A DNA stretch of 64,000 nucleotides from Hericium rajendrae. Taxonomy: Eukaryota; Basidiomycota; Agaricomycetes; Russulales; Hericiaceae. The notes below the pieces were generated by a model that had not been told where the DNA came from, searched no databases, and saw only the letters and a list, made by a program, of their open reading frames with translations. The stretch lies in contig CM065884.1 of assembly GCA_033439255.1 (NCBI GenBank), forward strand, positions 1,612,001 through 1,676,000. The letters are read 5' to 3'. Below, piece by piece: positions 1 to 64,000 of this stretch (position 1 is the first letter of the stretch; each line of letters opens with the position of its first letter). Position numbers and translations under genes: made by a program.

Positions 1-380
1 CGATATTGGCGGGGCCTGCGTATATGATTTAGCACACTATAGTTGTACCCTCTTGTCGTAGCCAATGAATATATCTTTCCGGCATTTCTAGCCGCCTTTT
101 CGTATCTGGCAGAAGACGATTGCAAGGACTTATTACTTATTGCTACTCAGAAATATAGTTATCAATACATAGATCTTATTTCCGGCCTAGTTAAGTCTCT
201 CCGGCGCTGACCTTCGGGCACCGGACGGGGTGCGCCACAAATTGCCTTTTTAAGGTTTCGACTTGGGGGCGGAAAGAGGCCAACTGTCCGCGACGCGTCT
301 AAGGAACGCTTAGCTTGGCACCGTCGACCGCGTTCGAAACGGGACACCCACCGACCATAGGCCATTCATTTGCGCTGAAT
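1..380. other. Left flank and NUP133 5' region, no gene seen
   Basis: I see no coding exon here that joins to a neighbour. The stretch is the upstream region and probable 5' leader of NUP133. An in-frame ATG lies at 315, but the ATG at 381 gives the more natural nucleoporin N-terminus (MAAFPGSPAP). No clear TATA box is visible. Confidence 0.4.
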
Positions 381-3300
381 ATGGCCGCTTTTCCAGGATC
401 TCCAGCGCCTCGTAAAACAAATCGCACGACCCCACGCTTTTCGCCGCCTCCAAGACGCGTAGTTCGTGTCGGAAGCAGCAAGCCTGCTTCCGCTTCGGCA
501 CACCGACAAGAGCTGCAGAACGTGAACGGCTGTCGCTCATCAGGGACGATGTATCTGTTACATCTGGGATGGATATTGATGATGGAGGTTCTGGTTTTCT
601 CGAAAGAGGGCTGAGGCCGGATACTGTGTTGGCGAAGTCCGATGAATTATTGGTCTCGTTTCATGCACAATTACCGGCCGAGGTGAAGCAGATTCTGCAG
701 GCTGCAGGTGCGTTATGTTTTAGGTCCCACCGGTTCATGCTAATAGCCCGTCCTCCCAGATTTCTTCCGTGATGCATATACAGGTGCTATTGACACTATG
801 ACTGGCTTCGCGCTTGTGGCGACCTTTCAAACGTGTTTCGTCTGGCAATACAGCCAGGTCGGTTTGGTTCTACGCTACGATCAACATAGATGCGTGCTAA
901 ATGATCCGCAGGCTCTCACTGGTATACCCACTTGTTATATATTCTCATGCCCCATGGACCAATCGCAAACAGCACCATTCCATGCATTTGTTCCTTACGG
1001 CATTACTCGAGAGCCAGGGCTCATCCTTATCTCAGCCTCCGGAGACATACGTTTCTGGGATAGTATAAGCATCGGTCTCGCAGGAGGGGAGCATTTTCAG
1101 AAGACGCAGCTCGAGTTAGAGGCAGGCGAGAATGTCACATCCCTTACTAGGTCGGACGTATGTTCTCATCTATTTTTACTCTGGCTACTGACTGAATATC
1201 CTCTCAGCCACAGACATACATTGCCTCTACTTCGAAAGGGCGTCTGTTCCGCCTCGCACTGACTTCATCGGGAGGCAAATATCATCTCACTGCGCGCACG
1301 TTCTCGCGGCCCACATCTTCCATGTCTTTCTCGCGCTTCTTGCCGTCATTATGGTCTTCGCAGATCCTGCAGCCAGAAAGTGGCAATATCACCGCCATAG
1401 CGCTTGGTGAACACAACAGCGTTGGTAGAGATCTTTGGGCCCTTGTTGACTCGCGCATACAAAAATGGAATCTCGCCAGCGAAGGCTGGGAGGAAATTGT
1501 GCAGGAAGAAGATGTGGCTTCCGTCATCCTCCCTGCTATCAAAGAGATGCTTCCTAACGTCGATCAAAATGCTTATCTGGATCTTGAGCTTCTTGATGTC
1601 GCAGTCGAGGCGTGAGTCTTTCATGAAATAGCGGCAAGGTTCCCAGCTGATCCTCAAGGTTGTCTTTCAGCTCAGGTCAACTGGTTTTCCTCACGTCTTA
1701 CAGTGGTACAATAGAAGACGGAGGTATGGGAGTGGACATGACGCCTCGCCGGATATATGCGCTCGTCAGAGTATCTGGTTCTCCCGGTTTCTTGAGTGTC
1801 GAGAAAATCATCACGGTGCCTTACCAAAGCGTACGTCCGGAGCGTCTTATCGTATGGAAGCAGTATTGATGTTGGAACAGACATTTGGTGCTACCGAGGC
1901 CCCCATGCATCCTCAGCTACAATTGGTCGCAGGAGGTGCACTGCTGGTTGTTCAGTTCGGAGATGCCGTCACTATCTGCGCTCGAGGTAACGTCGATAAA
2001 GTCAGTTTATATAAGACTGATACTAATTTCACTGGCTGTAGATAACGCGTACAAGGATCGTATCGAACTCAAGTCGTCGTCAGATCGCACGCTTGGTGTA
2101 GGAGTTGTTGAAGATCAACCTGAAGTGCTTGTTTTGACTGCCTCAGCAATGATCAAAGCCTCCATCGACTTCGATCAAGTTTCCCAATTCGATCCAGAGT
2201 ATGTTTGTCTCTGATGCATGAATAACTCATCTTGACTGAAGAATCATAGGACTGGGAGAAGCAAACTCATTAAATCGATTATGACCCAGGCTATCTTGTA
2301 CGGGTCCCATCCAGAGGTGCGGCGAAGAAATATCCTTTGTTTTACTTCCGAACTCAAATGAGCTCGTATATAGAATCCTCTTCACTTCAGTTTCCCACCG
2401 GAAATCGACGAAGAATCTCTCATGTCTGGCGCGGAACAGCTCAGTCGAGCAGTCCTCGAATCAGGTAACAATATAATCGGAAAGTACTCTTGTCACCACT
2501 GACAGCCTTCTTTCCCTAGATCATGAAGTAGTTCGACCGAATGATGACCTGACATCACAGATGACAGCGAGAAGAGAACGTCTCAGTTTCTTGATCAAAT
2601 TTATCAACGAGAATGGTGTTCTAGGGAAGGTATATCACCTGCACTTGTCATTCATTCGAGTGCTCAATTAGTTCCATAGATCTCCCAAGCATCTCGACAG
2701 CGCCTAGCGTTCGACGCAGAGAAACTGTATGCAGCACAGCAGCTATGGCTGTCTCTCAACGAGTTCTTATCGTAAGCTGCAACTTCGCATATGTGTCTGA
2801 ATACAAGTGCTTACCTTTCGCCAGGCGCGGCCATCAGTACAGTGTGCTGAACGAAGCAGTGTACAACTACATGAATGCGGTAGGCGAAGGCCATCACGAG
2901 GATTTCATGAGGGCCTTCTTCAGGCTGCGGGTCAGCGACCTTGGAAAGCTTCTGTCCCACGTCATGGAAATCCTGCGACGACACCAGAATGAAGCGCCTG
3001 GAGCCTTGCAGAACGTCCTAGCCGAGGTCAACGGCATTTTCTTGGTACGCTCAAGCGCACTCTTATCCTTGCGGCCCGACATTGACATGATCGCAGAATG
3101 TCCTGACATCAGCATTCGAGTTCCGCCAACAAAATAACGGCGTATATGGTCTTGAGCCTCCGCTCGTTAAGCCATGGACGAGTCGAATGGACATTATCTT
3201 GGCACTGATCGAGCTGTTCGACGTCACTGCAAACCTAACACCGACGAGTGGCTCATCTGGTGACTCTAAGTCACAATTGCCGCAGCTCGCTTCGGTTCTT

Positions 3301-5022
3301 TTCGCGTGCATGACAGAGCGTCTGTCGTGGATGAAAGTGTATGTCTCCTGTCGCGTTTGAGAAGTACGAGAACTGACCTTTCAATAGGGCTGCCGTTGAA
3401 GAGCTAGCTTCTGATCGAGAACTCACAATGCTTGAGGAGCGCTTTCAGCACCTGAGGCCCGAAGTAATGGAGCGGTTATGTACATATTTCTGCCTACTTA
3501 CGATTGCCCTATACTTATGCTTATATTCGTGCAGGCGCCAATGGCTTCGCCGACCATGCGTTCAAGCTCGCCGAACGGTATCGTGACTTCCGTAGCTTGG
3601 CATCTTTATGCAACAAAGATATCACATATCCCCCTGAGCAGAATCCGAACGCATTCAGTATCCAGGCTTACATCGAGCGATTCCGGGACGAATTTACGGA
3701 AGAGCTGTACCAGTGGTACATCGAGCATGGCGCGTGTGGCATTTCCCAATAATGCGGACCAAAGATTGTTAATGGTACCTGTTCTTTCTCCAGGGGAACT
3801 CCGTACCATGTTTGCTACGGAAGATCAGTACAGCGACTACATGGACCGGTTCTTCGCAAAACATCCATATTCATCTATATCGTGGATCCATGATCTGCAC
3901 CAGACTAGGTATGAAGCGGCAGCGGAGTCGCTGCTGTCCGAATCCCAAGATGCCGGGGAGCTTGCGACGAAACAGGTACATCTCGTCGTACACTATGTGG
4001 TATATGGGACGCTCACATTTTTTGCAGCTCATGCTCAGCATCGGCAAGCTGTCGCATCTTGCGCATCTGCAAGAAAATGAAGGTGCCGAAGACGAGTCAT
4101 TGTTGGATGGTACGGTGCATATCATTTCTACAAGGACCGCGGCTAAAACCGAGTAATAGCATTCCACGACGGCCTCGACTTTGTCAGTGTCCATGAGACA
4201 TTGGTGGATGAGCTGAAGTCCGCGCTTGCCTCCATCCGGGCGAAGCAATCCCTTGATGCGCAGGTCGACACCATTTTCAAAGCGAAAGCTTCCAGGCTTG
4301 CCGATCGGCCAAGCCTGACTTTGGTGCATTTCTTTGCTGCTTTGTGTATTAACCATGCTCAAACAATATCTTCCAGATATTCAAAGCGCTGGTACGATTG
4401 CTACTGCAGGGCAAGGCGTTGTCAGTCGAAGAGGTCGCGGACGTTTTATCGTTGAAAGACAACACGAAGACAGTGGAAGACTATGCGACGGCATTGCATC
4501 TCCTGGCCCGCGCAGATGTACGTGTAGATCTTTCTCCGTCTATAGCAGATACAGGTGCTCATATGTTCCATAGTATCTCCCGGAAGCACGAAGGCTCGCT
4601 GAATTCAGGAGCATTTGGCGCCGCATCTACATCCACGACGAGTGCGTCTAAACCCACATTCAATCCCACGCAGATCCTAACCTCACCCCAGCTGGGACCG
4701 CATCCGCCACACCGTCGGCGTGACCGACGCCGAGCTGAACGAGCGCTTCCGCAACACGGCCCTCTTCACCGCGCTCTCCGCGACGCTGCCGAAGCGCCAC
4801 CAGCCCACAGGCTACATCCTCTCGCCCGCACAGGCGCTGACCGTGCCGACGCATACGGAGATGGCGTCGCGCTGGCCGCGCATGTCGGCGGAGGAGCGCG
4901 AGGCGCTCGCGGCGGATTACAGGGCGGAGAGCGAGCGGCTGGAGCGGTACGATCTGAACGACGCGTTCGAGCGCGCGAAGGAGCTTGTGCTGGAGCAGTT
5001 CATGTGGGGGCAGGGGTCGTAA
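381..5022 (+). CDS. NUP133: Nucleoporin Nup133 (Nup84/Nup107-160 complex scaffold)
   Basis: Structural nucleoporin of the Y-shaped complex that coats the nuclear pore membrane. The spliced protein is roughly 1,150-1,200 residues, the usual fungal size. The N-terminal part is a beta-propeller. Recognisable family stretches include YTGAIDTMTGFALVA, PYGITREPGLILISASG and FWDSISIGLAGG (about 770-1110). The C-terminal part is an alpha-helical stack with NNGVYGLEPP (near 3130), ANGFADHAFKLAERYRDF (near 3540) and the terminal TDAELNERFRNTALF (near 4725). The gene has many introns of about 50 nt; 708..759 is a clear example. Near 497 the frame changes between SSKPASASA and TPTRAAERERLS. Either one base is missing from the GG run at 497-498, or a 53-nt intron at 466..518 is used. 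The start at 381 was chosen because the segment after it is Pro/Arg-rich, as in relatives. Identity is confident; the first exon boundary is not. Confidence 0.9.
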
Positions 5023-5117
5023 AAGTACAGATCCGGTGCTGTGCATATGTGTATTTTCAACGATAGTGGACTCGGATGCAGAAAATACTGCCAGTGTAAC
5101 GGCGGGGTGGTATGAGG

Positions 5118-5663
5118 CTAGCCAAAGAGGCGTGCGGTGAATTTCTCGTAGTGAACCCGCGCGGCGAGCTTGATCTCCTCGAAGCTGCGCCGGCGCCACT
5201 CGCGATTGTAGGCCTCCTGGCGGCTGCTCTCCTGGATGACCCAATGCTTGTAGAAGTCGGCGAGGGCGCGCTCGCGCGCATCCGGCGTCGCCGTGTCTGG
5301 AAGGCTGCTCAAAACTGCGTCCTTCGCGGCCTCGAAGCGCGTATTGCTCTGCACGGCAGTCAGTCGCGAACTTCACGCTAGAGAGAGAAGACGCACGTTG
5401 GTCCAGAAGGCATGGTTCCATGCATCGAGCTGCTGGCGCTGCAGCTTCCACTGGTACTCGATGGTGTCGCCCCCGCGGAACTCGCTAAGCGAGTATGGGT
5501 GCCGCAGGTCCTCGGCGTGCGGGGGCAGCGGATCATCGTAGAGGATGGGACGAAGGTTAGAGATGGGGTCGGGCGGCCCAACGCGGTTGCAGGCCCGGGG
5601 GGTGGTGTGCAGGAGGCGGAGGGCGCGCCAGGCCTGCGGTGGTGGGCGTAGTGGTGCAAGCAT
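5118..5663 (-). CDS. COA8: COA8/APOPT family mitochondrial cytochrome c oxidase assembly factor
   Basis: Two exons, 5397..5663 and 5118..5348, joined across a 48-nt intron (5349..5396), give about 165 residues. The N-terminus is Arg-rich and Leu-rich without acidic residues, as expected of a mitochondrial presequence. Family signatures are clear: VGPPDPISNLRPILYDD, HPYSLSEFRGGD, YQWKLQRQQLDAWNHAFW and, after the splice, SNTRFEAAKDAV, ending in a basic helical tail with YNREWRRRSFEEIKLAAR. Metazoan COA8 protects or assembles cytochrome c oxidase under oxidative stress; the same role here is inferred from family membership. It ends about 95 bp from the NUP133 stop in a tail-to-tail arrangement. 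No frame problem is seen. Confidence 0.85.
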
Positions 5664-5895
5664 AAGACGCGCGGGCGGCTGTTCGCGGGTCCCCTGAACT
5701 CAATAAGACGTTCACATACGCTTTTCGTAATTTTCGAAATGTACAGCAGTAGATATAGCATGCAGTTGGGAACTCGTTGGACGCGTATACTAGGTTGTGA
5801 GGAGAGGGGCTTTACAATATATCGAAGATATCCGAAATTATGCAACTGTCTATCCTTGACCGTCTATGCATAGTGATATCTACGAGCCGACATTT

Positions 5896-6908
5896 TCACG
5901 CCTTCGACCCAGCACCCGCCTCCCCGTGGGACTTGGTGATTTTCACAGCAGGCTTTCCGTGGATCATCCGTTCCATCATCCAACCACCGATCCAGAAACT
6001 TGCGACCGCACCGAGCACGTATGACAGCCCGCGCGCCTCGTCCGGGCTCAGCTTCCGCGAGTAATCCCTGTGGTCTGATTTCTGCTCGGCCTTCAGCTCT
6101 GGCAGCTTCGTGGGCAGGCACAAATCCTCTGCGATATCGGCCCAGACGCCCTGCTCATCGAGCGGCGGCACGCGGCTGGTGGTGGCAGACGTAGGCGGCG
6201 ACTCGAAGGTGACGTCGAAGGCGGGCTCAAGGTTATACGTGGGACCGCCGGCGGCGTGTGTTGAGGATCCCGCGACGACTACGATTTTGGGAATGGTGAG
6301 TTCCTCAGCGGGCTGGGCCTCGGTCTCGGCCTTTATGCGAGATGACTCCCAGAGATCGGGCACGAGGGGCTGCGGACAACGTGTGTGGTTAGGAATGCGG
6401 CGAGGACAGTTGTGCACGGAGCGCTGCTTGACACGCGGAGATGAATGAATGCAACACGTACAATTGCGATGGGGGGCTCCGGAGGAGATGCGGAAAGGTC
6501 GGGAATCTTCACTTCCAGGAAGTTCTTGGGATAGGCAGATGGAGGTGGGGGTGGTGGGGAGGGGGTGGAGGGGGCAGCCGTTGTAGAGGCATTGCGGGTG
6601 TGAGCCGGAGGCTCAGGAGACGCGACAGACTCTGCGGCGAGGCGCTGATCATATTCTTGAATGCGAGTGATCAGCGTCGCCTTGTTGCCCCTTCTGCCAG
6701 GTGTTCAGACTTATAGAATGAATTGAACGGAGACGGTGACTTACGCGGGAATGCCGCGTTTTTTGGCCTCTTCCCTGAGATCTGCTACGGTCTTATTTTC
6801 CCATGTGCGCGTAAGGAGGACGGAGGACACGAGGTTTCTGTTATTGCGCACAACAGAGGCGGTGGAGAGATGGCGAAACGAGCGGAGCTGGAGGGAGAAC
6901 CGGAACAT
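5896..6908 (-). CDS. Mitochondrial SAP-domain membrane protein (Aim34-like)
   Basis: Three exons (6745..6908, 6462..6693, 5896..6369) give 289 residues in frame. The N-terminus MFRFSLQLRSFRHLSTAS looks like a mitochondrial targeting signal; an upstream in-frame ATG at 6938 is an alternative start. A SAP motif follows (NKTVADLREEAKKRGIPA, then GNKATLITRIQEYDQR across the first splice). Next come a Pro/Ser-rich linker, a PLVPDLWESSR block, and near the C-terminus one hydrophobic segment (LSYVLGAVASFWIGGWMM). This matches the layout of yeast Aim34, a mitochondrial protein of poorly known function. SAP domains usually bind nucleic acid, so a nucleoid or membrane link is possible but not shown. 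Confidence 0.65.
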
Positions 6909-7247
6909 GGCGGTGGACGTTGAGCTGAAGAGGCGCATCGCGTCGCTTTCACGCACTCGGAACGAGCGGCACGTGGGGTCTGTGTGCCGTACCGTTCCGG
7001 ACAACTCTGTCGAAACTCGGACTATTACCGTGACGAGGACATCGATAATCACAGGAGTGACCGAGGAAGAAGGGCAGAGGGCTGCAAGTTCTAGGACGCC
7101 GAAGAAACTTGCCTCGTGTTTGAAGCGTCATATCACTCCCCGTGCATCTTTCATTCCACCCATCTCTCTCCATGACTCTTTCGCCTCCTTCAATCTAATC
7201 ATTCGTCCCGTCCCCCTCTCATTCCTTCCCTACCTTAAATATCCCCC

Positions 7248-9159
7248 ATGCTACTCTCGCCAGCGTAAGTACACCCCCACCTCCCCGTTCCTCCATTCAT
7301 CAATCAATCTGCTCCCCCAATTCAGGACATCTAACGCCAGTCTCCCCTCCCAATCCTTCTGGTCCAAGCTCAAAGGTGGATCAGGCGGTGGAGGTGGAGG
7401 AGGAAAGAGCCATAAGGACAAGGAAGCCGACTTCCGCTCCCAGCAGTCAAACATGGCTCTCAGCAGACAGCGCCTGCTGACTCTCGTCTACGGCGACATG
7501 GAGACCGTCCGTATGGTGTGTGGCCCATTCTTGTCTGTCCGTCTCCCATTTTCTGACTTTTAGTGTGGCCCCAGCTCCCCAGCACATTTGCCGTATGTTC
7601 AACACCTCTAGCTCGCTATAATCTCTTATCTGTCTTCCCAGGAACTTGACGCTGTCGCAAGAGACTGGACCAAGCCCCCTCCAGACGCCGTCTTCAGTCT
7701 CCGTGTGCCCATCGACTATGTACATATTCAAACTGCTGTGAGTGCACATTTTACAGTTGACTTGATAGCTCTGCTCACTCTACGCACCAGCGACTTGTGT
7801 CCGGTGATTATGTTTATGTAGGTGTTTGTCGAGACGTTCCGTCGCAATTGCCTGACGCCACACTTAGTTAACCGGTGAAGATTCGTATCAAATAGCGACC
7901 ATGGGTGTCCCTGGTCTGCGAGTCGAAATTGTCAGCGATGCCCCGCCGCCACCCGACGAACCTCCGTAAGTGATTATTTCTGTCTCTGCCCTATATTCGG
8001 CCCTGTAGACGCTCAACTGACCGTTGTTTCTGTTTATGATTCGCCTATGATAGCCCGCCTCCGTATGTGCAAAATCAGGTTTTGTTATGCGTGAAATGCT
8101 AAATGAAACTACAGGCCGCCGCCCGTCCTCGAGATGGACGCCACCTTCAACCTGGAGTTGATGCCCGGACAAATCGTCGCTCTTGATACGACGGTGTCTT
8201 CCGAGGAACTCGACATGGCACGAATGGAAGACGGCACCACTGTAGATGGTGTCTTCTGGGGAAACTTGACATCGTGCATGATGGCGATAACCACAGGATG
8301 GAATTCAGCGGCACGCGTATCGTCGCTGACGACATGGCACCCGACATGATGGTCGACTCGCGCGTCATCACGAAGCTTGCCGAAGCTGCGAAGCCAGCCA
8401 CGGCCAAGTGCCGCCTGAGCTTGCTTGCGCCTTCCATGCAATACTGTGACGTCGTCCTATCGTGCTCCCCCATGTGGAAGATGGGCATCACGTGGCCGCC
8501 TGCGGAAGTGCTCGAGGAGGGCAAAGTCAAATATTTCCTGCGAGTCCACCCTGGCGGCGGGTTCGAACATTTTGAGAGCGAGATGGTTTCTACGTCCATT
8601 TATTACGAAGCAACGTAAGCTCGTCATCACACTCTTTGACCAATTTTCGTGTTCTGACGACATCATCATCGCAGCCCGGAACCTGCGATGCTTGATCCGA
8701 ACGAATTTGTAGCACCAAGAAACAGCTTTGCCATGTCCTTCAGGGACTTTGTTCCCCACCTCATGAATGTATTAGACCAACTGGGCATGTCCATACACGC
8801 CCGCACTGACTTTATCAAGTACGCCCATTTTTCTCGCACGGGCTAATCATTACTGATCATATATGCACAGCACTCATCTGCACTCATTCGCGACACACAA
8901 AAACATTGCATACCGCTTCCTCTCTCCCGGCCGCATCGCCGCCGCCATTGACATGTCCGTCACCGCCGACCCCTGTGTCTTCACGCGGCTCTTCCTCATC
9001 TACCGCGGCGTCCTCGAGGAGGATATGGGCATCTTCGCCGGTGCCGGCGAAAAGGAGGCCAACTCGCACAACTGGCGCGAGGTCGTCGGCTGGTCGGAGA
9101 ACTCGAAGGACACGACAATGTTCCGCGTGCTCGAGACGTCCGTGCTCGAGGTGACATGA
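7248..9159 (+). CDS. Unrecognised conserved-looking protein with Gly-rich and Pro-rich segments
   Basis: I do not recognise the family. The first coding exon is only 17 nt (7248..7264, MLLSPA), followed by a 61-nt intron. Next come SFWSKLKGG, a Gly run, KSHKDKEADF and a long mixed alpha/beta-like region. A poly-Pro stretch is assembled from several exons, including a 9-nt micro-exon at 8054..8062 between two introns. The C-terminal half (HPGGGFEHFESEMVSTSIYY, HLHSFATHKNIAYRFL, MFRVLETSVLEVT) has the codon use and even composition of a real gene. At 8258-8261 (GGGG) the frame changes. One additional base gives the smooth reading VDGVFWG then KLDIVHDGDNHRMEF; a weak-donor intron (starting near 8204) is the alternative. 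It is divergent from the SAP-domain gene, with about 340 bp between starts. No function is proposed. Confidence 0.7.
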
Positions 9160-9580
9160 TTCGATTCCTCTGCTCCCCTGCGCAGTCAGAGTTTGTATGG
9201 ATATTCTTTGTGGATTCTTCCTTTTTTTGTTCTTCTTGCTCATGGTCGTTCCGGTATTCCTTCAGTTGTGGTATCATATCAGCATCTTTCTTTGTGGAAT
9301 ACCTATTCATATGCTTCATTGTCTTATATCTGTTTGCGTTGAAGCTTTTTCTCACCTACCATGTCGCGAAGCTATCGCTGTGTTTTGTAAACGCTTTCCT
9401 GTAGTCGATCTACTCCGTGTATCCAAAGACGTTCTGATGATTTTGCACCGTTCTGAACTTCTCCTGCGTGACTTCATAGACGCGTTGTGACGTGACGTGA
9501 CTGGACGCGCCAATTGGCGCCGCTTGCGTCGACGCGAGTCCGAGACACCAATTATTCACCATCACCCTCGTAAACGCAAA

Positions 9581-11878
9581 ATGGTCAAATCGGCATAGTA
9601 CGCACTTAACACACTACCATCCGATACCTAACATTAACCCATGGCAGCGAACTCGAGCGCGAAGCGAACATCGCGCGCAACCGCGCGCTTCTCGAGCAGC
9701 TCGAGCTCCGGGAGGCCGTCGCGGCGCTCGGCATGCCCTCCAAGGCAAAGGCGAAGCCCACCGCGAAGCCCGTTCCAGCCGTCAAACGCGTGAAGAAGGA
9801 GGTCGACGCACGCCGCGGCGGCAGTCTGCGCGGCTGCGGCGGACGGTCGCGGACCCGAACGAGACGCCCGGGCGCAAGCGCAAGCGCGAGGTGCGTGTGT
9901 TTCTCTGTGTTGCGGGGCGAAAAAACGAGTGCTGAAAATGATGATGGCTCGCAGCAAGAGGAGGAGGCGCTCCGGGCGAAGCTGGAGGAGGAGCGGTTGG
10001 CGGAGGAGGAGCGCCGGCGCGAGGCGAAGAAGCCGCGGCACCAGGACCTCGATCTGACGACGCTGTCGGAGGACGTCGACGACCTGTCTGGCCTCCGGCG
10101 GGTGCTGGAGCTGGTTACGAAGGAGCCGCGCCCGCGGCGCGTCGGCGACCAGGATGCATTCGTGTTTGAGGAGGATAAGAAGGAGGAGGCGGAGGTCGAG
10201 GCGCTGCGGGAGAGGTTGCAAAAAATGAAGGTCGTCGCGCGGGCGAAGGTCAGTGGGGACCGGGTGTATAGTGCGGCATATCACCCGGAGACGTCGAAGG
10301 ATCTGATCTTTTTTGGAGGTGAGTCGCGTTCATTTGTGGCGAGGCTTGCGTTTAATCCCTCATTCTGTAAGATAAACATGGGGAGTTGGCTATCTGGGAT
10401 CCTCGCGCGCAGCCGGAAGAAGAGACGGGTGACGACGACGATGTAAAGGAGGTGTCTAATCCCGAGGGTGGAAAATTCTGGCGCCTGCAGACACACTGGC
10501 CAGCGACGGCCAAATCCTCGATATCGTCTATACGCTTCGATCCTCTCGATGCACACACTGTAAGTCCAAAATTTTCGATCTCAGCGCATTTATTCGTGTC
10601 GCTGAATGGGCTTTTATGCATCCCGCAGGTCTATACCTCGTCGTACGATTGCACCGTTCGCAGCTTATCTTTTACTTCTGGCGTGTCTCGCGAGATATTC
10701 TCTACGGACGATGTCCTCATCTCCTGCGTGGATCTGCCGCCTGGTGGGAACGAGATGTGGATCTCGGACAACGGCGGCGGGATCACGCATCTCGACCTGC
10801 GCCAGGACCGATCGAAGGCGCGTTGGTACCAGCTGTCCGAGCAGAAGATCGGCTCCGTCAGCGTCAACCCGAGAGAGCCGCATTTTCTGCTGACCGCATC
10901 CAATACCCGCTTGTTAAAGTGAGCCTCTTCGCATTGTGCATTACATGATGGTTTGTCCCACTGACATATTTATTCAGAGTATGGGACGTCCGTAAACTGG
11001 GGAAACTACCCGTACGTAGACGCTTACTGTCTTTTCCGCACGGCACTGACGACCTCGAGCAGGCAAAGAACGGATCTCTCGATTTCGAATACGACGCCAT
11101 CGACAGCCTCATAACATCTGCAGACGGCAAAAGCTGCCTGCGCGGCGAATGGCCGCACAACAAATCAGTCAGCTCTGCGTACTGGGATCCCCGCGGTAGG
11201 AGCATCGTGAGCACGAGCTACGACGATACAGTCCGACGTCTGTCCCCTTCTTCGATCCGGGCTTCTTTCCGCTCACTGTAAGGGCTGCGTTTTCAGTCTG
11301 GGACATCAAGCCAGCAAGCTTCGCCAGAAATGCGCCCTTCTCCGCTTTCAAGCCATTTAGCCGTTTTCATCATAGTTGTCAGACTGTAGGCGCCGAAGGT
11401 ATTATTCGCCGTATTCAGAACTCATTTTGTGTATCGATTCAGGGTCAATGGGTCACAGTCCTCAAGGCGCAGTGGTCGCAGAACCCTGATGTCTTGCCCC
11501 ATTTCACAGTGCGTTCTGCATGCATGAAGTCTTTCATCTGTGAAGCTCTAACGTTCATGCTAGATCGGAAATCTAAATCACTCGGTGGACATTTTTCGTA
11601 CAAGGTGAGATTTGAGAGACAAAGTCACGAACCTATATCCTGAATTTCACGTTTGCAGGGTGATCTCCTCGCAAGGCTTGCGGACCGAGAACGGTGACTT
11701 ACTAGTCTCATGTTCTCCCGTTTTTCTTGCTCACTTAATGCATTCCACTAGTGTCTCGGCCACTCCAGCCGTCACCTGTTCGCATCCTAGTGTGGTGGAA
11801 CGGGCAGCTTCTGGCACTGCATCTGGGAGGTGCTACTTGTGGGCCCCGTCCGATACAGATGATGAAGAGAGAGAGTGA
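9581..11878 (+). CDS. CMR1: CMR1/WDR76-type WD-repeat DNA-damage-binding protein
   Basis: Nuclear WD40 protein that in yeast joins the intranuclear quality-control site after replication stress. A 17-nt first exon (9581..9597) splices over a 50-nt intron to ELEREANIARNRALLEQL, the conserved N-terminus of the family. A basic patch (RRTVADPNETPGRKRKRE) and an acidic coiled segment follow. The propeller then runs with VYSAAYHPETSKDLIFFGDK, GELAIWDPRAQ, YTSSYDCTVRSLSF, VWDVRKLGKLP and STSYDDTVR. Near 9807 the frame changes between KRVKKEVD and RTPRRQSARLRR with only a 23-nt GT..AG interval available. A lost C at that point is the simplest explanation. The C-terminus is acidic (APSDTDDEERE). Identity is strong; the exon with the frame break needs correction. 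Confidence 0.88.
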
Positions 11879-12008
11879 ATTTAAATATGACATCTTTCTG
11901 TATAGATCACAAGTGTATGACCGGATATCTTTTTTGTTTTTGCTTATCAGCTCATTGTGGACTTCTGCGTCATGTGTTGCTTTAGGAAAATGATGCTTTA
12001 AATATTAA

Positions 12009-12092
12009 GGGTACATGGTGTAGTTGGTTATCACGCTCGCTTAGCATCATCTTGTATGCGAGAGGTGTCCGGTTCAATTCCGGATGTATCCA
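12009..12092 (+). tRNA. tRNA-Ala (AGC) with a 10-nt intron
   Basis: The acceptor stem pairs GGGTACA (12009-12015) with TGTATCC (12085-12091). It includes the G3:U70 wobble pair, the alanine identity element. The anticodon stem CTCGC pairs with GCGAG and the anticodon AGC is at 12043-12045. Ten bases (12047-12056) sit one base 3' of the anticodon, the standard eukaryotic tRNA intron position. The T-arm contains GGTTCAATTCC. Confidence 0.93.
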
Positions 12093-12580
12093 TTTTCTCT
12101 GCGATTTCATATTTTTATCTTTGCTTTTTCAACCGGGAGCTTCGTGATCCCGTCTGCAGAGCAGAATGATCTTCCAATGGAAAATAACATTCGATACAAT
12201 TGAGAATGAGTTTGGTAGTCCCTGCTGCAGTCCTGTGAACTCAATCTAAATTCTCGTCACCGTGTTACCGTCCGTATTGTGAGGATGGAAGAAAAGGTGG
12301 ATGGATGCCTGCGCTCGATTGGGCGACGCTTCTCGCACCGATCGTATACAACCTAGGTTCGCGCATCCCAAACGGGAATGTACACAATAGCACAGCACTG
12401 CCGAGGGAAGGCGACATTGGATGTGTTCTGCAGCATGACTGGTAGGTCCGATGCCACTGTTTTGATGTACAATCACTCGCGGGACACGTGCATGATAAAA
12501 AGCAAAAGAAGAATAAGGCCTGACGAAGGGCCGTGTGGATAAAAATGGTGTTGAAGCTGATCGCCTTCGCTTCACCTCGT
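12093..12580. other. Spacer between the two tRNA genes
   Basis: About 490 bp with no coding pattern or conserved motif that I can support. The tRNA-Ala gene reads rightward and the tRNA-Gln gene leftward, so this is a convergent spacer. It should hold the Pol III T-run terminators; a TTTT run lies just after the Ala gene at about 12093. Confidence 0.4.
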
Positions 12581-12664
12581 AGGTCCTGCCAGGAATCGAA
12601 CCTGGGTTCCAAGAAACTCCGCAAGAGTCAGAATCTTGAGTGATAACCGCTACACTACAGGACC
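12581..12664 (-). tRNA. tRNA-Gln (CTG) with a 12-nt intron
   Basis: Read on the minus strand, the acceptor stem GGTCCTG pairs with CAGGACC. The D-arm contains TAGTGTAGCGGTTATCA. The anticodon stem CAAGA pairs with TCTTG once about 12 bases after A37 are removed as an intron. The anticodon is CTG. The T-arm is CCAGG TTCGATT CCTGG. All features fit a eukaryotic glutamine tRNA. Confidence 0.92.
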
Positions 12665-13051
12665 GTTATGCTGCCCTACACTAGCATATAGAAGGCGATT
12701 TTTTGTGATTTTTTTTTTGCGATTTTTCGAGTCTACATAGCCGGACAGCTTGGAAGGACGAGGATATCAAGCCAACCATCCGATGTGCTTCGATTTGCAA
12801 CGCATGGATAGCAGTCAGTTCATTATTCCAATTCTGGAAGCTTTGGATGACAGGTTCCTGCCTGTGCTGAGCCGCATCGAACCAGTCATCCAACCTACTG
12901 TTCTGAAGTTCAGCTCTTCGTGTTCTCATTTTTACGCTCATTATATTAATATGCTATGATCTTTCACCGATTACTGGATGTGCAGCTGGGTCTCGGATGA
13001 CTGCGAAGACCAGAGAAGGAATGTGCTAAACTCTAAAATTGTCCATGGTAT
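12665..13051. other. Spacer, no gene seen
   Basis: About 390 bp between tRNA-Gln and the 3' end of CSM3. It contains T-rich runs near 12700-12725 but no exon that I can connect to a gene. Part of it is probably the CSM3 3' untranslated region. Confidence 0.4.
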
Positions 13052-14528
13052 TCATAAATACATATCATCCCAACCTTCGTCGTTTGTTGCTTTCGGAGGT
13101 GTCTCCTTAGCTACAGTCGCGGTCTGCGAAACAGGTACTTGATCATTCCGAGGCAGATGGGATGCAGCAGCATCGGCAGAGCCCGAGGTCTGCTGTTCCT
13201 GTTCCATCTCCCTGACCACATCCCACATATCCTCATCTTCGTCCTCCATTGGTGGAGGAACCGTTGGTCGAGGTGGAGGCGCGGGCGCGCTGTCGATATC
13301 CATGTCAAGCGCGTCCCACATAGCCTCATCCTCGTCTGTCACGTCGGGCGCGCGATAGCTGGCACCTGCGGAGGTATTTGTTCGTGGCACTGGTGGTTCG
13401 GCGTTGAGTCGCACTTCTTCCTGTGCGAGAAGGGCATCAAGATCGAAGTCGTCCTCTGGTGCGGAGGTGGGCGAAGACGAGGATGGAGGCACGGAAATGT
13501 GCCGGGGGAGCAAGCCCTCGGCATCACTGTCTAGGTCGATGGGTGCGGCGGAGGAATCCTTAACGGATTTAGCTTTCTTTGAAGGCTGATCGTCATCGTC
13601 GCCGTCCGATGCCTCGCCATCTGTGAGGTCAATGACTTCGTTATCGTCACCAGGAATTTTCCTTCCATTGATGAGACCTTTCGACTCATCGCGCCAAACG
13701 CTGAGGGCCACCTGTGAAACGTATTAGAACCAAGCCGGGATTTATTACCCGTATGAAGTGAGGACCAACCTGCACGCGTCTAGAATGACAGAGCTTCTCA
13801 ACCCTTTCAACCGTATCTCGAAACTTCGTCTTAGGGTACATCCTGTGCGTCCAGAACTGATAGATCTGCAACACCCTGTCCAAGTCTGCTGTCTAATCCG
13901 CACATCAATAAGATGATGCGAAGAGCGAGGAAGTCTGACCACTCACCTCGTACCCCTTCCCCTTCGGTTTGAAGTACTTCGTATCCTTCACTAACTGGGG
14001 GAAACCATCCTTCCCCAAAAGCCTGGTTTCGTCCATCTTCGGTAGCGGCTTCCTTTTCTTCTTCGGCTTATCATCCCCTCCCTCATCGTCGTCGTCGAGC
14101 AGCACGTCTCTGCCTCCCTTGCCTTTTCCCTTGCCTTTATCCGCACCCTGCTTTTTAGAAGAGTCTGGCAACGCGAATTCCTTCTCAGCAGCTACGGCAT
14201 TACGCGCATCGGCTTCGCGCCGGAGGGCCTCGAGATCGAGCGCGGGCGCAAGGTCCGCCTCGGGATTGTCGAGATCCTCAAAGAGGGCATCAATTTCAGG
14301 ACGCGAAGATTTGCTAGGCTGGTTAGCCCGCGAGGCTGGTTTGGAAGTGGAAGGTTGGTCTTCATCCGAGTCGGATGGGAGAAAGAGAGGACGTTTGGGC
14401 TTGCGAGGTCCGATGGGCTCTTCGTCGTCGCTATCGTCGATCTCGATGGGTTTCGAGGGTATATTTGAGGCGTCCTCTGCGGGGAGATCCCAGATATCGT
14501 CGAGGGACATGGAAGCCATGGCGCGCAT
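13052..14528 (-). CDS. CSM3: Csm3/Swi3/Tipin replication fork protection subunit
   Basis: Partner of Tof1/Swi1 (Timeless) in the fork protection complex, which travels with the replisome and supports checkpoint signalling. Three exons (13947..14528, 13770..13892, 13052..13711) give 454 residues with all junctions in frame. The Swi3 domain is unmistakable: LPKMDETRLLGKDGFPQLV, KYFKPKGKGYE, DLDRVLQIYQFWTHRMYPKT and RVEKLCHSRRVQVALSVWRD. The rest is acidic and low complexity, with Ser/Asp-rich segments on both sides and a short C-terminal GWDDMYL. In-frame ATGs at 14519 and 14510 are alternative starts; MSLDDIWDLP at 14510 would match many relatives. The start is 143 bp from the divergent methyltransferase gene. 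Confidence 0.9.
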
Positions 14529-14671
14529 TTAGTGACGCGTCGAGAAACGAACGCGAGCCCGTGGACGCGTTGTGTACGCCTGTTTGCCTTGCTTTCCTTT
14601 TCCATAACTCACCTCTTTGCAGCCTCGAAATATTTGGAGTCCGCTTCATTTGACCCATCCAATTTGCACAC

Positions 14672-15815
14672 ATGTTCCCGAAACGAAAACAGCCCGATCC
14701 CGTTGTTCAAGACGGGATCAAGTACTGGAGCTCTCAGCCTGCGAGCTACGATGGTGTTCTCGGTGGGTAAGCATCTCACGATATAATCCCATCGTATTCA
14801 CACCTTGAACGCAGGTGGATATGGGACTGGGGTAACTATCTCCTACAGATTACAGACGTCTCCACGCAGACTAAATTTATTTAAACGTTGTGCTGCAGTC
14901 GCTCCCGCGCATCGAGTCTCTCGGATCGCGCCAGTTCCTCATGCATCTGATGCCTGAACTGTGCACTGTTCCGTCCGCGATCCGCCCGCTCAACGCAAAA
15001 CCGCCCACGCGCCGGATACGCGCCCTCGATGTCGGCGCAGGCATCGGCCGTGTCACCGCCGACACCCTTCTGCACCTCGTCGACGATGTCGCGCTGGTCG
15101 AGCCGGTCGATGCACTCGTGCAAGAAGCTTATGCGCGCGGGACGGCCAGCATGAATCCACCGGCTGCTCCAGCGGAAGATACCCCAGCCCAGAACAACGA
15201 CGCCGAAGATGCCGGGCAAGAACCACCGCCTCGTCCGTGGAAAGGCATCGCCGACAAGTCCAAGAGCGTGTCCTTCTTCCAGGCTACATTGCAGGAGGTC
15301 GACCCTGCCAGCCTTAGCACCTCCGCGAAGTATCTTGGTCGCGTTGGCTACGCGCCAGATCCGCCTGACGCGGATGAGGACTCGGGCTTCGACGTGATCT
15401 GGTGCCAGTGGTGTCTGATGTACATGTCCGACAAGGATCTGGTCGCGTTTCTCAGGCGAGCGAAGAAGGCGCTCCGGACGCCGGAGGAGGGGCGCAAGCC
15501 GAGTGTTATCGTGGTGAAGGAGAACGTTGCGGCCGAGTTGGAGTATGGGAAGGCGGTTGTCGTGTGGGATGAGGAGGATTCCAGTGTCACGAGGTACGGT
15601 ATCGCTGCTTCTTTTAAACCTTGTTAACCAGTAAAATGCTCTTAGATCGGACCTGGCGTGGAAGGCGATATTTAAGGAGGCTGGTCTGCAGCTTTTCCAC
15701 CAGCAGGTCCAGAAAGGCCTTCCGGAGGGCTTGTTTACGGTAAAAATGTAAGTTCATATTTCGAGGACGACAGACTTGATCCTAATCTGATGTCGCCAGG
15801 TACGCTTTGAAGTAG
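14672..15815 (+). CDS. TAE1: Alpha-N-terminal protein methyltransferase (NTMT1/Tae1 type)
   Basis: SAM-dependent enzyme that methylates the alpha-amino group of proteins starting with the X-Pro-Lys motif, such as some ribosomal proteins. The first exon encodes DGIKYWSSQPASYDGVLGG, the substrate-side motif of the family. The SAM site is IRALDVGAGIGRVTADTLL followed by VALVEPVDALV. The catalytic-region signature DVIWCQWCLMYMSDKDLVAFL and VKENVA are present near 15395-15530. The last exon is short and ends MYALK. An insertion rich in Pro/Ala/Gln (near residues 140-165) is longer than in yeast. It has four to five introns and no frame break. Confidence 0.9.
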
Positions 15816-16185
15816 CCATGTAGCCATAATGTAACAATACCTGGCTATTTCACTGCTTTCTCCTGAGTATACGATACGATGTCCCTGCGATTAATCATGA
15901 TGCTGGAAATTGCATACTAAATACAGTACATCGTCAAGGTATTCGCACTGCAAGAACGTCGAAAAGCGGACGACATATACAAATACAAGGATATCGGGGA
16001 TCATAAATGTGAAATGTGTGCAGTTGATGCAAAGAAGACGAAAGGAACAACAAAGGGAGCAGCGAAGAAAATGCGACGGAAGAAGAAAAAAAGGGTAAGT
16101 GATGAAGTATCCATACCGGACCACTCTGCACCGCTGTAACTAAAGAGATCATAAATTGACGAAACATACAGAAGCCCAGAAATGC
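15816..16185. other. Convergent 3' spacer
   Basis: AT-rich spacer between two tail-to-tail genes, the methyltransferase and the adenylate kinase. It has A-rich and purine-rich runs near 16030-16095. I see no exon, and it probably consists of the two 3' untranslated regions. Confidence 0.4.
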
Positions 16186-17354
16186 TCAGATGCATGCCTT
16201 GTCCGCTTGATTGGTGGCCGATGCCCGCCTCGACAAGACTGCCTCGCCGACGCTGCTGCGCCTTCGCGTCTCCCGGCTCTCGGCGCGCTCTCGTAGTCCA
16301 GTCGCAATAGCCTTCACAACCTTCTCCAGCTGAGGCCATATCTCATCGGATGTCTTGCCAATCAGGAGACAAGGCGGGAGCTCGTGTGAGGCTGAGAGGC
16401 ATAAAATGACAGGAGGGGAGAAGTGGATGCATAGAACTGGGAGAGACGACGGGAGAAGATTTCCTGCATAATCAAAACGATGAGTTCTAAATGTGAAGTA
16501 CACGATGAGGACGAGATCGTACAGGGTTATCATCAGGACGTTTGATGAGTGGCTCTCCGGTCTCATCATCGAAGCCGTCGACTTTGGGTCGGTTGTATGA
16601 TAAGTTGTACACTCGGCCCGACGGGAGATGCACCCAGCGGTCCGATATCCTGCTGAGGATGACCTCATCTGGGACCTCAAGATGGACGATGAGGGACAGT
16701 GGCATATTTTGTTGTCTGTATCATGTGTTGGCGTCAGCGCGTAATAACGAGCTTCCGGAGAATGGGCACCTGAGACGAGAATCTAGGAGCATTCCTTGAC
16801 CTAAGGTTCGAGGGAAACCGTCTAGTATCCAATGCTGCAGAACGCGAAATGAGCATTGGTACGCATCAATCCAAGGCGCAACTACCGACCTTATCCTGCA
16901 GGTGATCTAGCTTGGTCGATACTACTTCCAGCATGAGTTCGTCAGGCAGCAGTCCCCCCTCGCAACGATCTCCTCCGCAATCTGTCCAATCTTCGTCCTT
17001 CAATAAATACCGTCAAAACCACGCCCACCAAGTTCAAACAAGCACTCACTTCTCCGCGATGTGCTGCCGCAGCAGATCGCCCGTCGACAACGGGACGATG
17101 TCGTACTTTTTCACGAGCCGCGCGGTGAGCGTGCCCTTACCCGCTCCCGGCTTGCCGAACATGAGCATGCGCAACATCTTGCCCTCGCCGTCGTCGTCCT
17201 TCGTCAGCGTGCCCCCGCGGACATTATGCAGGAAGAACGGGAGCGCCTTGTGCGGGGAAGCGGAGCCGCTGAGCGCACGCCGGCTGCCCTTACTGCGGAA
17301 TGCGGGGCGGCGGAATGCGGGGGCCCCCGCTTTGTGGAGAACGCGGAGGGACAT
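16186..17354 (-). CDS. ADK2: Mitochondrial adenylate kinase (GTP:AMP phosphotransferase, AK3 type)
   Basis: Transfers phosphate from GTP to AMP in the mitochondrial matrix. The first exon has an Arg/Ser-rich presequence and then the P-loop MLMFGKPGAGKGTLTARLV. AMP-binding and core motifs follow: PLSTGDLLRQHIAEK, GGLLPDELMLEVV, HWILDGFPRTLGQ and SLIVHLEVPDEVILSRISDR. The lid domain carries HLPSGRVYNLSYNRPKVDG without zinc cysteines, as in AK3. Near 16375-16376 the frame changes between RRLSQFYASTSPLLSFYAS and LIGKTSDEIWPQLEKVV. No intron fits. One base added to the two-base run (CC in gene sense) reads RLVSLIGKTSDEIW, matching relatives. The basic Ser/Arg-rich C-terminal extension is longer than usual. 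Confidence 0.88.
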
Positions 17355-17845
17355 GACGCCTGAAAGCTGGGGTAAGAGTAAAAGTCAGAGAGAGAACGAC
17401 GAGGGATGCTCCTGCCGATGCACTTACGACTGGTGACTAGTAATATGGCGCAAGTCCGGGCTGAGAAATCGCACGATGCGTATGTATTGCAAACTCCGGG
17501 GAAGGCGTCAGCAGGTCGTCAGGGGGCGTTTCGTAAGTCCTCGAAGGGCGCCCGCCGCTGTTCGTCCTCGCTGAGCCTGAGTGCGCTGTAGGCGGAGAGC
17601 GCTGGACGCACGAGGCGAGCAGCAGCGGGAGAAATGGGCGGGTCGTGCGAGTCTGTCTCAGAGGCGAGCGGTCCGCGGGTGCAGTCAGGCGACCGGCGGG
17701 TTGCCGGCGGATGCGAGTAATATTAGGTTTGCGCCCCCGCTGGGGTTGATCCCGATGGAGACAGTAGAGGAACGATCAGATAAGATTATTCTAGCTCATC
17801 TCCAGGCAAAGTCGCGACTAAGGTGTCGTTGTCAACGAGTAAGTG
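17355..17845. other. Spacer upstream of adenylate kinase
   Basis: About 490 bp, GC-rich. Short open frames exist on the plus strand, but none has a start, splice signals and sensible protein composition together. It probably contains the adenylate kinase promoter and the 3' end of the COQ11-like transcript. Confidence 0.4.
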
Positions 17846-19071
17846 CTACACAGAGTACGACGCCGCCTGGCCCTTCTGCGACCACCCAATGAGCTCTCTC
17901 ATAGCGCCCACGCCATACACGCCCTTGACATCCTCCCGCGCATTATCGGCAGCGACGCAAATAGCCTCTGCGACATGATCCACATGGATGGGCGGCAGTG
18001 TCATCGCGTTTGCCATGGCGTCCAGCGGCGACGTGGAAATGGGCGACGATGGCGATGTGCCGGAGGGAAAGTTCGGAGACAAAGCACGAAGAATGCTGGA
18101 CGGCGTGGGCAGGCCCGGCGGAACTTTCGAGTGCACGACTGAGGATAGATCGAGTAGAGCTGCCACCGGAGAAGTGAAGGGCCGGAAATGTGGATGGTAG
18201 ACCAGGCCTGCGATGGGTTAGATGCCTGGACACGTCGCATAGAAGCCGGACTCACTTGGTCTGACGTATACTCCACGGAAGTCAGGCTTCTGTGTCACCA
18301 TCTGCTCGATGGCACTCTCTGCCTCTCGTTTGGTTTCTATGTAACGCGCAGGTATCATAGGTCGGAATATATCTTCCGCTGAGATATAAATAAATGGCCG
18401 AGGGCCAGGCAACTCGACAGCCGCCTTGCTATCGAGAAAGGCTTGCGCGACTTGCAATGCTGAACGTAAGATGAGCTCGCGTAGAAACAGGAGTGAAAAG
18501 GATATGGTGTACCAGAATCACGATTCAGCACCTCGTAGCTGCCCTTGGTCCCTCTTCCAAAGGATTGCCCCCTCTCATCAAACTGCCAATCACTCCGCTC
18601 ACAGCCGCGCCTACATTTCCAGCACGGAGCGCATCTTTGTACCTTGTGTCCTCGAGCAGTGTACCGAGGGTGTGCACGACAGCCGATGCGCCCGGCAGTA
18701 GGTGTGCATATGTCTCAGGGTGCAGTGCGTCGGCCTTCTGCCAGTCTATCTGTAGAAAGCGGGGTCAGATACAGTCGGTGCGAAGAGACGGGCGGGCGAC
18801 ACTTTGGATGTCCATGCGGGCGAGTGGCCCTTAGGTGTGGTGAAGGGCCGGCCTGACGAGCTTGGGAATAATGAATGCTCTGCTCAACACATGGAACGAC
18901 GGGCTGTACTAACCTGATGCTTGTCACCTCGAAACCGCGACGAAGAGCGGCTCTGCATATTGCTGAGCCTAGACAACACTGTTAGACAAGGTCCCATTCC
19001 GGTTCATTCGGCTACATACCGATGAATCCATTTCCACCGACAACGAGGATTTTCTGCAGAACTGGCTCCAT
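17846..19071 (-). CDS. COQ11: COQ11-like atypical short-chain dehydrogenase (coenzyme Q biosynthesis)
   Basis: Rossmann-fold NAD(P)-binding protein resembling yeast Coq11 (YLR290C), a component of the mitochondrial coenzyme Q synthome. The N-terminus KILVVGGNGFIG (split by an intron) has the GxxGxxG dinucleotide site. Other landmarks are AVVHTLGTLLEDTRYK, GSYEVLNRDS, the central YISAEDIFRPMIPARYIETK (Tyr-x3-Lys-like) and GVYVRPS, and a C-terminal HVDHVAEAI block. Near 18542-18548 the frame changes between GGNPLEEG and KGSYEVLNRDS, consistent with one lost base. A 72-nt in-phase GT-AG interval could be called an intron, but it would remove residues conserved in the family. The start at 19071 directly precedes the dinucleotide motif, so any presequence would have to be internal or absent. 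Confidence 0.78.
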
Positions 19072-21009
19072 CGTGCGATCGAGAAGATCAAAGAGAGCAG
19101 CTTTGATCAGGGATGAAACTGGATGAAACCAATGGGGCACGGTTACGCGACGCGACGCCATCAGCGAAAACGTGATAGGATGGGACTCCCTGGTGAAGTT
19201 TGTAACGTGTCACCGTCACGGCGGCGGTATACCAGGGTATACCAGGACAATATATACCTATTCCAGTATCTCAACAACCTGCTCGCGCCATCTCAACTCC
19301 AGATATCGCTGGTGAGTTTTCATAAGCTTTCTCCGCACGTATAATTCTTTTTAGATCTCCCGGCAGGCTTGTGGCATCTTTCGACTAGACCGCCGGCCTG
19401 CTGTTCGCCAGCGCTCAGTGCTTTCGGGCACTGGCTCCGACGGCCACCCGCTCGTCATTCAAGGTACGTGCTGGTTAGTAACGAGGTCGTTGGATGCGAA
19501 GGTGGGCTTCCGCCTGCCCTAAATGACTTGTATAATTGCAACGCGAGGCCGGGCTCACCTTCACTACCACCTTTCTTCTCCCCACCATCATCTGCTTGCG
19601 ATTAGTGTCGTCTCCATTGCCTGTCGTTACTTATCTTCATTTTCAAGTGCTACAGTGCCACTATAACACTCCGGTATTCATAGTGGCCCTTCGTGAACGT
19701 GAACACGCACCTGGAGCGGATCACTATCCAACTCGCAGCGCCGCACTGAAATGCTGGGCTTCACGCTGGACTATTGTTTGCCTTAGCAGTGTCTTGAAGA
19801 CTACGTACGGCAGGTGCATCTCGAGGTTCTCCGCTCCCTCTCGTATCTTGTTGCCTGCCTCGATGACCGGGTCTGGATGGGTCATGGCGATGCTCGGCCA
19901 GCTGCTTGCTTGTGCGCACTCGGCGCTCAAGGTCTCCGTGGTAAGGGCTGGGTCTGACACAGCAGAATGTAGACAGGCCGCGATGCACAAAACACTGATG
20001 CGACGCGCCGTGACTGATACCGATCGTGAGTGCCACTTTTCCCCATATACCTAACACTAGTTATAAGCTGTAATTTTTGCGTTTCGTAATAAAAATATAT
20101 TCTATGTCTTATTCTCATGGTCCCCCGAAACCTCTCGGAAAGCATAAAACACAGCATAAAACATAAAATAAAAGAGTTAATTTCAGATACCAGGACAAGC
20201 CTTTACATAGGCCAGTAACCTTTCGCAAGGGCCACCAGGGAATATGATCATGCCATGCCGACTGCCAAACCCGGTCAGTACGATGACGCTTGGGAAGGAT
20301 CACCGGGATGACAGCCCTTGGGAAGGATTATGAACATTGAAAATTCGAATGGCATGATCATAATCCCTGGAGTCAAAAAGCGGAAACCTCGTCAGATTGT
20401 AGCCTTTCTGACCCTTGTAATCCCTTACAGGGCTTTATCGTACTATCACGTTTTTGCTGATGGCGACGTGGAGCAGGTCGGAGCGGAAGCGAAGGGCACT
20501 ACATACTTCAGAAGCAATGGCAAGACGATTCGATCTTTCAGAACCCTCACACCGACGAGATCATATTCGTAATGGCTAGGCATTATTATAGGTAAGGTTA
20601 AAGAAAAACCAATTCCGCACAGCGAATTGTCTGCACGACCCTAAGTGTCCATTGAGGTATATAGAACTAGCTATGTACTGAATGGGACTATGTATTTGCG
20701 TGCTCGAGTAAGAACCAATAACAATATGAAAGTGTACGAGCAAGAAGGTATAAAATGCAAGGGTAACGTAGGGCATGAACAGCGAGTGCAAGAGTCGTAT
20801 AGGAGGGGCTATCGCCACCAGGGTCGTTAGGCTCGTATCAGCGCATCTCGTCACTCGGTGCCAATGCCACCAGTATAGCCTAGAAACTACGGGGCACGCC
20901 CCGCAGATGATTGCAGAACAGAAAAAGCAGATCAATGCGGTAAGAGTAAGAAAAGTGCGAGACAGAGGCTACGATAAAAGAAAAAGAGGAATGGAGATGA
21001 TGGTATGGC
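19072..21009. other. Long intergenic region, no supported gene
   Basis: Nearly 2 kb. Near 19225-19255 there is a short direct repeat of TATACCAGG and an AT-rich TATATACC. Around 19370-19460 one plus-strand frame reads like a Ser/Arg-rich mitochondrial leader (SVLSGTGSDGHPLVIQ) ending at a GTACGT donor, but I find no continuing exon. On the minus strand near 19780-19900 a segment reads DPVIEAGNKIREGAENLEM, again without exons to join. From 20050 to 20990 it is AT-rich with A-runs. These may be remnants of a lost gene; I cannot support a functional one. Confidence 0.35.
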
Positions 21010-22196
21010 TTAAACGAACTCCCACGAGATGGGGACCATGCCAGTGGCGAAGTCAGCGATCTTGATGAAAGTGCCCTTGGACAGGTCGATGGAGTTCGCG
21101 TTCGTGCACGTCGGGCAGTCATCAGCAATGGTGGCGGTGACGGTCTTCTGGTTCTGCGTGTTGGTGATCTTCACCTGCTTACCGCACAGGGGGGATGAGT
21201 TACCAGAGCTGCCGTAGCGGTCCTGGTCTAAGAAGAAAAAAAGAGGGAATCAATCCACGATGTAACATATATTGACTTCGCCCCACGAACCAATGGCGAC
21301 GATCAAGTCATCATCGGAGTGAACCTTGCCGCAGGCACCAGCAACACCGTTCTGGAGGAAGAAGGTCGCACTAGATAGCTAATGTGAGATAGTGTATATG
21401 GTTTCACGAGCTCCCAACTCACAATCCACCCAGGTTGAGACTGCTATCGCCACTGCTGGCCTTGGATGCAGGGGAAGACGCGGCCGGTGAGGCAGCCTTC
21501 GTCGACGACGGCTCAGGAGCCTTGGACGAAGACGACGGGGGCGGCGCCTGGGAGGTGCTGGACTTGGGAGCCTCCGCCGAAGACGTCTTGGGCTCGGGAG
21601 CAGCAGAGCTCGTCTTAGGCTTGGAAGCAGCAGAGCTTGTCTCGGGCTTGGCAGGTGCGGCGCTGGAAGAAGCGGGAGCAGAAGGGGCAGAGGAAGCAGG
21701 GGCAGAAGACGGGGCCGGAGCGTCATCGTCATCGTCACAGTCGTCCTCGTCGTCGTCATCGGCGGGGGTGGTGACAGTGGATGTGGGCTCCGCAGCAGAG
21801 GCCGAAGAGGACGCCTGTGGGGAGGGCACGCACTGAGCAGGGCGGGCCTTCTCGAGGGTCTCAGTCGCCTGTACCGCACGTCAGTCTCCAACGAACAGTG
21901 CACCGCGTCAGATGGCCACATACCAGAAGTGGGTGGCAGCACTGGTCAAAGAACGCGGTGTTGTGCTTGTCCTGGCAGTCGAGAGCGAGGTAACGGACGT
22001 GGTACGTCGAATAAGGCTGTACGAGAAGGCACGTTGGTTAATACTGGACGGTTGTCAAGGTACAGAGAGAGAAAAGACATGCCTCGAGGTAGTCGGTCGC
22101 CCAACCTGCGGGAGCAGACGTGCGGGGAACAACGAGACCGGAGACGGTGGAGACCGCGGCGGCGGCGTAGAGGGCCAAAACGACAGAGCTGAACAT
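21010..22196 (-). CDS. Secreted double-psi beta-barrel (expansin/RlpA-like) protein
   Basis: An N-terminal signal peptide (MFSSVVLALYAAAAVSTVSG) is followed by a Cys-containing segment, a long Ala/Ser/Pro/Thr linker with an Asp run, and a C-terminal double-psi beta-barrel domain. The barrel shows GVAGACGKVHSDDDLIVAI, then CGKQVKITN, TATIADDCPTC, IDLSKGTFIKIAD and a final PISWEFV. Fungal proteins of this type act in or on the cell wall and lack the second expansin domain; no enzymatic activity is implied. The intron at 22017..22082 has a GC donor (GAG|GCATGT). All exons join in frame. A TATAAAAA box on the minus strand lies 228 nt upstream of the ATG, which suits a strongly expressed secreted protein. 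Confidence 0.85.
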
Positions 22197-22424
22197 TGTT
22201 ACGGAGTAGAGACTGAATGTACGGGTGCTGAGTGAGCGTAGATGACACAAAGGTCAAGGGAGGGGCCGGGGTAAAGAGTGGCTAGAAAACAAGGATGAGC
22301 ACGGACAACTTGACACGTCGCACTGAAGACTGACCTGGCCGAAAAAACGCGAGAAGGGAGAGGTTGGGGATAGAGGGTTTGAGGGGAGAGACGAGGATAA
22401 ATAAAAGGCGGAGGCGGCGTGGTG

Positions 22425-22432
22425 TTTTTATA
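22425..22432 (-). promoter_or_regulatory. Candidate TATA box of the secreted barrel protein
   Basis: TATAAAAA read on the minus strand, 228 nt upstream of the start codon at 22196. The intervening sequence is pyrimidine-rich in the gene sense. Position and orientation fit a core promoter with a leader of about 200 nt, but no transcript start is visible. Confidence 0.35.
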
Positions 22433-22956
22433 CACGCGCTCCACCTTGGTGCCTTCTTCTCTCACGGCGGTCCGGCCATATAATATTCTGCCACATATTT
22501 CTCTATGACTACTTTCTCCTCTTCGACGAGCCATGCCAAGGTGATCGCACGGTCGAGACTCAAGGCAGACTTGTATTCGTGAAGCAGTGAAAAAATGTTA
22601 CATTTATGGTCTTGTCAAGCCATGGGGTGACGCGGGCGATGAAGACCGCCGCTGGCTGTCCCTCGGAAGTTTCTTGCCATGGCTCCCTCGGCAAGGATCA
22701 GCCAATCGCTGTCAACGAGTGTCCTTACGTGTGCCTTACAATCGTTGCCACGCCTTCCGGTCCGGTCATTGTTTGGAATAAAACCGTGCTGTTGCAAGTT
22801 CCTGCCCATTGTCCAGCGCTTCGGTCTCTCGGTCTTCGGTCCAGGAAGACCATCGTACCGGTCCAGTATTCTGGTCCATCACGACCTGCAGTGCCCGCAG
22901 CCACTGGCCTCCTGCGAAACGTTCCGTAGCGGCCTGCTTTACGACAGAATACCACC

Positions 22957-24286
22957 ATGAGCTCAAGTACGTACCACTCTGCCTCATTAATGAGCCTGTT
23001 CATCATCCTTGCCATTCATTGCAGGCGATATCACGAAGAACCCGTTCGCATCCACAGGTTCTCTTGACACAAATCCCTTTGATGACCCTTTCGCCGACCG
23101 AACGTCGCAGTACTCCCATGAAACACAGGCCCGTCAAGTAGAGCTCAGTGAGCGTGAGCGCGATCTTGAGCGAAGAGAGCAGGAACTCAACAACAAGGCT
23201 GAGTACATCAGGAAACACGGCCGCAACAATTGGCCGCCATGTACGTCCCCTTGTTGCGAGATGCCTACCGCTACTAATATCTTTGCAGTTTATCCCTTGA
23301 TATTTCATTCCATTGCAGACGAGATTCCAGATGCATCCAAACCGCTCATCACGCGATTGTACCAACTATGGCTGGTCCTATTTGGTACCCTAATCATTAA
23401 CATGGTCGCATGCATCTTCATCCTCACGTCTGGAGCGTCTGACGGCGGTAAAGATCTTGGTGCAAGCATTGGGTACGTCGACGCGTCTTTGGAATATACG
23501 AGCATCTTTAATGACAATGTTGTAATAGTTACATCTTTGTTATTGGGGCTCTTTCGTTCCTCCTCTGGTACAGGTGAGTCGAAATATCAACGCGCCAAGG
23601 CAAATCTCACGTCTCAACTTCAGACCAATATATAACGGCTACATGAAGGTGAGACTGATTGACTTCTTCGCCATTATTGTGAACTGAAGCTCTTGGATAG
23701 GAACAAGCCTTATATTACTGTGTGACATATCTCTACGACATGGCATTTCTTCGGCTGACGCAATCTACAGACATCTACTTTTTCTTCTGCGGATGGCATC
23801 TGGTGTTCTCTATTTATATGTAAGCTCGGAGAAAATTCAGTGCACATCCACAGAACTTATTTCCATCTTCCTTACAGGATCATCGGCATACCGAGGCAAG
23901 TTGATTACTCGCTCAACGGTTGGGATGCCCAATGATCACATATATCTGCAGCACGGGATCGGCCGGTCTCATTCGTACTATCCAAATGTACTCGCGACCC
24001 GCGTTGGTTGCAGCCATTCTTGGCACAATTGCAACAGTAGGATGGACGTTGCAAGGCCTTGGTCTGGCGTTCTATTATCGACAGGTGCGTGACTATGGTC
24101 TCCTCGTGTCAAAGCTCGCCGTTCATAGAATTTTATCAGATATGGATGCACCACACGGCAGCAGGCCATACCGTAAACAAGGTACGCACTGTCGCGATTC
24201 AGGGACTCGACGTGTCTGACGCATGAACCCAGGCCAAGACAGAGCTTGCGTCGCATGGGGCGAAGGCATACTTTACACGTGGCTGA
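22957..24286 (+). CDS. Secretory carrier-associated membrane protein (SCAMP)
   Basis: Four-helix membrane protein of the post-Golgi and endosomal recycling pathway. The first coding exon is 10 nt (22957..22966) and joins over a 58-nt intron. The cytosolic N-terminus has Asn-Pro-Phe repeats (KNPFAST, TNPFDDPF), the EH-domain ligands of SCAMPs. A charged coiled segment with RERDLERREQEL follows. After NNWPP the membrane core begins with YPLIFHSIADEIPDASKP, then LWLVLFGTLIINMVACIFIL, GALSFLLWYRPIYNGYMK (the cytosolic E-peptide equivalent) and IYFFFCGWHLVFSIYMIIGI. The last exons give HHTAAGHTVNKAKTELASHG. The intron at 23896..23951 has a GC donor. Every junction is in frame. Confidence 0.93.
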
Positions 24287-24539
24287 GATGTTGTGCGATT
24301 ATGTTTTCCTTTAATTGTGTGTATGGAATATGTAATCGGATCGCATGCATCGTGTCGGTGTGGATATGGACAATGACATATGATGTGTTGCCAATTGCCT
24401 CGTGCTTTGTGCCGTTGTGCTTTGCTTCAATTGTTCGGCGTGTATTGTTTAGTAAGATTTCGGTGGCTACAGCTTTCTGATATTGGTCGGAGTTTGAAGC
24501 GAGGAAGCGTTATCGCTGAAAACTGACAGCGTCTTGCTC

Positions 24540-24811
24540 TCAACAACCATCATCATCTAAGGTACGTCCATCTCCCTCCTGACCTTCGTCTGTCGTCGTG
24601 CTCACCGTTGAGCACGATTCGTGAACAGCAAAAAGCCATTCAAAAAATTTTCAAAAAACCCAGTCTCGAAGCGGTTGTTTCGTCTCTTTCCTGTGTATGT
24701 TCTACTTCTGATCATCTCCCCTGGTTCTGCTCATTCATCGCGCGCATATAGTCGCAGAAAAAGTTCATAAAGCAGTAACGACCCCACACCAACACCCAAA
24801 AAAAAATCAAA
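24540..24811 (+). promoter_or_regulatory. PAB1 leader with A-rich tracts and a probable 5' UTR intron
   Basis: A GTACGT donor near 24563 and an AG acceptor near 24630 suggest an intron in the untranslated leader. The mature leader then carries three A-rich blocks, at about 24629-24660, 24755-24775 and directly before the ATG (an A9 run at 24798-24806). In animals PABP binds an A-rich stretch in its own mRNA leader and represses translation. The same arrangement here suggests, but does not prove, autoregulation. Confidence 0.5.
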
Positions 24812-27182
<2,371 letters not shown>

Positions 27183-27603
27183 GAAAGCATTGTGAAGTAC
27201 TTGTACTAGGCAGTGAAGTGTATTTTTCCTTGTCTTACTCATAAGCTTTCGGACTTCCCCTCGTTCTCGCTCTGTCTTCTCCTTGTTGTTCATCCTTGTG
27301 ACTGCTGCTATAACCCCCTTTTCATCCTGTCCTTTTAGCTTCGCTTGTCTCGCCCTTGTTCAGCGCCTTGCTTCAACGGGTTTAGTGGTGGTCGTTCCTT
27401 TGTGTACTTTGAGGAATAGAGATGATACAACTGCTTTACGATGTGTGTGTTTGTACGAATGGAATTGGAAATGATGGTATACAAAGGGGTATGTGTATGA
27501 TAACAAGATTTCCAGAACAATCCGCGTGACAGAAAGTACAGAATGATTCCCCAGATCCAAATGAATGTGGTCCGAAATGATACATGCGATCCTGGCTTAA
27601 TTA
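27183..27603. other. Convergent 3' spacer, mostly PAB1 3' UTR
   Basis: T-rich and C/T-rich in the plus sense, as expected of a fungal 3' untranslated region, then AT-rich toward the end of the minus-strand methyltransferase. No exon seen. Confidence 0.4.
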
Positions 27604-28970
27604 TTACATACTCTTGATAGCATGGACGACATGAAGGCGGCTAGCAATGTGCACGAGGGGATAGTAGAGATCGCGCTGAGCCTCCGCGACGAGAGTTTTG
27701 ACCTGTGGTTCCGGGAGTCCTGATGAAAGAAGCATCGGGCGAACGGCATGCATTAGCAGATCGTGATTCTGCCATGCGAGTTGACCGACGGTGAGAAGCG
27801 TCGGATCTGAATGAATGTCCATAAGTGTCTGAGCAAGCACAAGGCTCCCGTCAACAGAAGCATGTGGTGCATCACCTTTTGGCCAGAAGCCGATGGGAAT
27901 ATCAGCATGCTGCTGTAAGACATGCTCATACCATCCCGTTTCGTAGAGCAAGTCCCCCATGCGCGGAGGGACCGTGACATCAATCCCGTTCTTGGTGAGA
28001 CAGCGCTGGTACTCTTCCGTGAGCCTGCACCAGCCCGGTATCCCGGACTTGGCAGAAACGGAAGCGAGCTTGCCGTCTGCGATGGGATACAAATCACACT
28101 CCATTAGGATAAGAAGTCCGCCGGGACGCAGGAGCCGCGTCAATTCATGTAAGAAATGAGGGTAGTTATGGATCTGAAATACTTAATGTTAGTGGATGCC
28201 GGCATCCTTATACGGAATCGGGGAGCGAAGACCTACACCGGTATGCATGTTCCGTGCATGGATGACATCGTAGGAATTCGACGGGTAAGGAAGGCAGTAG
28301 GTATCGAGATCGCAGAGTTCGAACCTATAGAGTTTCGGTTAAAACGGCAATCTTCTACAAGGACAACGCCGCGCGTACGTGCAATTCGGGGGAACGAGGC
28401 TGTCAGATAAAGTATGCATCAACCCAAAAATGCGCCAAAGAACGAGACGGCTGCCGTACCGTGGTTGTAAGGGGGCGAGGTCTACACCAGTGACTTCGAC
28501 ATGTGGAAATTCGTCCGCCATATCAATGGCCCTGTAGGGAAGATGTCATGATGCCATTGGCAATTCCGTCGAGGGCACTAAGAGGCACACCAGAGGCTAT
28601 GCACTCACCAAAGGCCGCCGCCCGTACCCAGGTCCAGTACTCGGAGTTTATCCTTGCCCAGAGTGCGCGCGCGCTCGGGCGATAAGAGCTCCTTGACGGG
28701 CCCGACATAATTTTGGTTACCCAGGACGAACTTTATCATCCTGTGGAAGAGCTCAAATCGCTGCACAGGACGCGGACCAAGCGCCGCTCGTCACGAAGCA
28801 CTCGGCACTGATGAAACATGCGGACGCACCTTGACTTCATCATCATCAGCAGGCATGATGTACGAGCAGTTGAGCACATTGCAGCGCCTGCCACAAACAT
28901 CCCGGAAATAGCGCTCGTTCTCGTCGGGCCCTATAGACGTGAGCTCGGGGTCGCGACACCGTGCGCACAT
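27604..28970 (-). CDS. LaeA/velvet-type SAM-dependent methyltransferase
   Basis: Class I methyltransferase of the large fungal group related to LaeA, often linked to secondary metabolism or development; the substrate is unknown. Exons join in frame. The N-terminal block reads ERYFRDVCGRRCNVLNCSYI, then FELFHRMIKFVLGNQNYVGP. The SAM site is RVLDLGTGGGLWAIDMADEF (split by an intron), followed by EVTGVDLAPLQPR, LVPPNCTFELCDLD, YDVIHARNMHTGIHNYPHFL and RLLRPGG, the last being motif post-II/III. The C-terminal half (PHASVDGSLVLAQTL and onward) is helical as in relatives. I chose the ATG at 28970 because it precedes the conserved N-terminal block; further upstream exons cannot be excluded. Confidence 0.85.
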
Positions 28971-29323
28971 CGCCAAGTCTCTCTTCTGAGACGGCGCGGG
29001 CCAGAGGAGGGGACGGAGCACGCGAGTGGCGGAGGAATGGGAGATGCTCGGGGTGGGACATTGGACTATATAGCTTGGGAGTGTATTCAGTACACACATA
29101 TGCGTCCACAAGATCCATCGGGTGCTTGAGTTCACGATTTCAAATGTGGGAACCTTGTCCGGAAACCTTGCTCCTGCGTTGCGGTAGACGTGCCTGCCCT
29201 GTCGCACCACCCCCGCATCATATGCGCGCTCCCAAGCAGATCCACGCGACAGTCATCTTCTCGATCAACAATTCCGAATCAATCGCTACAGTCTACTTTA
29301 CAAGCAATACTCCAGACAGGACC

Positions 29324-31882
29324 CTACTCAATCGGCTTGATGTCGTGTACAAACACTGTCCGTGTGGCGTCCCCGTGCCAACCCCTATTGCCACTCGCGC
29401 TCACCAGGAAACGAGCAGCCGGATCGATTACTGTCAGTGGAACCACCGGTGCAGGGATGAAGGCGCTCATTAGCGGACGGATCCTCGCAGTTTCCGAAGA
29501 GTAAACTCAAAGAGTCCAGCTTACACATTTGCGAGATGATTCCCCCATGGTGACCCGGGATGATCTTAAATTGGACTCTTCCTTTGACGTCCCCTTCACC
29601 AGCTTCGGCAGCGTTCCACAAGCGGATATTGTCATTTGATGCGCTGCAAAAATATCAGAACAGTCGTGTGCATGCTGCGGGTCGCCAAGCAAGGCTAAAA
29701 GAGCGCGGGGCGCATTACGACCACCGTGCCTCCTGCTCGGGAATGACAAAGTTCAGGGAAAGAAGATAACTTACCAGGCAATGTGCCGACCATCCGGAAA
29801 GGCGGCTACACAGCTCACAACACCTGAGCTAATTGGATTCTTGAGCGTCTTCCACAGGCGCGGAGTTTCACTTGGACCCGATCGGCCGAGCTGCCTCACG
29901 TCCCATATATCGATGGTTCCGTTTCGCCTCCCGGCATAGATCTGAGCGCCATTCATAGCCCAACATGCCTACAAGAATAGATAACGCCATCGAGATCAAA
30001 TTAAAACGTGGAAAGCTCCACCAAAACGATGCGGCAATCAAACTTGAGAATATACTTACGGACAAACACCATGGTGGTGTCTTCTCGCTCATCCATAGTC
30101 TTCCTACCCCGCGACCAGGGGTTGGGTCTGCAACTCGGCAATCCCATAGGATCACCTGTCCGTCCATATATGCAGTCATCATAATGTCCGGTGAGAACGC
30201 AGCGAAGGAGGTGTGATCGAGGACGGGAGGCGCGTTTTTAGGTGCGGGAGCGGCTGCTGACACAGTTTTAGGTGCAGGTGTCGAACCGAAGAACGCAGGT
30301 GTTGGCAAATGAAGCATTGGACCGGGAAGCAGTAGTGGGGCCGGTCGTCGAAGCTTGGGTGGATTGCTGCCCCGACGGAGAAGGCGGCGAAGTGTCTGGT
30401 TCGCCTTCTGCATCAGGTTCGTCGTCAAACAGTGGATCATACGACGTGTCGGATTTCGCGTCTGCATCAGTGGCCTGCGTCGCGGGAGCAATCGTTGACT
30501 CCCTCGGGTTTTGAGTGAACTGCGCTGGTGCATCAGAGGAATTGGTGAGGGTTGTGGATGTAGCCGTAAAGGCGGTCTCTTGGGTTGCCGAATAGCTTGT
30601 GTCCGGTTGAGCCATTTCATTCAGGGGTGCAGTTTCCTGGCTAGTCGGCTGCACGCTGCCCGACATGCTGAGGTGATATGGCGAAGGGGTGGTTGGGTAA
30701 GTAGAGGTCAGCGGACGTACTTGAGTGCGGCCACTTGCGCTCCATGTGTTCGGAAGCGACGAACAATTTGTCCCGTATTCAAATCCCATTGCTGGGTGAG
30801 AATTACGGAAGATGAAACACGTCTTCCCATATGACCCGGGAGAAGAACGTACCAGAGCATTGCCGTCCCAGCCTGCAGAGAAGAAGCCCTTCTCGTCGTG
30901 CTGAAGACACAAGGCAGAAACGGGACCGCGGTGAGCTTCCATGGTGTGAAAAATTCTTCCCGGCTCGTGACGAATCGTGTACAAATTGATATTTCCTGCC
31001 TGTAGCGCGTAGGCGTGAGTGAAATTTCTAGAATATCAAGTCGTAGAGCACCAACATTCGAGCCTGCTAGTCCCCACAGCGCGTCCCCATGAATGGCTAG
31101 GCTGTGCACGGGAGCCAGTTCTAGATCCCCGACATTACTTCGCGTTCCGGGGTTCTCCCACCAGGATCTGATTTGACCTGCCTTCAGGATCCCCTCGACG
31201 ACGCCCGCATGATGGCGCTGAGGAGCGGTGAGAAAGACCTTGCCATTCACGGCGGAAAAGATGTCATAGTCTCGAACGTAGCCATCATCAGATCCTGTAA
31301 GCAGATGAAGCATGCAAGGGGTGGCGGCAAGAGAATGCGTTGGCACAGGATGTGGGAGGGCGCATATGGCCTCGACCGTGTAAGATTTCGGAAACAGAAC
31401 AGCGGGTCGGAGGAGTGCACGTCGTGCAAGAGCAGGAGAGAGCGATGGAGCTCTACTCGGGGGGGTAGGAGCTGCAAATGAGAAGAAATAAGTCTTATTT
31501 TATTTTCTACAGCCTAAGGAACCCCGCAAATTTGGATATCACCTTTGGACGCAGGTGGAGGTTCAGCGGGCGTAGTGGTTGCTTGGCCGGCTGGAAGTGC
31601 AGAGGCCTGGCTTGCTGCAGGCGCCTCCTCATCTTCGTCGTCATCGTCTGAGCCATCGTCTGAGTCGTCCTCCTCAGAGTCCTGTAGAACATTAGCGGGA
31701 CGTGATGTTGAATGTCAGCGGTTCCCGTTCTTACCGTGGTCTCCGTCTGAAGCCTCTTCTGCGCCGGCTTCGATAGCGTCGAGAATATCTTCGTCGATTT
31801 CATCCTCAACATCGTCTGCGTCGAAATCGACGTCCTCAATGTTCTCGCCGTCATCTTCCGGGTCACTGTCAGTGTTCGCCAT
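29324..31882 (-). CDS. SPT8: SAGA complex subunit Spt8 (WD-repeat)
   Basis: TBP-interacting WD40 subunit of the SAGA coactivator. The N-terminus is strongly acidic (NTDSDPEDDGENIEDVDFD and onward). The propeller shows YTVEAICALPHPVPTHSLA, TGSDDGYVRDYDIF, NINLYTIRHEPGRIFHTME, GFFSAGWDGNALQWDLNTGQ, QIYAGRRNGTIDIWDVRQLG, SSGVVSCVAAFPDGRHIA and NDNIRLWNAAEAGEGD. It ends with the family motif HDIKPIE. Two spots are uncertain. Near 30300-30345 the frame changes between YDPLFDDEPDAEG... and PTPAFFGSTPAPK; here one base too many (or two too few) is required, opposite to the other breaks in the window. At 31660..31734 an acceptor 22 nt downstream of the obvious CTACAG must be used to stay in frame. 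The start is 99 bp from the divergent SRP54 start. Confidence 0.92.
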
Positions 31883-31981
31883 GGCGGGGTCGGGTGACGG
31901 AATAGGAAAGAGAATTACCCGAATAAGGCAGAGGTTGCGCATGAAGGAGGGCGGGGAAGTTTCCCACGCCTACTACTTGTC
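31883..31981. promoter_or_regulatory. Shared divergent promoter of SPT8 and SRP54
   Basis: Only 99 bp separate the two start codons, which point away from each other. Both leaders and both core promoters must lie within this interval or overlap coding sequence. No TATA box is evident, as expected of housekeeping genes. Confidence 0.5.
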
Positions 31982-34103
<2,122 letters not shown>

Positions 34104-34340
34104 GCAGGTTGAACGGCGATCAGGTAGACACATTGTATCCTTCTAGTCTCGAGTATGGAGATACCTGTAATATGGCCAGTCTCATATGTAATACAAACGC
34201 AAGAGGTATGAGTAAAAGCGTTTGCAGTGGGTCAGATTCCAGAAGCCTCGATGTGGCAAGCATGGCGTGTACACTTCCTCTGGGCACAAGCACGAGAACA
34301 CCGGCATATGTAAAGACCTGCTGACTTGGAGACAGCTGTC

Positions 34341-35206
34341 CTACCGTCCCTTGACCTTCTGCTCCTTTTTCCACCGCTTCTTCTGGACGGATGCGGCCGA
34401 CTTGTTTCCGAAGATGAACGCACTTGTATGTTTGTCGGCGCCCGTCTTCTTCGAAATGAGCGAAGTGCCTGCAAATGTGATCTGTGGCACACGACCAGGA
34501 AAAGCGTGCATCAGAGTTCCGAAGCATAACAGCATGAGTTCCAGTGTCATAGGACGCGGGAACGGGGTCTTCACTGAACGGTGGGAGCTTACCGTCCAAA
34601 GTCCCCAGACTCCGATCGTACCCATGCACAGAGCATAGACCACCGGCAGTCCACCTGCTCCGGGTGTATTGTAAGACAGAAACGCACTTGGAAGCGTCAC
34701 CGAAGTGAGGGTCACAAGAAGAGGGTGGCTCGGCAGCTCTTCCCTGGCTCGAACAGGGACGGGGTGTGGAGATGGAATCTGTCATACACCGCGAAATTTT
34801 CAGGGAAGAACTCGGCGTAAATATACGGGCGCATACGTGTAGGACGAGCGTCAAAGTAGTCCCGGCAAGCAGGATACCAAAGTGGAGGGCCAGAAACGAT
34901 TCGAGGGGCGTCAGGGTCTGAGACTCGTCTGCGGCGAAAAGGAGGATACGAGGCAAGAACGTAAGAACAGCCGACCACACGCCCAATCTGGAGGGAAAAA
35001 TCTGTGAGCGATGCGAGAACGTTACTAGTATCGATGGGGATGTGGGATCCCACAGACATGGATGCTGCAGTCCAACTCCAAACGGCCACGGCACTGTCAA
35101 CCCTGCCATCCTGAGCCGTCGGCGCATGTGAACTCGCGTCCGAATCCGCGTCGTATTCGCTGTTCTTCACCGTCGAGAGATCGTCCAATTCGATTGCACT
35201 GGACAT
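34341..35206 (-). CDS. Unrecognised small multi-pass membrane protein
   Basis: The N-terminus is acidic and cytosol-like ([19 protein letters not shown]...) followed by [12 protein letters not shown] 70-nt intron (about 34998..35067) with a strong TTTTCCCTCCAG acceptor and a TACTAGTAAC-like branch point joins this to [17 protein letters not shown], the first hydrophobic segment. Further hydrophobic segments follow ([53 protein letters not shown]). The C-terminus is strongly basic and soluble ([19 protein letters not shown], then [14 protein letters not shown]). This topology, about four helices with a Lys/Arg tail, suggests an ER or organelle membrane protein. I do not recognise a named family and propose no function. 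Confidence 0.75.
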
Positions 35207-35601
35207 TGCTGTGGTATTCAGACATCCACGTCCTCTGAAGAACGTCAATAATTCGCAGCCTGAGGTAAGTTGGTGAAGGAGCTGCGCGGCAAAGCGAGGC
35301 GGCTGTCTGCGCAACTGTACTGCCACTGGTGACATCATGCCATTCAGCTCATGTAACGCAATAACCATTCGCTGTGCTCTATATAATCTGGCGTTCAGAC
35401 CCAATATTCGTTCCTTCACGCAGACAAACGGCCGTCGAGAGAATGCTTGACACTCAGTACTATACAAATGCTGCACGTATAATATTTAAACTGGCCAACG
35501 TACATACAGTCGGAAAAACAAACATAAGTCCGCGCGCCAGCGGAATAACTGCGAGTGAGATATGTACACATAACAAAGCTATACAGCAATCAGTGGGTGA
35601 A

Positions 35602-38600
35602 TTACCAGGCTTGGGGTTGCTGGCCCCACCCTCCTGCATTTTGTATGAGAGCTGCTCGCTGCGGGTTCATACCGGCAGGGCCTGGCGGCTGCTGGGGTGG
35701 CTGTCCGAACTGCGCAGGTGTCTGGAAACCGTATGGCGTTTGTGGCGGAGGCATGGCGCCCCAATTCGGTGGCGGCAGGGGATATGCAGGCGTCACCGCA
35801 CCGAGAGCAGGATTGGGAGGTGCGCCATACGGGTTGGGCGTGCGTCCGACTTGGCGAGTCGACATGCGACCCGGCGTCGCTGATCCCAGTCCCGCAGCCG
35901 GTGTCCGGCCAGGAGTTCTCCCTCCATACGGTGTCTTGCCCCCCGCACCAGGCCCACCACCGCCAAGGTTTTGAGACTCATGTAGATGCCGAACCTTAAA
36001 CGCATCGCAGAGTTCAGGCACACCTGTCGCGGCCGTGTCGAACAAGTAGTATGCCTCCGGGGCAACGCGGACGGGCTAATGCATTGATAAGTAAAGGCAA
36101 GACACACAAAAGGTGGTGAAACACGTACCCAAGTCTGGACTGTCGAGTTTTTGTTGGCGAGGAAGCATAGATTGAAATGGCCTGGGCGCTTGCGATTTAA
36201 GGTGAAGCCATAGGCACTCTTTGACGGGTTCATCGCCACAAAGTTCTTCAGGAACAGATCTATAGCAAGATAAGGTGGTCAATCATAGAACAGCCAAGCC
36301 AAAGAGACGACTAGACTTACGGAGTTCATCTTCGGGACCGGCCTTGAACTTATCAAATGCCATGAGTTCTTCCACTCTCCGGGCCATGGCCTGGACATGG
36401 TTTACGATCACCTCGTCGAGATCGGAGAACTCGTATTTCCCTTCGACGATAAGCTTCCCGCCGATGCTCTGGCCCGTAGGATCCGCATTGGGTTCGACAA
36501 CGTCTAGGACGAAGCACGATATGAGCAGTCTCATCATAGATGCCAGCTAAAGATAGACTTTACCAATGTGTTGGAATAGCTTGTCGTCAACTTTCCAAGT
36601 GATGGCCAAGTGGTTGAGGCCCTTTGACGATGGCCGAATGACAGCGTCTCCGCGTTGCTGCTTGTCCAGATAGGCTTCCGCCTGCGCCGCATTGAAATTG
36701 TGGAAGTTAGGGTGCTTGATAACGCGCCGGGACTTCTCTACTTCAGCACGCTTCTTGCGAGCCTGCATCTCCTTATCGCGCTCCCATTGCGAGTGATTCC
36801 ACGCCTCATCGTGTTTCACTCGTCTGAACTGACTATCTCCAGTAGCGATATCGGAGGGCCGGGAAGACAGCTCGACGAAGAACGTGTCTTTCGATAGATC
36901 CAGCTTCACGTCGATTATGACACCGGGAAGAGTTTGGCCTTTCTTGACGACAGAGTCGACGTGCGCCGGGATTTGATCAGCGAGATACGTCAAGTTGATG
37001 AGCCCTTCGATGCCAGAGTCCAGGCGCACGATGACGGCGTTGCCTCTCTGCACTCTGAGAACTAATACTGAGACGATGAGTCCGACGCGCAATGTGCGTT
37101 CAGTCTCTCCAGACAGCATGGTGAGAACCTCCCATTCAGTGGGCGGCGGTAGCGGGCGTCGCAACTCAACGAAAGGCCTCAGCAATTCTGAACGAATGAC
37201 GTTGAGAACGTGGCGCTTTCGCTCGCCTCCGGACTCCATCAAACTGATAGCAAATCGTCAAGATTCAGCTCGTCCAGCTTCTTGACATTATCCGGATCGT
37301 TCATGATCTGCGTGACGACGTGCGAGGGATGTTCGCCGTGAACGTCTTCTTCGTCGAGCTCCAAAGCATCGGTGGCCATTTTCCGGGCAAGATCGTAATC
37401 CTCGGGATGAATACGAGTGCTGTCCAGAGGATCCTGCAAATCGGAATCCTCAAGCCGGTTCTTGGTGGACTTGCCGATACTGTCTTGAGGAATACGCAAG
37501 AAGCTCGCAGCATTGAGGAAGATCTTCGTAGTGAGAAGACCGGCCTTGATGAACTGATCACGATTGAGAAGATTCCCTCCCTGAAAATGTATTGAGCCTC
37601 ACTTTGATGAAAGACAATGAAGTTACGTACGAGAGACGCTATCTTCTTGACGAGAACCTGAGCTTTTCGAAGTCCTAACCCACCGACGAACGGTAAGAGA
37701 TGCTGATAATAGGGATCCGTGACGGCGCGGTTAATGTCGACGCCAACTTTATTGATGACATCGACAAAAACGCGCTCCAACGCCATCAGCAACTTGTCCC
37801 GAGGGACAAGCTGTTGATGGTCTTCCTCCAGAGTGATCGTCGTGATATCCGGTCCAAGCGCCGCATACTCGTTCAACGGGCTCTGAATGTACCTGGCGAG
37901 TCCCACACAGTATTTCGCGATAGGTGACAGCGCGGAATATTCTTCAGCTGCACGTTTACTGTGTTGGTATATCCTGGCCACCTCGTCGAGAACGTAGGCA
38001 ACTTGGATACGTGAGTAGTCCGCCTGGCTTGATTGCTCTTGCTCGACATAACCATCCTGCGGCGGCGGCGGGTGGACGATCTCCTTTATTCGTTGCGAGA
38101 GCTTTGTGGTCGCCATGCTGAATCCGCCGATGACAATGACATCAGGTCTGCGTCGACGGAGGATATCGTCCAGCTCCGCCCTAGAATCCGGATCGCTGAG
38201 GTTATCGATCTTCGTGTGTTCACGTAAACGACCAGCTTCGTCGACGAAAACCATGCTGATGGCATCCTTATGGGGGTCACCTTTACCCCATGACATTGCA
38301 AGGACGGCTGGTGTTTCTCCAGTCTGTAGGTCTGGAACTTTGAAGGGAGCGACATCAATGCGCTGATGCGTCCAGGTAAGTGACTGAATCAGGTACTATA
38401 TAATAGCGTACTTACTTCGCGAAGCGTTTCGGCACACCTCCAGGCCACCAGATCCTCAACTTCTTCACGGAGCCACTCGCGTGCCCATTTCGCGCCAATC
38501 GGGATAAGATGGTGTTCCAACGCCTCTGCCACGACACGCATGCGCTCAGCGTTCCACGTCTTCGCATTTTCGCTATAACTTTCGGATGAGAACGACTCCT

Positions 38601-40864
38601 GAAGTTTGCGTTCAAAGGATGCCTTGGACTCGTCAGGAAGAGTGATGGACACGGTGACAAGATGTGCGGCCTCCGCAGCGAGTATGTGGAGGAATTGAGG
38701 AGATTCCAATAGCTGACCAATGGGCTTGTGGTAGAGGTATTTGAATGCCTGGAAAGAATGTGTAAACGGGTGAGTGGAATGTGGGATAATGAATACGACA
38801 TACGAAGTAGGGATGGTGTTCATCGATCTTGTTGATGCCGCGCTCGGTGGGTAAGACTGATATGCGTGCATCTTCCTTGAATTGCTTCCTCATCTCCTGC
38901 CGAAGAAGAGGATCCTTGCCAAGTTCCGTCGCAATGATCATTCGCGCCCGTCTCAGGAGCTCCGCCGGCGTTTGCGCCTTGAGAGGGTCTGGATCGACAA
39001 ACTGGTCCGCATATGCCTCGGGATTGAGATCTTGGTCCTCAACAAAATGCGCCGTGGCTGGGGAGGTGAAATTCAGAACGATTTCGTGGGCTTGATGCCG
39101 AATCCCTATCAAGGTACTTGTCAGCATGTAACGCTCATGTAGTAGAAGGATACTTACCTCTGCTAACTTGGAGACAACAGTCTTCTTTGCAAGCTCGTAT
39201 GCTGACAAGCGACTGGGCATCTTGCGTTTCTTCATATCCTCTTGCGGTTCATCGTCATGGAAGTGCAGGTCGAAGATATCCTTCTCCTTCCTCTTATCCC
39301 TGTACTTCAGACTGAGCCATTCTGTGCTGTCCCCAATACCCTCCACGCCCTCAAGCTTCCGGCGAATCTCTGATTCGAAATAGTCGTCAGAGACACCCAA
39401 GCGAGCATAGACTGCTTCTAAAGCTTTCCGTCGTTCTATGAACGACCGATACTTCTGGCCAAGCGCATATACACGCCACAGCTCTTCCAGATTCAATAGC
39501 TCGACCCGAGTCCGGACGTCGTTGGCATTGAAGTAAGAAACATAATCGCGCTTGTGAGCCCAGATGTAGGGCACCTCGAATTCTTGGATGAAAAGATATT
39601 GAAGAGCAAATCTGATAGCGGCCACCAAATCGCCCAGAAGATGGTAGTATTGGCCATCTTGATAGAAATATTCGCGTTGTTTGCGCTGGGACAGTCGCTG
39701 GAGAACCCAGGTAGCTGCTTCATCCAGATCATCCTCGGTCAACGGTTTGTGATCGGACAATGTAGACGATTGGGAGAGCGTTGATGTTGCAAGCTGCATC
39801 CTTTCAGGGATGTCCTGGGCACGGATCAGGTCATCATCCTCCGTAAGAAGACGGGCTCGAATTTCGGAGGGTTCGAAGACCTGGAAAATCGTTAGAATAA
39901 ATCATAGGTTAGTTGGGAACGAACTCACATCCTGGTAATTCATTTCGGGTTTCAATTGCTCTTCCCGGAATTCGTCCTCGTCGTCTACCATCGCCCAGTC
40001 GTAGTCATGACCATCGCCGAAGACTTCATGGATCTCATCCCAAGCACTTGATACCTTGTCAGTCAGAAGATACTAAAAGCATGCAAATTGCGTACTTTGC
40101 GTCAATCCCGGTCAATTCGGGGCGTGAACCTAGAGCCCTTCGTCGCTCCTTTTCCAGTTTCCTCCGCTCCCTTCTACGTTCCTCCCGCTCTTCTTCGTCC
40201 ATCCCACCAGCCCCCTCCTCTTCATCGTCGTAGTCGATGAAGTTATCCATATCGTCCAGATCTTCATCTTCATCCCGTCCGGGCGCACCTCGTTCGTCGT
40301 CCCAGATGCTGTGAATGTCTCGAACGCGAGGTAGTTCAAGATCATCCACGTCTTCAAGACCTTCATCTGATGACTCCACCACAGCCTTGCGCCTGGACGA
40401 AGAAGCGACGGGTGGGGTCTCGGAGTCGCGCCCTCTGCGAAGCCGAGTAAGCCTGCTCTGCTTGCGGAATGACCCGCCAGTGTTCTCCTCAAGCAACTCG
40501 AGATCATCCTCTTCCAAGCCCTCTTCCTCAATGACTAAAGGGCAAGGATGACCATGTCAGAATATAATATCAGAGAACCCGTACGAAGCTTACCTCGTTG
40601 GTGGCGATGCTTGCGCTTTTTCCGCCTCCGCCTGACCTCTTCTTCGTCAAGCTCCTCTTCGTCCTCATCCACGATGAAGCCTTCTCTTATTCTGCGTGCC
40701 TCATCCTCGTCTTCGTCAGGCTCCTCTGAACTATCGTCGGAGGCGGGATGGCCATTCTGACCAACATCCTCCTCTTCCTCTTCCTGTTCGTCGCCTTGCA
40801 TGGGATCATCCTCAATTGGTGCTTCTGGGACGTGTTCTACGAGATCGTGCAATGGCGACGACAT
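35602..40864 (-). CDS. SPT6: Transcription elongation factor and histone chaperone Spt6
   Basis: Histone chaperone that travels with RNA polymerase II. The order of parts is canonical. A long acidic N-terminus (blocks around 40130-40860) comes first. A helical core follows, with YWAHKRDYVSYF-like VPYIWAHKRDYVSYFNANDV, then FKYLYHKPIGQLLESPQFL. The YqgF-like domain shows LAMSWGKGDPHKDAISMVF and DVIVIGGFS; the HhH region shows HLLPFVGGLGLRKAQVLVKK. Next are the DLD segment FIKAGLLTTKIFLNAASFL, the S1 domain (GLIVSVLVLRVQRGNAVIVR) and tandem SH2 domains (IKHPNFHNFNAAQAEAYL, GDAVIRPSSKG with the phosphate-binding Arg). The C-terminal tail is Gly/Pro/Gln-rich with TPGR-type repeats. At 37252-37254 (AAA on the plus strand) one base is missing: the protein should read NLDDFAISLMESGGERKRH but a stop appears instead. 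Confidence 0.95.
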
Positions 40865-41040
40865 GACGAGTAAAGGAAGTGAGGGAATGAAGAGAGAGCA
40901 AGAGTCGCGACTTGAGACTGGAAAGGCACGACGCCGAGCGGAGTTCATTCACCCGCCAATTGCTTGGTCAGCAGCACGCCTGCTTTTCCTGCAGTCGCCT
41001 CCGCGTCTGCCTGTTCTGCTTTCGCACCCGAGTCTTCATC

Positions 41041-41824
41041 ATGCGCATAGACAAGTGTTACTTTTGCTCTAAGAGCGTTTATCCGGGCCATGGTATGCTT
41101 TAATTATATCATCGCTTATCGTTATAGTAAACCTCGCGAATTAGGATCGGCATTCGTGAGGAACGACGCGAAGGTCTTTCGCTTCTGCACTTCAAAGTGA
41201 GTCTTTCCGGTCAACATAAAGAGACCTTCAGATGCTCATGGTATACAGATGTCACAAAAATTTTAAGTGAGGCTTTATCTTGTCGTAGTCATTCCATGCT
41301 CAATCCCTTGCGCAGGATGAAGCGGAATCCCCGGAAGGTGCGGTGGACCAAGGCGTTTAGGAAGGCCGCCGGGAAGGAAATGACAATTGTGCGTGTCGCT
41401 TATGTGTCCCCCATTGATCTCCATGCTCAGCCCATTCTTAGGATTCAACTATCGACTTCGAGAAGCGGAGAAACGTTCCTGTTCGCTATGATCGTGAACT
41501 GGTGCAGACCACGATCAAGGCCATGAAACGGATTGCCGAAATCAAAAAGAAGAGGGAACACGCTTTCTGGAAGAACAGGTATGACTTGTCTTGGAATGTA
41601 TATTTCTGACCTTACGACTTCCAACTCCTAGAATGGTGGCAAGCAGAGAAAAGCTTCGCACGCATCGCAAGAAGAAGGCGGATATGAAACCTTCCGTCAA
41701 ATTGCTGGAACCTATGGCGTCGACTTCCGAAGAGAAAGTCAAAGAGAAGATCAAGGTGCCATCAAAGTCAAGGAGCGCCCTCATCGCTGGCGAAGGGCGC
41801 TCCATGGGTATGGACATCGATTAA
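41041..41824 (+). CDS. RLP24: Ribosome biogenesis factor Rlp24
   Basis: Nuclear placeholder for ribosomal protein eL24 on pre-60S particles; it recruits the AAA ATPase Drg1. The L24-type zinc finger is clear: [18 protein letters not shown], then [20 protein letters not shown], giving C-x2-C and C-x3-C pairs. Next come [37 protein letters not shown] and [13 protein letters not shown]. The Lys-rich C-terminal extension separates it from eL24 itself. It includes an 18-nt micro-exon (TGTCACAAAAATTT within it) between two introns. It is about 195 residues and intact. The start is 176 bp from the divergent SPT6 start. Confidence 0.95.
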
Positions 41825-42036
41825 CGACCACGAATCTATCACGCGTGCCCCTCATTGATTCACGATTCTCAAAAGTATTCAGGTTGTAGAGTTTCCGGAA
41901 AATATAATGCAATATATTGTACACGTGCATGCTATGAGGACTAAACGTGAAGTGCAGAGGTACAAATACAATGGGTTCGAAAGCAGGTAATGAAACAGAT
42001 ACTAATACACACATCCCAATGATAGGAAACCAAGAA

Positions 42037-45000
42037 TCATCGCTGTTTGTATTTCGTTTCGTTCTCGCGACGAACATCGGGATCCATGGAGTTGTGAATG
42101 CCCATGAGAGCCTTGCTCACAGCCTCGCTGGCCCCTATCATGGGCTTCAAACGGCAATGGGGACAGCTCGAATGACGGCACGGACGGGACCCTAAATGAC
42201 GATGTCCATCAACAATCTCGCTGTTGAAGGTAAACGTTACTGACCTCGTTGCCTGACCGCTCGTATACCTCCATCGGCACCGCAAGAATGGTTTGAGCCG
42301 CAGAATTCAGGTTTCGTCTCAAGCTGGTGTAGGCAGTTTGTATGCCCTCCTTGACGTCCGTGGGCTGTTCAGCATATTTGCTGATGAGATCACCGGTCTC
42401 TCTGTCAACGCCCCATTCCTGACTAGACTCCATGATTCCTTCGTCTTCAGGAGAAACGGGCATCATTTCTGCGGTAATTGACTCATTAAATTGACTGCCA
42501 AACACGTTCTCTGCTTGTTCAAGGATAACCTGGGTGCCTGTGGCTAGTCGGGCGCCGAGCTTCACAGCTTCCATGGCCGTTGACTTGACAAATGCTTTAG
42601 TTCCCCTTTGCACTCCTCGGACAACGCGGCCATCCTTCCTGTACTGCGCAATCGGCAACAAAACGAGGTCGGCCACCCCAGAGCCCACATTGACAATGGA
42701 ACGAATCGGAGCGACGCCAGAGATGATCTCGGCGAGCTGAGTCGCTTTCACATCAGGCGTCCAGAGGTCGTTCAGCAGGTCAAAGAATCGAGCCCAACCC
42801 GTCACCTAATATATGATCAGTTACCATGATAGGCGGAACAACGGCCAAACCTACACCAGATACTGTTATATGCCGCAATGTCATTTCTGCGCCGTCGAAA
42901 TGGAAGAAATTCATGAGTTCGATGGTCTTCCCATCTCGCAGAGCTCTGTAATCGACACGCCTCGGCTTGTAATCGAGTTTTAATCCAACAGGGAAAACTT
43001 CTGCTTGCTCTGCAAAGGCAGATAAATGAATATCAGTAGACTGCGCGAATTAATCAATCCTTGCTTACGGAAATATATCTCGTTGCTGGATGAGGGCTGG
43101 CAGATGCGGCATTGGGGTCCTGGAAACTGAAGAACTTTTTGAGGAAGTCCAAGGCGTCCTGATCAACATGGAGGCGCAATGGAAGAATCTTGGCCTAGAG
43201 CACACTTTCAGCGGCTGTCACTGGCTCATTGACAGTGTCGGCACTTACACGAAGTCTGGCCTCCTCCGCAGGATTTCCTGGTACCGGGCACACTGAACGA
43301 AGCTCGATGCGAACCATGTTCGACCCTGTTTCGCGGATATTTCCTCGAGAATCGGCCCAAAGCGCTGACAAGAACTTCCGCCATGTCGAGGTCTTGACGT
43401 GATCCAATATCTCCACATCCTTGACTGTCGCAAATGTGCGGCAAACAAGCTCCTCCCCAGGAACATAACGGTCGACATCTGCATTCAGTCCCATGAGTCT
43501 GAACTCGATGCTGGGGCTTTTCGACCTAGTAAGCTTTTGACTGCGGGTACCATGAGTAGGTTGAGATGCAGTTCTCCCGGACGGTTGTGATTGGTGTCTG
43601 AGTGACTGCCACGAACTTTGGCTGGCTGTGTCGAAGTCTTCCCTCAGCTCTTCGTCGATGGCCGCAAGAGCCGCCTTTGGCTCTAATTCTGTCAAGTCTT
43701 GCTCCAAACCCACGTAGACCGAATTGAACAGCAGGGTACTTGTCTCATCCACACTGGGATCATAGGACTGTCCGCTGGCGACAAGCTGTCGAATCCTTGC
43801 CAGCCGCCGCTTCATTTCCTTGATTTCGTTCTCGATGGTCTTGCGAGTCGAAAGCCAATCGTAGCCTTCATAGAGAAATAGTGTGACCTGACTATCCAGG
43901 ATACGAATGGACTCCCGTGTTTCACCGAGCCTATTTAGGTCAATAGCATCATGTTGGTTGATGTCTATACTAAGAAACTCACTGTGGACTTTCTTCCGAG
44001 ATGGCAGGGAGTGAATCAAAGTAATTCTCCACCGCATGAATACCTTCAGGCCGCAGCAACTTGATAGTCTCGCCTCCGATTTTCGACGTTATCCCAGCTT
44101 CACCTGCGACGAGAGGTGTATTGTCGGAAACCACATCACTTTCGTCGAAATCATCCAGGTCCTCGTCCTCCAGCACGCGAAGACCCGCTGCTGCACCAAA
44201 GGAAGTATCCAGGTACTCGGGGTTTGAAGGCAAATCATCATTGATCAGGTCCGGGGCAGCTCCGACCTCGGGCACACGGCGGAAAGCTTGCTCATCTATG
44301 GAGGCTAAGAAGGCTTAGACAAGACTCTTATATTATAAAAGAAACTTTACCTAAGAGCTCGTTTGAAGAATCCTGTTCCTCGGAGATCTTTGTGGGCTCG
44401 CTCGTCATCGGAGGTTTCTCCCTGATAATACAATTGAGTTTTGATTCGATGAAACAAAGAATAAACATACAAATCGTCATCCTGTTTGCTGAATGCTGTA
44501 CCGAAGTCGCTCAGGAAAGCACCTAGAACAGCTCCCGTGTCGGCACAAAGATGGATATTTAGTGCCAACCCATCAACGATGACCTTGATTGGAACGGCGT
44601 TAGACTGAAAAACCGTTCAGTAAAGAAGCCAGCTGACCTCCAAATTCGGCACAGTGTCACTGGTTTGTGTGATCTGGAGATTTAATCCGGACACTTCAGC
44701 AATGAGGGCGTATTCCATCCTCTAAAGCAATAATCAGCAAATCGGCATCGGCAAAAAGAAAAATAGTAATAAACAGACCTTCCAGAAGAGCAAACAGCCC
44801 TGGGATGATGGATTCGTGACCGGAGCGACAGCCTCTTCGATGATTGTATGATCGTCATTCAACAATGCTGCAAGGGAATGCACCGACAGGTCAAAAACCA
44901 TCTTCGGAGAATTGCCAACTATGTTCGTGCTGAACTGCAAATCCCCCAAATGAACCACGAGCGCCCCCTTGTGCTTTATTGAAAAAAGGCGAATAGAGCT

Positions 45001-48000
45001 TTCCATGACCTTGACAGCGACTTTTGTCATCTCACTCGGCACGACAGATTCAAATACCTGTATTATATACTTCAGCATGATTTCTGGTCAGCAGCGGAAT
45101 GTCGACGTACCCCTGGAGGTGGCTTCACAAATTGAGCGAGATCGTTGGCCCATCGCAGATCTGGATTGAAGTTGTAAAGGAAACCGAACAATGTAAGATT
45201 GACCCTCGACTCCTTGGAAGTTGACTCAGGAACCAAGAGAGAGGCGAAGCGGAGTTTGACAATGGGTCGGGAATTGGCCAGCTGCAAACTCTATGAACAC
45301 CCCGAACAGATGCGCTGATTTTGGCAACTCACCATGGTCTGTGAAGTTATCGACGAGAACAACGGTTGAGGCAATGTGCTGCCAGCGTCGAGGATATTCA
45401 AATCCGAAACGGAGAGTGTCAACACCGTCTCATCCTTTTCATGCAGTCAGTAGTGTAGTCTGCACAAAAAAAAAATCAAAATACAAACCTTGCCCTCAGG
45501 CTTGAGTTCAAGAAGAAGATCAACATTCGAAGCAAGCACGTCGAAGGGCTTTGTGGACAGTGACTTTCCATCTTCTTCCCGAGGTAATATAAGCCTCAGG
45601 GAAACTGGTTTTCGTAGCGTCAGATTGGTCCGACATGATTGCCTAACCTCGTGAACCCACCTTCGGCTATGACCATTTTGACGATAGTTTCTGCTGCCGC
45701 GGTCCGCTCCGTCCCACCCATAGTCCCCGACATGCTGCTATCCTTACTACCCATCCGAGATCCCTTTGCAAAATATTTGCTGCCTATCAAGCTGGGATTT
45801 TGACTTGAGCTACCTTCCTTCTCGTCATTAATGGGTGCCAGTAAGCGCTCGACTAGCTGAGAAACATCGTCTGCCCAGAATTGCAGACCATCGAAAGTGG
45901 ACTTCGTAAGGCTGACTTGGACAAATGGAATGTCCACTGTAGTAACCAGACTGGGTGGGCTCATTGACGTTGCGGAGGAAGGCCGCGGAGGGTTTGTCCG
46001 TGCCAAGGACACAGAAGCAGGCGTGTGTATCGCAGATGATGCAGACGGCGAGCCCAGACATACGAACGAAGATACTCTGTCTTGGCCATTCAGTGAGCAA
46101 GCGAGGATGACTCGCTGCCATTCCACGGCCAGCAAGTAATCTTGCTCTGGAGAATACCGAACAAAGGTGTCATGGGGTGTTTCACCCGCGTCCGCGAAGC
46201 GCGTGGTAGGTTGCGGAGAGGATGGGTGTGAGAGTAACGTCAAAGAATGAACGTCCAGAATGAAGGCGCCAGACCGAACAGACTTCCCAGCCGGAGGCGG
46301 ACATCGTACTTGTATCCTGACCATGGGTATGCGGAGTGTCACCTTCAGGGCATCATCCTTTTTGAATGGGCGTTTCTTCTAAAATATTGCTTCTCAACGA
46401 CTGCTATTTAACGACATGCCAGACCCACCTTATGCCTTGCATGACTGCGAGACGATCGTAGTAGGGGGTCGAACCCGTTTCTCGGTAATCGATCGACAAA
46501 TCCAGGTCTTCCAACACAAGCTTCTCGAGGCGACGTCTCTCCCTTTCTCTTTCCTTCTGTTGTTGCCGCAAGCGCTGAGCACGGCTTCCTTTGGGAGTTG
46601 CTGGTGGCGTATCTCCACCGCTGCTTTCTTCGCTGCTTTCTTCGTCGAGCTGATGTAAAGTTGTGGGCTCACCGATGGTTCATGGTCGAGCGATTTGGCA
46701 GGACTTTCCGATATGGTATTCATGAACTGCACGTATTGGCTCGAACCATGGGCTTCCTGGTCGAGCAGCGCGAGATCTGTAAAGAAGTGTAAAGGAGCGA
46801 TGTCTACATCCACCGTGTTCGCCTTCGCACGATCATCTCCCGTTCTCTGTCCTTCCCTCGCGGACGAAAACAATTGCATCCGTACAGATAATGCGGTACC
46901 ATGCTTCAAAGAGTCGTCAGTATGAATGGGCACATCAAAAGGGGGAGATTTCCCAAAAGATGGTCGAACTCCCGAGGAAGATACGTGACGGCTTTTTGAG
47001 GAGCCTTCGTCCTCCATGTGGACAATTTCGCTTGTGTCGTGCGGTTTGATGGATCAGTCCAGTCCGAGACGTCGAAGGTGGGAAGAGCTGGCGTATCAGA
47101 GGGTGGGACGCTGAAAGTGGTATCATGCGCATGCGGAGATGCTGGGCCGGACGAGTGGAACCCTTCGAAGGAATATTGCGAAGGCAGGTGAGGATCGGTG
47201 ATTAGGAATGGCACAACAGATCCATCATCCCGGGGGCTAGCAGCATTGAAGACGCATACGGAGAAGTCGGCGATTGTCAGATGGGCAACAACCTTGGTCG
47301 TGGACAGTAGCGAAGCCGAGGTGCGCTGTGGCCTGCCAGCATCCCGAGGCTTCGAGGTTTCCTTGATGGAAGTGGTGATGGTGTTGACGGAAGCAGTGGC
47401 ATCGATTCTCTCTATGAGAACGCGAACATAGCTGCAGGGGAACTTGTGAGGTACAAGAGGGTGGGCAAAGAATGCAGATTCCGGCTCTATCATTCCATCC
47501 ATAGTCTTTTCTGAGCTGCCCTGTGAAGGCAGCAATAGAACTACAATCCCTTGGCAATGAAGATGGGCGTCGACCTGATCGAGCATGGATAAGGGTGAGG
47601 AAAACCCCTTTGATGCCTTCTTCCCTTCCGACCCTGGGGATGGTGCTGAAGGACGACTCCGGGAAATAGATTTCTGAACAACATCCAAAGTTTCCGTGAC
47701 ATCACGGATCTGCCAAGCCTGCAACGCACATGCAATCATACCCATCGTTACCTCAACCTTGACTTGACCAAGATCCTTGTGTCTAGAGGACTGGGTCGAC
47801 GATCCAGGATGAGCCGTGGAAGCTGTATTGGTACTGGGAGGTGATGTCGGAACTGGAATCTCGCCAGAGCCGGTAAGGGAAGTGGTGACACGTATGAGTA
47901 TAGGCGTCGAGGACAGGGAAATGATGCGGTGCTGGTCCTCGGGCAAGATAAGCGACGGCTTTGAGGTCGATTGGCTATGAGGTGGCGATGGATCTCGGAG

Positions 48001-49304
48001 AGATGAATTCGCACTTGATGAGGCTTCAGCATTTTGCTTCGCTTCGGGAATACCGTCAAGAACCTCCTCAGATCCCTCCTGTATGGTAGTTATGGCACTC
48101 TCGAACATGCTACTTGCTGTGGTACTTGCTGGAGACGGTGGTCGCGCTTCAGGCCAAGCTGAAAGAGACTGGGTGGGTAGTAATGTGATGGATTGGGACA
48201 TGAGGAGCTGGGTATCTTCGTCCATATCCGAATCAGATTGCGGCTGCGGCGATGGCGACGATGGAGAGGGAGAAGATGCGAATGAGGAGGAAGAAACTGA
48301 TGGATGTATCCTAGGCGCTTCCTGTTTGATTTCGATGTCGGGCAGGTCGTTGTGAGGCAAAGTGTGAGGCAAAGTGTTGGCAACGATGACCTCTTCAGGT
48401 GTGCTTTCTTGACGACGAAGATCGAAGCAAGACAGCGCGACACCTGACAAAGATATGGACCGCATCTCGCTTGCCTGTGCGCTCGCGGAGGCATCGACGG
48501 GTTTGGAAGATGCTGCTGATTCTGGATCCCGACCATAACGTATGTCGGAGACTTTGAAGGTGTATCCAGAATGGGACAGATGGATCAAGGTTATACTCGT
48601 ATCTGTGGCGTCAAATTCGAAGCGCGACAAAAGACGTTCTATCATTGTCGCGAATATCGACACGCCGGCGGGGTCCATATCCGGGTGAGCTTCTTCGTCA
48701 GTACTCACGAAAGGATCAAGACCGCCGGGCACGACATCGTGGAAAGACACAGACGATGAAGCCAAGTCAGGATGAAAGGATTCACGCAGGGAAGCTTCTT
48801 CTCCTGGACTGAGCTCATGGTGCAGGAATGACTCGGCAACGCTCACGACCGACTCGGCGATATTGGCTGACTCTTGAACAACGACCTCCTTCACTTCTTC
48901 ATCAAGATGAAAAACAAGGTGGAGAGCTTGGATTGACAAGCCAATGTTGGCTGTTAATGGATTGGGCCATGGTATCCGTGCCGTAACGGAGGATATAGAG
49001 CCATCATGGAGTTTGACAGGCAGCCCTACAAGCAGAGCATTAATAACCTCGAGAGAAAGCACATCAGTCATGGGATTTCAATGTGAGGTGAGTAACTTAC
49101 ATCGTGATCGAGCTCCAAGTCCCGCACCTGAACGTATCCCGAGCCGATTTGCGAATCTATCTGTTGCACGTCGAGCTGTCCTGGCTTCAAGAAATGTCCT
49201 AAGCTACGCCTCAGGACAAAGGAGATAAAACGACGTTGTATTGAAGATGGTAAGGAGAAGTCAATGGATGGCAGTTGCAGCCACGAAGGAATCCAAGACG
49301 CCAT
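42037..49304 (-). CDS. ATG2: Autophagy lipid-transfer protein Atg2
   Basis: Bridge-like lipid transporter that feeds the growing autophagosome from ER contact sites. The N-terminal chorein-type start is [13 protein letters not shown] with [18 protein letters not shown]. One 2.2-kb exon (46906-49071 region) carries long Ser/Pro-rich insertions. The conserved C-terminal CAD region has [57 protein letters not shown] and [15 protein letters not shown]. The frame breaks at four homopolymers: 42149-42151 (AAA), 43093-43095 (GGG), 46657-46659 (AAA) and 46993-46997 (T5). In each, one additional base restores family sequence, for example PIAV then [10 protein letters not shown], and APQK then SRHVSSSGV. 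Four independent breaks in an otherwise conserved gene argue for assembly errors. Length would be over 2,000 residues. Confidence 0.93.
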
Positions 49305-49508
49305 TGTGCATGGTAGCACTAAGCAGAGCAAGGGAGCAGGAGAACCTTAGACCTCGAAGCGGCGCGCTGACCGTACTAGCGCGACGTCAGCGCACGTGCT
49401 CGTGCGACCGTCACGCCGGCCGTCGGAATTTCAATCCTGTGGACTACTAACTAGCACGAACGGCGAGCAGGATCTTGGCTTACTCTAGTACTATACTTCT
49501 GGCCGCCG
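49305..49508. promoter_or_regulatory. Divergent promoter region of ATG2 and SGNH hydrolase 1
   Basis: 204 bp between two outward-facing start codons. It is GC-rich and contains ACGTCAG and GCACGTGC, the latter with a CACGTG E-box-like core. No TATA box is clear. Confidence 0.4.
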
Positions 49509-50565
49509 ATGTCCAGTCAGTCTATCCAGCTCGATACCAGCTGGAAAGGATTCAATGCCATCAGAAACCTCGTTATCTTGTGAGTACATAACCAATGATA
49601 ACATGAGCTGGACCTAGAACTTTTGTGCAGTGGAGATTCCTACAGTGCTGTGGGTTACGCATCCAACTTGAAGGAACTAAAACCATCGCGCGAACGACCT
49701 CTCGGGATAGACTTTCCCGGTATTACTTACAACGAAGCTGAAAAGCCGAATTGGGTCGGACATCTCATCACTTCGTTCATCCAAGGTCGCGACGATATTC
49801 TTGTTTATGATTATGCGAAGGGTGGTGCTACAGCGGCGGGTATCGTCCAACAAGCAACACATGCGTTCCTCCCGCACGTCGGCCAGAGGCCTGAATGGGC
49901 ACCTTGGAACCCCTTGGATACCCTTTTCAGTAACCGGCCCTTTCAGTCGTTCTGTTTTTATATCTGACCTGCGTCAAACTCCCAGTAACATGGGTAGGGA
50001 TCAACGATTGCGCGTAAGATTCTTTCACATCCAACCCTCTGATCCGCTCATTGACATCATCCAGCTTCCTAAGGAATGTCCAAGATGTCCAGAGACCTAT
50101 CGAACGGGTTTTCGACATTCAAGACGAGCTTTATGTGCAGGGCGCACGGTGTTTCCTGTTTATAGATGTCCCTCCCATCGAGCGATCTCCTGCAGGCAAA
50201 TTTTCCAGTTCGCTTTTGTCACTCGTTTAGCCGTTGATGTCTCTTGTAGTCAGCAGCCGCACTGCGTCAAGCGAAGCCCGACATTCTTCGAGGCGTGGAA
50301 CGCTCAGCTACTTTTCAAAGCTCAGGAGTTTGCAGCCTCTCACCACGATGCAACAGTTCTGCTGTTTTCCTCTTGGAAGACATTCAGCAATGTCCTGGAT
50401 GATCCCGCAGCTTACGGATTCGCTCCAGATTCGAGTCGTCAGAGGGGCGGTGACATCTGGTTTGATCACCTCCATCCCACTTCGGCGATGCACGCCGTCA
50501 TTGCAAAAGAGGTTTCTGAATTTTTGTATACCCAGGCTCCGGGTCAGTCAACTACGAAGGATTGA
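49509..50565 (+). CDS. SGNH hydrolase (GDSL/CE16-like esterase), copy 1
   Basis: Serine esterase of the SGNH fold; fungal CE16-like members remove acetyl groups from xylo-oligosaccharides. Block I is LVIFGDSYSAVGY (Ser nucleophile, split by the first intron 49580..49630). Block II has YDYAKGGATA, block III WVGINDCA, and block V WFDHLHPTSAMH with the Asp-x2-His pair. Other motifs are PLGIDFPGITYNEAEKPNWV and FIDVPPIERSPA. I see no signal peptide at the chosen start, so it would be intracellular unless an upstream exon exists. The intron 50196..50249 uses a GC donor. At 50277-50279 (CCC) one base appears to be lost, between TASSEA and TFFEAWNAQLLF. Copy 2 lies about 8 kb to the right. Confidence 0.85.
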
Positions 50566-51018
50566 AGGCAGTCTCCGGAGGGTCCGATGCGTTTGATTTG
50601 ATGCTACGTTTTCTGCGTTATACACCCTATACCGCGAGTTACATATATCAGCTATCACTGACGTGGACATATGGGCAGACATGTTGAGTTTGGAACTGAA
50701 AACCGCTCGCGTGTTCAGTAAGTATTTAGATGCTTGTCATTTGACTCCGTTCCCGTATCCCGTATCCCGCATCCTGGGCCTGGGCGCTTGAGCGCTCGCT
50801 TCAACCATCGATCAGTCGAGGACATCCAGGAAACAGAAAATCCGCCGGACAATCCGCCGGACTGTCCGGCGGGTAGGAGGTAGCCGGTCGGGGCGGTTAG
50901 CCCGGCAAGGTCCATGACCGATGGTCCGAGACCGTTGCAATCGCGTGATGTCCTCGCACGTGTTGTTGAACAGACGCGTCGCTAGATATTTCCTCCTGCC
51001 CATCCCCCGCTGCCCGCA
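50566..51018. other. Spacer with palindromic elements
   Basis: About 450 bp between SGNH hydrolase 1 and the CxC5/CxC6 gene. The only structure I see is the CGGAC-type palindrome cluster described separately. There is also a short run of CCCGTATCCCGCATCC repeats near 50755-50772. Confidence 0.5.
50841..50873. repeat. Two adjacent palindromes of type CGGAC-N-(G/A)TCCG
   Basis: CGGACAATCCG at 50846-50856 and CGGACTGTCCG at 50858-50868 sit inside a larger CCGCCGG-rich inverted array. CGG...CCG half-sites are the usual target of fungal Zn2Cys6 regulators. A third copy with the same core is at 57292-57302, upstream of the second SGNH gene. Function is inferred only. Confidence 0.5.
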
Positions 51019-53253
51019 ATGAAGCTTGAATCTCTGCTGCCGCTGCTTGTCGATCATCCAAACTTGCTTCACAATCTATCTCTGTTTCAAACTATGGACT
51101 TTATCTCTTGCTGTTCTATGCTGAAGCGTGAAATCTGCTCCGCCCAAGCATCTTTTGCGGATGGCTCTGCTGCCCCGGAAATCCTTCCCCTCTCAGTCCG
51201 CTGCTTTCTAGCTGATGCACTTCTGATTCCTTTTGAAGTTCTGCAAGAATGCTGGGATGTTCTCCGAGAAATCGCATGGCAGCATGCACCTCCAGATACG
51301 GATAGGAATCGTCTACGATCCATAATGGAAACCCATGGATTGTGCAGGGGACTTGGTGCGTTTCCGTCGTCATCTACGCTTCATCTGCTGATCATTTCCA
51401 GCAGCTCTTCGTACATTCTATCCGCCTCAAGATGTCTGTGACAACCCGACATGTACCAGAAAGCCGCCTCTTCGTAGAGAGATAGTCCGAAAAGCGGTCG
51501 CCTTCACACTTGCCGACGGTGCCTATCCAACGTGGGCCATCATACGACATTGCAATGGTATGTATCTACCTCCTCTCTATGCCTCAAACTGATGATTTGG
51601 ATAGACTGCCATATGATGTACCACCACAATTTCACTGTACGGGACGATCAGCGCACATACTATCCAGGTATCCCGGAGTTTCTTCAAATCGGAGAGCATC
51701 AGTTTGCAGAGACGGCACTCGTCGCTATGTGGATCGATATGATGCTCGTATCCTGGTATGTCCATTTCTCCATTTTCCTTGTACTGTTCTGAATTGTGAC
51801 TGGGAGCAGGGTTTCTGCTACAGGATGTGCTACGATTTATGGGCTGACGCTTTCGCGGCGTGAGAGGCATGTCGAGGCATGGCCTTTGACCTTTGACCTT
51901 ACCACGGAGCACGTGTGGGATGGATTCAGCACACTATCCCTATTGCGGGACTGTCAACGCCGTGACGTTTGTCTACACATCCCGCATAGCGGCCTACAGA
52001 AGGACCGGTTTGCACACGCTATGCAAGAACGGAATGAGCGCATCATCAGGGAGGGGCAGCCAGAGCTTCGGCATTTCTGCGGGAAATGCATGCGTGTGTT
52101 TCCACCGGAAGATAGCTCTTCATATCCTAGTAATGTCTCTCATTTCTTGACCGGCCATCCTTGCTGACTTATGTGTTAAGGGAAGATACAGCCGATCGTA
52201 ATCGACGGAATTACCATTGGCCACCCGTGTTGCGGTGTGTTCCGCTGTACGGAACCTCTAGCGAACAATCGACATCGCTTTTGTCGGACGCATAGCCATC
52301 ACCATGACATCTGTGCGGTCGAAGAATGTTCTCGGCCTGTTGTTCCAGGACGCAAGGCATGCGATTTAGCAGAGCACCAGACCATGGAGGAGCTGCATTG
52401 TGCACGAAGCGCCGCCGCATTTCAGCTCAAACAGCGCCTCCAGCGCATGTCCGTCACGCATCTTACTGATTCCCTCGCAACCGAAGCTGCAGATGGGATC
52501 AACGACTTTGAGGAAATGGACGAATGGTTTCAAGTATCGGATGGTGATGTTAGCGTCCACGTCAAGCCTGTTGGCAGTTCCACTGGACAGTCAGACTTGC
52601 CAGACCTCACGCCGCAATGCGAGGGCAAGTCGGACAGCGGGAATCGCAAGATCAAAGCCCTATTCGGCCGTCGTCGGACTCACAACCAGGAAATAATCCT
52701 GCGAACGTGTGGAATAATCGTAGCGCGGGCTACGTTTTTTGGGGCGGAAGCCATCTCCAATGTGATGGTTCGTCGTTGTTTTTCTCTCTTGCAGGTCCAT
52801 TAATCAGGTTTTATAAATATATAGCACATGGTGAAGGTCGTCTTCAGTATTCCCGGTGCTCAAAAACCGGAGTACTTCATCTTCGACTGCAGCTGCAAGA
52901 CCCTCCGTGAAGCGATCGCACGCAACGACACCTGGTTCAAAGACATCGGCATGCCGGTGGATAATTTTCACATGCGGAAGCACAAAGACTCGGACGTGCT
53001 CTGCAAAGCGTTCTGTGATGCGAGTAAGTTCTTGGAGCTCAGGGGCGAAGACGGCAAGAAATCGTGGTTCAACACGTCGGTTGCGGAGCAGGGTAATGTG
53101 TGGCTCGGAGGTTACCACTCCATGTGCAGAGAGATGACAGCGGTGAAGTTTGATTTCTTTCTTGACGAAATGATAATGCTCCGCAATCAGGCTACTGTGG
53201 CACGCTTAGAGCGCCAAGGTTTTCACCCAGGCTATGCACCGCTTGAGGGATAG
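51019..53253 (+). CDS. CxC5/CxC6 cysteine-cluster protein of the KDZ-transposon-associated type
   Basis: Basidiomycete genomes carry proteins with CxC5 and CxC6 cysteine clusters associated with KDZ transposases. This spliced protein is about 600 residues. The N-terminal part reads LESLLPLLVDHPNLLHNLSL. The CxC5 region follows, with CDNPTCTRK and HCNDCHMMYHHNF, then TEHVWDGFSTLSLLRDCQ and HSGLQKDRFAHAMQERN. The CxC6 region has DGITIGHPCCGVFRCTEP, NNRHRFCRTHSHHHDICAV and GRKACDLAEH. The C-terminal half carries FGRRRTHNQEIILRTCGII, KPEYFIFDCSCKTLREA, MPVDNFHMRKHKDSDVLC and NVWLGGYHSMCREM. The intron before MVKVVFSIPG is 60 nt. All junctions are in frame, so it looks intact. No KDZ transposase is present in the window, so this copy is solitary. 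Host domestication or a mobile remnant are both possible. Confidence 0.85.
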
Positions 53254-53521
53254 AGCACATTACTTGGGCCTATACTGATATGATCTATCTTGTACTTCCC
53301 GTTCTTGATTTGTATCATGGCAATCCTCATTTTTATCTCCTCGTAGTTGCTGCGGCCAATATCCGTGTGACATTGTTTGGCATATTTATGAATATCTGTG
53401 AGGCCCGATATAAGCAATCGTCACCATGTTCGACTTTCGACTCTCATTTATCATCTCTCTCTTCTCTCCCTGCGTCTCCTTCCTGCCAGCCGCTTATTCT
53501 GCAGACACCAGCAACAAGAAG

Positions 53522-54462
53522 ATGCCCAAGATTTTGACCCGTCCTACTTCTCGGGAGTCTCGCAGAGGGCGCTCGTCATTAGCGGGCTCAGCCAGTGTTT
53601 CGGTGACAGTAGGTCTTCTCGTCATGTTTCATCCCGCTACATCTAACGTGCCCACCGCGTTCAGGATCCCACACCTACATCGACTCGGCGACACTCAGAT
53701 ATACTGGGTCTTCGTCTCGGGCTTTCTCTCGCTGAATCAGCTGGGCTTGCAGATCGTCCCGGCTCTCTTCCCGCAAACCCACAGACTTCCAGCACATCTA
53801 CCCTGTCCTCTGACGGTTTGACGACCAAGCATGTCTTGTATGCATCCCTGGATTTGGTCTTGCCGCTCTTGGGTGCTCCAGTTCTCATGCCGCCCGCGTC
53901 TTCACTTCCCGACGGCGGATCTACAGAATACAAGCGTTGCTCCTTATGTAACAAAGGGCGCCGCCCAGCAGCTTGCATTCACAAGATGTGCAAGACCTGT
54001 TGCACGTTCTGGCGTGAACGTTGTACCTATCGCTCCCATAAACCCTCCGACACCAACACGACGTCCACGATACCGGCGCCTTCTATACCTGCTTCTGTTA
54101 CATCGATCACCGCGGACACATCCCTATCCATTCCTACCACGTCTCATCGCACATCCTTATTACCCTCGGTCTCTACTGCATCTACATCTTCAATAAGCAC
54201 CACAGAATCTGGGCTCTCAGTATCTTCTACTACCGACTCCTCTACCCACACGATGACTTCTACTTCTCCTGGCGCTCTTTCCTTCATCCCTGAGTGGTCT
54301 CTCCGTGTGGACCCTGCTGCTGAGGCCGACAAGTGGTTCAGAGAGCTTGATCCGGAGGATTGGGATAGGGTTATGCATGACGAGGACGGTAAAATCATTC
54401 CTTACTCGCTTCGGCCTCGCGCAGAGTATCTCACTGAGGAGCAGCGTGCGCAGCTCACTTAA
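53522..54462 (+). CDS. Unrecognised Ser/Thr-rich protein with a compact Cys/His cluster
   Basis: I do not recognise the family. Two exons: the first starts at 53522 (MPKILTRPTSRESRRGRSS) and ends before a GTGACA donor near 53605. The second starts GATCCCACACCT after a GCGTTCAG acceptor and runs to 54462. An in-frame ATG at 53426 would add a hydrophobic, signal-like N-terminus, but the basic Ser/Arg start seems more natural for a nuclear protein. The key feature is a cluster C-x2-C-x8-C-x4-C-x2-CC-x6-C-x-Y-x-S-H (RCSLC ... ACIHKMCKTCC ... CTYRSH) near 53935-54035. A long Ser/Thr-rich region and an acidic C-terminus with PEWSLRVDPAAEADKWF follow. The same kind of cluster occurs in the neighbouring gene at 54820..57080. 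Confidence 0.6.
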
Positions 54463-54819
54463 GGGGCCAACAATGTACTAGACAGACTATCATTCCGATT
54501 CTTTGACTTGTATTCGATTTGTATAAACTTCTCTTTACTTTGGCAATGATAAACATAAACCCTTTCGCGTCCCGCCTGGCAATGATGCAACTCGCTCGAA
54601 AAAAAGCAATTACACGCTCCGTCGCCGCGTCGAGGTCGAGATCTGGCGATGGGGACAAATTATCTGAGATTCACTATATGGATGATACAAATCTAGACAC
54701 GGAACATGCGAGTAGGCTGGGGAACTACATAGAAATGATGTATGTTAGATTGAAAATGAGGAAGACTTGGAGTACAACGACACCGAGATAGTGTGAAGGT
54801 GAATAGGAATGATATAACT

Positions 54820-57080
54820 CTATCGCAGACGCCTATTGGTTGCGAATGACGTCCAACGCCCATCATACGTCCTGCCTGCGTTGAGCGCAGCCTGTCGATC
54901 AGCTTCTGATGCACGGTCCCAGCGCTTTCGGGCATCATGATACGTTGACTTAGCCCACGTTCTTTTGAAGACTCTCTGGAAGCGCTGAGGCAACGTCATA
55001 TGAGGTACGTCTTTCAGGCGATCTATCTCATTGAAGCAGGCAAGCATGTCCACGACATACATACACGCGGGCCATGCAGCTGACGAGATATCTTCACTAT
55101 CCTGAACGGCAGGTGCAACGAGTGAAGAAGATGGTGCGGCCTGGAGCGACGGACTCGAGGCCTGCGGTGGGGACTGCACGGCAGGTGACGAGGCAGGCAT
55201 TTGAGAGCTTTGGGACGGTGTCGGACCAGAGAATTGCGCGGCAGGTGATGAGACAGGCATTTGAGAGCTTTGGGATGGTGTCGGACCAGAAAATGACATG
55301 CCCATGTGATTCTCCATGGGAGTGGGAGATGGTGAAGTGAGGTCGATAACGTCAGACGAGGAGACATTGGCTGGAGGGAGCGACAAAGGTGGAGAGAATG
55401 AGAAGGACGCAGGTGACGATGGAGCAGGCGACGACCACACAGGAGGGTCCATCAGCGATGGCATCTTTCCCTCCCAGATGCCTAAACCGTTGGTAGCCAA
55501 GGACGGTGTTGGTGCCAAAGATGCAGACGACACGGATGAAGATGATGACTCGGCCACCATAAATCTTGGTGTACTCGCCTCAGAAGGTGTCGAGACCTGA
55601 GATAAGGCTGCTGGTGAAGCACCCCCTGCGATATCCTCCAGGCGACGGCGACGATGAGCAGGACCTAAAGATTCGTCGCTGCTCTCCTGCGGCCGTTTCT
55701 CCAGACTACGAGACGTTGCACGACTGCTTTCACTTGAGGCTGCCAGACGGCGTCGATGCTGCTCTTGCCGCGATTGATCTCGTTCGAGGCGCATGTTGTC
55801 ATGGATGTGAGGATTGCGCAACCTCAGATCGCCCCAGATGGTAGTTCGTTCCTCGAAGTCAACGCACGTGGTAACTCCATGTCGGCGAATGAAGACATGC
55901 TCGTCCGAATCGACTTTGATTACTTGATCAAGCGTGTTCGTGGCCCAGGCTTTGAGGCTCCAACTGTAGCGAGAGATCATGTCCGTCTCCGGAGGTTCGC
56001 AGTAACTTGGAAGAACGGACTGAAGACGAGAGAGGGCCCACGTGGGCCACGTATGTTTGGGAGGGTTCACCCAGCGCACAAACGAGAAGCTCGTGTCCTA
56101 TGGTATCATGTAAAGAGATATGGTCAGAATGCAATCGGGTGAGAAGGATGGATTTCGCACCGAATCCCAGTACACTAGAAGGAAACGCTGCTTGATCAAG
56201 CGTTCATTCTCCCGCCTCTCTTCTGCAGCGTCCCGAGAAGAATCTCGTGTGCTGACATTGCGGTTCCATACGTCCATCCAAGAATCTGTCATTTGCCTTG
56301 AGAACGTGAGGGTTCCAGGACCTGTTGAGGGCCCATCCACAGGCGCAGAGTCCACTGAATTGGCGGTCGAGGGAGCGGATATGCCAGTAGCTGAACCTGC
56401 ATACCATGCCTGCGCGGCGTCCAAAACAGCTTGAGAACGGTTTGATGGACGGTCAGCGCTAGCGTCAGGAAGCTGCAATTGATCACAGTCATCTGGAAAT
56501 AGAGCGTGAATATTTTCGCAATCTATTTAAGGCAGATTAAACACTGTGATCACGTACTGTTGGCTGTCGAGGTTATGGCCGGAGCTACTGCCACTCCACT
56601 GTGACTGGTGTAAGAGCATCCGCCACTCTCACAACAATGCTTCTTGCACATGTTGCGCTGACAATTGCCAGCAATGCGTACGCTCGCGCAGGAGTGAAAT
56701 ACGCAGCGTCGTTGCCCGCCCTCTCCCGACGTAGTACCTGCTGAGCCGCTGGTGCTCTGTTGCCGCCCGAGCGTCAGCGCAGGTGCAGTTGAAGGCTGCG
56801 CAGGCGGGCGCACTGCTGGTGGCCGCTGTGTTGACGCCGCTGGAACAGAGAGAGATGGCATTGATGCTGACGATTGCAGTACGCCGCCGCTGCCGCCGCC
56901 ATAGCTGGCTATGCCAGCTTCCTCTGGAGAACGCAAAAATGAGCACCATTTACACGTCCCACAGTAGATAAACGGTTTTCCGTCCTTCTTCGAGGGGCTG
57001 AGGAGCTGCTGGCAGTATGGACAGTGGTTATGATGCCCGATTAGTGGAGGCGGCACTATGATTCTCGTTCGGGGGGGCAT
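54820..57080 (-). CDS. Unrecognised protein with N-terminal zinc-binding-like motifs and Cys/His cluster
   Basis: No known family recognised. The N-terminus has a zinc-ribbon-like segment, HCPYCQQLLSPSKKDGKP then IYCGTCKWCSF, loosely resembling GRF-type fingers. A Ser/Pro linker follows, then a cluster RCVFHSC, AGNCQRNMCKKHCC, GGCSYTSH of pattern C-x4-C-x8-C-x4-C-x3-CC-x4-C-x-Y-x-S-H. The middle part has FSRQMTDSWMDVW and WVNPPKHTWPTWALSRLQSV. A long Ser/Pro-rich region holds a 20-residue tandem duplication, and the C-terminus is basic (VFKRTWAKSTYHDARKRWDR). Introns near 56080-56140 and 56490-56560 join exons in frame. The architecture suggests a nuclear nucleic-acid-binding protein. It lies in an accessory region beside the KDZ-associated gene. 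Confidence 0.65.
55181..55300. repeat. 60-bp tandem duplication inside the Cys-cluster gene
   Basis: Two 60-bp units (55181-55240 and 55241-55300) differ at only a few positions and encode FSGPTPSQSSQMP-type repeats of 20 residues. The duplication keeps the reading frame. Confidence 0.85.
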
Positions 57081-57162
57081 TGTAAAAGAAAAATATTGGA
57101 GATAATACAAAAACTAAGGCGGCGGGGAAACAAGTAGAAACGAAGAACGAGGAGAGTCTGAA

Positions 57163-57213
57163 TGGGAGGGGGAGGGGGAGGGGGGAGGGGGGACGGGGGA
57201 CGGGGGACCGGGT
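57163..57213. repeat. G-rich tract between divergent genes
   Basis: Runs of three to six G separated by single A or C bases over about 50 bp. Four or more G-runs could form a G-quadruplex. It lies between the start of the Cys-cluster gene (57080) and SGNH hydrolase copy 2 (57456). Slippage-prone sequence like this is also easily mis-assembled. Confidence 0.7.
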
Positions 57214-57285
57214 GCAGTTCGGGGCAGGTCCATGACGCGCGGACGTGTAGACCTCACGTGCGTGCAGGGACCGATCACGGGATGT

Positions 57286-57308
57286 ATCCGCCGGACGATC
57301 CGGCGGAT
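57286..57308. repeat. 23-bp inverted repeat with CGGACGATCCG core
   Basis: ATCCGCCGG and CCGGCGGAT arms surround the core at 57292-57302. The core matches the two palindromes near 50.85 kb. It lies about 150 bp upstream of SGNH hydrolase copy 2 and in the promoter region of the divergent Cys-cluster gene. Confidence 0.6.
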
Positions 57309-57455
57309 TTGTTCCCGGACTTTCCGATATAGAGACTTTCTGACGACTACAGTTCCTAGCGCAGTATCTAGTAACGAAATAATCGTCTCTTTACCAAGGG
57401 CAGCAGCCTACACGATCCATTATTACCAGACGTATCTATCAGTCGCGAAGCTGTC

Positions 57456-58582
57456 ATGTCGAAGACCATGAAAGAGAACGACCACAAGCTCGGCTCTGCG
57501 GCAGAGTTCATGTCCACTCTCATCCAAGCAGGTCCTCGCTGGAAAGGGTTTGACCAAGTGAAGCATTTTATCGTCTTGTGCGTAGAACATCACTTCCCCC
57601 TTGGTTGCCATCCCTTATTCCTCAAGCTTATGTTGCTCAGCGGTGCCTCGTACTGCGACGTTGGCTACAGTCATAGGGAGACACATCCGACAGCAGAACG
57701 ACCTCTCGGGGTTGATTTTCCTGGCGATACGTACAATGAGCCTGGAAAGCCTAACTGGGTCGGACACCTGGTGACAATGGGGCACAACTTCCTCGTCCAT
57801 GATTATGGGAAAGGAGGCGCCATGGTGGACGGCGTCCGCTACCAAGTGGAAACTGAATTCCTCCCTCATGCCGGTCAGAAGCCTGACTGGGCAGCATGGA
57901 ATGAGTCCAATAGCCTATTCAGTAATGCGCCTTCATGCATTGCACGAGTGATTCTCTGATCATGTCCTCCTAGGCACCTGGGTTGGTATCAACGATTGCG
58001 CGTATGTGCTCAATACAAGTCTGCTATGTTATTCCGGCACTAATACCTCGTTATTAGCTATATTCGCGAACCAGCCAAAGTCAAAGGGTCGATTGACGAG
58101 CTTTTTCTCACACAAGAAAAGCTCTATGAGGCGGGGGCTCGGAACTATGTCTTTGTCAATGTACCTCCTATTGACCGGTCACCGGCAGGCAAGTCAGACT
58201 CGCAGGGGGCATCAGTGTTTTATTAGAACTCATTTCTTTTTGACTCAGTGGGAGATCGCCGAATGCCATCGAGCGCGCAGGTTTTCAAAGCTTGGAACGC
58301 CCAGCTGCTTATCCGGGCCAAAGCATTTGCAGCATCGCATCCTGATGCGACGGTCATGATTTACTCTTCTTGGGCTACTTTCAACTGTGTCCTAGATGAT
58401 CCCATAGCCTATGGCTTTGCATCGGGTTCAGAAAAAAGGAAGGCGGAGATATCTGGTTCGATCAACTTCACCCTACATCTGCGATGCACGAGATAATTGC
58501 CAAGGATCTGCTCGAGCTTTTGCATGGGCGGACCTCCAATGACCTGGAAGTTCCTTCCAAGTCGGAGGACGCGGCGGCATGA
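57456..58582 (+). CDS. SGNH hydrolase (GDSL/CE16-like esterase), copy 2
   Basis: Paralog of the gene at 49509 with the same exon layout. Block I reads FIVFGASYCDVGYS after splicing, so the usual Asp of Gly-Asp-Ser is Ala while the Ser is kept. The other blocks are normal: HDYGKGGAMV, GTWVGINDCAYI and, after frame correction, WFDQLHPTSAMH. Shared motifs include PLGVDFPGDTYNEPGKPNWV and VNVPPIDRSPA. The intron 58189..58248 uses a GC donor at the same position as in copy 1. At the A6 run 58432-58437 one base appears to be lost. Without it the reading frame leaves the family sequence before the catalytic Asp/His, and with it the gene ends at 58582. Activity of the GASY form is uncertain. Confidence 0.82.
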
Positions 58583-58845
58583 CAGGCATTACAATGGCTG
58601 GAACGCCTTTGGTTCACGTCTCAGTAGTTTTTATTCTACAAAGTGAGATCATGGCAGTCGTTATATGTTCTTTGTTTAGATATACAATCCAGGACATCAG
58701 CGTATCATCCTTCAAGTGTGCCCAATCATGGCCCTTATCAACCAAGAAACGTAGGCTCCCAGTAGTCATCATATGATGATCAGTAAAACAAAAGTCCATA
58801 CATTCATTTAAATTGCTGGTGATCCAATTGAATCCTTGTTCGGAT

Positions 58846-60147
58846 CTATACAATCCTAAGGCAATCATCATTATCACCCGTCGTGTATATGAGCCCTTCG
58901 TCAAGCAGCTCCTCGATGGCTTGGCTGATGGCACAGCGTGGAGTTGAGGATCACCTACGTCGAAGGGTGGAACCTATGCGCACCTGATTTGTTGAGACGT
59001 GACGCCCCTATGATTTAATCCGCTGCATACAAGAGTGACGGGGACGCCACGCTCTCCATGACTCGTCTCGTTGTTCTTGATCTGAAGTAAGACGTCCCGT
59101 TGCAACGAGGTCATATACGAATATGGATCACGGCAGCCATCGGGTACGACTGAATCAAGCAATTCCTCTTGCGGTTCTGGAGATGGAGAATGAGGTGGGA
59201 GATGAGGAGACGTTGGCACGGAGACGAAGTCTCCCTCATCGTCTGAATCACTGTCAGAGGCGACTAAACTGCGATCTGTGACGGTGTGAGATGCGTCTGG
59301 GGAATGGGACTCGTAGGGGCTGTCCCTAATTGTGGAGCACCACGAAAAATCAGAGTGCTTGGCTCGGAATTCTGCTGAGAATGTCGCGGGGTAGAGGTGG
59401 TGAACGGCTGTGTTTCTTCAGCTGGATGGTGCCGTTCGTCCAGGTCCTCAGAATAAGTCTCCATATCGACGGTTGGAAGAGAAACGTCGTGGTTGCTCTC
59501 GGCTTCCAATATTGAGGACTCTTCCGAGCTCGAGGCTTCTGATCCATCCGATGTTTCGTCCAGCTAGATAAATCAAATTAGCAATGAATATTAAGGCGGA
59601 AAAGAAGGAAGGCTTACCGATGGAATTCGATCGTAGTGTAGCAGAGCGATCATTGCCTCCAAAAGGTGGTGGAATGGTTCGTGCATATCTATTACACGAC
59701 GTAATGACTGGACCTCCAAACGATTCACTCCAGAGAATCTACCCAGCTTTGCAATGATGCGAACGTAGCAATGAGCACTGCGAGATATGGTGAGTGACTA
59801 GTACGATGAGCGCTCAGAGCCAAGTGTCTAGACTTACGGTATCTGTTCAGGGACTATGGCGTTTCCTGCTTTGTCGGCATCAATCCATCGTTGCGCCATA
59901 ACCCGGCCGGGACTGCCATCCTCAATATAAAACTTGTGCATTTTGGGGGTTTCCTGTACATCAACAACATGTCCGACAACGGTGACCTACGACGGCCGAC
60001 AATCGGCATGGAACGTCAGGTGTGTACTTGTTCCATGCTTACTATTTTAACTTTCATTTTATCGACCTCGAAGTCGGCATCCGAGTGAGCCTGAGTCGCA
60101 TTCAAAACCTGGAGCACGGTCAGCGGACGGAGTGCTCCATAGGCCAT
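58846..60147 (-). CDS. Divergent RPA32 (Rfa2)-like single-strand DNA-binding protein
   Basis: A second, diverged copy of the RPA 32-kDa subunit; the standard copy is at 61968..63125. It begins MAYGALRPLTVLQVLNATQA, equivalent to SLRPLTIKQLYNATQA of the standard copy. The OB fold follows (VTVVGHVVDVQETPKMHKFY, EDGSPGRVMAQRWIDAD, AHCYVRIIAKLGRFSGVNRL, MHEPFHHLLEAMIALLHY). After a long acidic Ser-rich linker comes a C-terminal winged-helix-like part (SLQRDVLLQI, then SQAIEELLDEGLIYTTGDND). The Gly/Ser-rich N-terminal tail is missing at this start; an upstream exon starting near 60308 might supply an N-terminus. At 59299-59302 (GGGG) one lost base explains a frame change in the linker (IPPDASH... 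DSDSDDEGDF). Role uncertain: alternative RPA subunit or decaying duplicate. Confidence 0.75.
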
Positions 60148-60612
60148 GGCTTGCTAAGATGTCGATGATCGGAGGTTTGAAATTTAGACACTACGATTAC
60201 TAGTAGGATGCGACGAAGAACTGACAGCTTGGGACATCGGTAAACTGATGATGACGGGGTGCTGTTCAGCCGCGGAATCGGTATTGACGGTGGACAACGA
60301 AAGAACATAACTTACTATTAGAGCTCCTCTGTTTCTGCTAGTCTTTCACACAGGAAGATCGGCCCCTACAGATCGGCCTCGACAAGTGACGGAGAGCAGT
60401 GAAAAGATTCTGTGGATGCCGAGACACTGCCTCGATCCTGCGAGCTCCAGGAAAAAGATCTACCTGACGTGTGACGTCGCTAACGTGCTCGATACTCGAC
60501 ACTCGACACCTTACGAAGTTATTGGCAGGTCTAAGCTTGCCTTTTTGCGCGCCTTTTATTCCTCTGCTACCCTCCGGATCCAAAGCTTCAGCTTCGATAT
60601 AGTGGAATTCGG
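60148..60612. other. Divergent intergenic region
   Basis: Between the RPA32-like gene and the HAD gene, which point away from each other. It may hold a short upstream exon of the RPA32-like gene (frame beginning MFFRCPPSIPIPRLNS near 60308 and a GTTTACC donor), but this is weak. A short repeat of CTCGATACTCGACACTCGAC lies near 60488. Confidence 0.35.
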
Positions 60613-61679
60613 ATGTCAACAGACTCCGAGCTCAGAACTGGCGCGAGCTTGGACTCGACAGAAGCGACGAAGCTGACTTTGCGTGCAATAGCCCGACAAC
60701 TCTCGTCGCCATTAATCGCGGTTGACCTGGATGATGTTCTGTGTCAGACAAGCGAGTGTGTGGCAGAATGTGAGTGTATTAGATGCTCTATGTTTCATGC
60801 CATGGCGGAACACACTAATGATATGCGATGAAACTATCAAGGGCACAATGAAACGTATGGTACCAATATGATGACCTCATCCTTCTACTGTGCGTGTTCA
60901 GGACTTGTTTTAAAACTATGAACACTCTGGCGTCTGCCGAATAACAAATAATCATTCGCAGATAGCTACTGGTGCAAGGTACGACGCAGTTCCTATGGTC
61001 CTTTACTTACGATGATAATCAGCTCTGATTGTCAACCAGAATCCGGGGTGGGGGACTGTCCCAGAGACATTGGAGAAAGTCAAGGAATTCTATGATAGGG
61101 ACCAGTTGGCGCATGCAAAACCAGTTCCGGGTTCTATCGAGGGCCTGCGCAATTTGCACAAATTCGGCTACAAAACCATCATCGTTACGTCGAGAGTAAT
61201 GCCACAGGAGATGGAAAGCACCATGCACTGGATACAGAGACATTTTCATGGCATGTGCTTCACCCTCTTGGACAATTACTGAGGCTGATATATGAGCTAG
61301 GCATCTTTGACTACGTTGTATTCTCTTGCCAGAAGTCTGAGAGGATCGAGAGGGAAGGCAGATGTATAGGCACGAGTTTGTCAAAGCTGGAGGTGCGTCG
61401 ATCGACCTCATGCTTTCTCCTAGAGGTCCAATCTTGTACCAGGTTTGCAAGACCTTGGATACAGTACTCCTCATCGACGACTTGCTCGAAACCGCCCTTG
61501 CCATAGGTCGAGATGCTGGCAAGCTGGTTCTATTATTTGGGGACTACGAATGGAACAAGCGAGTTAACCCAGCTCAAGAAGATTGGCATTTCCAGGAAAA
61601 ACTCCAAGCGGAATGCGGGAGAGAATGGTGGAAAGAGGAAGAGGTTGCGCTAAACCTGACGACAAGATTTGGCGAGTAA
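60613..61679 (+). CDS. HAD-superfamily 5'(3')-deoxyribonucleotidase-like protein
   Basis: The first exon has LIAVDLDDVLCQTSECVAE, the HAD motif I DxDxV/T with both aspartates. Three short exons then give WHNETYGTNMM..., YSYWCKNPGWGTVPETL. The main exon has KPVPGSIEGLRNLHKFGYKT followed by IIVTSRVMPQE (motif II, Thr/Ser) and the C-terminal exon has TVLLIDDLLETALAIG (motif IV, Asp-Asp). It ends WWKEEEVALNLTTRFGE. This layout fits NT5C-like or related uncharacterised HAD phosphatases. The intron at 61251..61300 has a GC donor. All exons join in frame, about 270 residues. It sits between two RPA32 paralogs, possibly by chance. Confidence 0.75.
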
Positions 61680-61967
61680 GAAATTGGCCAGAGGTCGTCT
61701 CTTGGATTATGGAGGCTCGGCGATTAGGCCGGCTATAATGCAATCACGTTTATGCACATGTCAGGTGTGCAGCGATCCTGTCGCGAGATGTAGTGGCATG
61801 TTTTGAACTGCCACAAGGCCTTCCATGTATTGCAATGCAATAGGTAAGATATGCTCGATAGAGTGAGCGAAGACTTCGAGGAATAAACATAGTACAGGAT
61901 ACATGGTGTGCATACATATTACCTCTGCACACAATAACCGGATCGGGTTCCCTATGTAGCTAGGTGA
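61680..61967. other. Convergent 3' spacer
   Basis: AT-rich region between the HAD gene and RFA2 stops. I see nothing beyond probable 3' untranslated regions. Confidence 0.4.
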
Positions 61968-63125
61968 CTAGTCTGACACATTGAAATGCTCTTCATCGAT
62001 TGTGCTATATATGTGCCCGTCGTCCATGAGTCGCTCAAGTGCATCGCTGAAGGCGCATGCGTGAGATGATTAAGACAGTGTCCAACTGCGCAAAACGGTA
62101 CGTAACTCACCTGATACCTGCAGCATCTCCACCCACTGACCGAGTGATAGCAAAAATGTGCACTCCTTCAGGATTGGGTGGTTGTTGCAAGATAAACTCA
62201 ATGATGCGACGCGGCAGAGGTGGTAAATGGGCATATTTGTCCATGGACGAGGCACCTCGTGATTGAGCGGTGTATGCGGATGCGGACGGCTGTCCTGCGC
62301 CGTTCGGCTGCGCTTGCCCAGCACCGGATGGCTGTGGACATAGTTAAACGAAAGCGCGCAAAGGCCCATTTCATTGAGGACATACCGGCCCACGTTCAAA
62401 TATCATCGTAATACCCATCGCTTCGGCTAAATGGAAGAAAATCTCATGGAAGTCCTTGACTGGTCGGATGTTGAGTGCGTTGATATACCGCTTGTTTCCA
62501 AACGTTTTGAGGTTTCCAGTGGCGCGAACATAGCTATTCTCACTGTCACGAAGCGCCGCATTCAAAGACAGGACTCGATCAATGTCAGAGGGCTCACGTT
62601 ACACCCGAAATGGCACCACCATCGTCCTGGCTAGTTGAATCTGACCAAAAGCGCGCTTCCATGCGGCCCGTCCCATCGTCAAGCCAGTATACGCTATTTG
62701 TGGTCTGCGTTTGAATGCTGACGACTTGGGCCACAACAGTCACCTTGCACACAAAGTCAGAGCTTCGACTGGAGATTCATCTGTGACACGCGAACCTGGC
62801 CAATTTCCGTGTTCTCAATCATCCAGTCAGCATCGGCGTGTGCCTGCGTCGCATTATAGAGCTGCTTTATGGTAAGGGGCCGCAAAGATTGTGCCAATTC
62901 TGAACGCTGCGGGGGATATTGGAGAACTGGTATCAAAAGCCAAAGAGATAGTGACGCACGCGAGCTGCCCCGCCCGGACTTTGACTTGCACCAAATGGCG
63001 ACCCTCCAGTCAGATAGCCACCTCCGCCACCACCAGATTTTTCGCCGTAATAGGGGTTTCCACCGACTAGAAATCCGTTAGGAAATGAGGAACATGACAG
63101 ATGGTTCAGGCTCACATTGGCTCAT
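61968..63125 (-). CDS. RFA2: Replication protein A 32-kDa subunit
   Basis: Middle subunit of the RPA heterotrimer, which coats single-stranded DNA in replication and repair. The short first exon MSQ joins to FGGNPYYGEKSGGGGGGYLT and GGSPFGASQSPGGAA, the Gly/Ser-rich phosphorylated tail. The OB fold has SLRPLTIKQLYNATQAHAD, VTVVAQVVSIQTQTTNSVYW, LDDGTGRMEARFWSD, ENSYVRATGNLKTFGNKRYI and PVKDFHEIFFHLAEAMGI. The linker is Gln/Gly/Pro-rich. The winged helix reads PLPRRIIEFILQQPPNPEGV and DALERLMDDGHIYSTIDEEH, ending NVSD. All introns are canonical and in phase. About 275 residues, normal and intact. Confidence 0.93.
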
Positions 63126-63444
63126 TTCCTTTGTTAAAGGACCGTTGTAGATGTCGGAAGGAGTTGTGCGGTACGCGTTGAGCGAGTCGCCGTGCAGAAA
63201 GACGCGTCTACACGCGTCCGCGATATTTGCGTATGTTTGCCTTACGTCTTGGCGTCTGAAGCGCCGCAGCTCTGAAGTCAGCAGGAGAACGTCCGACCGT
63301 CAGTATGGGCTAACAACTCTTTGGCACACTATTTTGCAATGCAATATAAGTATCAGATTTGAGATGGGGTAAAGCACATGATGCGATGACATGCATTAAA
63401 TAGTCCACTATATATAGTACTGTACGCGTTTCGTCTCTAGTAGA
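63126..63444. other. Spacer, no gene seen
   Basis: About 320 bp upstream of RFA2 and downstream of the last gene. It contains ACGCGT sequences near 63203-63212 resembling the MluI cell-cycle box that precedes replication genes in other fungi, which would suit RFA2. No exon visible. Confidence 0.45.
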
Positions 63445-64000
63445 TCATGATGCGTGGTTCGTGCAGACGCGGGCAATCCCCTTGCCTACGCCTTCTAAGA
63501 CCTTCTTTCGGCCATCTGTGAACTTCTTGGCCATCTCGAGGATGTAATCGTGGTTGATCTAGAGTATAATCAGTTCAGTAAAAGCGATTCTATACCGCAA
63601 ACGCGAAACTGACTTCGGGCGAGATTTCAAGAGCTTTACAGTCGGCCACGAAAGCTTTCCGTTTGTCAGCGGTGCCTTCACTTTCCCCAACTTTGACAAG
63701 GGCCGCGCCGACCTCCTTGAGAACGGCAAGACCCTTGACACGGATCGGTTTGAAACTCTGGATGAGCTGCATAGACCGCAAATTAAGCATATACTTAACA
63801 GCTAGGGGGTAAACATACCATTCCGAGTTTGTTGACCTTGACGACAGACGCATTTTTGAAGCGAACAGTGGAAAGGACGAAGAGCAGCAAAGCCTGCAAC
63901 ATTTACAGTTTAGGAACGGCAGCATGGTGCTTGAGATCTACTCACATCCTGGATGATAGTCGCGACATGGAGCAACTCATTCGGGCGAGCACCTTGGCCC
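63445..64000 (-). CDS. Unrecognised protein, C-terminal part only
   Basis: The gene continues past the right edge, so the start is missing. Visible exons join in frame: PNELLHVATIIQD, ALLLFVLSTVRFKNASVVKV, NKLGM, LIQSFKPIRVKGLAVLKEVG, FVADCKALEISPEVSFAF and a last exon INHDYILEMAKKFTDGRKKV ending CTNHAS. It is mostly helical and mildly basic. Introns have normal GT-AG ends. I do not recognise the family. Confidence 0.6.

Follow-up and report, generated by a model that had tools for sequence, protein, structure and literature searches.

Single-base frame breaks recur in conserved genes along a 64-kb stretch of the genome of Hericium rajendrae NPCB A08 (C7:1612001–1676000; the window), and are almost certainly errors left behind in the consensus sequence when the assembly was published. 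They most likely represent a known kind of sequencing error and a property of the record rather than of the living fungus. The genome comprises 46,767,965 bp in 19 contigs. Its published description, in the text available, reports a largest contig of 5,307,752 bp, an N50 of 3,238,877 bp, Nanopore R9.4 reads assembled with NECAT, polishing with Racon (twice) and Pilon (twice, with Illumina reads; project PRJNA1018320), and then purge_haplotigs (PMC10608310), and hence error-prone long reads are the base of the assembly. The same text describes NPCB A08 as a dikaryon with a heterozygosity of 3.61%, and gives BUSCO values of 91.6% for this genome versus 96.4 and 97.5 for two relatives, and 13,418 gene models versus 10,620 and 12,369 in two relatives; frameshifts, indels or pseudogenes are not mentioned in its main text (PMC10608310).

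The 14 sites listed in an earlier note, made from the sequence alone, were read in three frames with anchors chosen by eye on both sides (ten residues each, one of nine). The number of bases between anchors left a remainder of 2, that is, one base short (or two over), at 13 of the 14 sites, and a remainder of 1 at SPT8 (about 30320), in agreement with the frame changes claimed. The count of eleven genes likewise held: a Nup133-like gene, an unnamed gene, a CMR1/WDR76-like gene, adenylate kinase, a Coq11-like gene, SPT8, SPT6, ATG2 (with four sites), two GDSL esterases and an RPA2-like gene, several of these names being ones that we presume. The observation is confirmed, but the list missed a break in SPT6 near 39088 and breaks occur outside the window as well. 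Their reported location in homopolymers or short runs is true, but weak as an argument: runs of at least two bases lie near every site inspected, most listed sites touch runs no longer than four, and runs of five or six are touched only by 46995 and 58434.

Frame breaks in the window (positions from its first base).
Gene and location	Position	Strand	Reading and evidence
Nup133-like, near N terminus	497–498	+	One base short; frames, remainder 2
Unnamed gene 7901–9159	8258–8262	+	One base short; gene model: missing base at 8262
CMR1/WDR76-like	9807	+	One base short; gene model: missing base at 9807
Adenylate kinase	16375–16376	−	One base short; AK3 (2ak3) alignment crosses break
NAD-dependent epimerase	18542–18548	−	One base short; frames, phase count
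SPT8, low-complexity linker	30300–30345	−	Other phase (remainder 1)
SPT6, between HHH and S1 regions	37250–37257	−	One base short; Pfam pieces
SPT6, second break	39085–39091	−	One base short; absent from the earlier list
ATG2, C terminus	42149–42151	−	One base short
ATG2	43093–43098	−	One base short; gene model: missing base at 43098
ATG2, N-terminal half (probable assignment)	46657–46659	−	One base short; frames
ATG2, N-terminal half (probable assignment)	46993–46997	−	One base short, A5 run; frames
GDSL esterase paralogue 1	50277–50279	+	One base short; frames
GDSL esterase paralogue 2	58432–58437	+	One base short, A6 run
RPA2-like, linker	59299–59302	−	One base short; least certain

With queries that carried an X at the break position, an alignment ran through the break at 5/14 listed sites (16375, 37253, 42150, 43094 and 58434), and at six sites in the window when 39088 is counted. 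In SPT6, all eight SPT6 chains listed align beyond the break near 37253, where the gene model described below puts the missing base at 37250. The second SPT6 break lay hidden because the adjoining intron (39106–39157) and the missing base together leave an open frame; it was called by the gene model at a penalty of −9, not at −12 or −14. Once the intron was taken out and the X put in, human SPT6 (6ted) aligned ungapped across 39088 with 61.4 bits, compared to 49.1 bits for the straight read, in which that stretch was lost. Three of the five chains listed span this break, and the other two start after it and score nearly equally with both queries. Some errors therefore escape a stop-codon search. 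ATG2 reads as one long minus-strand gene (42000–49350), and positions 1384–1697 of the 1697 in the ATG2_CAD profile were matched in one stretch across the breaks at 42150 and 43094. For adenylate kinase, the best alignment (2ak3) has a four-residue gap just upstream of the break; of the 60 chains listed, 26 extend past the break and 34 end at least seven residues before it. The two GDSL-type esterases are neighbouring paralogues on the plus strand (49700–50565 and 57600–58579; 66% identity over ~320 bases). A Lipase_GDSL match crosses the break at 58434 with 29.0 bits (cut-off 23.6), and at the corresponding place the paralogue at 50 kb stays in one frame.

The readings at 497, 8259, 9807, 18545, 30320, 46658, 46995, 50278 and 59300, which lie outside these alignments, consequently draw on open frames, composition and the sequence expected of the family. 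In the Nup133-like gene a Nucleoporin_N match lies downstream of 497, and the break is outside any matched domain. The gene at 7901–9159 had no Pfam match, and the gene at 9807, which we take to be CMR1/WDR76-like, had no relevant one. For the gene at 18545, presumably Coq11-like, the only Pfam match above cut-off, Epimerase, stops short of the break, and the PDB search matched no chain. Weak Beta-prop_SPT8 matches, under the curated cut-off, flank the SPT8 break on both sides with none spanning it, and the RPA_C match of the RPA2-like gene lies downstream of its break, not across it. No Pfam match was obtained for the open reading frame at 46906–49077, on the upstream side of the 46658 break; we presume that a chorein-like N terminus of ATG2 lies at 49071–49346 and, on the same footing, assign this region to the N-terminal half of that gene.

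Breaks were found spread over the genome rather than at one locus or in one family, in chaperonin genes on contigs C7 and C5 and in calls, mostly predicted only, in the flanks of the window. A search with the chaperonin family found ten gene places, and we read the main exons of nine, though not every terminal exon. Three of the nine carry one break each: CCT1 (C7) and CCT5 (C5) are one base short and CCT4 (C7) is one base long, with alignments crossing the break in each. In the other six genes read (whose subunit names we presume), no break was seen in the main exons. Inspection by eye of HSP70 and proteasome tables revealed no zero-gap frame change, in a blunt check that would catch only CCT4 of the three chaperonin breaks.

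A gene model trained unsupervised on 264 kb (the window plus 100 kb on each side) made 26 calls at penalty −9 in 103,821 predicted coding bases, 15 for missing and 11 for extra bases, some of them false by eye, and at penalty −12 called 13 missing and 8 extra bases in the 264 kb. It recovered planted deletions and insertions almost equally (197/240 and 200/240, respectively), and so favours neither sign. Over the 264 kb the two signs are less unequally represented than in the 13 of 14 of the earlier note, whose attribution to systematic base loss in the assembly stands as regards assembly error but not as pure loss, since CCT4, USP7 and probably SPT8 are in the opposite phase. The calls at penalty −9 were uneven: the 100 kb preceding the window (L009–L018) had four extra bases and none missing, the window six missing and two extra, and the following 100 kb nine missing and five extra. 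The model had no gene at 9/14 listed sites and called a break at 4/14; given how few it covers, we use it as a supplement and not as main evidence.

Outside the window, the second call in PP2A-B56 is one base short, with an alignment crossing the break, and USP7 is one base long, likewise with a match through the break. Other candidate calls in the flanks fall in genes that we take to be NAA25-, RAD54-, RAD9- and Eaf1-like, among others. The first call in PP2A-B56 was not counted because it lies outside the inspected alignment (3 of the 14 chains listed extend over it). The calls at 22080, 31750 and 47575 and the one lying 23159 bases ahead of the window were rejected because by eye they resemble small introns, low-complexity sequence or the ends of genes; those in L030, L031 and L035 (gains of 1.8, 2.1 and 0.5, respectively) and in L033 were discarded after the main exons had been read, and the second call in L038 is an intron.

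Could the breaks be ordinary introns that had been overlooked? The earlier note had found no workable intron, and we scored GT–AG candidates of 40–200 bases, located no more than ~30–60 bases from the anchors, that restore the frame and leave the junction free of nearby stops, using splice-site matrices from the 263 introns that our own gene model predicted in the 264 kb. Every one of the 14 sites has at least one such candidate, and frame-restoring GC–AG and AT–AC pairs also occur at many sites (among the first eight listed per site, unscored). Against these, the best GT–AG candidate falls at or under the lowest 1.5% of the predicted introns at 12/14 sites, where the claim therefore holds and GT–AG introns with normal splice signals, as judged by that scoring, are lacking; at 497 it scores under all of them. 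The claim is less certain at the two weakest cases, 50278 and 59300, which keep better options of middling score. At 50278 the GT–AG option, at the 17.5% mark, would delete the entire upstream anchor, and an intron at the position of the paralogue's intron would start with a GC donor; at 59300 a 44-base GT–AG option stands at the 7.2% mark. When frameshifts were forbidden, our gene model set an intron at 43086–43135, placed gene boundaries within SPT6 (37242 and 37120) and had a further boundary at 8350. The intron can be read in favour of introns, and the placements match the note's expectation that automatic gene models would invent introns or truncations at such points; this was borne out at three of the four called sites but not at 9807, where neither occurred within 150 bases. 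Given the scores at 12/14 sites and the matches that cross 5/14, overlooked introns are very unlikely to account for the breaks.

Alternatively, the breaks could be real frameshift alleles, with the genes broken in one nucleus, whose haplotype was assembled, and working copies supplied by its partner. The strain is indeed a dikaryon with 3.61% heterozygosity, and single-base breaks in recognisable genes are what pseudogenes or null alleles show. No second allele appeared in a genome search with 23 kb of the 64-kb window, and the search with window positions 36000–55999 found no second copy other than the GDSL paralogue, so that a partner allele would be invisible in this assembly. However, at a density of 26 calls, some of them false, over 103,821 bases of predicted coding sequence, a large share of the genes of each nucleus would be broken, including chaperonin subunits and, twice, SPT6, all of which we take to be essential. 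Such fungi should also be viable as homokaryons, which counts against null alleles. Unlike pseudogenes or null alleles, moreover, the breaks are not confined to a single contig, affect several conserved housekeeping genes and have long family-like stretches on both sides. Real alleles are hence highly improbable, and the preference of the earlier note for assembly error over pseudogenisation is upheld by the recurrence in housekeeping genes on C5 and C7, the occurrence of both signs and the history of the assembly. Programmed −1 ribosomal frameshifting at most sites would, like the breaks, join two frames without an intron; a −1 shift would mend the phase at 13/14 sites, and an in-frame slippery heptamer, GGGAAAC, is present at 8259 (8255–8265). 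This was the sole case among 18 sites scanned, the other 17 having no in-frame X_XXY_YYZ heptamer; in contrast to programmed frameshifting, there is no common slippery site, breaks are of both signs, and they affect unrelated housekeeping genes whose proteins, to our knowledge, are not known for it. We consider this explanation improbable in the extreme. It is also most improbable that the genome holds thousands of real single-base breaks tolerated via nuclear complementation or translational read-through.

Residual consensus errors could have arisen if R9.4 base calling dropped or added single bases in short runs, and if the short reads of two divergent nuclei were then aligned against a single reference that was itself collapsed or mosaic. 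Such mapping may have left many errors despite two rounds of Pilon, and we infer that errors would have survived them because reads of nuclei differing by 3.6% met a collapsed or mosaic sequence, heterozygosity thereby causing polishing to fail; the genes would be intact in the living fungus. Residual indel errors of Nanopore assemblies have reportedly been treated by Watson and Warr in 2019. In the available text on a MinION assembly, false deletions made up most indel errors and were linked to runs of 2–8 bases (PMC12007338), and in that on another assembly, short-read correction raised BUSCO completeness from 65.1% to 97.9% (PMC9172067). The breaks resemble the Nanopore residual indels described there in being single-base, with deletions exceeding insertions, in short runs and with broken gene models, but differ in the two Pilon rounds and the strongly heterozygous dikaryon of the present case (PMC12007338). 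Several points speak against assembly error: two rounds of Illumina polishing normally clear most such errors; the calls are uneven, with only extra-base calls, all of them predicted, over the 100 kb that precede the window; the HSP70 and proteasome tables had no zero-gap frame change by eye; and the runs at most listed sites do not exceed four bases.

As a non-coding comparison, repeat copies proved too scarce and too divergent: the closest pair shows 7 substitutions and 1 single-base gap over 1277 bp, not enough differences for a judgement on the error rate. A search for U5 snRNA gave three full-length matches, and tRNA matches were scored for the top 63 among 1780 candidates; neither bears on base errors. 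The window itself begins within a dispersed repeat of ~1.2 kb that starts ~890 bases before it and ends at 1–290 (15 genome matches including itself, the best other being 97% identical), and contains tRNA-Leu and tRNA-Gln genes detected by ARAGORN (12009–12092 and 12581–12664, respectively), of which only tRNA-Gln reached the Rfam gathering score. In the 264 kb, C runs of six numbered 12 versus 26.7 by a first-order estimate, with the other three bases closer to theirs, a difference that we do not use as proof.

The contiguity of the NPCB A08 assembly is very good, but, judging from this sample, many of its genes have the wrong number of bases. More generally, when a genome scan meets frame breaks in unrelated housekeeping genes, the sequence record should be suspected ahead of biology. 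Altogether, the artefact is an ordinary one, yet it is a warning about the gene models of this assembly: care is needed with the 13,418 models, with intron counts and with claims of gene loss until haplotype-aware repolishing.
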